NCBI GenBank assembly: GCA_003971905.1
Contig: RSEE01000009.1
Span: forward strand, 930,001 to 994,000
Length of the DNA: 64,000 nt
Reading direction: 5' to 3'
Source of the DNA: Moniliella sp. 'wahieum'
Lineage: Eukaryota > Basidiomycota > Moniliellomycetes > Moniliellales > Moniliellaceae
Positions 1 through 64,000 of this stretch are shown in pieces. The position numbers and the translations under genes were made by a program. Numbering within the stretch: position 1 is the first letter of the stretch; the number at the start of each line of letters is the position of its first letter. Under the pieces are notes generated by a model. The model was not told where the DNA came from and searched no databases. It was given only the letters and a program-made list of their open reading frames with translations.

Positions 1-1900
1 CAAAGCAAAGATTACTACCGCACCAACTCAGCGCTGATGAACGAGCTCATTCGGGTTGGACATGCATTGACTCGCGTTCAACCCTTCGAGTATGGTGTGG
101 CTGCTGGGGTGCTCCAGCCGAGTCATGTGGAGGACGTGGCAAAGGACCTCATGGACAGTGCCCGCTCTGGGTTTCGACAAGGCGTACGCTCCCAGCCTTC
201 GCAACCAATGGACGAAACTGAAGAGCAGAAGGCACTCGTCAGCGTGCAATGGAACGGGCTAAAGCCAAGCAGCGGGACCGGGAACGCGGTGCGACTCGTC
301 TGCGCAAGCCCATTCCGCGTCAGTTGCTCATACCTGGTGCCTACAGTGACGATGCAGCCAGCGATGATGATTTGCATGGCCTGTCAGTGGAATCATGGCG
401 CGCCGAACGACAGCGCAAGCTCGCCCATCTCGACATACCCGAAGATGGATCGTCGCCCTCTTCCTCGGGTGGGAAGGACGACGGGCCAAGAAAGCTCTCT
501 CCAAGGGAGTTGAGGCGGTCACACCTCGTTGGCGCAATCCAGCACTTACTCGGGCCTATGTGGCCGCGGACTTCCAGGCGCTGCGTACGCCTGGGTCCAG
601 TACACGGCGGCGCAAAAGCGCCCCGGGTGGAGCCGATCCTGACCAAGCCGATGCCACGTTAGCCGGGCCCAGGCGATGGCGAAGAGATCGTCCATTGGAC
701 ATAGACATTCCCCATTCGCTTCGCGGTCGGCGCTTACCGGCGGCTCTGTTTGACTCTGGCTGGTTAGCCCAACATCGGGAAGAGCTTTACAATGCGCCCT
801 ATTACATCTCAGTAGACGATGACCCCGTACCTGGGTGGTCAGAAGGGGCCTACGGCGTATCCGAATCCGACGGCTCCTGTGCTGACTCTCCAGCCAAGGG
901 GCCCCCCTGGCTCGGCGGTCAAGGGAAAGGGCGCAGTGCGTCCACTTCATTCTCCACCGCTAGCTCCGCTAGGTCAGTCGAGCCTTCACCTTCGCTTTCT
1001 CCCGGCAAGCAAGAGTTTCTGCACAACCGCCCTAACCGTGGGTCCATCTCTGGCTTCCACAAAGCTCGTCCCCGCATCGTCATTGATGAAAAGAATACCG
1101 AATGGGCGGTTGAGGATGACGATGAAGACGAGGGAGATGAGGTGGACGACTGGTGCCTACGCTGGAGCGACGACGGTCGTCTAAACGCCAACGTACCTCC
1201 GTTTCTCAGTCCCGTCCCTGCCTATCGCATGGAGTTCCCCCGCCTATGGCCCCATTGCCGCCCCCACCGTTGAAGAAGGCGCAGCACAGCGCATCGGCTG
1301 TGCTTCAATCTACGACCCAGTCCCCTCCTTTGGCCTCCGCCCCAGAGCAGACACCGGTCTTCTGGACGGTGCGTGTCTTTACCCGCACAGGAGGGCGATG
1401 CTGGCTCCACGACGAGTGTTTCGGCAGATATCAAGGTGGAAAAGCCTGGCACGCCGTCAGGCGGATGGCTGGATTGGGGGACTGGTCCCGCGAATTCCAC
1501 TTACCCCTTGGGGATTTACTGCCGATGGAGCTTTCTTCAGGATTGGGATTAGGTACTCCGATGGAAATCGTGCCCCAAACCCCAGGAACGGTGGCCCGAT
1601 TGATGTCCAATCTGGGGTCCGGCCTTCTCACACCCCAGTCTGGGTGCGTCAGCAGTCCCGGATGATGCAAGAGTGAGCACTGGCGCCAGCACCAAACCGA
1701 AACAACTTTGGCTGTGCGGGTACGACGTCAGTGAGCCCACCCAGTCCCTACTACCTCGGAAAGGCGATCGAAGAGCCCGGGCAACACCGAAGCGCAGTAT
1801 CACCATCAACTTCAGGCGCACCACCAGCAAATTGTTCACCGTCTCTCCCAAGCGAGCCCATCGCTTACTTCGCCCAGTACCGAGTAATGGGTTGTACTAG
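1..1900 (+). CDS. Uncharacterised protein, 3' portion (5' end outside window)
   Basis: I do not recognise this gene. Coding is open from base 1 (frame 1, beginning QSKDYYRTNSALMNELIRVG) and passes through at least three frames: frame 1 to about 245, frame 3 from about 250 to 540, frame 2 from about 660 to 1150, then frame 1. No GT-AG introns explain these jumps, so single-base indels are likely. The product looks mostly disordered: it is rich in Ser, Pro and Arg, with an acidic run near 1105-1150 (VEDDDEDEGDEVDD) followed by a basic patch (RRRSSKRQR). The end is not fixed; coding character fades near 1900, before the heptamer-repeat spacer. The true reading frame changes are inferred from composition only, because there is no family to align to. 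Confidence 0.4.
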
Positions 1901-2600
1901 TACTTTGGTACCTTGCGACCTCATCCCTCTCTGTAACTTTCACGATATTTCCCCTTTGCGCGCGCGCGGCCTCTATCCCCCACCGCCTCTCATGATACCG
2001 CACTACCTGTGTTCCCCCCCACCGACCTGCGTCGGCGGCCTGCACCTTGTCCCTATCCCCCCCTGTTGCGCTATACGTGACGCGTTTCACCCTCCCGTTG
2101 TGCGTCGGGACTGGCGTGTTATGCCAGTAGCCGGTCTTGGGCGTATTGTAAAAGCTCTAAGACCACAGTCTTAGCCCCCTATTGGGTGCGTTTTTGGCAT
2201 AAGTGGCACTTGGACTACATAGTCAAAATGTATGCGTCGAGTACTATACATGCACGCTCATCGGCATGTCAGATCCCTCAGAAAGCGCTTTGCTGAGAGA
2301 TGAAGGATGAAGCTTGAAGGCCCATCGACGCGCTCACCAGAAAAGCAGGTGATCCAAACGCGTGACCCGCGTGACGCGTGACTGGTGACCGGCCGGTGAC
2401 CGGCGGTGACCACAGCAATGATTAATCGATTAATGAGCCAACGAGCGTGATCGAACGTTGGCGTTGATGCATGATGCATGATGCATGATGGTTGGATCCG
2501 CTGGCAGGCTGACCAGTGACCGGTGACTCCGATTAAACCACCTCCTCGCTTTTTGTGTCCACCTCCCCATCTCTGAACCCGCGTGCTCACTGACCAGCCT
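1900..2600. other. Spacer with palindromic heptamer repeats
   Basis: I see no gene here. The stretch holds repeat tracts: variants of ACGCGTG and ACCGGTG at about 2358-2412, a motif AATGATTAATCGATTAATG at 2417-2435, three perfect ATGCATG units at 2467-2487, and another ACCGGTG tract near 2506-2526. A C/T-rich tract (repeated CCCCTCCT) at about 2606-2644 leads into the next start codon. Confidence 0.7.
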
Positions 2601-2644
2601 TGCCCTTCCCCTCCTCCCCCTCCTCCCCCTCCTCCCCCCTCTCG

Positions 2645-5600
2645 ATGAGCGACCAACACCGCCCATCTGCAAGGCGAAGCCCATTCGTAGGGCGACCATC
2701 TACGGTCAGACCCCACCTTCCCACTGTCCGCTACCCGCGGCACCCTTCGCGGCTACCACCACGCCTGTACCATCGGCATCCCCAGGGCCAAGCCAGCTCC
2801 GGCCTCCAGCCACTTCAGTCGATCGAGTGCACCAAGACCGAGCCGTCGTCCGCCCTCCATACCTACTCCTCGCCCCTCTGCCTCTTATTCTTCGTCCCGC
2901 ACCCTCTTTGACGCTGTGGTTGTGGCATCTCCTCCCTCTGGCTCCAAACGGACCAGGTCGCCCTCTCCTTCTGCACCCCATGAGAGCGACGATGAACCAA
3001 CTCTCTCAGGTGTACGCCAAGTTCTTCTATCCCCAAGCAGGAGAAAAGCTGTGCCTCATGGGTCTGCCCCTAACAAGCGCCTGTCCGTCTTCACCGTCTC
3101 CCAAGCCCTCACCAAATCCAGCACTGCCTTTACTCGGCCTGCACCAGTATCCGAGACACGAAAACACGAGATTCATCAGCCTGGGGACCTTCGAGCGTGA
3201 TGAAATCCATGGTGAACTTTGGAAAGTACCGTGGCAACATCCCTGATTTTGATGCTCCAGTAACTCCGCCGGGCGTTCGGAAGAGGGCAACATTGAGATG
3301 GAGCAGAGCGCAAACAAGGTGCCCGTCTGACGTCTCCGACCTCCCTCTTCCTCGCCCTCCTCCTATCCATCCTGGGTCTCGTGCACCAGCCTTGAAACCT
3401 ATTCCTGCATCTGTGGTGCCGGGATCGACATGGCCACCCCATTTCGTCCGGCTCGAACAGACCTTCCGGGCGGTAGCCATTGTTTCCTCCTTTGTGGGTG
3501 CTCACAAACACATTGTGTTATCTTTCCAACTCCTTCGCTCTTCGACTGAGAAATTGATCAAGCGGTACGTTGGACCATCCTGCTGGGGTTTGTGGCATTG
3601 TGTGGTTAACAACTCTCACCAGCCCCCTTGAGGTTGTTGATCTGGCTCAGATCAAATCGCTGTGCCCGGACATGGTTGACTTTGCTTATGCCAAGACCGG
3701 AGACGTGTCATCGCACCTGTTCGATAGCGCAGAAAGGGGGAGAAGTGCCGATTCAAAAGAACTCGATGATGCCTATGCTGTGGCCGCTTTGCGGGAACAG
3801 GGTGAAGAGGATACGGGCGATGGCGGGCAAGGATCTACTGCTGCTGCTGAGGACGACTATATTCTGATTTTTTCCTTCAAGGACGGAGAACAGTCGGCGC
3901 CCAAAGCTACTTCCACTGGCAGGTTTGAAAATTATCGCAAGCAAGCTGCCTTTCGAGCTGCTCAGGGCGACGGCAAATTCTTGCAGGGTACACCCCGGAC
4001 CTATCGGCAGCCGAAACGCAGCAGCTCATAGTGAAACGGAACACCAAGTTCTCGCAAGCCATTCGGGAACTGCTGGCCGCTTGCGCTGAGGAGGGTAAGG
4101 AGAACCCTGTTCAGCTGTTACTCGATGCAGCTGCTGATCACGTTCCCGTCCATCCCAACCTTGGTAAAGGAGGAGAGGACGGGGGGGTATTGTCCGGTCG
4201 GGACCGCAAGGCATGGCTGGACCATATCCTCCTACATCCAGAGCAGCGCCCCAGTTTGGGAGAGATCATCACTGAGCTCACCAATGCGGAAGACTACCAG
4301 GACCAAATTGTCCCGGTGGACTCAAGACAGTCCCAGCTCGAGACCCCAAATATGGGAGTCCCCAAAAGGCATTGTCGGAGGATGTGCAGGACCTCTTGTC
4401 TGACTCGGGTATCGAACATCTCTACACCCACCAGGCACATGCCTTGGACGCTTTCGCAGATGGAAAGAATGTTGTGGTGGCTACCCCCACCTCGTCGGGA
4501 AAGTCACTCATCTACCAGCTGCCGTTGCTCGATAGCTTGATTCATGGTGCCACTGCCTTCTTTATTTTCCCCACCAAAGCATTGGCGCAGGACCAGTTGC
4601 GCTCCCTCTCTACTCTTTTACGACGTCATCCTGGTCGAGGGGGAGCTACCAGTGGTGGCTACCTACGATGGAGGACACCCCAACCCAAGAACGCAAATTC
4701 CTCCGCAAAAATGCTCAAGTCATTTTTACCAACGTCGACATGCTCCACCAAGCTATTTTACCTGGCGAAGAGCTTTGGAGACGGTTCCTCACCAACTTGA
4801 GGTTAATTGTGCTGGACGAGCTACATGTGTACGATGGTCTCTTTGGTGCGCATGCTGCTCTCGTGTTTCGCCGACTGCGCCGCATCTGCTCTGCTTTGGG
4901 TAATGAGAATATCCAGTTCATCAGTTCGTCTGCTACTATCTCGGACCCGCGCTCACATGTCGAACTTGCTGGCCTTGGACCCCGATACCGTGACCCCCAT
5001 CCTTGGAGACCTCGACGGCTCACCCCAGGCGGAAAAACACTGGGTCTTGTGGAACCCCCCTCTCCTCGACGAGACGGATCCATCCCAGGGTCGAGCATCG
5101 TCTTATACCGAAGTGACTCGCATCTTTATTCATCTCCTCGAACGAGGCGCTCGCACCATGATCTTTACTCGGGTGCGGCGGCAGGCCGAGATTCTCCTCC
5201 GCCAGATACGGGAGACGTTGCTACTCTCCAATCGGGCCGACCTGGTGGATCGGGTGGCGGCGTACAGGGTGGGTATAGCCCAGAAGACCGCCGCAGGATC
5301 GAGCAATCCATGTTCACCGGCGACCTTCTTGGGATTATTTCTACCACGGCACTTGAACTGGGGATCGACATTGGTCACCTGGATGCAGTCATCATGCACG
5401 GCTTCCCTTACACCGTGTCGTCCCTGCGTCAAATGGCGGGCCGTGCCGGACGAAGGCAGCAGGGACAGTGCTGCCTTCTTGGTGGCTGAGGCTTTCCCTG
5501 TGGACCAACATTATATGCGCAATCCCCATCTTCTCTTTGACGCCCCCGCCACGCCCATGCGTATCCAGTACGACAATGACTTTCTACTCGAGTGTCATCT

Positions 5601-6854
5601 CCAATGCGCAGCATATGAGATGCCTGTCGATCCTACCACAGATGAGGAGTTCTTCGGTCCCCAGATCCATCGCTTAGCAGAGACGCGACTGGTCAAGGGT
5701 ACTGGTGAACGATCTGCTTTCTACTTTCCTGCCGAGGGTTGGCTGGACAACCCGTCGGGTCAAGTTGCGCTCCGGGGTGGAGGGGAGCCCAAATACACCT
5801 ATGTGGATGTGGGTTCGACGCGGGTACTGGAGGAGGTGGAGATGAGTCGTTCCATCTTTGAGGCGTTTGAAGGAGCGATCTTCATGCACCAGGGCCAATC
5901 GTTCTTATGTGTGCATGTAGACCATGACAAGCGCATTGTGCAAATGAGCAAGTCGGACGCTCGTTACCACACTCGTTCACGCGATCATACCGACATTGAC
6001 GCCGTTCAGACTCAACGCGTACGCTCTCTCACTAAAGATCGAGCCTACTATGGCGTTGTTAGGGTCGAATCAAGGGTATGGGGCTACTACAAAGTGGACA
6101 GGCAAGCCCATATCCTAGACGCTGTCGAGGTCGACACGCCCCCTTATGTTCGCCAGCCGCGGGATGTGGATTGATGTCCCAACTTGGCTTTTGGATGCTT
6201 TGGTCAAACAGGGCATCAACGTTGCAGCAGCTATCCACTCTGCCGAGCACGCGCTGCTCAGTCTTACTCCCCTCTTTAGCCTGGCTTCTGCTGGGGATGT
6301 TCTGACGGACTGCAAATTGCCCGAGCGGGAGCTTAGTACGTCGGGGCCAACAGCGCGCCGAAGACCGGCCCGATTGCTTTGGTACGACGCCCAGATGGTC
6401 TCCAAGGACTCTCGCACCCAGCGAGGAGCGGGACTGTGCTACAAAGCGTTTGAGCATCTCGAAACGCTGGTTAGCATCGCGATGACGGTGATTGAGCAAT
6501 GTTCCTGTGCGGAAGGGTGTATGGCATGTATTCACAGTGATACATGTGCTCATGGTAACTTGGTTTTCAGCAAGGTGGGTGCCTTGGCTATACTTCGTGC
6601 CATCCGTGGCATCAAGCCGTTCGATGAGCGCTTGGAACACCAAGGCGAACAAGGTCGAGCCACCTCTTTGCTCGGAGGCCTCTCTGTCCCAGACTGTACG
6701 GCCCGCCAGCCCCGTGCCGGCTTCCCACACCTTGCCTGTCGAGACGTTTCAGGAGACGCTTCCTCCCGATTTGTCTCTTCCCTCTCAGCGCCCTCGCTCC
6801 CCTGTTGCTACCCCGGGAGCATCTTTGGTGTATGAAGAAGTAGAGGATGAATAA
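2645..6854 (+). CDS. HRQ1: CDT1-like domain fused to HRQ1-type RecQ4-family DEAD/H helicase
   Basis: This is a 3'-5' DNA helicase of the Hrq1 (RecQ4-like) family, which acts in nuclear genome maintenance and crosslink repair. After a disordered N-terminus, about 3440-3720 encodes a winged-helix segment resembling the CDT1 geminin-binding domain (LRSSTEKLIKR, then VDLAQIKSLCP). It is interrupted by an intron at 3565-3622 (GTACGT...CAG). The helicase core follows: Walker A ATPTSSGKSL near 4480-4506, FPTKALAQDQ, DEVH-like box LDELH at about 4812-4826, SSSATI, helicase C with ALELGIDIG and MAGRAGRR (about 5433-5456). The Hrq1 C-terminal cysteine cluster CAEGCMACIHSDTC is near 6505-6545. Frame breaks lie near 3190, 3987, 4310, 4620, 4667, 4980, 5270, 5465, 6150 and 6625, all single-base. 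The start (MSDQHRPS) is uncertain; the end EEVEDE* is chosen because it keeps an acidic tail. Confidence 0.92.
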
Positions 6855-6947
6855 TATGGCATCCTTCCCTTTTCCTTCCTTTTGGGAGCTACTTGCCATC
6901 AACACCATCTCCTTCTGAGGTTGAACATGGCAAATGATCCAACAATC

Positions 6948-7962
6948 TCAAGATGAGGGCGGACCCCATCCCAGAATACGTTCGCCCCTTTTGACAGCTC
7001 GTGTCCAGATGCGCAGCCACGAGTAGTTCCACGCGGGTCGAAGGTTGGTGACAAGATCGTAAATCAGGGCACGATTGTATGCCCGATGCCGCTCTGTGTT
7101 GGCGCCAAGCCACGCTTGATAGAAATCGCTCAGAGGCACAGGTGGTGGACGAGTATCCGGGGAAGAGCTGGTAGAAGGAAGGAGAGCAGGCGATGCGGAT
7201 GCAGCAAGTTCAGGGGAAACGGAAACGTCGTCGCCTGCACCCGCCTCGAGAGCCAGGGTAGACTGCTGGACAAGTTGAGCTGGTGGCGCAGGTGGGTTGA
7301 CCTGGAAATCGTGCAAGTCACGCTCAAAGCGAGCGTTGTTGTCTCGCCAAAAACGTTGGTGGAAGGCATCAGAATGAACCCGGCGTAATACTGATTGCAT
7401 CTCGGCCACCTCGAGACGCTGGACCAACTCGCGGTAGTACCATGAATGGGGTACTTGGCGGAGGCGCAACACCCCTGCCAGGCCACTCCAGAATGGATGT
7501 TGGGAGCGGTCTGGTCAGGGGCGAGAATGGAGAACTCCGCTAGGCTGTAGGGGTGCGATTTGCGCTTGTCGGTGTCTCCTTCAGATGCGGACGAGGGAGC
7601 CTGAACTTCAAACGCCGAGCCATATCGCACAGGACGCAAGTTGCTGACAGGATCGGGGGGACCAACGATGTCGGCACCGGGCGCGGCAGCTAGATGACGG
7701 CGACTGCGACGTGGAGGATGGTAAACCGTGCACGAAGAGTGATGGAACGTGCTCCCTCCACTGGTCTCGGTAACGGCAGCGGAGGACGCATGACCGAACG
7801 GTGATGGTGGTGTTGGTAATCCACAGTGGCTATGGCAGCGGGTGCCGAGCAACAGACCTGGGTCAATTCCGCAGCGGCGCCTTCCAAGTTCCGCTCTGCC
7901 GCTGCCCGTCCCAAAGCCAGGTTAAATGGAACTGGGGCATTTACGGCCTTGAAGCTTGGCAT
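6948..7962 (-). CDS. COA8: COA8/APOPT-family cytochrome c oxidase assembly protein
   Basis: It is related to COA8 (formerly apoptogenic protein 1), a mitochondrial matrix protein needed for complex IV assembly. The family signature is visible in order: GPPDPVSNLRPVRY (about 7620-7660), then HPYSLAEFS, a helical segment QRFWRDNNARFERDLHDF matching the family's QFW..QN..F, then LSDFYQAWLGANTERHRAYN and a C-terminal WLRIWTRAVKRG. The start at 7962 (MPSFKAVNAPVP) gives about 100 residues before the core, consistent with a transit region plus spacer. Frame changes near 7800 and 7460 are needed. It lies 71 bases downstream of DPH4 on the same strand. The family call rests on motif order and spacing. 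Confidence 0.8.
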
Positions 7963-8033
7963 CTATAAGACGCCGTCACAAGGGACTGTCTCGGCTCAGT
8001 GACAAGGAGGAAAGGGTATCGTATAACTGCACA

Positions 8034-8475
8034 TCACTCAAGGATGACACGGACGATGAGAGAACAACCAGTACATGGGGCCAAATCATTCCCATCCGCC
8101 AACCGGGTCGCCGTAGTGGTGTATGCCCACCGCAGCGGCATGGGTGCGTAAAGATGGTCTCAGCATCATCCACATCCTCGTTGGCGTCAAAAGCATCAAG
8201 GTCGAGCGATTCCCTTGCTTTTTGGGCATTTTGAGCATTTGCAACTAGTGTCCGTGTTGTGGCCAGCATGGAATCGTATTCGTTCCGGGCTACGGGGTCG
8301 CACAGAATCTCATAGGCCTCGTTAATGCGGCGAATGTGATCCTCAGAGGCAACGCTCTTGTCGGGGTGATGAATCTTGGCCAAGGCCAGGTAGGATGCAC
8401 GGATCTCCTTGTGAGAGGCTCCTGGGGCACACCAAGAACGTCATAGTGCGTTGGCCCCGTCGTGGCGGGCGCCAT
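8034..8475 (-). CDS. DPH4: DPH4 J-domain protein, diphthamide biosynthesis
   Basis: DPH4 (DNAJC24/Jjj3 type) supports the first step of diphthamide synthesis on elongation factor 2. The start MAPATTGPTHYDVLGV opens a J domain with an intact HPD (IHHPDKS, about 8353-8370) and INEAYEILCDP. A CSL zinc finger follows: the first pair is HPCRCGG near 8130-8146. After a frame change at about 8127, the second pair is APCTGCSLIVRVILE, ending at a TGA at 8034-8036. A second frame change near 8420 (after VPQE) is explained by one missing G in an expected GGAGGCC. The length of about 147 residues suits the family. It is transcribed divergently from RPL3, 278 bases apart. Confidence 0.9.
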
Positions 8476-8753
8476 CTCCAAGCAGACGAACTGGGAGAAA
8501 CTTGGCTCTAAGCAGGGTGTCGTGGTGCGGGGCAAATACGTACCTCTCGCTCGCATCCCACCTGGGAGTCAAATTGGATGCAAATATGGAACCCTAGCTG
8601 TCCGCAATATTTATCACACTGCGGCAACCTCACTCAGGGGCACTGTAGTTGTAACTAACCCTATTGTTTTTTTATGCCCCCTTTCTGGCCCTCGGCCCTT
8701 TCAACAACTGCCCAGCGGCCCCTTTGTTACGCTTCCGTCGACCACCAAGCACA
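8476..8753. promoter_or_regulatory. Shared divergent promoter region of DPH4 and RPL3
   Basis: The two start codons face away from each other across 278 bases, so both promoters must lie here or overlap the neighbouring leader. A T-run (ttgttttttta) sits near 8662-8675 on the RPL3 side. The final 60 bases before the RPL3 ATG are C-rich. No factor site is assigned. A 5' untranslated intron cannot be excluded. Confidence 0.5.
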
Positions 8754-9928
8754 ATGTCCCACTGCAAGTACGAGCACCCCCGTCACGGTAGCACGGCCTT
8801 CCTGCCCCGGAAGCGTGCTGCGCACCCGCGCGGCCGCGTGCGTGCCTTCCCCAAGGACGACCCTAAGAAGCCCGTCCACCTCACTGCTTCCTTGGCTACA
8901 AGGCTGGCATGACCCACATTGTGCGTGAGCTCGAGCGCCCTGGGTCGAAGATGCACAAGAAGGAGATTGTCGAGTCCGCTACCGTTGTTGAGGCTCCTCC
9001 TCTTGTTGTTGTTGGTGCCGTCGGCTACATTGAGACGCCCAAGGGTCTCCGCGCCCTGACCACTGTCTGGGCTGAGCACCTGTCCGAGGAGGTCAAGCGT
9101 CGCTTCTACAAGAACTGGTACCGCTCCAAGCGCAAGGCGTTCACTACCTACGCCAAGAAGTACTCTGAGGATGGCGGTGCTTCTATCAGCAAGGAGCTTG
9201 AGCGTATCCGCAAGTACTGCACGGTCGTCCGTGTGCTTGCCCACACTCAGCTCTCCAAGACTGGTCTGAAGCAGAAGAAGGCGCACCTGATGGAGATCCA
9301 GGTCAACGGTGGCTCGATCTCGGACAAGGTTGACTTCGCCAAGGAGCACTTTGAGAAGACGGTCGACCTCAAGTCGGTCTTCGCCGAGAACGAGATTGTT
9401 GACGTCATCTCGATCACCAAGGGTCACGGTAACGAGGGTGTCGTTGCTCGTTGGGGTGTCAAGAAGCTTCCTCGCAAGACCCACCGTGGTCTCCGCAAGG
9501 TTGCCTGCATTGGTGCGTGGCACCCGGCTAACGTGCGCTTCACTGTCGCCCGTGCTGGTCAGGACGGCTACCACCACCGTACTGAGCTCAACAAGAAGAT
9601 CTACCGGATCGCCACTGGCTCGGAGGAGGGCTCGGGCTCGACTGAGTTCGATGCCACCAAGAAGGCCATCACCCCCATGGGTGGCTTCCCTCACTACGGT
9701 ATTGTCAACTCGGACTTTGTCCTGCTCAAGGGCTCCATCCCCGGTACCAAGAAACGTGTGGTGACCCTGCGTAAGTCGATGGCTCACCACACCTCGCGCG
9801 CTGCGCTCGAGAATGTGGCTCTCAAGTGGATCGACACCTCGTCGAAGCACGGCCACGGTCAGTTCCAGACCCGCGAGGAGGCCGACGCTTTCCTCGGCCC
9901 CCGCAAGCTCAAGGCTGTCTTCGAGTAA
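8754..9928 (+). CDS. RPL3: 60S ribosomal protein L3 (uL3)
   Basis: A core protein of the large ribosomal subunit near the peptidyl transferase centre. The protein starts [20 protein letters not shown] and ends RKLKAVFE*, about 391 residues, the normal length. Hallmarks include [47 protein letters not shown] and the KIYRIA region. There is one break: after HLTA near 8890 the reading frame must gain one base. The expected codons for F-L-G-Y-K require TTT-CC where the sequence shows TT-CC. In such a conserved essential gene this is best read as a one-base consensus error. No intron interrupts the body, unlike RPL3 of most mushroom-type basidiomycetes. Codon use is strongly C-ending, as in highly expressed genes. 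Confidence 0.97.
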
Positions 9929-12900
9929 ACGGTCTCTCTTATGTGGCTTTACAAACCTTTCACAAAATATGGTGGATGCTGTCACCTCGTATGCCTCCAT
10001 GTTTGCATGGCGAATCTCATTGTCGTTGCCACCATAGCCCTTCATGCGTCGCTAGTCTCTTTTCAGGCTTACAGCTTGTCCACTACAGACCCGGATGAAT
10101 GTGAGATCTACTGATTCAAACCAGTGGTCTTTGGGAGCAGACTCGAAGATCATAAGAGGGGAACGATGTTTCAACCGCTCTCGGCGCAAGGGCGCGATCC
10201 TTAAAAAAGACGGCATGCTAACAGTCCGACCCGCGGCCTCCTCGAGTAACTAGTAATCCCTAGAGGTACGAATTGGCAGTGTCCCGCCTTACTCTTCCTA
10301 CCAAGCGAGGGCCTGAGTTATACACGGCTCCCAATCGATTAATATAATGGTGGTAGGTGCCCGTACGTGAAGTTAATTTGACTGAGTTAAGCTAGTTATC
10401 GGAGAAGAGCGCCCCAAACCAACTGTCCTCCGTTCAAGCTTCAAGATCAAACAACCCTGGTAGTGGTGGATGGGGGAACGGTGGCGACGGTGGCGACGAT
10501 GGGACGGTGGACGATGAAACGGTGACCCTCTAGTCGCTTAATAAATCGAAGCGAAAAACGCTCGGCTCGGCATACAGAAATGCGTCACACTCAGAAGCCT
10601 CCAACAGCACAGGTTTGTATCACGCTTCATGCGTCACGCGTCACGGGCCTAACTAGCGGTGTGAACCAGAGGCCAAGGAGATGGCATTGCAGAGAAGGGG
10701 GACTAAAAACCTGTGGGCTGTGAGAAACTCCGAAGTCGGAAGCATGTGGAAGGCCCGATGAAACGCGCCGGACGGCCACGTGCCACTGAAGCTTGAAGCT
10801 TGTAGCTTGAAGCTTGAAGCTCTTGAGGGTTTGAAGCTATTAGCTTGAAGCTTGAAGATTGAAGGTATAGCTCTTGAAGCTTGAAGGCCGATGGGCTCGG
10901 GACTGTTGCTCTGGACCATTGGTGTTATAGTCAACAGCTTGAAGGCAGAGAGGTACAGAATTAAGGGTGCAGACCAAGAGGTTACACGTTACATGTTACA
11001 GAAGGTACCAGTAGACCAGGTACGACCAGAGCTATTTATTGGGCCACAACGATTGAGGGCAGAAGAACAATGCAACGGCGACAGGGTTGTGGGTTGAACT
11101 CAATATTCAACGTCGTTCTTCAACGTCCAACGTTGAGCTGATAACGTCGAGAGAGACGTTGAGACGTTGAGGCCGGAAATCCTCAGAGCAATATTAGGCC
11201 TTAGGGTTCCAGTCCGGCACGGACCTCAAGTGAATCACAGTGACGCTCGCGTCGCTAATATATTCTCCGTCGTGGTTCGCTCGCTCGCTCCCTCCTCTAG
11301 TCCCACGTCACCTGTCTCATTCAAGCTCCAAGAGTGCTCTGGCTCACCACTGGGCCTTCTCCTGTAAGACCGGAGGAACCCAAGGGATTGGGTGAAGAAC
11401 CTCTGGAAATGTAGAGCATGCAATCGCGATGGTGGTGGTTCCGGTCTAAGCCTTGTGCCACACCTAGAGACAGGGGTCAGACAAGCCTGAGTGTACACGT
11501 GGAGGCTTCGGAGGACAAATCAGGGGTGAAGGGTGATGAGGCGCCTTGGCCTAAGTACGGGACCACGGGTCCCAACATCTCCCGCTTCTCTGAAGCTTCA
11601 GAAGGTTGAAGCTTGAAGCTTGAAGCTAGCGAAGGAAAAAAACAGCTTTTTGAGCAACTACGGGGGATGACTATATTCAGGGGCCTCAGGCCCCTCAGCG
11701 CCTCAGCGCCTCAGCCCTCAGACTTCAGCGCTAAAGCTTCAAGGACCTCAGCGCTTCAGCCTGTCCGAGCTCCCAGCTGTCTTCAAAAGCTTCAAGCTCT
11801 TCAAACCTGCCTAACGCGTTGTGTGTGACGCACTGAGACGGACTGTTGGGGATCGCGACGGCGGCCTGAGGCTTCCCTGAGGCCTGAGGAGGGTTTGACG
11901 ATCTGAGAGCCACTCTATATCATTTGCAAAGCTTGTAAGGCATGTTACCGGTTACGTGTTATGCATGTTACAGGTTATACTCCTGCAATCATAATAGCAT
12001 TTCTAACGCTAAGACAAGAAGAAAACGCTGCGCCTAAACAACAGTAATAAGCTCGCTCAGCCTCAGCACTCACCTCTGGCGTGTGTTGTACGCGGGTTAC
12101 TCGGTTACTAGTATAAGATTGCGGCCGCTCTAGTAGAGAGTACTGCACTCTGGCACAAAGTTGCTGAGTAGCTAGTAACTAGTAACTAGTGCCTGAGGAG
12201 CTGAGGCAGACTGAGGCGGAACGCTGAGAGGCTGAGTGCCTATCCATCCGTCTAGTGAGTGTTGGTACTGAGTAGCTCGGCTTGAAGTGTGCAGTAAAGC
12301 TAGTAACTAGTAACTAGTAACTAATAGCTGTTTGCTACAGGCATAGTCAAGTAGTAGTGACCCAGCGACTGCTATAGTAGCTGCTATGGCTGGCACTAGC
12401 TATACCTGCGCATGAAGCTCTTGAAGCGTGATAGTGCTGCATGATGCCTGATGCTTCACACGAAGAAGGCTGCAAAGCTTGAAACTTGAAGCTTGCTGGA
12501 GCTGGATGACCGGTGAGATCTGAGAGGTGGGAGGATGACCGATCGATGGGCGTCGAAGGGCGTGCGAATCACGCGTCACGCTGCCAATCACGCAGGTATC
12601 ACATGGCGCATGTGACATGTGACGTGCTGTCACAATCCTCGGGACCGGTAAAAGCAGGCCGCGCCGACCAGCCAGGCCATGCGTCGCAGGCCAGCCCAGG
12701 GCCACGTCTGGGGCTGTGCCGTGCGTGCTGGCGCGGCAGCAGCGCGCGGCAGCCCGCCTGGCCGAGGCCCACGCCGGCCACAGCCGCCGCCAACCGCCAT
12801 CGCGCGCCCAGCATCCCGCCCAGCATCCTGCGACCAGCCACCAGCAGCAGACCGCTGCAGCCCCCCGCCCCGCCGCACCACTCGCTCCCCCTGCCGCCGC

Positions 12901-12969
12901 CCATCGCGCCCGCGCCATCGCCCCCGTCTCTCCGTGCTGCCACCCTGCACGCCTGGCCGCATCGCCCTG
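9929..12969. repeat. 3-kb spacer built from palindromic heptamer repeats and a GC island
   Basis: I see no convincing gene. From about 10430 the sequence is a patchwork of short repeats: AAGCTTG units (10786-10885, 11591-11629, 12475-12500), ACGCGTC (10630-10645), TTACACG/TTACATG (10980-11000), AACGTTG/ACGTTGAG (11108-11172), AGGCCTC and AGCGCCTC (11680-11760), ACCGGTT/ACGTGTT (11945-11975) and ACTAGTA (12174-12190, 12299-12325). A GGCGACGGT tract lies at 10477-10525. From about 12650 the composition turns very GC-rich. Short open frames here are read-through of repeats, for example FKLQASSFK on the minus strand of AAGCTTG arrays. Confidence 0.75.
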
Positions 12970-15782
12970 ATGCACGCCTTAGCCGAGCCCGACGCCGAGC
13001 CCGACGCCATGGCCGCCAGTGCCGCCGCAGCCTCGCGCAGCGCCAGTCTCTGGCAGCGCCGCCACGCCGCCCGCGCCCCGCCGCTCCAGCTCGCCTCCGC
13101 GTCGGCGTCAGCTGCTGCGGCGGCGCGCGACGGCGCCCATGCCCGCCCCTGCCATGTCGGGTGTCGTCTGCGTCGGCCAAGTCGGCTGCGTCTTCTGCCG
13201 CTGCCGCTGCGGCCCGTGCCGCTCGCCCCCCGCCCACCCCCTCCGCCCTCCCCTCGCCGCCCCTTCCCCCGCGCACGCACCCCTCCCCCGCAGGCAGCCA
13301 CGGGCAGCGCGCTGCCCTGGGCGCCTTTGCACCCGGCTCCGCTGTCTGGGGCCCACCCGCCTGGGACAGTCTCCCCGCCGCCTCCGCCGCCGCCTCGCCA
13401 ACCCCGCGCTGCCCGCGCCCTCGCCTGCCCCCACCCTGCCCACCCCGAGCGCAAGCCACTGCCCTCCCCGACCTGCCCACCGCCCGCATGGCCCTCAGCC
13501 ACCCCACCTCCACCTCCTCCCCCCCCATCCACAGCTCCTCCTCCCCTACGTCTCCCCGCCCCTGGCCCCGTCCCCCTCCCGCCGCCGCGGTCCCAGTCGA
13601 CACTGCGCGCCCCCCTCACTGCCGCACCCGGCCCTCCTGGCCACGACGAACCCGCTGTCTCCTTTCGTCGTCTTCTGCTGCTGTTACCGCGCCCCTCCGT
13701 TCTGCCCCCATCGTCGCCAGCCGCCAGCATCATGCCTCCTCCCATGCGTCGTTACCTCCCGCCACGATGGTCCAACCCCAGCAACCGCAGTCCCCACCAC
13801 CTTGCTCGGGCCGCCCCCCACAGCTTGTTCGCTCTGCCCACACCGCCCATTTGGCCACCCAAGTCGCGCTCAGTGCCCTGTCGATCGACGATGATGATGA
13901 TGACCCAGAGGCCCACCCTCTGCTGATCCTGATCTCTCCGCCGCATCCAGCATATGGGGCCCACGCCAGCCGTTATGCCCCGGCATCCACCAGCTCCGAA
14001 GGGCGGGGGGGCATGGGGTACAGTTCTCGCTCCCACTTGTATGACGAGTACGACACCTGAAGAGCCGTCTCATCACGGCCTCGGGGTTGGAGAGGGGGAA
14101 TACGACTATGGCTACCGTTCTCATCCCAGTGACCCAGCGCCTCGGGCCCGAACGGAGAAGAGCGGGCACGACGCAAGGGCCGAGCGCGCATGAGCCAGGA
14201 AAAACGGGCGTCGCTTGGCTCGCCGAAGGGAGCGCGAACGGGAGGCGGCCCAAGCCGCTGGGGGGGTACTCTGTCTCTTGGCCTGCCCAGTACCAGCACT
14301 GGTGGCGGTTCCAGCGTCACGAGCTCGTCCAATGCGTCGTATGCCTCAGCGCACAGTCGCCTCAGTCGACCTTCAAGTTTGGGTCTGCTTACAACGGGCA
14401 CGAGCAGCGCCAATGGTCTTCCTCCATCCTCACTCTACATCTCCATGGACTGCTGCCCCTAGAGCGGCGGAGTAGAATCGGGGTTGAGGTCAGACTTGTA
14501 TTATGGAACTCCTTCGTCTCTAGGTCCCAATATGCTGGGCTTGGATACGTCGGTTGGCTCGCAGGCCATCTCTGCTCTGCGGCCCACACGCTAGTCACGA
14601 GGCGGGGCGATCAGGTTACTTATCTCTTGGAGGGAACCTGGCCTGCGCCCCACTCGCACTTCCAGCCCATCTCAACCTACCCCGGTCCCAGAGCTCGTTG
14701 CCCACACCCCAGCAGCACCTTCTTCAGCTCCCCTCTCATGCCCCTGGGAGTGGAAAGCCCGGATGGTCCGGAGCAAACGGGCACGCGCCTCATTCTCCAC
14801 GCCTACCCCAGCCGCTCCCTCCTGCATCAACTGCGCCTACTTCGACTGCACCTCCTCCCCGCTCGGCGCCAGCGCACATGTCGACATTCCCCTTCCCTCC
14901 CTCTGAGGCGCCTCCACTCCCGCTCCCACCGCATTCATCATACTCGTCTATGAGCACCGCCCATACGCCCCCTCAACGAACCTTGCCGATGCCTGGCCCG
15001 ACTAGCACACCCGCCCCGGTACAGGGCCAGCCAGAAATCGTGACCCATGGGCCGCGTCTCGACCCCCCTCCTGGATCGCTTCTCCCTCGGTGGTTCTAAT
15101 AGCTTGGACGCCGGACAATCTGCCGCCTCAGCGTCTGCCGCTGGCAGTCAAAGTCAACTGGGTACCCAGGCTTCTCTCCATCGGTTCCCTTCGACGCCCC
15201 ACTCTTCTTGTCCACCCATACCGCCCTCAGGTCTAGGGGAAGGGGATTGGAGGCAGCATGCCGTTTCCAAACACCCTTCCATTTCTCGGCCTCCCTCCCT
15301 CTCTTCGCTTGGTTTGCCTCACAAACAAAATTCGCGCAGCATCTCTTCTCCAGCCACGGCAGAGCAGCAGCAGTAGCCACTTCGGTGGCGGTTGGCCCCC
15401 CTGCCCGTGGCCCCGAAAGCGGGCGAGGCCCTTTTCGTCCTGATCCTGCTTCGGCGAGTTCTTACTACTACCCTCCCTACCGTACTACTACTTCAGGTGC
15501 AGGTGCCGCGGCCAGCCATCTCCGCTTCCTTCGCCCCACAACCCTTCCCTTGCTCTCCCGCCTCGGCCCGGACTGGTGGGACCGCCGCTATCAACATCCT
15601 CGTCGCACTCCTCTCGCCACTCGTACTCGGCGAGCCGGGCGCGCGGCCGATCTGGCACTCTGAACGGACCTGAGAACCATCAGGAAGCGTTAGAGCAAGC
15701 GTTGGCCGCTGCCTATGCCGCCGGTCTCGCTGCTGCACGAGGTCAACAAATACCAGCGGACCAAGGCGCTCCGTGGCGCTAA
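12970..15782 (+). CDS. Large Ser/Pro/Ala-rich disordered protein, unknown
   Basis: No family is recognised. The likely start (MHALAEPDAEPDAMAASAAA) is followed by Ala- and Pro-rich low complexity (13.0-13.7 kb). An acidic repeat SIDDDDDDPE lies near 13880-13910, a Tyr/Asp segment (SSRSHLYDEYDT) near 14025-14058, and Ser-rich stretches such as GGGSSVTSSSNASYASAHS near 14300-14355. Further Ser/Pro repeats run to 15.6 kb. The C-terminus is a helix-like stretch (HQEALEQALAAAYAAGLAAA) ending at a TAA at 15780. Several frame changes are needed (about 13130, 14060, 14190, 14470, 15045, 15380, 15570). The continuity of one gene is inferred from composition and is moderately uncertain. The Pro-rich tracts resemble those of actin-patch or signalling scaffolds, but no domain supports that. 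Confidence 0.4.
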
Positions 15783-16165
15783 CTTTTCTCCTCTCCTCTC
15801 CTTCCTTTCCTCTCCTTTCCCTCGCCTATTCGCGTTTCTGTTCGTTTCGTCCGGTTTTCCCCTCGCATGCGTTCCCGTCGGCCTGCTCCCACGACCGGTC
15901 CCTGGTGGCTCGGTACGCGCTTTGCTTCCCCTTCCCCTTTCCCTGCTCTTGGCCTCGGGCCGACTAGGACCGACGAGGCGGACCTGTACCCGTGTATCCC
16001 TCCCACCTTTTTCCCCTCGACCCAACCATCTCCCGCATACTCCAGTGGGACTTACCTGTGTCTTCATTTTTGTCCCTGCGCTCCTCTGTGCCCGCGTGGC
16101 TTATAGTACTAAAGTAATGCCTCCATGCGCAGCGTAGTAACTAGTGAATAGTGACCTTGACTTGT
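15783..16165. other. Intergenic, pyrimidine-rich
   Basis: Probable 3' region of the preceding gene: strongly T/C-rich from 15780 to 16080. A small repeat tail with ACTAGTG and AATAGTG lies at 16135-16155. No gene is seen. Confidence 0.5.
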
Positions 16166-16624
16166 TCAGGGCGGCTTTGGCTTTGGCTTTGGCTTTGGCT
16201 TTGGCTTTGGCTTGGATGCTGACGCCACTGGTGCCCTGCTTGGATGGGCTAGGGCCACCGTGAGATGGGCAACTGGGGCGGCAGAGGGGGGGGGCACAAC
16301 GCTCGGCGGTGGTAGAGTATCCGCCTCGGCTCGTTGAATTTTGCTCGTACTATAACCGCAGGCAAGGAGAGGACGACGAGATCCGTATGGGTTCGTAGCA
16401 GTAGTGACCCAGCGGGCGACCGGAGAGTAGAAAAGAGGGGAAGAGCCTGAGATGAATAAGCTAGTTGAACGAGGAGATGGGTTACGCATACCGTTCTTGC
16501 CGCTATAGGAGGAGAGGATGCGGCGGAGATGCCAAAAAATGCAGTTAGGAGAGAGGAGAGGAGTCGGGAGGGGAAGAAGAACGGGGAAAAGATTCCATGG
16601 CTCTAAGGTTATAACCTTGCGCAT
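16166..16624 (-). CDS. Hypothetical small protein with (Lys-Pro)n tail
   Basis: One uninterrupted reading frame of 152 codons, starting MRKVITLEPWNLF and ending in seven Lys-Pro pairs encoded by a GGCTTT hexamer run (16172-16213). A candidate 45-base intron (GTATGC...CTCAG, 16452-16496) could be spliced in frame to join SGKN to GSSPLFYS. No domain is recognised. The composition (Ser, Pro, Arg) and the simple-repeat tail make a spurious frame possible. The upstream region to 17060 also stays open in another frame (MAAACGFVLVSVSSLSAS...), which may be leader sequence. Confidence 0.3.
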   Translation of the reverse strand: MRKVITLEPWNLFPVLLPLPTPLLSPNCIFWHLRRILSSYSGKNGMRNPSPRSTSLFISGSSPLFYSPVARWVTTATNPYGSRRPLLACGYSTSKIQRAEADTLPPPSVVPPPSAAPVAHLTVALAHPSRAPVASASKPKPKPKPKPKPKPP

Positions 16625-17799
16625 GTTTGATTCTTTTATTAGTGGGTCGACAGGAAACGAGTGAATGAACTGATGGACGAAACCCCGATCCTGAGAGGCC
16701 TGATGTGAGTGACGGTGGAGGGGCCCAATACTCTGGCAGAGCCGGTGCTTGATAAAACATGAAAACTACCCATTGCCAAAACGGTGGGGAGCTGTGGAGA
16801 TAGGGGCAGGGAGCCCTTCCAATGCAGATACGCCCTTCATGAAGAGGAGGGCTCGTAGGCAATTTCAAGCCCCATCCAAAACGGCGGGTATTAGGCGGTA
16901 CAAAATAACCGGGTAGATCGGCAGTGAAAGAGGCGTGCCGAATCGAGTGAAAGAGGGAACAAACGTTCTGCCGAGCCAAAAAAAGGGAGCGACCTAGGTG
17001 CTGGGGGGAGGCGGAGAGGCTCGACACTGACACTAGCACAAACCCGCAGGCGGCAGCCAAGACGCTGGGTGGGGCACACCAGTCGCCACTGGCTGTGGGG
17101 CGCGGAGGTGCAGCAGGTGCTAACCCCCCGAGCAGCCGGCTGGTCCCGGCACGGCGGCAACAAGGGGCTTAGCGCTTAGCACCTGCTACAGTGCCACAGT
17201 GGCCGCCCTTGCGTCAATAACGTCATCCATCATGCATCATGCATCACTGTCATCAATAGCGTGCGTAATATGTGCCTGTCAGACACGTGTCTCGCTACCC
17301 CGCATCGGACGCACAGCCAATCTCTGGATTGGCTCGCAGCCCCAACTCCAGACTGCTCCCGTCCGCTGGCACCAGCCTGCCCCAGCCCAATCCAAGTTCA
17401 GTCGCCAACCTCCAGACCAGGCACGAGGCACGTGTGGCGCGTGAGCCGCAGCTTGGGCACGCGTGTACTGAGCGTACTGAGCATGCGGAACATACTGAGC
17501 ACTGAGGACTTAGTACTTGGTACTTGTACAGGCTGCGCCCCGCAGGCACCCGAGCAGCGCGTTCCAATCTCCGCTCTGGGCAGCCGCCTGTTGGGACCCC
17601 ACTGTGCTCCCTGTGGTCATCAATCATCACCATGGGCCAGCGTACCGACTGCGCTCGCATGCTCCCGGCTACACCCGCCCCTGGCAGCCGGGTAGCAGAG
17701 GCTGGGGCGGATATATAGCCCTGCTCCATCCTCCCCCCGTCCCTCCTTCCCCTCCAGCCTCCTTCACCCCCCCCCCCCCCCCCCCCCCTCCGCACCCAT
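16625..17799. other. Intergenic region with GC island, repeat tracts and C22 run
   Basis: The stretch holds a palindromic tract GCTTAGCGCTTAGC at 17168-17181, two ATGCATC units at 17229-17243, AGTACTT/GGTACTT variants near 17510-17530, a GC-rich block (17280-17720), and an uninterrupted run of 22 C at 17767-17788. The run lies 11 bases before the start codon of the carnitine acetyltransferase gene. No separate gene is seen. Confidence 0.6.
17712..17717 (+). promoter_or_regulatory. TATA box candidate for carnitine acetyltransferase
   Basis: TATATA 88 bases before the ATG at 17800, in a GC-rich background. Its position and isolation are what a TATA element would show. This is inference from sequence only. 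Confidence 0.4.
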
Positions 17800-20631
17800 A
17801 TGCCGGCTGCCGACGAATCCGTCCCCAATGCGGTGGCGCTCGCCACGCGTCAGGGTGTCTTTACCGCCACACGTTTGCTCGCCAGGCCGAGCTTCCACCC
17901 TGCCTGTCCCGCGCCTCGCCGACACGTGCGAGCGCTATCTCGCCGCTTTGGCGCCCCTCCAAACCGTCGAGCAGCACCAGCACACCCGCGCGGCCGTTGA
18001 TCAGTTCCTCCGCATGATGGGCCGAGCTGCAGGACCGGCTGCACCAGTACGCCGCCACCCGCACCTCGTACATTGCTGAATTCTGAACGATGCTACCTCC
18101 AGCTGCCGACTCGGTCGTATTGAACCTCAACCCCTTTTTCATTCTCGAGTACGTTCTCCCCTGCGTGCCTGTGTGCTTGGTGGGTGTTGACCGTGCTTGC
18201 TCCGCCGTTCCAGAGACGACCCTACCCCTTCGCGCGGGAGCCAGCTGTGCGGGCTGCTAACCTCCTGGCTGCGCTTGCGTTCATTCACGATTTGCGTAGG
18301 CGAGCTACCCGTCGACGAGGTTCGGGGCACACCCCTTGACGAGCCAGTATGCCTGGCTCTTTGGCGCAGCCCGTATTCCTACCGGCACGAGTCAAGGGTG
18401 CAAGATGTCGGTCGCACTGGATGCGAAGCACGTGGTTGTCTCCGTCGAGGGTATGCCTATTGGTTTGATGCGCTCGATGCCACAACGCCGTCCACTGTGG
18501 ACCGAAGCAACCTTGGTCGCACCTTGCAAGCCATCTGCGATGATGCCGACGCTCGTCCGCCCGCGGCAGCGGCTGGCGTGGCCGTTGGCATCTTGACTGC
18601 CAACAAGCGTGGACGGTGGCACGCGCAACGCGAAAAGCTTGTTTCGGATCCCCACAACCAGGCCTGCCTTGCAACGATTGATGAGGCCCTGTTGTCCTGT
18701 GCCTTGACGATGAGAGTTCATCTAACGTACAAGAGGGCCAACAGGAGGATGCAGCCAAGCTGGCGGAGGCCATGTTAGCTGGTACCTATGCCATTTCTAC
18801 CCCCGACCAGACAGAGCAAGACGAGTTAAACCGGCACGCCCGGTGTGCAAGTGGCTCGTGCACCAATCGGTGTGGGACAAGCTGCAGATTGTGGTGATGC
18901 AAGTGGAAGCGCAGGGATCAATTTGAAACACAGCGCTCGATGGCCATACTGTGCTTCGGTTTGTGGCGGATGTGTATACAGAGTTGATCATGCGCTTTGC
19001 ACGGAGCATTCATGCTCGCACCAAGGCCTTTTAACGCGCCCCTTTGCCTCATGCCCGGGGCGAGCCGACAAGGCGGCCATCGGGAAGACGGCCTCGGCCG
19101 TACCTGGCGCGGCGGGCTCAACGTACTGTACGGCGCTCGTGCGCTCGAATGGCGGTGGAACCAAGCGCTCGCATCGGCTGTGGCCCATGCGGAAGCCCGT
19201 CTGAGCGACTTGGTGTGCGCGAATGAGTGTGCTGTACTCGAATTTGACGGATACGGCAAAGCGTTTATCACTGCCCATGGATTCAGTCCTGATGCATGGG
19301 TTCAGATGGCAATGCAAGCCGCTTACTTTTCCCTGTATGGACGTAACGTCATGACGTACGAGCCGGCCATGACCAAGCACTTCCGTCAAGGCCGCACCGA
19401 AGCCATCCGCACCGTCTCGCCCGAAAGTGTCGACTTTTGCCACGCCTATGTACGGTATGAGCCCGATGTACCCTCCTCATCTGCCAAGAAAAGCGCCGCC
19501 TTCAAGTCCCAAGGGACCCAGAAGAGCAACACAGTGCTTGCCCCGCAGGACAGAAAACATCCGCGTCGGCACGGCTGGACAATGGCGCAGGGGGGGAGGC
19601 GAGCTCGGCGAACGAAGTGGTACTGGCCCTTCGGAAGGCTTGCGCCCCACCCCACTCGCTCTTCACGCCTGGCGGCCCAGGGATTGGGGTGTGACCGGCA
19701 CCTCTATGCACTTTACGAGCTATGGCGGCGTGGGCTGGGCATCAAGTCGTCAGCGACCCAAAACAAGCCAGGTGAGGCAGGGAGCCCCGATGAGCGGGGT
19801 CCTGAGTCAGACCCGGGCCAGACGAGCGAAGAGATAAAGGCGCCTTCGCCACTCGGTGCGGAATCGACCGGGTCATCACACATGCTCCGCCCACCGTCCC
19901 GGCTCTTTTTGCCGATCCGGGGTGGAAGATGATCAACACGGCCATTCTCAGTACATCCAACTGTGGCAATCCAGCCCTGCGCTTGTTTGGTTTGCCCCGA
20001 CCAGTAACCATGGGTTTGGCTTGGGCTACATTATCAAAGATCGGGGGTTGGCGCTCTGCGCATCTTCGCACCATCGCCAAACCCAACGCTTCCTGGCCCA
20101 TGTGCATACCGCCTTGGCTCGTATGCATGCTGCGGGTCGCAGTATATGCAGCGGCCAACACGCGGCGGGTACGGACGTACATTGATGCCTCGGGGCACGA
20201 ATGTGACGTGCGCACCGGCTTGCCCATTCGTTCCGACCTACCCTCAGCTTCGTACCGCCGAAGCAGTAGTTTTTCCACCAACATTCCTAGCTCGCCAGGG
20301 CCACCTGCAACGCGCCCCCTCATTGCCACTGGGATGGCAGCGCCCCTTCTTTCTCCACGCTCGGCTCTCTCGGGCTTGGCGGACGTGTTTGATGAGGGAG
20401 GCGAGGAGGAAGAGACGGGGCTAGTGGGCTTGACGGGCTATGGGTTCTTTGACGCTGGCGGGGGACCGCCTACGTCCGCCGCCTCAGTTGGCCGCGTCGA
20501 GGTACGTCGCCACCCATCGGTGGAGAGGCGACGCTGGAGCCAAGCAGGGGATCGGGGACGAAGAACCACGGTCGCCCACGTACCTCGGCGTGGGACGGCG
20601 CTTGGTTTTTGACGATACTTCTTCTCTCTGA
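17800..20631 (+). CDS. Carnitine O-acetyltransferase
   Basis: Transfers acetyl groups between CoA and carnitine for shuttling between peroxisome, cytosol and mitochondrion. Starting at MPAADESVPN, the family order is clear: TFARQAELP, ADTCERYLAALAPLQTVEQH, RTSYIAEFW, VVLNLNPFFILE, an intron at 18149-18213 joining E to DDPTP, SQYAWLFGAARIPT, GCKMSVALDAKHVVV, RRGYAYWFDALDA, NLGRTLQAICDDAD, the catalytic-His region near 18918-18950, DRHLYALYELWRRGLG, and LSTSNCGNPALRLFG with GLGYIIKD near the C-terminus. A fungal-style tail contains YGFFD. Around the catalytic His the literal reading is INLKHSARW where the family has a pattern like xxFEHSxxDG; offsetting homopolymer errors would explain it. About ten frame breaks occur. 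The end DDTSSL* at 20631 was chosen over a stop at 20612 by composition. Confidence 0.92.
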
Positions 20632-22295
20632 GGCCTGAGGCGACTTGGACTTGGCCGCCTCTTCTCAGATCTCACATCATTCACATCACATCGATCTGCC
20701 GGCACGCGACGCCCTCTCCTCTTTTCTTCTTGCATATATCTCCTGTGCTACTGCCGCCCTCTTGACGTATATATATACAGTCTCTCTTTTGGCTGCTCTG
20801 CTCTGCTCTTTATTGCCTTTTGCCTTTTTATTGTCAATGGACACATGTACGACCCAACGATGCGTTGGGAATCAAGCTTCAAGTGTGGCGGCTGCTCGTG
20901 TTGGACGAAGATTCGGCTGCCCTTGAGCTTGATGAACGATTTGATGAATCGGAACGTGCATTAAGTATCTGTATTCTGTAACCATATATTCATTGACAAA
21001 GCTTAAGCTACTGCGGGACAAAGAAGCGCTGCGCCTAATAAACCAACCCGTTCATCCGGCGTGTGTTGCTTGTTACATATAGTGCCAACCCCGTTTAAGG
21101 AACCAGGGGAATAAGTTTAGGACCCATATCTCCATTGAGACTCAGTACTCAGTAGTCAATTCCTTCCAGTTCCCAAGCATCTTGCCCGCTCTCTTGGTGG
21201 CATAGTATCCTCGCGTGGTCAAAACCAAGGGGGAAAACGGTTCTTGGATGTGTCTCTGAGTTAAAAAGAGATCCCCTTTTTACTTCACGTACCATCGTCA
21301 AATTTGACGGCAGCATGCTACCTGCTGGCACATTCAGTGCACCCGCAGCAGCGTATGGGTGATAAAATTCCTTCAGCATGGAACGATGGACCGATAGCGA
21401 CGGTGGCGACGGTAGCGACGGCGGAACGGTGGCCAAGATGGTGACGGTGGAACGGTGGTTATGGTGGTTACGGTGTGGCAACGGTGGCCCAAGCACAACA
21501 GGTTGGGGCGATGCCCAGCAGATCGCGACGGGCTGTACTAGGCCCAGTTGCTCCCGAGCTATTATAACGACAACGGAATTCTGGACTGTGTTCTCGACGC
21601 GCTCAATTGGTGGAACCATCTTGCGGTATCACATTTTTGCCCTGTCCGCTGGGGTTTTAACGTTTAACCGTAGTTACTAACAGGCACTAGTTACTGGTTA
21701 TATTATTGGGACGTCAGTCTTGCCTGTCATGTGACCGTCTGACCACGTATCGGGTATGTCAGCCGCTCAACTGCTGAGACGTCGGCTCTCAACTGCGGGC
21801 CACCCCGCGTGAAAAAGCATGTTGGAGCAACAGAGCAGTACTATATAACCTGTTTTGTGGCGCTGTGGGGGAGGTTGGGACGAGCCGCGACAGGCCCCGG
21901 GCCCCAGGAGCCACCCCCGCACCCCCGCACCCCCATGCTGAGCGCTCAGCTCAGCCTGGCCGACTGAGCGGCTGAGCGCGTTGGGCGCAGCACGCCGTCT
22001 CAGTACTCAGACCATACTCAGACTCCGTCGAGTGGGCAGTGAGTGATTCGTGACTACTCAAGTACTCCAGTACTTACTGGGTACACTGAGCGGGGGCGGG
22101 CGGTGTCAGATGCCAGATGTCACATGTCAAGACAGGCTTGTGGTGCCGCCGGTGCCATAAGCTGATGGCTGCTACAAGAAGGGTTTTAATTGTTTTCGGC
22201 TCAGATGCGCGCACCAGGGCTATAGTACCCCTTAGAAGAGTAACCCGTCCCAACCATCGCCACCGCCGCCTCCGTCTTCACCCTCCCCACCAAGC
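20632..22295. other. Intergenic region with repeats and GC island
   Basis: No gene is recognised. It contains a TATATATATA stretch near 20768, an AGTACTC pair (21144-21157), a tract of GGTGGCGACGGT and related units at 21380-21490, and a GC-rich block at about 21860-22100. That block has nested AGCGCTCAG, GGCTGAGCG and AGTACTC/AGTACTT motifs. A TATATAA at about 21840 precedes the GC block. Confidence 0.6.
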
Positions 22296-23652
22296 ATGGC
22301 CTCCTCTACGTCTCATACTCGCCGCAGATCGGCCAGCAGCTTGCTCCCCGGCGCCCTCCATCCCACTCTTCGGGCCCACCCCAAGGCCTATACTACCTCC
22401 AACTCTGGCCGCTCGCACCCGATCATCGCCCGTCGAACGCAGCGCATCGCCCGCGCGCATCTTGACCATCCCCAGTCCCGACTCTCCCCCGTCTTGAGCA
22501 CCTCGCCTTTCGCCTCCACCGTCCCTCCTCTACCATCCGCCAGGCGTCCACCCCCCATAATGCGCCCCTCATCCGCTCGGCTACTGCTACAAACACTTAC
22601 TGCCACCGGCCCCTGCGGCTTCGGTCAACGCTTCCGACCTGGACCGGTTTGTGTTGCTGCAGGGGTGGGTGCTGAAGAAGAAGCGTAAGATGATGCAAGG
22701 TGTGCCTGCCTGTCCTGTATGAGCGATGGTGGGTGGCATACTAACCCTCGCGAGTGCCAACCAAAGGGTACGCTATGCGCTACTTTACGCTTGATAAGTC
22801 TGGCACCTTAAGCTACGCAATGGGACCCGGCCTCCCCGTCCGGACGAAATTGAGGTGGTGCATGCAAGGGTCCTATCTAGCCTGCGCGACCAAAGCATCC
22901 ACGTGGACAGTGGTGAAACCGTCTTCCGTTCGTCCTCCTCTCCTCCCCTATACGTGTCATTTCCTGCTTGCGCTGACTTGCTGACTTGTTCTTGGTGTCA
23001 CGATATCAGATCTGCGGATGCTCACCGACGCTGACTTCTCCCTCTGGCGCAACACATTACGTGACACGATTGCAGGCGAAGCAGCTACTCCGTTCCCCCT
23101 TCCTCAACAACACGTCTACACCACCCAACCCGGGTCTGACAACTTTGTACAGGTGGACATGCGACCCATCTTGGAGCTTCCCAGCGTATGCACGACACGC
23201 TTACCGAGGTCCAAAAGCACGTTGCACGCATTGTGGCCAAAACACCAGGAGCATCGGAAGTGGCCGGGGAGATGGTTTCTGGTGCGTCTACCCGGGGAGG
23301 CGCTTCCTCAGCCTCGCTGTCGACCCCGGCCATCCAGGCGGCCAAGGTGGAAAGACTGGTCACCCAGATGGCCGGCGAAAGCAGTGGTATGATTGCCTTT
23401 CTTGAAGGCAATCTGCCTCTGGGGATGGGCGGGGAGGCAGATGCGGCCCCTGACGGGGATGTCACGCCAACTCGCCGCCAGCCCCACCCTGCCTTGCAAC
23501 GCAAGGAGAGTTTTCAAAGTGCAACCGGCTCGTTTGCCGACCTGGACTCCTTTGCAGCTTTCCTCCCCCTCCTCGAACGCGGCGGGATTACACATCCGCT
23601 CAGCCTCGCCGTTGCCGTTGGGAGCGAAAGTGACAGTACTGCCAGCTCGTGA
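22296..23652 (+). CDS. Osh3/OSBP-like PH-domain protein lacking the sterol-binding domain
   Basis: A PH domain is clear: DRFVLLQGWVLKKKRKMMQ, then after an intron at 22700-22766 (ACTAAC branch, CAAAG end) GYAMRYFTLDKSGTLSYAMG, IHVDSGETVFHLR across a second intron at 22928-23009, and LTDADFSLWRNTLR. This is the PH type of Osh3/ORP3-class oxysterol-binding proteins, which bind phosphoinositides at membrane contact sites. A linker MHDTLTEVQKHVARIVAK and a Ser-rich region follow, ending SDSTASS* at 23650. The Osh lipid-binding domain (with its EQVSHHPP signature) is not found after it. The gene is therefore truncated, genuinely PH-only, or hidden by a missed error at the stop. The start is uncertain; the N-terminal 110 codons are Ser/Pro-rich. 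Confidence 0.7.
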
Positions 23653-24154
23653 CTCTTTCTCATTTTGCTCGCTTCTCCTTTTGATCACCCTTTGTTGAAG
23701 TTTGACCAGGGTGTACTAATGGTTTACTCGCGCTCCTCCTGCAAACCCTGGCGGTTGGTCTCCACCCATTTTCCGTGTCGTGTCCCTATCATTCGACCCG
23801 ATTTCTCTTGTCCAACCTGTGCACCTCTCTTCTCTATCTGGCTGGCCCCGCATACGCATCGACAACATATCCCACTCCTTCAGCGCTCTGTCTTCAAAAA
23901 TCTCTTCGTGACGCCTACTGTGGGAGGAGGAAATTAGGTTTGGTGGTGCGTTAAGCAAGTAGCGCTTAGCAGTATACTTATGCCGGCCGGCAGAGGGCGC
24001 AGTGGGGCTGAGCGCACGAAGTTAAACGTTAAACGCCCATGGAGAATGCGAACGTGCACTTGTTGGGGATTAAAATTGCAGATGGACGTGGACACGCGCT
24101 CAGTGGCTGTGACATGTGACATCCCATATCTCAGACGCCCTAATCGTATCGGGA
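23653..24154. other. Intergenic, small repeat tract
   Basis: Probable terminator region of the PH gene (T-rich, 23655-23720), then AGCGCTTAGC at 23962-23971, a TTAAACG pair at 24022-24035, and GTGACATGTGACAT near 24109-24122. No gene is seen. Confidence 0.5.
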
Positions 24155-25716
24155 ATGGATCCCCGCTCCAACGCACCCACACCCCCTCATCCTCAGACCC
24201 CCTCCCCACCGCCACCTCCACCAACTCCATCCACCACCACCCACGCACCCAGCCGTCCCAAAACCACACCGGCAATGGCTGATGTCGAGTCCTGGCCCCA
24301 AACAAGGAGCAAGTCGGTGGACCACCACCCGCTCGAGTCCGCTGTCGACAGCGACAGCCTCCCGGCCGGCAATGCCGCCAAATTGACCTCCACCGAGGCC
24401 ATCTCTTCTGCTCTGCCCCAAATCACCCTCTCCTATGGCACAGAGACCGGTGGCATATCAACACCGATCGTTCCTGGCGCCTCGGCGCCTCCCAGTATTT
24501 ACACGGTGGGGCTGGCGTCTCGCGCCAAGGCACAGAGACGAGTGAGTCGGATCCCTTGCTGCTGCGCTCCCGCAGGTAGGCGAGAATGAGTTGCGGCAGC
24601 GCGCGCAAAATGTGCGCGGTGCTCGTGGGCGCAAAGCGGGAAATGCGTGGAGCAGTTTTACCAGCGCCAAACACGCACATTGATGACTTGCTTAAGCCAT
24701 GTCGGCCTATGTGGCCGATGATGCAGAACAGATGTCGGCCACAGCACCAGGGTCAAGATTGGAATCTACGGTTCCATTGCCGCTAATTTTATTCTTGCTA
24801 CTCTTCAACTTTACGGCGCTGCTTCGTCCGCGTCTCTGTCTCTCATTGCTACATGTGTTGACAGTGTGTTCGACCCTGTACCCTTGTCGCTATCGGATGG
24901 CTCTGTGGTTGAGTCGGTTTGGGGGATGGCTGCACGGTGCTGACGTTCTTTTCTCTCCATCGATGCGAGTAGTTTGCCAACCTAATTCTTAACTATCTGC
25001 ACCGTAAATCGGAAAAGGTTGACTTGCGGAAATGGCCATGTGGGGGGGGTCGGTTTGAGACGATTGCCAACATTGCCTATGCCTTTTTGATGGGCAGTGT
25101 GTCTGCAATCGTGATCGTCGAGTCGATTCGTGATCTCGCATCGCACCACGCGAGCGATAAGGAAACGCTTCATGTGGCCTCCCTCGTTGTTGTGGGCGTT
25201 GCATTCTGTGTCAAGGCGGCCTTGGCAGTATACTGCTATTCGTTGCGCAAGTTTAGCTCGCAGCTCGAGATGCTGTACGAGGACCATCGCAACGATCTGT
25301 TTATCAATGGGTTGGGTATTATCACTTCGGCTTTGGATCACAGGTCTGGTTCCTAGATCCGCTGGGGGCGATGCCATTTCGCTGTTTATCTTGGGCGCCT
25401 GGTTCTTAACCTCTGTTCGCGAATTTCGCCTGCTGGCTGGCGTCACAGCCCCCCCCGATGCTGAGCTTGCTGGCGTACAAAGTGATGCTCTATCACGAGA
25501 AGATTGAGTTGGTCGACACGGTAAGGCGTACTGGTGGGGCCCACGCCTGATTGTGGAGTTGACATTGTCATGCGTCCTGAAACGCCGCTGTGGATGGCCC
25601 ACGATGTGTCGCAAGACCTCCAAGACCGCATCGAAGAATTGCCAATGGTCGAGCGGGCCCATGTGCATGTGGACCACGAGTCGAACCACACACCCGAACA
25701 CCGCAAGGCTGTATAG
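24155..25716 (+). CDS. Cation diffusion facilitator (manganese-type CDF) transporter
   Basis: A membrane metal/proton antiporter. An N-terminal cytosolic Pro/Ser-rich part (from MDPRSNAPTPP) with ESDPLLLRSR is followed by transmembrane segments. These carry SIAANFILATLQLYG, SLSLIATCVDSVFDP (the DxxxD metal site of the Mn subgroup), KWPCGGGRFETIANIAYAFL, VASLVVVGVAFCVKAALAVY and a second DxxxD in YEDHRNDLFINGLGI. The cytosolic C-terminal domain reads LIVEVDIVMRPETPLWMAHD, QDLQDRIEELPMVERAHVHV and ends PEHRKAV*. Two DxxxD sites favour Mn2+ over Zn2+ (HxxxD). Frame changes lie near 24545, 24600-24700, 24780, 24935, 25345 and 25470. It converges on Ctf4. Confidence 0.92.
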
Positions 25717-26324
25717 TTGCCTGCTTTCCCTCCCCGTCATCAAACCCACTAGTCCCAGTGCCAACCAAATTTTTCAGGCTTCCCCCTATCATTTGCTACC
25801 AATCTCGCCACCTGTACTCACCATTCAATGTTGATAATCCAACTCAGCATCAAGTTGTCGTGTGATATAATAGTAAGGCATAGCAAACATGGCGTTGTTG
25901 GGGCACAGGAAAGCTAATTGCATTGGCAGCACTGGAAGTGAGAGCGGTCAAGTGGCGCGGGTGTGTGGATACGACTTTTCGCCACATCTGGCTTGAGCGC
26001 GTGAGCAAGCTCTGGGATTGATGCGATGGCAGGATTCGGCCAAAGGATTTCGGTGGATTGGAGTACGAACTAGCCACTTGATGAGGGCTGATGACTCGAT
26101 ACCCACAACCGTCTATATACAATTGGGCAGGGCCGGGGACCCGCTTCTACGAAGTACAGAGTGTGCGCAGGCACTAAGCAACGCGGGCGAGTAGAAACGA
26201 TATAGGACGGCTTCATTTAAACGAAAATAGGTCACACCTACTTGCGACGGGGCTGTTGGTGTTTCGCATTTCCTTCTCATATGCAGATATGGCATAGCAG
26301 GAAGAGGTTGACGAAAACAGAAGG
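25717..26324. other. Convergent 3' regions of the CDF and Ctf4 genes
   Basis: Six hundred bases between two converging genes. It is AT-richer than its flanks, with no repeat tract or gene recognised; both terminators must lie here. Confidence 0.5.
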
Positions 26325-29300
26325 CTAGGTCGTCACTTGGGCACGGAAGCGAGCCAACTTGCTTGCAGTGGGCTGGGGCGCTTGGGATTGAGATTGGGAC
26401 TGGCTTTCGTCCACGTCGGGGCTTGAGTCTCTTCCAGCCCCGACGCGGCCAAGCGCTCTTCCTGCGTGCGTGCCGTCTCGAGGGTGAAGCGAAGGCTCTC
26501 TTCTTGGGTTTCGCCCAAGTCCCCTCTTCCTGAGTTTCTTCATCAACCAGTGCAGGCGTAGGCTCCGTGGTTGGACCCGTTGCAAATGGGAGCTTGCCCT
26601 GCCGCTGTTTCTTGGAGGCCGCCTTGCCCATACCAGAACCCGGATCAGTACCATGCACCGTGCGCAGCTCGGTCAAAGCGGTCTGTAGGCCTTCCGCATC
26701 ATCCACACGGTTGAAAAGCTGGCACTCTTATGTAGACTGGGTCGCGAGTCATGCCGCCGTTCTTGCGGGCAAAAGGGTTGCCACCTTTGGCTCGAGCAAA
26801 GGGATTGCGGCTCGCTGAGGCACAAGTAGAGTCATATCATAGACAAGAAATGAATCAGACGACATACCTTTCTCAGGAGGAGCGGTGGGGGAGGATCATC
26901 GTTCGCTTTGCGCTTCCGACCTTCGTCACGTCCTCCTGCATCGCCTCCTCGGCATTCGCCTCATCGTTCTGCATTTGCTGGCGAAGCAGATTCACCTCCT
27001 CTTCGATGGTCATAGCAGACTGTTGGGATGGTTGAGACGGAGGAGCGAACTAGATGGAGGTGCGAGAGAAGTGCTGCGCGACGAAGGGAGAGGGGTCATG
27101 CTCTCTTCTCGTCGGCTCGGCAGCGGCGTGAGCTTAGACCGACGCGACAAGGCATCCGAGTTTGAAGTCTTGCGTCAACGCCTTCTTTGCCCGAGCCACC
27201 GCCGATTGTTGACTATCGTCAGGCGCGGGCCTCGTTGGATAGTAGGAGCAATGACAATCGTCCCCCAGGTACAATGTTGGTTCGGGCCTCGGCTCGAGCC
27301 GCGACAATGGGCTTGAGATCACGGATTTGTTCCGCCAAGTTGGCCATGCCAAAGTAAGCTGCGATTTGGGCAGCAGCGACGACAGAGCGGGGCATGTTGA
27401 GCTCGCGCGCGGCATCAAGCGCCTTGTTTTGGTGGTCGCTGGCCTTACACACTGCTTGGAGTGTCTGGAGCAACGCACGATCTGCCTCGCTTTCCAAAGT
27501 CTCTGGGTTGGCGTCCTGGCTCTTGGGCGCTTGGGCCGGCTGAGCACGGGCTTGGGTCGAAGTAAGCATCAGACGAAGAAAGGTCTCCTCATGTTTCGCC
27601 TCCTCGGCACCACGGACGTAAGCACAGGTACGCAGCGGCACTCATGGATCAAAGTGTGGGTGCCGACGGGTCTGGTTGGTTACTCGTGAACCCTTCAAGG
27701 CGAGCGTCACCGCCGCTCGCCAGGTGACCGAGATAGGCCAGTAATGGACATCTGTGCGCTCCCCATCCTCCATGGTACGCACATCCAGCACTGGGACCCA
27801 ATGCCCGGACTGGGGTGAAGAAGGACGCTCAACACTCCGCGCGAATCCCAGATGGCAGGGGCGTCCAAGTCGTGAAGCCGATCCAAGTCAAACTTGCTCC
27901 TTGGGCCAGAGGGATCACACCGTGCCCCTCGGGCGAAGGATTGAAGATCAAAGAGCTGATACGTCAACTCTTGGTATCCACCCAGGGCCACCGGCGGCCC
28001 CGTCACAACCATGCCAGTGTACGACCCGCCCGCCACTGCAACAACTCGGCCCCAACAGACCAAATGGCACGTTGCAGCCCTGCACGGGAGAAAATGCGAA
28101 GAAAAGCCGTCGCTGGTTGAGGCAAGGATCACCGTGGCAGCGGCTGCGGCCGTGTCCAGTTCGTCCTCTACATCCGCGTTAGGCTTGCGTTTGGCCCACC
28201 CAGTGCAAGACAGGTGGCTCGCACACCGCTCGGGAGTGACACGCGCCATTCGGAGCTAGTGGACCAGCCCAGCTCAAAGGGCTTGAAGAACATACGCCTT
28301 CTTGCTCGGGCGACGTGGGTTTGGAGGCAAACACCGCACCTTGTTCACTCAGTGCACCACAGCAAAGCCCCCTGTCTCGGTGAGGCGCCAGTTGCGGCGA
28401 GCTGACGTGTTAAAGCTCTCAAAGTTGATCGTTTGCCCAGCCCTTTCAACCTTCAATATTGGTTTGCTCGACGGCCACAAGAGGCCCACAGTGTTGAAAG
28501 CAAGATAGCGACGGCCATTGCGGGAAGGAGTTGAAGTGGGTTGAAATGTTTTTTGCCCCCGGCGCAAAAGACGAGTCAGGTGAGACGGCAAGACCGAGAC
28601 CTCTGACTCGTTGTCCGACTCGCTCAAGACCCCAGGGCTTGGGTGACGACGTGCGCGAGGTTCATGGCCCCGGGGAGAGGCAAGATCAGGGTAACCCATA
28701 CGAATGGATCCATCGGGGCATTGGATGGGACGCCGTTTGGGTCAGCATGACGAGCTGTTTGTGCAGAGCGAGCACGACTGGTGGTGGGGTCTTCGTTCTC
28801 GGCCTCGTCGAGCGAAACCCGGGAAAGGAGGAGAGCGGGCGCTGTGTTCGCAATGGAAGGTACCCTGGCTTCCATATTCGCGGGCAAACATCTTCCAACG
28901 GTAGAGCTGGCCACCCAAGTCGGCCCACGCCAGAGCACCGATCAACAGCCCAAGAAATAGAGACAATGTCCGATTCAGACGTCTTGCGTGCGATCGGTGC
29001 CAAAGTAGTCATATCCCATAGGGTGAGCTGTCCATTACCTGCCGTGGCTGAGGCAAGGTAGCGCCCATTGAACGAAAAAGCCAGCGCAGAAATGGGCCCT
29101 GATGGAGGTGCAACGCCGTTTTGGGGTTGACCGTTGAAAACACGATGGCGCTCCCATAGACCAGTGCCAGTATTGCGACCATATACCACGAGCTCATTAG
29201 TCTTGCTAGGAAGGACGAAAAAGCGGCCGCTTGGATGCCATAGGGCGTAGATGGCATGGGGCTGTAGCCAACAGCAGTCACTGGGAGAACATCTTTGATG

Positions 29301-29947
29301 ACCTGTACGGCCGCCGGGCCACCAGGTCCGGCGGCAGCAAGCGCATCGGACGACAGGTCCCAGATACGCGCCGTTCCATCGCACGAAGCAGTGATCAAGG
29401 TTGGGGAAATGGGACACCAGGACGCCGTGCGAACCGCTCGCTCATGTCCCGTGAGGAGAATGGAGTCGAGGGGGTCGGCAAGACTGATGACGCGAACGAC
29501 CAGATCATCGCTGACAACAGCAACACGGCGAACTGAATCCGGGTTGTCAGGAGCCAGACGCTGTTCCGGGGCGAGTTCGAGTGCAGTGGCGCGGACGGGA
29601 GGGGCGTGCGAGTGAGCAGTTTCTGCATGACCCATGTGTCAGGTGCGGCCAGGGCGGTGGCGTCGGTGGGCTCGGGGAGCGCGTAAACGCGCACACAACC
29701 GTCCTCGGCCTGTAATGAGGGTGGAAATACCAGCGTCGATCCAGGAGATCTGAGCAGTGGCATCCTCGAGGGCAATGTTGACCGAGCCCTGGTCGGACCG
29801 GGTGCTGAGGACGCGAACAATGTAGTCATCTCCGCCAGTGAAGAGCACGTCGAGCCCGGAGCCTCGCGGGGCATGGCGAACAAGGGTGAGCCCGGGCCCA
29901 TGGACTACCTGCTGGCTGACGCCTTGCTGGCGCGGTTGCAACGCCAT
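26325..29947 (-). CDS. CTF4: Ctf4/Mcl1 (AND-1, SepB) replisome scaffold
   Basis: Ctf4 links the CMG helicase to DNA polymerase alpha and other partners. The start MALQPRQQG opens WD40 repeats: DVLFTGGDDYIVRVL, ISTLITG, LDSILLTGHERAVRTASW, LITASCDGTARIWD, YLASATAGNGQLTLWD. The SepB beta-propeller follows, with RYLAFNTVGL near 28490-28512 and INFESFNTSARRNWRLTE. A helical region contains KALDAARELNMPRSVVAA and FGMANLAEQIRDL (about 27310-27450). The tail has NPFARAKGG/NPFARKNGG repeats next to a spliced intron (26816-26867), then KKQRQGKLPF and the end SKLARFRAQVTT*. The length near 1,170 codons fits. Many single-base frame changes occur. A G-rich tract abuts the start (C-rich on the coding strand). 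Confidence 0.9.
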
Positions 29948-30737
29948 GGGGGAGGGAGAGGGAGGGAGGAGGGGGCGGGAGCGGGGAGGTGGTGGTGGTG
30001 GTGGTGGTGAACCCAGACTTGGTCGACGTGTCTGCTGGCGTGGCGCACAGCCGTGTCGTGTCGCGTCGCGCTAACCCTAGCATCTGTTGAAGGCGCGACG
30101 CGTACTGCATGGAAATTGCATTTTTGCAACTCAACGTACTGAACCCATTTGCATGACGGTTGGGGTTGCCACCGTCCACACCCACACCAAACCCAGTGAG
30201 CACCCCGAGCACCACGCCCAACGCCCAGCAGAGAGCTAGGGAACATACCCACCAACGCCCCCCAACCTACCAGACGCCGCCATGCATCCGGGCTGTCGTC
30301 CATAGTTCCTGGCTAGTCCCTACGCGCAAACCAGCTTGCGCTCCCGAAACATTATCACAGCGGCACATGGAATAAGTTCATCATCAGCATTTGGTAGAAG
30401 TAGCACGTGTGGCGTAATCGTGGAATGGAGTGAATGGGTGGCAAATGGGTATCGTAATGCAATTAGTGATGATCGATGCGGGGATGAAGAAGGCTGCCAT
30501 GGAGAGGGGGGGAGAGAAAAAAGAGTAGTGTGAGGTGTCCCTGTTCGTAATACCGTCGGGCCTGATAATCGTGGGTCGAAGATGTTCACCCGAGGGAGGG
30601 CAAAGGCTGGGATTACAGGTGCATCTCGTGTTTCACGCAGCATGAGAGTGCAATAATACGAGACCCTTCAGGGAACCACACCATAGGCTTCTCCTTGTGA
30701 CTTAGGCAAGACGAAAGACCGGTGCCGACATCTGGCA
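29948..30737. other. Ctf4 upstream region
   Basis: Immediately upstream of the Ctf4 ATG, 29948-30010 reads as C-rich (CCCTCC and CCACC repeats) on the coding strand. The rest to 30737 shows no gene; 30320-30700 is AT-richer. It lies between two minus-strand genes, so it holds the Ctf4 promoter and the 3' end of the next gene. Confidence 0.5.
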
Positions 30738-31519
30738 TTAATAAGCTGATGACCGAAGTCCTTGCACTGGTCGTCTCACTGTCCGCATATCCTCTTCGGA
30801 AGAAACAGACGGCGACGCTGGCACAGGCACGGTCATGCTCTCATCCGAGGGCATAGGGGTGAAGACAAGCGCGTGTCTCCTTGAACGGACGGCTTGCGAA
30901 TAGTGGGTACTGGTCCTTGTACGAGGCCGGGCGCACCCGCCTCTCCGTTAGCACAAGAAGGTGAGACAGGCGCTTGGGCCGGAGCGGATGCAGCCGATGC
31001 CGAGGATGCAGACCGGGAACGTCCCCAGGCATTGCTCTGAGTGACGAGGTGATCGGGAGATGTGTGTCGGGTGGAAGCGCGACTGGTGAAGCCACTGCGT
31101 AGGCCAGTATGTGCGCGAGGGCGGCTGGTGCTGTAAGGCTCGGCACGCGAGCGGGCTTGGCGTGTCCCAAGTGGACGAACAGGAGATGATGGAGGATGTC
31201 GTTGTCCACGGGACCTGGAACGCGAGCGGGCTGTGGCAGGGGTATTCCTGCCACTTGCACAGCTCAAATTGGAGTATGGAGGTTCCGAGAGGAACGCGGA
31301 AGATTGAAAGGAAGGAGAACCAGGGGGGGGATAGCGAAGGGGAAGTCGATGCAGGACCGAAATGTCCTTCAGCTCGATACTGGGACCCAATGCAACGGAG
31401 CCGAGTGTAGTAAAAAGGGAGTCGCGTAGGTCGCGGATGGCGTGACCACGGTCACCAGCGTAAACGGTCTGGAGCGAGCCAATGAGACTGTCGACATCGG
31501 CATCGTACATGGTAGTCAT
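30738..31519 (-). CDS. Small Ser/Arg-rich protein, unknown
   Basis: A clean open frame begins MTTMYDADVDSLIGSLQTVY, a probable amphipathic helical N-terminus, followed by RDLRDSLFTTLGSVALGP. A disordered region rich in Ser, Arg and Pro (ARSRSRSRGQR, WGRSRSASSASAASA) comes next. A single-base frame change near 30850 joins it to a sensible tail, SEEDMRTVRRPVQGLRSSAY*, ending at TAA 30738-30740. Without that change the frame ends at 30833. No domain is recognised; the RS-like stretches could be kinase substrates (SRPK is also in this window), which is inference only. Confidence 0.55.
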
Positions 31520-32600
31520 GATGGGAAGGATGAGAGCAGTGAGAAGAGAGTGGGTAAGATGGTGATGGGGGTAGTGGAGGTGGCGATGACGAAGAAGCCT
31601 GGGAGCGGCAACTTAAGAAATATCCGCTTGATGAAATCTGCGTCGGCTTCGGGAACAGGGAGGCGGTGGACAAAATGGAGAGAGTTCGGCGGATGCCGCG
31701 GGGGCAGTGCTTTCCAGCTGGTTGCCGGCTATTCCCCGGCGGCGCTCAGCTGGCGCAGGCGGGCGCTCTGGAGAGTGGGGTGGTGCCTGCGCCCTCCTCC
31801 GTCATCGCGTCATCGATCATCGACATCTGCCTTTGTGCTGAGACTCAGCTCTCCGCCTGCGTCAGGTCCCCAACCCCCGAGGCACCCAAGAGCGGTGCTG
31901 TGCCGTCACCCGCACTGCAGCAGAGCAGCGTATCACACATACCACGCGTCAGCTAACGGCTCAGCCTGCCGGCCATCCAGCATGAATCACCGGTCAACGT
32001 CAACGGCCTTTGATCGCATCGATCACACGAGCCACATATCCCAGTCGGCCCCAGTCGGCCCCGGTCGACTCCAGTGGCTCAGGCACGGGAAGGCTTCGCA
32101 GTGGCTTCGCCCGCTTCGGCGACCACAGCCACGCGAGCATCTTCAAAGCTTCAAGCTTCTCAGAGCCCCAATATCAAGAGCTTCATGTTCTGTCTGTCGC
32201 AGTACCGGCCCACCGTGCTCCATGCTGACACTTGCGTTCCTGAAAAAGTTGGGTTACATGTCACATGCGTCACACCAGAAGCTGTTTGCGCTTGGGCCGT
32301 CAGCGGTCAGCGCGTCAGCTTCGAGCTCCTCAAGCTTCAAGTTGAAGCTTTAAGCTTCGAGCTTCGAGCAGCACAAAATGCCGGCCCACAATGTGATGGT
32401 GTTCTCATCGACATACCGGCCTTCTGCGTCACCAACTCCCCAACCAGCATGGGTGAGATGGGACATGCATGTGACATACTGACATGTGACATCACATGTG
32501 ACATGTGGCGCATCAATGTGCCGGGGGTGGCAAAAAACCTATACGGTTGAGGATTAAACAACAGATGTATGGATTGAACCTGAAGAATATACATTCAATA
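31520..32600. repeat. Intergenic GC block and palindromic heptamer tracts
   Basis: The block 31690-31930 is GC-rich. Then come AAGCTTC/AAGCTTT and CGAGCTTCG variants (32145-32165, 32325-32370), and ACATGTG units: one at 32482-32488 and a perfect pair at 32494-32507. No gene is seen. Confidence 0.6.
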
Positions 32601-34200
32601 CTGGATTGTAAGAGGGAGAGAGGGTGTGGTGCCACAACACTGGAACAGTGGCACCAACAGCCCTAGTCTCCATGGTTCCCTTCGGTGTTTTCCTTCCAAC
32701 AAAATATTCTTCCTTAACAGAAAATAATGGAGATGAGGAAAAGGATAAGGATCACATATTTATTCATCGAGGAAAAAAAAAGGAAGCGAGGTACTATATA
32801 CCTCGGAGAAGATAGCATGCGAGCTGAGTCGCACTACGTAGAAAGAAAGGGGAGCATATACAAAGGGGGAACATTTTCTAGAAAACAAATCAGAGTCCAC
32901 AGAAATCTTCTGTGACTGATATATATGTTTGACCAGGGGGGTCTGGTCCGACATTCCTCGAAGGTATAGCAATATTCTCTGTCATACACTGCCTGGTTCA
33001 CTCAAAAGGGGGATAAAAGAGGAGCACCAATGCGCAAAGCCTCCTTGAGTTCTGTAGCAATCGACCGAGCAGCTGTCCGAGCAGCGATCATGATCGTCTA
33101 TACTACATAGGATTCGATTCCGGTCCTTCGGGATACAACGACGCATCTGAAACATAAAGACCGTGTGGGTCATACGCTCATGGGTTTGGGGATCGCACAC
33201 TGTTTCACTTGGATCCACCCCATCCGTACGTGTCCATCTGGAGAGCTTGAAACAACTTGGACGTTGACGGAAGAAAGAAGAAAGGTCTCAGCGGCTACAA
33301 AGACTTTAGCAAGCGACAACGAGCTCATGTGACTCCAGGTCCCCATGAGGATGAGCGGATTGGGCCTGGCCAAGCGGTTGCTTTGAACTGTCCTGTGAGT
33401 GCATGTGAATGGGAATCATCAATGATATATATACCCTCAATCGCCCAGCGTTCACGAACAAAGGAAGGTAGAGAGGCGAGCCGGTTGATCGTGATCCCCC
33501 TGTGTGGAAAGCAGAGTCTCAATAACCCAGCTATTATATATATTAGTGTTGCAAGCTCACATGCAAAGAAGGAAACCGAAAGACGCACACCTAATTAACT
33601 ATTGCTTTCAGACACGAGGAGCATACTCCTGATATTGATAGTGACCAAAAGGAACAACCAGAGCGGATAGGGCAAACACCATATAGTTTTGCCAGTGCGT
33701 TTCCCTCCCATTTCGTTTGTACGTTCGATAGGAGAGTGCTGAACGCTGGGAAGTAACTAGTAACAGAAAACACGAAAAGGACTGGGATGCGTAGCTGCCA
33801 TGATGAGGAAGAGCCGGTCAAGCAAAATACTCTTCAATCACTTCAATGTCACGGTCAGAGTACAACGGCTGCCTTAGTGTGTCTCGATGTGCAGCCTATA
33901 TTGCTACTTCCTATATGCCGATCTGAGATACAAACTAACGTATGATGGCCGCAAAACACTTTGGTGAAACATTATACAAGGGCTTTTCATGTGTACTCTG
34001 AAAGAATACTTATCTATGGCACCAGAAACTGTACTTGTGTGGACCAAATTGGCCCACAGTTCCAAACCACAGTTTTTAAAGAACGATGCACCTTGAACAG
34101 TCTGATGTAGCCTATATAAGACGCTAGCAGGCTGGGAGGTGCAGCATGAATGGAGCTCAAAAAATGCATGAGACAAGGGGGGTGGGGGGCTTTATAATAC
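32600..34200 (-). mobile_element. Degenerate element, probable Ty1/copia relic, in an AT-rich island
   Basis: This 1.6 kb is clearly AT-richer than its flanks and carries no intact gene. On the minus strand, 33904-34176 translates to a stretch resembling the end of a copia integrase: KNCGLELWANLVHTSTVSG, then HMKSPCIMFHQSV and YLRSAY. These fit the pattern LW..AV.TA.Y..NR......TPYE...G..P..S.LR.FG.AY. Everything further along (33.9 to 32.6 kb) is too decayed to read. A short inverted GTGGTGCCAC/GTGGCACCAAC pair lies at 32629-32663. The element type is inferred; boundaries are set by composition only. Confidence 0.42.
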
Positions 34201-34304
34201 AGCGTTCAGCATCGCACCGATCCAACCCGAATAGCCCCAACGAGAGAAAAAAGGAGGGTGGGGGGCAAAAGAGCCACACCAATTAAGAAAAAAAGAAAAA
34301 AGGC

Positions 34305-35237
34305 TTAGAAGCTAAAGCAGCCAGCAATCTGGCCACCGTCCATAACAAGTTCGGAACCCGTCATGAACGTGCACTCATGGTTGTAGGAACAAGGTGGCAT
34401 TGGCCACATCTAGTGCGGGTGCCCATAGGCCTTGAGGGATTTCCTGAACGATTTTGGCCGAATCCATCTGGGCCACAATGTCGGTTATGCAGTAACCTGG
34501 GTGGACGCTACAAAAAGAAGAACAGGGGGAGTTAGTTTGTTCTTTTGTACTGCGAAGACGGATCAAGCGCAGAAAAATCCGGGCCGTTGAAGAGCACACA
34601 TACCTATTGACACGGATGTTGTGCTGCGCACCAGCCAAGGCAGCCGCCTTGGTAAAGTTACGAATGGCGCCCTTGGTGGAACAGTAATTGGCCAATGCGC
34701 TGTTCCCCACAATGCCAAGAATGGAGCTCATCTGAATGATGCTTCCTCCCGCCAAAGGTTTCGTAGGGGAAGTCAGTTTCATCAATCCAAAGGCGCCCCG
34801 GGTACCGAGAAAGACCGAGTCCAGGTTGACCGCATGAATGCGTTTCCACTGGTCAAAGGACGAGTGCTCGTCAAACGTGTGAGGTGGAAAAGCCATGCCC
34901 GCATTGTTGACAAGCACGTCCAACCGTCCATAGCGCGTTTCGACATGGGAAAACAACTCAGCCCATTCTTGTTCCGATTCGGCATTTAGGGTACGGAATT
35001 CGCCGCTGCCGCTCCCGCAAGCGGTAATGTCCTGAATAACTTTCTGTCCGGCCTTGCGGTCCCGCCCAACGCAGATCACCGTGGCGCCTTCCTCGGCCAT
35101 ACGGATGGCGATGGCCGCCCGAGCCCACGGGTAGCGCCCGTGACAATGGCCACTTGACCCGCAAGCTTGCCTGCGTTTGCAGGAGAGGTTGAGGTGGCGA
35201 CGGGCATATTGGCGGCGGTGGTAGCGATGGGTGCCAT
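34305..35237 (-). CDS. Short-chain dehydrogenase/reductase
   Basis: A classical NAD(P)-dependent SDR. From the start MAPIATTAANMPVATS the Rossmann motif begins AGKLAGQVAIVTGA; a frame change near 35130 joins it to AIAIRMAEEGATVICVGRD. Then come VLVNNAGMAFP, SIIQMSSILG with the catalytic Ser, YCSTK (about 34675-34690) as YxxxK, and IRVNSVHPGY spliced across a 96-base intron (34508-34603, GTATGT...TTTGTAG). The C-terminus FMTGSELVMDGGQIAGC is typical of FabG-like and 3-oxoacyl reductase-like SDRs; a second frame change near 34390 is needed. The length is about 278 residues. The substrate is unknown; no pathway neighbours are present. Confidence 0.94.
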
Positions 35238-38200
35238 ATTGAATAAAGGAGGATGAGAGATGGTTTTGTGAGCGAGGGCAGTGAGAGGATGGGTGGAAAG
35301 GGGTTGTCGTGTGTTGAATAATTGTTGTGGTGTGGAGAAAAAGGATGAACACGACGAAATGCCCGCCTATTTATGTGTTCTCCTCAATGCGACTGACGGT
35401 CGACACCTGCTGCGCGATATACCAAAACACGTATAGTGCAGGCATGCCAATCTATCCTGCCGGAGGATATGGTCTCATGATGAAGAGAGCGACGTTCCGA
35501 GATGGAGAGCATCAAGGAGCTCGGGATGGTGTAACTTTTGCACCATATACCGACCACTCATCCCAGACTTGATTGGAGACAAAGTGGAGAGGATAGAGAG
35601 TTCCGTGTTGGTAAAAGAGTATAGAGGCGCAGCTGTGGCGTCTTCTCCGCGGGGTCACTGCCCCCTAGCTTGTTTTCTGCTCCACACTTTCCCCACACCG
35701 CCCACAAACACCACAGGTGGTCCACCAGGGCCGAAGTATCCATGCCGCGGGACAAACACGGTACAGAAGGAGTCTCGCAGACCCCAGGGTCAAAACGAGC
35801 CCTATCATTCTTTGTAGCGTCTCGTCCTGTGGCCTGATCAGAGGAAATGAGGGGGGCGAGATATGCAACCCTCCTTGACTCAGTGCTGGCAGAGACGCGC
35901 ACAGTACTCCTTGATGCAGAAGCACGATGGGCGATATGGAGCCTGAGTATAATCGATCTGAATGTGAGAGGAAGCGCTGCAAAAGGTGAGTCGTCTGGCA
36001 ATACGCACGAGCAGCTCCTGGTTATGTTATAGAGAGATCAAATGTTTTTGCCGCACTCTCCTCTCTCCACTGTGAAAGCCTCAGCTACCCGTTACCCACA
36101 GGCAAATCAAATCTCCTCGGGGCAAAAATGGTCTTAGTAATGCCGGCGACGGCCTTGTTGCAAAGTTCAGCGCTTTCTAAGAGAGTATACTGGCACTGAG
36201 TACTGTCACATATATGCGTGCTGTGGTACCCGATACCGTCACATAACTAGTTGTGCACACACTCTGTATTAGGAACTAGGTACTGTAGTGCAACAGATAT
36301 CGTAGCCCCCGTGTATCCTCGGCTCGGGTAGTGGTTCCTAGCACGGGTTGCAATTCGGATCTCAGATCTCAGTCCTCAACAGCCTCAGTCCCCAGGCCTC
36401 AGGCCTCAGGGCCTCAGATCCGCGCGTTACGTTGGGGCACACCAGGTCACACTGAGGCAGACGAGGAGGCGGGCGGCAAAAGTGAAACACATCTCGCTGT
36501 GTTGGAACGCGGAACAAGTAAGACACGCATGGGTCGTCTGAAACAGTGCAAGGGCTCGCGCGGGGCGACACTGAGTACTGAGGCGACAATGGGGGCAAAC
36601 GAGTGCGGGCGCGGCAAACGACCAATGATTAATGAGCGCAATGATTAATGCGCGCACAGCGTGAGAGTCCGTTGGGTTGTGGAAGACGAACGGAAGTGAG
36701 GGAGGGATGGTTGTTCTATTCCAAGAAGAAGTCTCTCACCTCCGGAAGGATACAGAGGGGAGAGTCGGACAGGAAGGAGTGATTACGAATGCTGGCATGC
36801 CGGCGTCTTTTTGCAATCACGCCAACAGGGGTGTCCTGGGGTGGGGGGCGGTGGGTGGCAAGCGTCAACGCATGTCATGGATGTCCGACGTCTCCCGCAG
36901 CCCAGCCCAACTGATTATGTATGCATCTCACTCCATCTTTACTTTTGATGCTACTCGATACACTCATCGACACCGATCAACGACCATCATGCATCATCAT
37001 GCATCATCCATCATTCTCTCCGCATGTCAGACATCCCCGACAGGGCGGCATGTGTGTCTGAATAGTCGCTCGCGTCAAATGCCCATTCCAAATTCGAAGC
37101 CGTATGGTTGTGTGTGATAATATCCTTAGGCGCCCGGATGCCCTGGATGCTCGCTATTGTGAATGTTATGTACACACATTCTACCCTTTAGGCCTTATGC
37201 ACGATTATCGCTCCATTCTGCACGGTCCTTTTGTAGTACCCGCCTGGCCTCCAGTCCCGCATGTCGACCCATTCTTACCAGCCTCTCGTCTTCTTGGTGG
37301 CATATGCGCGACATCAAATGCACAAACCCAGCACATGGATCAGAGGAACAGGTGTGGCAAAATGGCGGAAGGGGAGATATCAACACACAGAGCCGAGACG
37401 GATCTCCAATATTACCTTTGTACCCCCCCCCCCCCTTACACCTCCACCTCCCAGCCGCTGATCCACGCGGGCCACTCTCGTTGTCCCACTGAACCTGTGG
37501 CATGGTGCATCACCTCCTTTGTTGTCAGCCGCGTACTAAAAGTCAGTTATAGGTAACACAACAGAAGCCACCAGCAGACGAAAAGTGATCAACAGTTCCC
37601 ACTAGCCCACTGATCTCTTCGTCTCCCCTCTGATTCGGGCACATTTCTTCCCTCTCACCGCGTCAGGACTCTCGCTCGCCGTCATATACTGCCCAACAAA
37701 AGTTGGATGGACTCTGGTGCAATATGGAGAGAAACAGAGTGTGCGCATCCTCGGTTATACATGCCTTGCTTTTTTCTACCCCCCTTCCCTCGCCCGCCTG
37801 TGCGTGCACGGGGTCAGCACGGATCTTTCCTCCTCTAATTATCATGTCCGACTAGAAAATACAACGACGATGAGCCCAAACTAGTGTGTTTGTCCCTGCT
37901 TTGTTAGCGAGAGTCGGACTGTGAGCAGGCCCAAGTCCATCATGGGCGAGACCTGCATGATGGGCGAGACTTATCATGTAGATCGGTCCTTACCATGGAG
38001 GAAAAGAAAAAAGGATATAGCAGTCAAGTGGGAGAAGCTGTTCTGTCGAGCGGGAAAACATGCCATGTAAAAGAAATGCGGTAGGGCTATCGACTCCTAT
38101 CGACAGAGGAAGTCGACCTCTACCGTCACACTCACCGCTGCTGCCAGACGCTCATCCGTATTCGTCCTATACAGACAAAATCCTAGACCTTGTTGACCCA

Positions 38201-40370
38201 ACAATTCCTTCCCCAAGTTTTTCTGAGAGCTGACACGAGTAGAGTGTTGTGGCCTTACTCAGCCAAAAACCCACTGAGACACAGTGAGAGCGGGAGCAGT
38301 CGATGCTGATCTTAATTTGTGCGAGACAAACGAGTATGGGCAGTGAAGTGTACAGATACAAGGACAGGTATGGGTGCAACAGCGCGCGCGGAATGTCCCT
38401 GTACAGCTAGTCCTAACCAAATAATGCACTTATAGTGTGGTCGGAACCGATGGCCCGGAAGCGCTAATCCGGGGCATTATGGCACTTCAGGCATGGCCAT
38501 GCACATCGCCAACAAAGGCCATTCTTTCGGTTACAAAAAACCGCGATCAAATGGGGCCGAGGAGGGTCGGGCGGGTAAGGGGTAGAAGAAGGTATGCGGA
38601 AATTAAGAGGGTGCAAGGTGTGGTTGCTACTGGGTATGTCGTGTGCCAAAAGTCATGTCTTGCTACGCGCCCTTACATGATGTCTCTGTGTCTCTATCGC
38701 CAGCGCCAGCACCAGCACCAGCATCAGCACGCACCAGCACCATCAAGCGAGCGCAGTGAGGAGGCTGTATCACCCCCCCCACCCCACAGAGTGTCTCGGT
38801 GCGAAAAAAAAGATGAGATTCTGCACGTTCTCTAATGGGTACGATATGGTGGGGGAAGTACTCGCCCCCGGTACCCGATGTTCTCAACCAGCTCAGAGCT
38901 GGGCGTTGTCGCGGTGGAGCGCGCGAGCGCACTCGCGCGGGTCACGGGCGGGGCTGTCGCGAATGAGAGCGAGTCACTATGGTGAGAACAGTGTGGCAAT
39001 TTATTGAATCAGCTGATGTTGACACTCTTAACATAGCCTCTCAAAGGGGGCTCAACGGCAGAGCGAGCTCAACGTGAGTGCCCCCGTGCCTCAACATTGC
39101 CATTGATCGAATTGAATCGTCCATGTGTTGTTGCGGTCGTCGGTCCACCCAGCATCCAGCACCCAGCCGCCAGCTTCTACCCAATCAGTCTAGGGGGGGT
39201 TGTCACAGCCGCTGACCTGCCTCAGTGTAAGGCGGCCGTGCCTGTGCCCTGAGGGTGATGCAGATTATTATGGAAACCTACCGCAAGTTTCACTTGAAGC
39301 TTGAAGGCTTCAGCTTGAAGGCTGATGCGCTGATGAGTACTGAGTTACTGAGTCGATGAGGCCTGCGGGGCTGAGGCCACACACGGTCATATTCACACCC
39401 TCAGGCCTCAGACAGGTCAGGGTCACCGACCCGGTCAGCCCCCCGGTGAGGACCTGAGGCCCGTATGAGGCTGCTGTGTTCGCCAAGGAGTCGGCCAGAG
39501 TCGGGATGGCCTGACCTATCCTCTACTGCTTAATCGACCTCAGGCCTCAGGGCCCCATTGCATATTGGTCGAGATCAGAGGATAATGGGGAATGGAGCTG
39601 CTTGCTGAGTTCGCCTGTGGTCCGTTATACGTGTCAGTACAAAGTAAGTATCCATAGTTTTTGACAGGCTGACGATGCCAACCAATAATGAGTAGACAGC
39701 GCCGAAGGGGGTGCACCAGATGCGCCATCCCATCCTTTGCTAGAGGGGGGCGCGATGGTAAGATTCATCATGGAGACCAGAGCACACTACAGTAGTTCCA
39801 TGTTGGCTGCCCCCAGGTCTCAGGTTTCCGGCGTCAGAACTATACAGCAACAGGTGTATGGCAGTGTGGTGGCAGCGTGGTGGCTGTGTGGCTGTTGGGC
39901 GGGGCAGGCTGGGCTGAGTGTGGGAGACAGGCGTGGTGGGAGGCGGCCGATGGGGTGATAGTCTGAGCGGTCTTACATCTGTGAGAGCTGCGGTATGCGG
40001 CGGTCAGACCGTCAGATTCTGACATATGGGGGCGGGGTGGGATCTGGTGGGACACTGGTGTCTGGGGACACAGCGGAAAGGCGTGCTGTTGGGCCCTGTT
40101 GAGCCTCCCCGCACTGATCCGCCACAACTCACACTCGACAGACACGCGCTATGCCTGCGCTGGCGAACCCTCTGTGGCTCGTGCGCCCCTTTTGCTCTGC
40201 CGCCGCGCTCGAACGCCACAACAAGCGACAGTATAAATACCGCCAGCTCGGCCCTTGTGGACTTTCTGCGCTCCCTCTCCGCATCAGGCTCCGGCACATC
40301 CATCTCTCTTCACTGCCTTGTCCACTGCTGCCCTCATATTTCCTCGCTCGCTCCACTCACCTCCAGACGA
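35238..40370. other. 5-kb gene-poor region with scattered heptamer tracts
   Basis: I see no supportable gene. Landmarks: a region with open frames but no family at 35560-36000; AGATCTC and AGGCCTC tracts at 36357-36420; two copies of AATGATTAATG at 36624-36650; ATGCATCATC units at 36990-37012; a C13 run at 37423-37435; a duplicated ATGGGCGAGAC near 37942-37970; an AAGCTTG/AGGCTT tract with AGTACTG at 39293-39345; and AGGCCTC tracts at 39405-39555. The middle (37.5-38.5 kb) is AT-richer and could hold unrecognisable transposon remains. Confidence 0.5.
40232..40239 (+). promoter_or_regulatory. TATA box candidate for the endosulfine gene
   Basis: TATAAATA, a close match to a canonical TATA element, lies 132 bases before the ATG at 40371. 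Confidence 0.5.
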
Positions 40371-41206
40371 ATGGCTGTACGTTCCCTTCCAAAACTGAGA
40401 GCCACGCCCCATCAACATTGACCCTCGTTCCTCTTCTTCCCATGCAAAAAGAAGCTAACCTCTACTGTTTGGACAGACGACCCCTTCCCCTTCTCCCATG
40501 TCAGCCGCTGATGCCACCTTGGCCGCCCGGTTTGGCGGTCGGGTACCCACCAAGAAACCGTGGCTCCAAGCACGGCTTAAGGAGCGCAAATACTTTGATT
40601 CTGGTGACTATGCTCTAAGTCAAGCGGGAAAGGCGGACCGGCGCGAAGTGGGACGGGAGATAGCCACCCCTCAAGCATTGGGCGCAGGCACGGTGGATAC
40701 GAAACCAGAGCGGGAACCGGAACCGGAAGTGTTGGTGAGCAGAGAGCAGGTCCACGACCAAGGGCTAGAGGAGGAGATGATGATGAAGGAAGAGCCAGAG
40801 ACCGAGTGTGCCTTTGTTTCTTCGCCTGGCATCTCCCTTGCTCTTCGGGGGACGTCGGACCGTTACCGTTCTGCCACGTTGCCCACTTCTTGCTCTCCTT
40901 GCACGTGCGCTGTTGGTTCCTCGCCACCGCTCCTCCGTACCGCGTCGCTTGCCTCGCCCTTACTTGTTCCTAGGTCTCCTTCTACCCCTCATCAAAACCT
41001 TCCATGTTCCCCGACCGAGGTCTGCAGCGGGTCTCGACCATCCCCATTCACCACGCCGGCTCGCCCCATGGTCTTTCTTCGGTTACCGGCTCGGTGGTCA
41101 TGCCCCCTTCACCCTCTGCCGCGCACAGCACAATGGGAGGACAAGGCAGGTGTCCACCGCACCTCCGTCCTCGCTCTGGGTCCCAGTTGAGTCGAGAATC
41201 GTTTAG
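40371..41206 (+). CDS. IGO1: Endosulfine-family PP2A-B55 inhibitor (Igo1-like)
   Basis: Endosulfines, once phosphorylated by Greatwall/Rim15-type kinases, inhibit PP2A-B55 and promote mitosis or quiescence. Exon 1 is only ATG-GCT; a 100-base intron (40377-40476, GTACGT...GCTAACC...ACAG) joins it in frame to TTPSPSPMSAADATLAARFG. The diagnostic core follows: WLQARLKERKYFDSGDYALS. The phosphosite motif FDSGDY is at 40594-40611, intact and in one frame. The remainder is a long disordered tail: Glu-rich (EREPEPEVLV, EEEMMMKEEPE), then Ser/Pro-rich (IPIHHAGSPHGLSSV near 41035-41085). Frame changes near 40970 and 41145 are likely, so the stop is uncertain: 41206 or later. The tail is longer than in yeast Igo1. 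Confidence 0.88.
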
Positions 41207-42564
41207 TGCCTCCGATGCGGCTCGCGCCGCTTCTAAGGCAAACGATGTGGCCAATGAGCAGATAGGTCCTCGGGTCCCAGAAGAGCGAGGTGGTCTTACC
41301 CTAGCCCTGGCCTTGCTCATCATCTGCTCTGTCACCATGCATCTTCATTACTTGGACTTTTGTTGTCTTGATCTCGTCCCATCTTTTTGCTTGTCTCATT
41401 TCATCTCAACTCTCAATCTCATCTCGTCTCGTCTCGTCTCATCTGATCTCATGTGAACTTCCTCGTCTCTTCGTCTTGTCTTGGTCAGTTGTTCAGTTGT
41501 TGATTTCTTGCTATACCATTCCTACGGAGGTGTCCTCACTGCAGGAGATCACGACGACCACGTGCAAATTTGCGTGGGATGAGGTCATACGAGTACAGGT
41601 TGCGCTCTCCGCTCTTCGCCTCTAGTCTCGCCTATGTGAAAGGAAAGGATGTTGCAAAGACTTCTGCATCCAGGCCCCATGGAGGGAGAGATGGAAGATG
41701 GAGTACGGTCCGGGTCTGAGAACTGACGTGGATTTTATGTCACAGATACAAACAGGGAGAAAATGGAAGGGCTGTGCTATACCAGTGGCAGCCCAGGGGC
41801 GAGAAACTCAAAGGAAGTATGAGAACTACGCGGAATGCGGTCTTCTTCTTCTCCCTCTCCCCACCTATCTCAATACACTTTTTCATCTGCTGCCTGAAGT
41901 CTAAGGTCAATCTCCACGTTGTGTGCGCCAAGAACCCAGGTAAGATGCATCCCTCCTCCGCCATCGCGATTTTATCGGGACGAGGTATATAGGCCTGCAT
42001 CCCAGAACCACCGAAAGATATAATGGGGCTAGAGGGACAGAAATGTCAATGCTGATTGAAAATTGGAGTCAAGCGGTTGTAAACGTAAAGCGTACGTAAA
42101 GGAGAACAAAAGGTGAGATTGTACGTTGGGACGGTCGTACGGTCGTAACGCGTAAGGAGGGGTCATCGTGTTGGGCGCGGGAAGCGGGGGGAGGAACGAA
42201 GGAGGGGAGAGGATCACAGGATAAGCCAGGTCGTTCAAGTCGTTATAGGGAGGAGCGGGGGGGATGAGGAAAAGGAAAGACGTGGCACGCTGTGCTCACG
42301 CCGAGGTTGAAAGATAAAAGGGGGAAAGGCGTAATGGGAAAGGGGCAATACGTGAGAGGTAAGGGGAAAGGGGAAAGGGAAGGGGTGAGGGAAGGAACAA
42401 GCGGCAACAGAGACCAATGACGCACCCACAAGCAACCCCAACAGAAAAAAAAATAAACAAAAAAGACAACCGAAAAAGATGAAAAGCCAAGCCAACAGAA
42501 GCCATGAGGAGACCACAACGGACGGAGGCGGAGGGGGGAGGAGAAGGGGGTAAGATGGTCATCA
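41207..42564. other. Intergenic, no gene recognised
   Basis: The first 250 bases may still be endosulfine coding (ASDAARAASKANDVANEQ near 41210-41265) if its stop lies further on. A TCTCGTCTCATC repeat tract is at 41390-41450. From 42180 to 42560 the plus strand is purine-rich (GGGGAAAGG-type runs), probably the 3' region of the next minus-strand gene. Nothing else is identifiable. Confidence 0.45.
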
Positions 42565-44675
42565 TCATGCACCCTCTCTGTTCGGCGCGGGACGCGGGCG
42601 AGCGTTTGGAGCGGGAGGGCAAGCCCAGTCGTTTCTTCCTCGTCGCAGGCAAGCGCAGCTGAACCGTCTGTGGCGCGGCGAGCGGGTCGAGCTGGCCAGG
42701 GGAAGGTGGGGTGCGCTTCCGGTAGAAGGGCCGCGCTTCCCTTCCGGTGCGGACGAGGCCAGGGTAATGGGTGAGGGAGAGGCGATGGGAGGCGTGGCCG
42801 TCGAATCAGGGAACGAAGGTTGCACGGTATGATGTTTACGAGAGCGATGCAAGCGCGACGTGACAGTACTCGGCAACGTCGGAATGGGCTTCAAGGATGG
42901 CGCATGGAGCCGGTGGGACCAATTGCGATCGGCTGAGCTGATGCAGGAATCCGAATCGTCCCAGGGCACATCAGGCAAAAAGTCCACTCGTTTCTCCACA
43001 ATCATCGGTGCGATCTCTTCTTGGGGATTGGGATTGCAAGCGCTCCGAGCGCGGATGCGGTCCGCCCGAACCGGGTCAACACTGGGCGACGCTGCCAACG
43101 CTAGACGGACCGCTGACAAACTGGCGAGAGGCGAAGGTGTCCGCGTACCAGCCTCTCTCTTGGTTTCCCCTCGGCATCCGTTTCCTCGTCCGATGTACTG
43201 GATGGCACAGTCGACGGCGCACTCCGTCCGCCCCTGGCCGCGGTCGGTAGGCCACTCAGACCCGTTCCCAACCCAAGACTGGCGCACGGCACTCAAACTC
43301 GCCTGGACAGCTGCATACCGTTCCTCCTCCTCCCGATCCGCATCGAGGGTCAGATGCGCCATTGGGGTGGCGGTCACTGTGGCCCGATGGGCGCGGTGTA
43401 GACGATGGGTGTGTTGGAGTGGGTGCATTGGCGATCCGGGCGCGGCGGGCCTTTTCGGCAGATCCATCCCTAACGTCATGGTGGCACTGCGTCCCCGCCG
43501 AGGTGTGTTAAGGGGTCGTTGGAGCGCAGTAGGATCCTGGGATGTCTGTTCCGATGGCGAGACGGGAAAGGGGTTGGGGTCTGGAGTGGAGGCCGGGACT
43601 GTCACGGGGCGGGAGGAAGGAGCGCCGGTGGGCGCAGTAATTCCTGGGCCTCCCTTCATTGGCATTGCACGTAACGTCTCTGCGGTACTTTGGCGCGAGA
43701 TGGTTGGAGCCGAAACGGCGAGTTTGGGCAAGGGTAAGTGGAACAGCGGGTCCGTGTGAATGGACTGATGTGTTTGTCCTGCTTTTCGTTGTGTTTTTCG
43801 TGTTTTTCGTGCTTAACGTGCTTGTCAGACGAAGTGAGGGAAACACTGGGGGAGATGGTTTGATGAATCTCTTGCTCGGATGGGTGTTGGTGCTCCGAAG
43901 CAGTGTGCTGACGGTGGGACTGCCGGGCTCGGCGGGTGCTCAAGTCAGACAGTTTCTTGAGTGGGCGACCGATCGCAGGCAATGCCGCCCGCGCTCCGCC
44001 AGTGGTGCGGCTAGTGAATTGTTTATTGGCAATTCTTGGCCCGGGTGGCATCTGGTAACGTGCAAGGTAATCCTGTGCCGAGGGGAACTCCAGCGCTGCA
44101 TTCAACACTGGTCTTCCCACCCTTCCTGACGGGGAGCTGGGGTGGAAGGCACAGGTAAGGGCAAGGGCCATGAAGCGACGGCAGATTCGGGCCCGACCTC
44201 GGCGCGGGTTCTGCTGTTCAAGGACGCAGCGTGTGATCCCCGTCGACCTGAGACAGGCGCGACCGGTAGCGGTCCCGGGGCACGCGGACAGCCATCCTCC
44301 TCCAAAATCTTGTCCAGCACAGCGAGGGCGGCGGTGCGCGGGGTAAGCGTCGTCGGTGAGGATGATGCCGCACAGTGCATCGTCCGGGACGGCCGGACGA
44401 GAGAGCAACGAAGTTGGGCGTTTTGGATTCGGCGTGGTCGTTGAAGCGCGTCTCTCGGCAAGTTGCTATGTGGAGAGGATGCGGTCAGAGAAGGAGAGGC
44501 AGGGACCAGAGGTGGGGGAAGACGGGCAGGGACGGACCTTGGCTTCGAGCTGCATGTGCTCCTGGATGGTGTGGCGCTGGATCCAGCTGAACGACTCGAG
44601 GTCCCAGATCGCCAGCAGCGGCACGCGCCGTTGCGACGCGTCCTGGGTGAAGACGATGGCGCCGTAGAGATGCAT
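42565..44675 (-). CDS. Longin-like (Ykt6-type) N-terminus with long disordered C-terminus
   Basis: The start MHLYGAIVFTQD opens a region like the longin domain of R-SNARE Ykt6: LAIWDLESFSWIQRHTIQEH. An intron at 44466-44537 (GTCCGT...ACATAG) follows, then LAERRASTTTPN, LCGIILTDDAYPA, and after a frame change RTAALAVLDKILEED and FPSAQDYLARYQ. These fit Ykt6 spacing up to the domain end. The SNARE motif and the C-terminal CC prenylation box expected next are not found. Instead coding runs on in long frames with a KHVKHEKHEKHNEKQDKH stretch, Pro/Ser-rich sequence and acidic FLPDVPWDDSDSC, ending PNREGA* at 42565. The longin assignment is tentative; two adjacent genes are possible. A 12-base tandem repeat lies just upstream. 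Confidence 0.4.
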
Positions 44676-44685
44676 TGGCGACGGC

Positions 44686-44756
44686 GGGGACAGCGTCGGG
44701 GACAGCGTTGGGGACAGCGTTGGGGACAGCGTTGGGGACAGCGTGGGGACAGCAAC
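44686..44756. repeat. 12-bp minisatellite GGGGACAGCGTT
   Basis: Between five and six tandem copies of GGGGACAGCGTT (first copy ends TC, one copy lacks a T, the last is degenerate) start 11 bases upstream of the longin-like gene's ATG. On that gene's coding strand it reads CCCC-AACGCTGT. It is not a member of the palindromic heptamer class. Confidence 0.9.
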
Positions 44757-46321
44757 GGGGTGGTAAGAGTGAAGTGGAGGCAGCAAGGTATAGTGACCAA
44801 TACCTAGTGCCTGGCAAAGCGCACCCGCTGCCCTCCAGCAGGTCTGATTAACCAGAGGTCCCACACCACAAACAAACCTCTGCCAATACTTGGAATACAC
44901 CCCCTCCGGTGCCGACAGGGACGAATACGGTGGGCAACCACACTGGCGCTGTGCTGGATGACGGACAGCGCCCGCCACCACCCCGCCCAGGGGACAGTGC
45001 CCCCGTGCTTTAGCTCCTGCACCCGCACAGCGCCAGTCCCCTCCGCTCCCTCAAGCGATCGACGGGCCAACAGCGGCGGGTGACCGGCTGTGGTGACCGG
45101 CTAGCGCTTAGCCCTAGCGCTTATCGCATCGACGACCCAGGGATTATAATTCGATTCAGTCCAGGCGTTAGCATGTCAGATGATGCAGGATGACGTTACG
45201 TATAACGTTACATGCAGACACCACCGGTTCGGTTCAGGTCGCTGTTGTCCAGCCGCTGTAGGGGGGACAACTAGGGTGGGCCCCGGTTGGGCAATCGGTT
45301 GTTTGGGGCAGGGGGGGGGGGCGTTCTTTTTCTTTCTCATGGCACAGTCTCAAAAACAATGATACTGGATCAAGGCATCATGATCGATCCAGCAGGTGTG
45401 GGGGGTGCCAGGGGTAGAGGTAGCTTCCAGAGCGGTGGGGTAAAGGATCGGAGAAAAGGAACGACATACATGTAACAATGATTAATGCCGTCGGTGACAT
45501 CTGAGAACGAGAGAAAAAGGTGTACGTGTGCTAACGCCGGAACTAAGATGTTGTAATGTCACCCCCAAGTCCCCTGGGGCGGGCCGCCATGAGGTATGAG
45601 GCCTCCTGAGGCTTACCGACGTCCATTTCTGGACGACTCGAATGCAAAGCGAGGTTGGGACAGAATTGATTTCCTGGTGACCCATCGGCACCATCAGGCA
45701 TGGTTGTGTTCGTGGGATGACGTCGTTTCTTCGCCCCCATAGTAGTGCCTACAGGTGGAGATGCTGGGATTGGCCAAGCCGAACGCAACCAGCATCCTCG
45801 ATCCCTCCAAACCAACTGTGGCATCATCAACCGAGCCTTCTCGTCGAACCTGAGTGCTTGAGCAGGCATACCTGTCCTCCCAAGCCAACAGTGCTAGCAG
45901 CAAGGAGGACTCCATCGAATTCCTTTGGCGAATCGGGCGTGCGGGAAGATGCGCTGATGCTGGATGGGAAAGGGCAAAGGCGATAACTTCGACCGGCAGG
46001 ATTTCCCCGACGGCAGATTACTCTGTACCCTCACCCGTAGCTCCGAGCGACGTGGATCCCCTTCGCAAGAGCGGCCTCGCCACGATGAACTGGACGCCAA
46101 AAAATCCCAGTGCACTGGCTCTACCCGAACAAAAACAATCGTCCCCTTGCGTTTGCGCTTGCCCTTTGGCGCCCCTATACAAGTACCAAACGCAACAGAA
46201 AGAAACAAGACCAGCATGAATGGAATGCGGAATGGAATGGAAGCAGGAACCTGACATGGGTAGCGCAGACAGCGGATCATGCCCATCGTGGGTTCCGAAT
46301 CAAGGAGCTAGGGCTCCAACT
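44757..46321. other. GC island and unassigned region upstream of the longin-like gene
   Basis: The block 44800-45090 is GC-rich; then GTGACCGGCT, TAGCGCTTAGC and TAGCGCTTA tracts (45080-45125), AACGTTA near 45204, AATGATTAATG at 45477-45487 and a G10 run near 45310. From 45540 to 46290 open frames exist on both strands, including a minus-strand one with a hydrophobic start (FMLVLFLSVAFGTCIGAP) that could be a small secreted protein. No family is recognised and I do not call it. Confidence 0.4.
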
Positions 46322-48950
<2,629 letters not shown>

Positions 48951-51702
48951 CGAGGAGGGGCGGTGTTAGGCGTGGGCTGGCTTAGCTTATTATTAGCTTA
49001 CTTACTTAGTATGCGCCAGCTGTGGCCTGGTGTGGTTCTCTGGGTCGACCGCAGCTGGGCAGCCAGGCACGGGCGAGTGGGTTGGTGCCAACCAGCGCAC
49101 GCCGTCTGGGTTGACGTTGAACGTTGACGGATGAACAGCTGGACGACGCAGCTGAGCGGCTGAGCGCAGCTGGCCCCCCATGTGCCGCCCCAGCCAGCCC
49201 GCCCAGGCCAGCACTGTCCTCCATGCATGTCCTCTCGCCCCACCCGCGCTCCCGCCCGCACCAGCCGGCTGTCCGCCGCGCCCCCGCCCGGCGCCAGTGT
49301 GCCGCCGCGGCAGTAGCCCGAATTGCCGGCCGAGAAGCCCACTGCAGGCAACCCTGGCCGCACCCCCAGTGCGCCCACGGTGCACTAGGCCACATGGCGC
49401 GTGGCACACCATCCGCTGCGCCACTGGGCGCACTACTCATAGTACTCAGACTGCGTCCTGACTGAGCGCTTAACTAAGCACCACGCATGGAGCCACTGAG
49501 CACTGAGCAACGAGCTGCTCCTACATCAGCGCACCACCCGCACACACTCGCCTGGTGCGCCTGCACATGCTGCACGTGCACGGGGACGAACTTGCTCAAG
49601 CTTCAAGCTGGTTGCGTCACCGCGTCACCCAGCAGACAACGTCATCGCGTCATCGAGTCTTCTCATCCATCTCGATCACTCGGCCTGGTAGTCTCTGGCC
49701 GCAACACTGGCACGCGCCTTGTTACAGCGTCCTCTTTCTTAGCGGCTCGTGTGCATTGGGCATACCGTCCCCGCCAGCCAACCTCGCCCCCACTACCGCC
49801 GTCTCCTCTCCATGTGCTAAAACGCGGGGCACCGATGCATCTGAGGACGACCGAGCCAGATCGAGCCCCACGGCCCTGTCACCATGCGTGTACGAGGGGG
49901 TACCGCTGGTACCGCTAACCGGCTAAGCCTTAGCTCGCGGAAACAGCGGGGACCGCCTACTCTGGAGTGGAGGAGCGCCTAGCTTGCTCTGTTGTCCTAC
50001 TGGAGAGCTCGCACTACGCAGATCATCGTATCGATTATCGATTATCGATCGATTAATCAATCACACGCGCAATGCCAAGCGCCGAATAGTGCGCCTGTAG
50101 ACTAGGAGCGCTGAGGAACGGAGGTAGTCAGATCGAAGTCAAATCGCAGACCAGCATACGAAGAGAACCAAGCATTGCGCATCATGCATCAAGCTCAACA
50201 GATGAGCGAGCGTTACAAATAAACACGCCAGTTTCGACCCACGTCACGCGCCACAGGTCACCCTTGTCCTCCATGTTTGCGAGCTTCCGTTGAGCGCTGA
50301 GCAAAAACCAAAAGTCAAACACAGAGCTTGGGTTCGCAGATTCCCGATTTAGGCCATCAAGTGCATCAAGAACCGACGAGACGTCCCAGCGGTACTGTGG
50401 ACCGAGTTGAACTCGTTGTTGGCGTGTGCATGTGACGCGCGTGGCGCGTGACGTCACGATGCACGACCCTGGTTGTGGAGTTATAGACGCGTGCGCATCC
50501 ACTAGTCACTCTCTCGTCACACTGTAGTGAAGAATATCGCATGGATACTATAGCCATCAGATCTCAGAATCGTCCCCTTGGCGATTCGGGCAGAGACGAT
50601 ATGGATGCACGAATGATAGGCGCCGGGTGTGACCTTCTCGCTCACCTCTCTAAAGCCACTGCATCCTCAACGATCATCGATCATCGATATCGATCATCAA
50701 AGCATAAACTTCATATCGAAATGATCTCGCATCCCCACCCACACATCTCCCAAGTCGTCTGCCCACTACTGCAAAGTAAAGAGAGATCAAAGAGTAAACA
50801 TGGCTAATCGAAATTTCTTGCGCACAATCTTGCACAGCCTTGCCCACCTTGAATTTTGTACGTAGTCCTCACATATCTATCCGGAACCTTGTTACCAGCA
50901 TTTTCGATTAGCCATGAAGAGAGAAAGAGAAAAGAGAGATCGAAGACGCCTATCATCTCGGCCTCCTATTCCCCAGCTTCGATGAAGCGAGCGAGGGGAC
51001 GACGAGGATGCATAGTAGGAGCATTGAGCGTTGTATCATGTCATTGAATTGTTTTGGAGCGTGTGTAGACGGTCAAAGCGCTCCCCCTCTCCCCCTCTAA
51101 GCTTTCCTTTCGGCCACCACCTTTTTGCCTCGACTCGAAAGAAATGGGGGAGTGCTCGCACCGCCGACCATTAATGGATCAAAACTGCATGAAAACTTCG
51201 TGCGCCTCTTTGTCATCTCCTGCCTCTCACGAATTTGACAAACAGCAAAAAGTCAGAGTGCACATAATGTCACTGGCGCTATCTGACCTTGGTCTCTACG
51301 ATCCCGAGCGCAGGTTTATTGAGTCGGTGTACACCGTGTTCTGTACCCACAAAACAAAACTGCATCATGCCAATCGCATCATTCGTCATCAACATCATCA
51401 ATCGTTATCACAATCGTCGTCAACATCATTGTGGCGCTCTGACGGAGCCCGAGTTCTTGCTTATTCTCTCGCACTTTAAGGCGCCCCTCTCTCCTTTTTT
51501 GATTAGGATTTCCCGTGTTGCAAGGACGGTGCCAACCGACTACTCCTTCCCTCAGTTCTCTCCAGGACCGCAGTAGGCGTTCATCGTTGTACAGTTAGTT
51601 CATTGGAAACGTAGTCGACAAGAGAATGTGGAATGGAATGGAGAATGGAATGGAATGAGAAAGAGTAGGAGAGAGCTGACCAGGTGATCACCTGATTGAC
51701 GA
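48951..51702. other. Gene-poor region: GC island, heptamer tracts
   Basis: No gene is recognised. 48980-49460 is a GC island with nested GGCTGAGCG and AACGTTGACG motifs. AAGCTTCAAGC is at 49598-49609, GCGTCACC/GCGTCATC at 49615-49660, ATCGATT units at 50030-50057, ACGCGCGTGGCGCGTGACGTC near 50437, and ATCGATC units at 50675-50695. 50800-51600 is AT-richer, with open frames of no known family. Confidence 0.5.
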
Positions 51703-53327
51703 TCACGGAAGTGGTTCCGTCGAGGAAGACAAGCGGTTGAGAGACAAGTAGGCATCCGTTCCATACCCTTCCATCGAGATCAACTTGAGGTCCCCGCCAA
51801 AGTACCGAGCGTAAAGACGGGCAAGGGGCAAGCCGTACCCGTACCCTTGCCATGGGGGCCTTTTCGATGCCTTCGCCCGGGTCCAACTCATCGGGATGGG
51901 CGGTGGTGTAGGTGTACGTCCAGATAAGCGGCATCTCACTTCGTGAGATGCCGCCTGCCTCATCGCTAATCTTGATCGTCAGGTCCTCTCTCCGGCAACA
52001 ACGATGACCTTGATCGGGGGGAAACTGTCCTCGTTCTCCACCCCGTACCGTTCAACCACAGCACGAAGGGAGTTCTTGAGCAGTTCAAACAAAACATGCT
52101 GTGGCGAGTCCTGATGTTAGCTCCGAGTCATCACGCGGTGGTAGTCAGGTCTTTTTTTAGTGGAGATTAGAGTATACGTACGTTGAGATGAGAAGGAATA
52201 TACATGAATGTGAGGTCCTTGGGGCAAATCAGTTGGACGGGGGGACCTTTGAAGAGACCAAAATGTTCTTCGCACACAAATCGCGCATTCTCAATCGCTT
52301 CATGTGCAATTGCACCAACGTGGGTGTTGGTACAGATGATCCCCACAAAATTTTCCGAATAGGGTGCCTCGGTTCCACTGGTAGCTGCATCAGCCAGTGC
52401 ATTGCGTCCCACGAGCGACTTGTTGCCAGCGGTAATGGAGTCGTGCAGACTTTCGCTGTTGCGAGCAAGGGCAATGTGCTGCCCAAGAAGGATACGGATT
52501 CCAATGCGAGAAAGGTAGAAGCGATCGAGGAAGCGATGAATGTCCGTCTGCAACGCCAGATTTTGCGTCGCCCGCTTGTACTCCAATACACCTTGTGCCA
52601 TTGTGGTCACAACCGGGTCATGCCTTCGCTTGATCTTCTCAAGGCAATTGGTGAATTGTTCGTTGTACTCGTGCACCTCTGCTGGCCATTCGATTTCCTC
52701 CATGGCGGTCAGTGCGTTGGGGTCCGACGAGATGGGACGGAGGGCGGGCCGGTTGGGATCGTCGCCATGCAGATGGGCGGATTCGTCGCCATATAAAAAG
52801 GCGGGGTTAGGGTTCGGCTCATTTGCCAACAACGACATGGCGTGGGCTGCGTTGGCATTGAGGACGTTCTGGAGCTTTGCCGGCAGCTTGGGCGGAGGAG
52901 GAAACTGGATCAGTTCCTGGGGAAGTAGATGGCATCGAAGGAGGAAGGGTAGTTAGAGAAGGGCAGGAACCGCTAGAGAAGGAGACACACCTGAAACGAC
53001 TGGGCATACCACTTTTTCACTCGCAGGATCGAAGGCATCTCACTTGCGTTCCGAGGTAGATTGTGCAGCTCACTCACTCGTGCGGCCAGGCGGATGGGGA
53101 GTTCAGAACGAAGGAACTGACTGCCTTGCAGTAGCGAGCCGGGGCTAAGGTTGCGACCATAGTTGACCATGTATCTCAGCGACACACCCGTCTGACGGAA
53201 GGAGGAGTAGTGTTGGATCTGCTTCCAGAGCTCAGGGCCCAGCTTGAAGCTAGCGGGGAGGGAGAGGGCGCCGGGTGTCAGCTCAACTGCAGTGCGCTGC
53301 ACCACACTTAGTGTGAAACTGGGCCAT
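51703..53327 (-). CDS. Mitochondrial pyruvate dehydrogenase kinase family (PDK/BCKDK)
   Basis: A mitochondrial serine kinase of the GHKL fold that inactivates pyruvate (or branched-chain) dehydrogenase. From MAQFHT the N-terminal four-helix part reads [56 protein letters not shown] 74-base intron (52917-52990, TCTAAC branch) joins Q to ELIQFPPPP. Then [34 protein letters not shown] and YIPSHLN. A second intron (52111-52181) joins [20 protein letters not shown] (N box). The ATP lid carries [29 protein letters not shown] and EGYGTDAYL, and the C-terminus is STEPLP*, a PDK hallmark. One frame change near 51850 and one just after the start occur. The substrate choice between PDH and BCKDH is not settled by sequence. 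Confidence 0.95.
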
Positions 53328-53800
53328 CGCTAACCGGATGGGTATTGCACGTACTCGGCCATCGTGTGTGGTGGGGGCAGTGAGCGGTTCGCGTGGAGTA
53401 TGAAGAGGAGAAGAAGGGGGAGAGGGGAGGGAGGGGGGGGGGGGGGAGACGGCGAGGGCGAAGGTGAAGGTGGTGGTGAGTATAGGCAGTCGCGCACTGC
53501 AAATGCTCTGCTTGCCCCCAAAGCCAGCGCCTCCCAGCATAGCGCCTCCCAGCATAGCGCCTTCCCCGCACTTTCCGGCACAACCCGGGCAGGTGCATGC
53601 CGGTGCCTGGATTAGATAAGAGGGAGTAGCCCGCAGCTGGAATAGCAGCCATACCGAATCGAAAAGTAGTAGGCGTGACGCGTGACGCGTGAGAGGGCGG
53701 GAGACGCCAGGAAAGTGTTTAAACATTCATTTATCTCACCGGTTCTGATCGATGATTGGGATGATCGGACGGCGTTTTGCTGCCTGTAACAAAAAAATGT
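53328..53800. other. PDK upstream region with tandem repeat and G14 run
   Basis: A G run of 14 at 53433-53446 (C-rich on the PDK coding strand) and a 15-base unit AGCGCCTCCCAGCAT present about 2.5 times at 53526-53563. Two perfect ACGCGTG units lie at 53678-53691. No separate gene is seen. Confidence 0.6.
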
Positions 53801-53891
53801 TCCCCAACCGGGAGTCGAACCCGGGTCTTCACGGACCAGCTCAGCGGAGGAGCTTGAAAGCGTGACATCATAGCCGTTGGACCATTGAGGA
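53801..53891 (-). tRNA. tRNA-Glu (UUC) with 20-nt intron
   Basis: On the minus strand the acceptor arms TCCTCAA and TTGGGGA pair (one T-G). The D arm is TGGTCCAACGGCTATGA. The anticodon stem TCACG/CGTGA encloses loop C-T-TTC-A...C with anticodon TTC, and the T arm is ACCCGGGTTCGACTCCCGGT. A 20-base intron (AGCTCCTCCGCTGAGCTGGT) sits at the canonical place, after position 37. The mature length is 71 before CCA. It lies between the PDK promoter and the SREBP 3' end. A run of seven A lies two bases beyond the tRNA 3' end on the plus strand (53791-53797), which is a T run on the coding strand and thus a Pol III terminator. Confidence 0.97.
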
Positions 53892-54368
53892 GCTGTGAAT
53901 ACGCTCGTCATAACAGGAGTGTGTGACAAAGAACAAATGATCATTCCTTACCGGTTACCTACCCTTCAAACGATATTTATCCTACCGAGACGGGTCTGTT
54001 AAACAATTGCAGCAACAGCAACGACAAAAAGCAAAGTATAAATGAATAGGTCGGTACAATAGCCAGCCAGAGTGAGCTGGCAAGGTGGCAGGGGGGGGGG
54101 AACAAGGAGAGGAAACCAGAAGAGTGGACGGTGGAAGAGGCATATAGGAGAATGGCTGCGAGGGGGGAAGGGGAAGGTAACGCTTAACGAGAAATGAGTT
54201 CAACCAACTAACGGCATTAGCAAACGCATGACAAAGACTGGCCCACAAAAGCAGGTCCGCTTAGCTGACGAGACTGGCGGGAGCAAAGTGCAATGAGACA
54301 ACGAGCAACGAGGGCAACGACAACCAAAGTAGGGCGAGAATGGACTCTCTCCTGAGAACTGAATCGAA
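53892..54368. other. Intergenic, SREBP 3' region
   Basis: No gene is seen. An eight-G to nine-G run near 54092-54100 and AT-rich stretches are present; probable downstream sequence of the SREBP gene. Confidence 0.5.
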
Positions 54369-57300
54369 TCAAGCCGACTCGACATCCAGCCCACGTTCTG
54401 CCACCTCGGGATCCAGACCAACTCGCTCTCCCGCCCGAGGAAACAGGCGGGTAACGCGAACTCGGCTCTCGTCCCTGAGTCTGGGTCTGGGTCTGAGTCT
54501 GGGTCTCGGCCTCAGCCGCACGCCGGCCTAGGAACCGACACAGATCGCCCAGCACATCCGTCGCACTTTCTTGAGCATCCAGCAACCCCAACCGGTCATT
54601 TGACCACAGCTCCGGACCGTCGTCCCCACTTCCAAGGATGGGTACAGAGGCACGCAACCGCGGGGGCACGACGCGGGTGAGGGTACGACGCAAGGCCAAA
54701 GCGCGGTCGAGCAAGGTAGTAGCTGCCGCGGCTTGACAAGGCCCGCCTTGGAAGATGGTGCGGTTGAGACCCATGTGGCGTAAAAAGGAGAGCCATTGCA
54801 AGCCGGCATGAGCCAAGAGAAGATCGCGCGGTCGTCGGCTAGACTTGCGCTCGCGTTGGAGGCAGTGGGTTCGAGGGCGGAAAGAGGTTCATCCAGTGCG
54901 CCAGGACCGAGGACGAGATCGACACATGCCGCCGCGGCCGCGCGTGCACCCAGCATGGGCGAACCCGATTGCAGAGCAGTAAGGAGAGGCAGGGCCACTT
55001 TCACCGCTCCGTCCGCGTCGGCCTGGAGGAAAGACCAGGCGGCGAGGGTGATTTGGGTGAGGTAGTACGCCGGGGTGGCCTCAACAGTTTTGCTCTGCAG
55101 ACGGTCCAACAGCGCTTGTAGTGCAATCGCCTCGCGTCTCCACCGTGCCTGCAGCCGAGGAGGTGAGTAAGTCAATCTTGAGGAGACCACGACGAAGACG
55201 ACCGAAAAATTCGCGCAAGAACGCATTGACATCTACGCCTCCACCGGGAGCGTTGGCCTGCTCGGTCGGCAGTTGCGATTGGCCCCTCGGAAGCGACCCT
55301 GACGCTGACGCAATTGGGTTGGAAGTGAATTCCCTCTCGCGCCGCACACGGGCGCCGAGGGTAGTGGGGCTGGCTAAGGTGATGAGGTAGGGAAGGAGAG
55401 TGGACCAAATGGCGTAGAGGGCAGCCATGTCGGTCGTGTTGGCAATCAAAAGAAGGGGTGATCCTAAAAAAGGAGGGACTCTTTGTCTCCCTTGACCAAC
55501 GCTGCTGCCGCCGACGTTTCCGCCTCGGACGGAAGCAGGAATAATGCGTCTTCCAACGGAAGGTTCAGCACGTCCGGCAGCCAGCCCGTCTGGTGCAGCT
55601 GGGCTCGGGCATGAGTCCACTGGGACAGTGCGTATTTCCGGGTTACAAGCCCTACCGCATGCGTAGGCGAGCCAAACGGCCAAGAGCAAGAGCCAAGAGG
55701 CCGTGTACACGCGCTGCGGTCGCGTCATTCGAGACAGTATACCGTCTTCTGGCTCCTCGTCCTCCCTCTTGTCCGCCCAGTCAGGCTGTTGCTCCTCCGT
55801 CTCATCCAATGCCCGAGCAATCAAATCGACCTGGAGGATAGTGTGAACCTTACGGAGCAGGGAACGCTCCACAAAGGCGCCCCAGCCGTCTCGAAGCCCA
55901 CAAACGAGTCCACGCATCGGCCTCAGCTCGTGCTGCGATGGAGGCAAGGACGCGAGGCGGCTGAAGGCCCACAGACGCAGAATGTTCCGTTCTGAACGAA
56001 CGCATTTTCTCCAACGCCAGCCATATGGTCCCCAATTATCCGAGATAGCGCACCTGGGCCCGATTGAGGCGCACCAACAAACGCCCGCGAGCCTGGGCTG
56101 CCGCAACGGGAATCAAGGTAGGCCGGGCCAAGGCCGCATCCAGCGTGAGGCGGCGATTGCGAAGGGTAGTGCGCTTCCCATTCGCATAAGAGGTCTTGAC
56201 ATGGAGGAAGATTGTTTGAGGAGTGTATAGTAAAGTGGATAAGAGTAAATAGAGCGCACACAACGAACGACAGAAAGCGGACCACCTCGATTAGCAAGGT
56301 CCAAGTTGAGACATGGTCATAGTGATGCACCCCCACAGGATTGAAAGGGGTAGCACGCTTCCAGAGTTGCTGCGAAGCCCCTAAAGCGCGTCCACCGGGG
56401 TGGGAGGCCGAACCCGGATGATGTAGTTCCGAGTTGGTGCCCATCATGGTGAAGCCAAGAAGATGGCCATAACGTACGACCCGGTCGATTGCGCCACACC
56501 AAGAACCTTCAGCGGAGGCAGAGCCAGAGGGCATATCATCCAACTCGTCATCGGAATCCAGCAAGAAGTCGTCCATGGGATCGTCCGGCTTGTCCTCCTC
56601 TTTGATCGGCCGGAGAGCTGCCAACCGATCCTCTTCAGCATCCCTTTCCCGCCGCGTCTGCTCCATCTCTTGTAGCCACACAAGCAACACATCGTCTCCC
56701 CGCGGAACGAGCGGATCAGCTCCTTCAGTCCCTCCACCTCGGACGAGAGCTGAATCTCACGCTTCTTGAGGTGATGAATGTACTCAGTCGCTTTGCCCAA
56801 GATCGTTGCCTTGTTGAGTTTGGTTGCCGCACTGACACCATCCACGAGGTCCTCGGGCATTCCCTTTTTGCGGTGGCTTTCGCGGGACCAGAGACGTGGA
56901 GCCACCATTGTTCTTAGGTGTCAAGTCACGCAGCGCTGGGACGGCATTACGGAGGGTAGCGATGCGGTCGTTGATGTTATCACGGTAGCGGCGCTCGATC
57001 GCATTGTGTGGTACCTTGTTCGCGCTGCCTCGTCTGGGTCGGAACCCTTGCGCCGACCGCGACGCCGCGTCTTTTGGGCTGCTTCTTCCGCCTCCTGTTG
57101 AACTTGAACCAGGGTCGGGTGGTTGGCCTGGTGGATGAGACGAGCTTGCTGGCGGAAGTGCAGCTGCATCATGATCGAGTTGATGCTGTCAAAGGCTGAA
57201 ACGCATGGAAACAATAGAAGTTAGTACAGTATCCTCTCAAGCCAGGATACCAGCACAAGGACAAGGAAGGAAACTTGGGCACGCACCTCCTGGCGGCAGG

Positions 57301-58795
57301 ATGCCCCACTTGGTCTTGTCGGCTAGGTCTTCGATTTTGACCATGTTCTTGGCATGGATGGTAAGCTTATGCGCCAAGGATGTATCCGATTTGATGCGTT
57401 TGCTCGGGTCCGTGTCTTGAAGCCTTTGGTTGGAGAGACGATGCTTCAAAGCCAAGTCCTTAGGGGTGCCATCCAACGTCGCGGCTCGGCCACGGCCGCG
57501 GCGGATCGGACCAAGACTGCCTTGATTGGTCGGCAGGGGGCCCGGACCCACCGTGGCATCCGATGATGATGGGTTGCGATAAGGAGCTGAGGTCGATCCG
57601 AATGCACCTGACGACGGAGGCGAATGGAGGAGGATTGCCCTGTTTGTTTGTCGAGCTCTGCCAGTTGGGGAAATCAGGAGCAAATGTGGCCGACAGGGGC
57701 GCCATGACCGACGGCTGGTCGGGATAGAGTTCTGCCAAAACGTGTTGGGCGCTGCCGACCCGTCTTGGGCGTTTGATAAGGACAGCGAGAGTGGGCGTTG
57801 AGGGGGGGCAAGCGGGGTAGGCATGGACGCTGTACCCGATGAGAACTGTTGAGAGTCGCTTAAGGCAGCAACTGGGTCACATTGAGGTTGGATGGGAACA
57901 CTCCAGCTGCGTTGCCTTGTGCGTTCACCCCCGGGTTGAAAGCAGGAACAAACAGAAGGGCCCGGGGGGTGAATGAGGGGTTCTGCGACGGAGTCGAATC
58001 GCCAGAAGAGGTGTCGATCGCTGATTGGGACCAAGGTGTACCTGAACCCTGTTGGGGCAATACCGACGCATACCCAGACTGGGATCCAAATTGCTGTTCG
58101 TACTGCTGTTGCTGTTGTTGTGGTTGCTGTTGCTGCTGCTGCTGCGGCTGCTGTGGGATGGCAGCGGCTGTTGCTGCTGCACAGACGAAAAGAAAACGGA
58201 TCCATCATGGGATTCGGCTGCCCGCTCTGCTCACCAGATGGGTTGTAGGTATTGAGCAGTGAAGTCACGTCAAATCCAAGTTGTGGATACTGGCCTTCCG
58301 GCACTGCCTGGCCACCAAGGCAAAGCTGGCCAGGCCAGAGTCTGGCTGGGTGCGAAAATCGGTTTGCATGGTTTGCTGGGAGATGGAGGGGCGACCAGAA
58401 GTATCCGAGGAAGACAGGCCCGGAGAGAGTGACATGCCATACGACGGCTCAGAGGCAGAGTAGGAGGAGAAGGCCGGGGTGCCCGACTCGGATGGGCCGT
58501 CGGGCTGACGTGGCGGGGTGGCGTTGACTCCCGAAGGCGTTTGGAGATGGGTGGGAGAGATGACGCCGGGGTTGATGGGGGTGCGTCCGGTGGGAGGACA
58601 GTCGGGCGGCGAGGGCTGAGCTGGGAGAGGGAAAAGCATGGTCTGGAACGCAGCATTGTCGACGCCCGTCGCCGGGGTTGGTAGCGGCTCGACGCCATCT
58701 GCGGGGGGACTGGGAGAGCCGCCGTTGAGGGCGACGCTGTGGAGGTACATGGCCAGCGATGCATCGTACGGCTGCTGCTGGACAGGCGCGGCCAT
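54369..58795 (-). CDS. SRE1: SREBP (Sre1-type) membrane-bound bHLH-zip transcription factor
   Basis: Sterol- and oxygen-responsive transcription factor held in the ER until cleaved. From MAAPVQQQPYDAS the N-terminus is a Ser/Pro- and Gln-rich activation region (CAG/CTG repeats near 58100-58160). A 91-base intron (57196-57286, ACTAAC branch) precedes FDSINSIMMQLHFRQQARL. The bHLH reads NAIERRYRDNIND (about 56967-57000), with the Tyr that marks SREBPs, then VSAATKLNKATILGKATEYI and a zipper. Downstream are hydrophobic segments LLIEVVRFLSFVVCALF (about 56240-56300) and TASWLLLLAVWLAYACG (about 55660-55720). A fungal SREBP-type C-terminal region follows (ALQALLDRLQSKTVEA, YYLTQITLAAWSFL). The end VAERGLDVESA* at 54369 is reached by frame changes, including near 54450. 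About eight frame breaks in all. Confidence 0.87.
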
Positions 58796-60880
58796 GCTGG
58801 GCGAGGAGCGTGGCGGCGGCGGTGGTGGCGGGGCGAAACGAGGGCGACGGGCTGGGCCGGACAGGCTAAAGGCGGGAGCGCAAGGGTTGAAGATGCCTGC
58901 GGACCCTGCTAGGGCCGTGGGACAAACTTATGGCGTCTGAATCTGAGCGGCTGAGCGCTGAGCCTCAGCGCTCAGTGTATCCTGCACGGGGCAGGCTGAG
59001 TAACCGAGTGCGCTGCTGCCCGGGCGCTCGGACAACAGTGTGAGCATTGCACGTACTGTGCTAGCGCCAGACGGGCAACGTACGTAACGCGTAACCGGGT
59101 AACCCTGTTTAACCACCCTTGGCGTTGCACACAGCCCACGCGCTTACCGCACGGGGAGTGCCATGCGTCACACACCCAGCCGCTGTCTGTGTAGTGCGGC
59201 GTCCTGGCTGCGTCCGCCTGCTGCCGCCCAGTGCCCAGCGCCACGGGCGGCTGCCACCCTCGCATGCACCGGTTTGCGTGCTGCCGCGCCACAGCAGCAG
59301 CGCACGCAAACAGAAGAGGCCTGGTGCAGCATGTAGACAGCCAAGCACCCACCCGCACGCACCGCGCCGCCCTCCCACCCAGCCACCCTCCCCGCTCACC
59401 AGCCGCCCTGCGCCTCCGTCCAATCGAAGCCTGCAGCATCCGGCCAGTCTGGGCCAGTGCACCCTGCCCACCGCGCCCATCCCGATCCGGGCCCTGTTGA
59501 CACCCTGCCGGCACAGCAGCAGTGTCCAGCCCCAGTAAGCCCCAGTAGGCTGGGGCTGGTACCGGGGAAGAATAACCGGCAACCGGTGACCGGTGACCGA
59601 GGGGTGGTATATGTCCTGGCATCTAGATACCGCAAGTAACGTGGCCCTGGAGGCATCTTGGATTCAATATTCAATCTCCAGAGCCTTGAGCGCTTCAGCG
59701 CACTCAGCCGGAAGAACCTGCGTGTCGTCCTCTGGCCCGCGTACCCCCTCCCGAGTCTTCGCTACTGAAATTACTGAAACCAGCCGCCACGATCGCCAGT
59801 CGCAGACATCGATCAGGATTGCATATTGCTTTGCTGCATATTGCATTGACCGCATGCAAATGCCTTACGTAGCGCGTGGCGCCTTACGCGTTACGCCCTG
59901 CGGTTGGTAATCGACGCTGCCCTTGACCTCTCGTTTCAACTGAAGCTCCACCGTCGTAGCATGCGACAAGAACCCATTGGCAGAGTGGGAACCGGGAACC
60001 AGCAGTCGATAATCGGTCGTCTAACGTTTATTGATTATCGAGCTAGCTAGTAACTAGTAACTAGTAGCACAGTACTTCCGTGTCACAAGCCACATATCAC
60101 TATCACACACTACGTCTTCCGAGGTATTGGCTCGTCACGCGTCACGCATCACGCGTCACTCGCGCCATAGCTCACGCGCTCTGGGAGGATCACCGAATCA
60201 CTGTCACTAGTGTCACTAGCACTAGTCACTAGGTCAGGTGTCACTGGTTCCACGAGTTGTGAGAACGTACCCAAAGGCTTTGCGGCGTTAACGTTTAACG
60301 TTTAACATTTAACGTTTGCCCTTCGGTGGTTACTTATTGCAAGACCGGGTACCGGATACCGGGGTTACCGGTTACCCGCGGTTACCTACTGGTTGTCGCT
60401 CCCATGGCCACGTCACTTGTCGTTTCAAATTTTACGATTCAAGGTGAATTCCAACGGCTCAAATTTGAAAGGCCTGTAAAGCTTGTAAAGCGCCAACGCT
60501 TCCAAATCGAAAGGCCCACGTGCTATGGAGTGCGGGGGTCCCTACGGGCTGATTCAGCTGTGGAGCAACCATCAGCTTCAAGCTTCAGAGAGGCGCGAAC
60601 AAGGAAGGTAAAGTAGTGGGCCCCAAAAGGTTTTAAGCACTTCTTCAAGGAAGGAGACAGGAGACAGAGAGGAGACAGAAGACAGAGAGGGGAGATAATT
60701 GCGAATAGGAGGAGTACCAGCAGAACCATTCCTGTCTATAACCACACAACAATCATTAAGCGCGAGAGCGTCGAAATACGGTCCATACATGTGCTTAGGA
60801 TCACGAGGCGATCGCCACTTTCCACCGCCCACGCCTCCTAAACCGTCAGCAAGGCCGGCAGCGTCAGACTCTGTCGCACG
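58796..60880. repeat. 2-kb spacer: GC island and dense palindromic heptamer tracts
   Basis: After a C-rich SREBP leader (on the coding strand), AGCGCTG/AGCGCTC units lie at 58954-58973, then a GC island at 59110-59560. The densest heptamer region of the window follows: ACCGGTG pair 59582-59595, ACGCGTT near 59889, ACTAGTA pair 60053-60068, ACGCGTC-ACGCATC-ACGCGTC 60137-60157, ACTAGTGTC variants 60207-60235, AACGTTT x3 plus AACATTT 60290-60317, and ACCGGTT/ACCCGCGGTT 60343-60390. No gene is seen. Confidence 0.75.
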
Positions 60881-61900
60881 ACCGGTTGTTCAAGGTGTAC
60901 TATCGATCTGGGTCGAAGAATGACGGGGATACTACTGTTGCTGATGACGTATTCCGTCACTCTGACCTCTCTTCCACGGCTCTAGCTCTTCCGTGGCTGT
61001 GCTTCAGACTTTGTATGGGAGCTTTCGGCCCGTGCTCGAGCTCATACCCAGTTAGTCCGATCCACCGTTGGGCGCGCGCTTGGAGTCCGACGGGATTAAC
61101 ACCGCATTCGCGAGACTTGGTGCCCCCTGTAGACCCACGTTGGGCCGCCGCGGCCTCCTCTCTCCCCAGCTCTTAAGGTTCGCGGTGGCTGTGGGGGCTT
61201 GTGAGCGGATCTATGTCCCTCATAATGCCCCTCTCCGGGCAGCCATCCTTTTGCAGGCCCGCGACTCAGCGCCGTAAGGACGTAAAGCATCAGGCGTAAC
61301 AAGACGACTAGGTGTACGGTCGCACTACTGACTGCCCCCATTTCAAGGTCTGTCAACTCACTTTTGACGATGGAGTACATTACGATGCGAATTCCTGATC
61401 GGTGTGGGAAACAGGTTGAGCAAGATGATGCACTTTTCATCCGTTTGCTCACGCGAAGGACACGGTGCTGTGACTAGCTCACCAGTCTGTCCACAACGTC
61501 TTCCGCTACCATATGGCCTGCCGCGCGACTTGTGTGATCTCAGACCGTGGTCTCACCTTCACGAGCCACTTTTGGCGAGCCCTCCGGTTCAGGTGACTTG
61601 GGCATCAACCCCAGGATCGTAAGTACAGCGTATCATACATCACCCCCAGTTGAACAGACGACAGACAGAGAGTGACCAGGATATTTTCGTTGCTACGGGA
61701 TGAGCAGCAGTGTATAACTGGGTTGATCTTCTCCCCACGGCCGAGTGCTTACAACTCATCCCCCAACTCCAGTAGCACAGGCGCATTGCCCCCGTTTCTT
61801 TGTGTACGGTTACCCTCCCCGATAGCGGGGGAAGGGGTCAAACTCTTGATGCGTTTCAAATAGTAGTTGTATCCAGCTGAGGCGGGGGGACCCTTCAGGT
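60880..61900 (+). mobile_element. Degenerate Ty3/gypsy retrotransposon pol fragment
   Basis: Pol remnants appear in order across shifting frames. First is an RNase H end (FKVYYRSGSKNDGDTTVADD, where live copies have YRPGK.N..AD.LSR). Then come the start of the integrase zinc-binding region (IYVPHNAPLRAAILLQARDS), the integrase core (LSKMMHF, GLPRDL, SDRGLTFTSHFWRAL, STAYHTSPPVEQTTDRE), and a tail AYNSSPNSSSTG (live: FAYN.S.N.STG.SPF). Stops interrupt several segments, including one soon after SDRG..FWRAL, so it is inactive. Gag, RT and both LTRs are not seen. The sequence from 61900 to 62880 may belong to the same element but is unreadable. Confidence 0.82.
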
Positions 61901-63640
61901 TAGAGAAGGGAAAGGCAAGGGTTAGTGAACACATTCGGGAGACCCTTTCCGAGTCGGGAACGAGAGGAAATCAAACTGGCCACAGTGCGCTCCGTCCCGA
62001 TAGTAGACCAAACATGAGGAAGAACATATGATAGTCCCACGGACAAGGGAGGAAGGCCTATCGTCCCCAAAAGGATAAGGGTCGATGGTCGCTTTGTCTA
62101 TCCGCCATGGTAGAACCGTTCCACCATCGTGACTAGGTTGGGGCTGGAACCGAGCTCTGTTAAGATTGGACAAAGCGAAGGGACTTCGATCGGATCAGAT
62201 TGGCGGAAGCCCGTAACGTGATGGGATGTTTAGGTCTCACTTCTAATACGACTGCATCGGGGAGATGGCATCGCTATTAGATCGGCTGACCCATCTAGAA
62301 ACCGAGGCGTACTCGGGACGTGTAGTTGAGCCAGAGCCCCATTGAGCATTTTTGGGAGCAGAACTTTTGTCGAGGTTAGGAAGGTAAGGAAGTCGGCTTT
62401 CTACCCAAACTCTTCGCCGGCCCCTCTTTTTCCGTCGACGGTGACATGAGACACCAGGCTCCTCTCACACAAAGGTGTGTCCTCACGCCTAGAGAAACGG
62501 ATTCCCTTTATATCAAGTGGGCGAGGCGCGGTAGTGTATATACTTCCCTGTCGTCTGAAAACAGGCATGGGTGCATGGGTCTGGACATTATCATCATTAG
62601 TAGATCCGTGTGCCACCACGCGCACAACGAGTGTGGATATATATGAAAGCATCCCCCCCTTTATCCGTGGCGCTATATCTCGGCCCCTCGTTCCACCAAA
62701 CTGTCCGCGGCCATCGCCTTGGCTGTGTCTGGGGCTACACCTTCAGTGCAGACCTTGGGGGCAAAAGCGAAGTAGCGACCTTGGGTCCTCCTGCCAAATA
62801 GGACACCAAGCACCATTACCGGGTGCCCCCTTTTGGTCGATGGTCGATGCTCAGGCATGTTGAACGCTTCATGTGGCCCGTAGGGACTAGGTAGGGACTA
62901 GGGAATGGGCACTGGTTAAAATCTAAAAGTTGATGATTCAATGTTTAACGTTGGGTGAGGCTCTAGGCGCCACACACCAACCCCATGCCCGGCCGACGGA
63001 GGCCGCATCTTAGAGGCACCCCGGCACTGTGGATGGCCGGCGCGGGGTGGCTCGATGACGTCGGGTCTGGGCTCGGGGCCGGCACACAGGCGGGGCGCGA
63101 TGCATGCTGCTAGATGATCGATGATCCATCGATGCGCCTCGGCCGTCAGCGCCGGAACACTGGTGCTGTGCTGCGGCTGATGGCGCTTGGATCTCAGCGA
63201 GCTCCGATCCAGATCCAGATGCCTGGTCGATGATCGATGATCGATCATCGACGTCGAGGCGCAGAGGGCGCCACAGACCACAAGGCGGTACCGGTTACTG
63301 GGTTGCCTGCCGCACGGGGGCAGTGGGGCAGCCATCCGCACTGCGTCGGTCCCGAGTCGCCGGCCTGGTCCAGCCGCAAAAGCGCTGCTGGGGCATTTTT
63401 GGTCCCCACCACCACTGCTGCCCCCCTGGCCTCGCCCCTCTCCCCTTTCCCCTCCTCTGCCTCCCTGCCCGCCATGGAGCACAACGCCATGCCGCTGCGC
63501 TTTGGAACGCATGTTGCGCTGTCTGGCGAGCTGGCCACATTGCCCGCCCAGCGTCAGCCCCGCCTGTCGTGTGCGCGACACCTGCTCTGCCCCGCTGCTC
63601 CCCCGTCCGCGCTCGGCCGTGCTCAGTGGCAGCCACATGC
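61901..63640. other. Unassigned region right of the gypsy relic; heptamer tracts and GC block
   Basis: Possibly more of the retroelement up to about 62880 (a short open stretch MASLLDRLTHLETEAYSG starts near 62263). Then a GTAGGGACTAG duplication near 62880-62900, an AACGTTGGG remnant at 62947, ATCGATG tracts at 63115-63133 and 63226-63250, and a GC-rich block at 63260-63640. No gene is called. Confidence 0.45.
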
Positions 63641-64000
63641 GCACTGCACCCGACTTGGGCTACTTTGTCAACCCCCGCTCCTCCCGCCGCCGCCGTGCTG
63701 GTCAGGCACAGGCGGCACGGCGTCCCCGCAGCTATGCTGGCGCAGGTGTCAACCACCCGTACCTCCTCCCCCCTCCCATGCCGCTGCATGGTCTGCGTTC
63801 CAGCCCAAGCTGTGCCAAGTCCTTCTCCACTGCCCCCGCTCACTACATCTCTCCTACTACCACGCCCGCCTTGGCACCGGCTCGTCCGAGCCAAGTGCCG
63901 AGCCCCGCTGGCTCGTCGACGTCGACGTCGGGCCTTCCGCTGCTCATGTCCTCGCGCGCCTTGTCTCCACCGGAGGACACGTTGCCCACACCCGCTATGG
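63640..64000 (+). CDS. Possible 5' portion of a Ser/Pro-rich gene running off the right edge
   Basis: From about 63640 the plus strand has two long open frames with protein-like composition: one disordered (HPYLLPPPMPLHGLRSS, then SPTTTPALAPARPSQVPS and STSTSGLPLLMSSRALSPPE) and one mixed (PRWLVDVDVGPSAAHVLA). The context (GC-rich, C-rich leader) resembles the start of the 12970 gene. No domain is recognised and the strand is not certain. Confidence 0.25.

Follow-up and report, generated by a model that had tools for sequence, protein, structure and literature searches.

What could produce, in one stretch of fungal DNA, tandem 7-bp repeats whose cores differ in sequence and whose architecture is the same? 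The stretch that we analysed (the window) is 64,000 bp of contig RSEE01000009.1 of Moniliella sp. 'wahieum'. A sequence-only reading had described each unit as a hexamer of the form A-palindrome-T plus a constant spacer base, and had proposed a shared generating mechanism, such as hairpin-templated slippage, or a shared structural role. We recovered all ten tracts that it quoted, each in place, and eight are perfect; the tract at 60137-60157 has one mutated unit, ACGCATC, in its middle, and that at 60290-60317 has one mutated unit, AACATTT.

Period-7 runs and their TNA frame

The window holds 63 primitive exact period-7 runs of at least 14 bp, 40 of which consist of a palindromic hexamer plus one base, and the outer pair is A..T in all 40. 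Fifty first-order Markov simulations (the controls termed 'shuffles' are such simulations) gave means of 3.7 runs, 0.38 palindromic runs and 0.02 A..T runs, an excess stronger than had been claimed. Period 5 follows no such rule (12 of 85 runs palindromic in the window, 14 of 53 in simulations). At 24 loci of 10 kb, placed at round-number positions in the rest of the genome, we found 125 runs, of which 52 were palindromic and 48 of these A..T. Genome-wide, TGA(N4TGA)x3 matches 3340+3108 positions (overlapping matches included) versus 620+578 for the reversed pattern, and the TAA version 463+489 versus 198+193. Extrapolation from 121 tracts in 240 kb gives about 35,000 in the genome.

The A..T outer pair thus stands, but the unit had been parsed wrongly: the constant frame is TXA, and the site is NN-TNA-NN rather than A-palindrome-T. 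Between two TXA, N4 is palindromic in 49–59% of cases if X is the same and in 4–28% if X is different, and N4 changes along a single array in 16 of 60 chains (drawn from the first 100 of 6448 TGA(N4TGA)x3 places, contig C1 only). In 304 kb, searched on both strands with two-sided and array units entering the count twice, exact 12-mers of the form TXA-RR-R'R'-TXA-RR number 291, whereas the other 15 outer-letter pairs give 1–30 each; the window has 103, against simulated means of 0.2–1.2 (60 Markov simulations at each of orders 1, 3 and 5). Fourteen of the 16 kinds of A-palindrome-T hexamer occur in the exact runs of 264 kb, and 15 of the 16 kinds of N4 palindrome among the 12-mers of 304 kb; the absent core, TATA, was seen once among the same first 100 places on C1.

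At its simplest, the change inserts 7 bp at TXA and turns TXA-R1R2 into TXA-R1R2-R2'R1'-TXA-R1R2, or the mirror image. X is duplicated in the inserted unit, and the adjacent dinucleotide together with its own reverse complement makes up the 4-bp palindrome. Templating is mostly one-sided: among 152 isolated palindromic units, only one flank matches in 95, both match in 35 and neither in 22. In 93 one-sided units (the 95 minus two near locus ends) the opposite side is at chance, with L1=R1' in 25% and L2=R2' in 26%. Fifteen of the 16 possible templating dinucleotides were seen next to palindromes.

Other readings of the unit were considered and rejected. One, in which a 4-bp palindrome is duplicated and TXA inserted, fails because X stays constant while cores change; another, in which nothing but a palindromic 7-bp target is duplicated, fails because one-sided units dominate. 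A 3-bp TXA duplication around a transposon's own terminal bases was discarded because isolated units carry neighbouring flank bases, and because inverted-repeat elements with a 3-bp TNA duplication (two TCA cases) are not commoner than those with other triplets.

Empty sites, filled sites and arrays

A collinear second copy, 95% identical over 14.8 kb, lies on C18 of the same assembly. Pairs of empty and filled sites at 12514, 11194, 2417, 2299, 12252 and 2520 have an exact location in both copies (Table 1). Several tracts are empty or of different length in the C18 copy, and others are common to both.

Table 1. Scars, sites and arrays of the window, with their counterparts on C18
Feature	Position	Strand	Remarks
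GATGAAG x2 (GA-TGA-AG), plain 7-bp duplication without palindromic nucleotides	2299..2312	+	single GATGAAG in C18 copy (C18:627303)
Scar TGAAGCTTGAAG	2308-2319		adjoins GATGAAG duplication; in both copies
Scar CGTGACGCGTGA	2370..2381	+	common to window and C18
Empty palindromic site AATGATT	2417..2423	+	C18 filled: 14-bp scar AATGATTAATGATT, C18:627433
(TGATGCA) array	2465..2490	+	three cores, versus two in C18 copy
CCGGTGACTCCG	2520..2531	+	C18 counterpart CCGGTGACCCCGGTGACCCC, C18:627526; 9-bp insertion fitting class a=2, b=4 (class read from alignment)
TGA-AGCT-TGA scar and array cluster	10787..10886	+	rearranged versus C18
Right-type scar TTAGGCCTTAGG	11194..11205	+	C18 copy TTAGG, C18:636451; global alignment misaligns the stretch
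TGA-AGCT array	11606..11627	+	read earlier as AAGCTTG
TAA-CTAG array	12172..12190	+	C18 copy one unit shorter
Empty site CTAGTGAGTG	12252..12261	+	C18 filled: CTAGTGAGTACTAGTGAGTG, C18:637226; 10-bp insertion fitting class a=4, b=3 (class read from alignment)
TAA-CTAG array	12300..12323	+	
Right-type scar TGAGATCTGAGA	12514..12525	+	C18 copy empty: TGAGA, C18:637489
TCA-TGCA array	17228..17246	+	
TGA-CATG scars	32480..32507	+	read earlier as ACATGTG
TCA-GGCC array	36393..36410	+	read earlier as AGGCCTC
TTA-TCGA array	50029..50049	+	read earlier as ATCGATT
TGA-CGCG array	53673..53692	+	
TGA-CCGG array	59582..59599	+	
TCA-CGCG array	60133..60159	+	one unit mutated
TTA-ACGT array	60288..60317	+	one unit mutated
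TGA-TCGA array	63227..63245	+	last of the window's 64 exact 12-mer tracts

These pairs bear directly on slippage of hairpin-forming 7-mers. Whole-unit differences in array length between the copies (at 2465 and 12172) are what slippage would give, as in slippage minisatellites, and it probably added identical units to the arrays. As sole origin it is refuted by the empty sites: where TGAGA has become TGAGATCTGAGA (12514), the empty site lacks the R2'R1' that was inserted, so slippage alone cannot create the first unit, which, unlike that of a slippage minisatellite, is no copy of pre-existing tandem sequence. Moreover, unlike cores sit in register, few period-9 runs are palindromic (1 of 6 in the window and 2 of 29 in 264 kb, none of them A..T), and hexamers with other outer pairs should slip too, yet they make up just 3 of the 72 palindromic period-7 runs in 264 kb. 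That slippage made the tracts is therefore very improbable.

We give equally little credence to selection for protein-binding or structural arrays. None of the 64 exact 12-mer tracts lies within the seven Pfam-supported ORFs of the window (at six places, among ten ORFs scanned; compared by eye), in line with such a role, but nearly any palindrome serves, dictated by adjacent bases (15 of 16 dinucleotides, 15 of 16 cores), and the differences from the C18 copy count against it, though some tracts are shared. No structural or binding role has to be invoked.

The earlier preference for a shared generating mechanism over the descent of one satellite is supported. In the arrays, different cores stand in register and are mostly templated by the nearest flank. 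Across 16 arrays, 15 of them mixed, the flank rule is obeyed on the right in 13 and on the left in 10 (chance, 1/16 each), leaving 3 misfit right and 6 misfit left flanks; the set comprises 15 of the 16 mixed chains from the first 100 places on contig C1 plus L048, with chain C1:138073 (piece L035) left out. Three cores of different sequence occur together in some arrays (L033, L038). Without slippage or target preference, random second hits would seem to yield fewer arrays than are found.

An excision-footprint model and its rivals

Product classes delimit the duplicated site. With the tip placed after R2, and TNA set against the sum of the 15 other letter classes, P2/b0 products number 112 versus 59, P2/b1 10 versus 9, P2/b2 18 versus 12, P1/b1 42 versus 132 and P1/b2 22 versus 28. 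Products with b of at least 3 show no clear excess (P2, 2 versus 8; P1, 5 versus 50), and hence the duplicated segment ends at 7 bp; the rarer classes confine it to NN-TNA-NN. With the tip after R1, P1/b2 is also raised (28 versus 146 over 15 classes), and the position of the tip is not wholly fixed. Plain 7-bp duplications have T.A in the predicted register in 8 of 43 non-palindromic 14-bp runs, and other rotations in 0–3.

We consider it likely that a cut-and-paste transposase left the tracts as excision footprints, that its target-site duplication spans 7 bp around a central TNA, and that the flanks were hairpinned and rejoined. An excision footprint should have an empty site in a homologous copy, as six sites do against C18, and a fixed-length duplication, as seen in the 7-bp limit and the plain duplications in register; flank hairpins should leave P nucleotides at the joint, and these are present. 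Hairpin chemistry is probably behind the tracts. A DNA transposon, or its transposase, would duplicate the 7-bp target L2L1-TXA-R1R2 (consensus NNTNANN), and on excision each flank end, with its own 7 bp, would be closed by a hairpin flush with the element. Nicking by a hairpin nuclease, mostly 2 nt 3' of the tip as for V(D)J-like P nucleotides, would leave TXA with a 4-nt 3' overhang: R1R2R2'R1' at one flank end, L1'L2'L2L1 at the opposite one. If end joining then retained a single overhang, the product would be either TXA-R1R2R2'R1'-TXA or TXA-L1'L2'L2L1-TXA, with 7 bp gained, and nicks at the tip or 1 nt away would give the rarer classes. Later hits at any TXA of a scar could add the palindrome of either flank in register, and slippage may contribute further identical units.

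Products without either palindrome show hardly any excess (a2/b2 alone, 10 observed, against 1 simulated and 255 over 15 other classes), and one case has both palindromes together. Because independent hairpin openings should give more of both kinds, we added a step in which the two overhangs would be joined face to face and the sequence of one strand survive. Some excess of palindromic N4 also where X differs (up to 28%) is outside the reach of the model. In V(D)J joints P nucleotides of two bases predominate, and the point at which Artemis opens a hairpin is chiefly 2 nt 3' of the tip (PMC3528771, in part); transposons with 7-bp duplications exist in basidiomycetes (excerpt of PMC12730594).

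Alternatively, no transposon was involved, and a repair or replication polymerase displaced a short flap at a nick near TNA, switched to the displaced strand and copied back two bases (R2'R1') before the flap was ligated, making the 7-bp insertion in a single event. This would account for the keeping of one palindrome rather than two and for an element that is not seen. However, it leaves without reason the T..A pair (291 versus 1–30 for other pairs), the symmetric two-base limit on either side of TNA and the plain duplications of 7 bp that share the register (8 of 43), and we consider it unlikely. Less likely still is a domesticated or host-encoded transposase-like nuclease that makes programmed breaks and no longer needs a mobile element. 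Scars that are many, an element that is not visible and V(D)J-like junctions would all suit such an enzyme, but a 7-bp site on both ends would seem to need a prior insertion or a fill-in step, and the data point to no gene.

The search for an element and known systems

If the tracts are excision footprints, an element may be sought between the duplications. No convincing element lies between NNTNANN duplications in 304 kb (0.44% of the genome). Six transposase Pfam families searched in the genome gave no match, and four of the six were also without match in control genomes, among them the hAT models PF05699 and PF14372 and the KDZ domain PF18758; PF13359 (DDE_Tnp_4) had none in the genome and matched one control genome. 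The sole MITE family seen, of 118 bp at 50799, was rejected as scar maker (NNTNANN fits 0 of the 21 flanks listed, by eye), and Rfam rejected 5S rRNA as the identity of this repeat. Self-BLAST of samples for dispersed families returned an LTR-like repeat (about 860 bp, with 5-bp duplications) as well as short fragments of some 230 bp; an NNTNANN target was seen in none of these families. Among proteins of solved structure, L3 has its best matches in fungal ribosomal proteins.

Among known systems, hAT elements also hairpin the flanks at excision, with a 1-nt offset that predicts odd palindromes, whereas the main scar classes here are even. The extra base before P2 is the complement of R3 in 4 of 21 cases, and in 1 of 12 where R1 differs from R2. 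Odd hairpins of the hAT type were therefore rejected as the principal route, although the small P1/b2 class agrees with the offset in 7 of 10 cases. Transib and RAG make 5-bp duplications, as against 7 bp here. The Tn10/IS10 target, NGCTNAGCN, is likewise an odd palindrome centred on TNA, but this bacterial system has a 9-bp duplication and forms the hairpin on the element side.

In rust fungi, hAT7 transposons share the 7-bp duplication, as do Kyakuja (KDZ) transposons of Laccaria, which have CA..TG ends and no inverted repeats (both from an excerpt of PMC12730594); the Kyakuja likeness covers duplication length and Basidiomycota. Dada duplications are 6 or 7 bp, but many Dada elements target multicopy RNA genes, unlike here (PMC8869645, in part). 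NuwaII (PHIS), which occurs in fungi, has a similar TNA centre in its target C|TNA|G, but its duplication is most likely 3 bp, with 5 not excluded, whereas products here reach the full 7 bp (part of PMC4482050). V(D)J coding joints and Transib-RAG share with our proposal a flush flank hairpin and P nucleotides of about 2 nt (part of PMC3528771).

Among the matches listed, the open-licence PMC literature holds no description of such arrays. Tentatively, and with more doubt than we attach to excision footprints as such, we suggest that an undescribed transposase of V(D)J-like chemistry, its flush flank hairpins opened 2 nt from the tip, may still be active at 7-bp NNTNANN targets throughout this genome. 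Almost invisible as an element and possibly domesticated, it may have left scars in their tens of thousands, linked into pseudo-satellite arrays. Excision footprints are usually studied singly in reporter assays. From tracts such as these one can read which target an element that is not seen uses, where the hairpins are opened and what end joining produces, and its activity can be dated against haplotypes. The scars also show a route to intergenic tandem arrays of unrelated units without a founding satellite.

Unit and frame of the period-7 tracts

All ten tracts quoted in the sequence-only reading are present, eight of them perfect, and its rule that each seven-base unit is a palindromic hexamer bounded by A and T, plus one base, holds in all 40 palindromic-hexamer-plus-one-base runs among the 63 exact period-7 runs of the window. 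It extends to 48 of 52 palindromic runs, out of 125 period-7 runs, in 24 further 10-kb loci of the genome (69.5 Mb, 223 contigs; the window is C9:930001–994000). Exact tracts number 64 in the window and 121 in these loci (240 kb); extrapolated at this density, the whole assembly would hold about 35,000. Genome-wide, TGA(N4TGA)x3 occurs at 6448 positions, against 1198 for the reversed pattern (overlapping matches counted). As a measure of decay in the 304 kb of window and loci together, we counted 291 exact 12-mers, 389 with one mismatch (56 in a simulation; 106 for an A.T control) and 1002 with two (740 and 861, respectively).

TAA, TCA, TGA and TTA stand far ahead among the 64 trinucleotides as flanks of palindromic 4-mers: 49–59% of the N4 between them are palindromic, against 2/11 for TAT and 21/146 for CAT, the runners-up, and a median of 5% over trinucleotides. 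Unlike X on the two sides of N4 gives a palindromic fraction of 4–28%. Between TGA flanks, palindromes are near expectation at gaps of 2 and 6 (32/114 and 4/246) and number 2/145 and 2/155 at gaps of 8 and 10; for TAA at gap 2, 14/32 are palindromic, with a quarter expected. Among 152 isolated palindromic units in the 304 kb, half of the core is matched by one flank only in 95, by both in 35 and by neither in 22; a further 95 units lie within arrays. For 93 of the one-sided units, the unmatched flank agrees with the core no more often than by chance, and the two bases right of TXA, R1R2, include 15 of the 16 dinucleotides. Because the frame repeats the same X and the flank match is one-sided, the other flank being at chance, the elementary event is TXA-R1R2 to TXA-R1R2-R2'R1'-TXA-R1R2 (primes, complements), or its mirror image.

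Flanks and cores were compared in 16 arrays of contig C1 (15 mixed ones and locus L048). The dinucleotide to the right is identical to the opening half of the last core in 13 arrays, and the one to the left to the closing half of the first core in 10. Three loci (L036, L040 and L041) show a clean left-templated block followed by a right-templated one, the order predicted for repeated hits on TXA; L033 and L038 contain additional cores outside the flank rule.

Product spectrum and the 7-bp site

Insertions between two TXA were counted as a prefix of R1R2R2'R1' plus a suffix of L1'L2'L2L1 (L2L1, the two bases to the left), (a,b) being the bases kept of each; classes are non-array and exclusive, with simulations and 15 other outer-letter classes as comparison. 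Classes (4,0) and (0,4) alone hold 34 and 38 insertions, with 12 and 11 more that also fit a neighbouring class; the palindromic-site class holds 35, (4,2) and (2,4) six each, plus three each shared with (3,3), (4,4) one and (2,2) ten. Simulations gave 0–1 for each of these product classes, and the 15 other classes summed to 23–31 for (4,0)/(0,4), 11 for the palindromic site, 6–7 for (4,2)/(2,4) and 255 for (2,2). Class (2,2) alone is no higher than background letters, which speaks against a simple picture of independent ends.

By exact boundaries, the excess lies mainly with the tip after R2 and one or two palindromic bases (P = 1 or 2), the resumed copy beginning at most two bases upstream of TXA. 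A tip after R1 with P1/b2 (b, duplicated bases resumed upstream) is also raised (28 versus 146 summed over 15 classes). Of 43 runs scored for plain 7-bp duplication, 8 have T.A at the register expected, against 0–3 for other registers. Product classes, boundaries and register combined make the target a 7-bp site, NN-TNA-NN, either end of which can gain palindromic bases. There are 19 two-sided units that lack a longer core match, versus about six expected, by our arithmetic, from the 93 one-sided units. Palindromic targets look favoured, which efficient joining of complementary overhangs would explain; part of this excess could come from decayed arrays.

A second copy and the surrounding genes and repeats

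Window 8600–13000, used as query, led to a second, collinear copy on contig C18, which is 95% identical to window 1502–16621 in global alignment (14,786 aligned bases). Along 11.9 kb aligned by blastn, six exact 7-bp indels were counted between the copies. Three are single scars (12514, 11194 and 2417) and one is an array step (12172); the other two fall in a CCT-rich repeat and in poorly alignable sequence. The window has one more unit than C18 in the arrays at 2465 and 12172. Other tracts are common to both copies, some with substitutions, so scars were being made both before and after the copies diverged.

Sites differing between the copies, genes and LTR-like repeats (window positions unless a locus is named)
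Feature	Position	Basis
Scar TGAGATCTGAGA; empty C18 TGAGA	12514	Sequence located in both copies
Scar TTAGGCCTTAGG; empty C18 TTAGG	11194	Sequence located in both copies
Empty AATGATT; scar AATGATTAATGATT in C18	2417	Sequence located in both copies
Plain GATGAAG duplication, missing from C18	2299	Alignment
10-bp insertion in C18, fits (4,3)	12252	Class by reading alignment
9-bp insertion in C18, fits (2,4)	2520	Class by reading alignment
HRQ1-like helicase, two ORFs	4536–6174	Pfam
L3	8867–9928	Pfam
Acyltransferase	18988–19932	Pfam
WD40	28686–29441	Pfam
SDR	34375–35370	Pfam
BCKDH kinase	52167–52952	Pfam
~860-bp repeat, TGTCACGGGC ends	L013:8970–9833, L017:409–1286, L012:9273–10000	LTR-like

For the region of ribosomal protein L3 there are seven matches at 92–100%, the window's included (C9, C18, C27, C5, C95, C97 and C109). 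Contig pairs (C47/C10, C9/C38 and C72/C123) are frequent among matches across the assembly, a pattern that would fit separate assembly of two haplotypes or homeologous sets.

An ORF scan of the window found ten ORFs, three without a Pfam match; by eye, none of the 64 exact tracts lies inside its Pfam-supported ORFs. A tRNA on the minus strand (53800–53891), reported by Rfam and not by ARAGORN, perhaps contains an intron. An A+T-rich, MITE-like repeat of 118 bp with perfect 15-bp inverted ends (50799–50916) has 140 end matches genome-wide at no more than one mismatch, perhaps some 70 copies, with 94–100% identity among the copies listed; the window copy has no 7-bp duplication. A repeat of about 220 bp (11362–11584; more than 30 copies among the matches listed, 96–99%) looks like a solo LTR, and some copies are paired about 5.3 kb apart. 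Two copies of the ~860-bp repeat have 5-bp duplications.

Probable hairpin-capped ends and the search for an element

A two-base, zero-loop palindrome that copies the end of a duplicated site of fixed length is the hallmark of off-centre nicking at a hairpin-capped end. In V(D)J recombination, P nucleotides have a mean of 2 nt, and Artemis opens hairpins for the most part 2 nt to the 3' side of the tip (PMC3528771); a review places hairpin opening at the apex or 2–4 nt to either side (PMC13041557). Both ends must carry the same 7 bp, which would point to a prior insertion and so to a transposon. The hAT hairpin is offset by one base, whereas the hairpin here looks flush: an extra base is complementary to R3 in 4 of 21 cases (1 of 12 unambiguous ones). 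The small P1/b2 class is the exception, a one-base offset fitting 7 of 10.

No convincing element with an NNTNANN duplication and inverted repeats was found in the 304 kb, and Pfam models for hAT (two), KDZ, Plavaka, MULE and DDE_Tnp_4 had no matches in the genome, control genomes being silent too for four of the six, so such transposases may be present undetected. A 951-bp stretch (L028:5189–6153) that carries a GATGATT duplication, its inverted ends agreeing at 9 of 12 bases, is a weak candidate; about one such is expected by chance, by our arithmetic. A cut-and-paste element would scar sites as it moves while its copy number stays level, and a few copies could therefore be enough.
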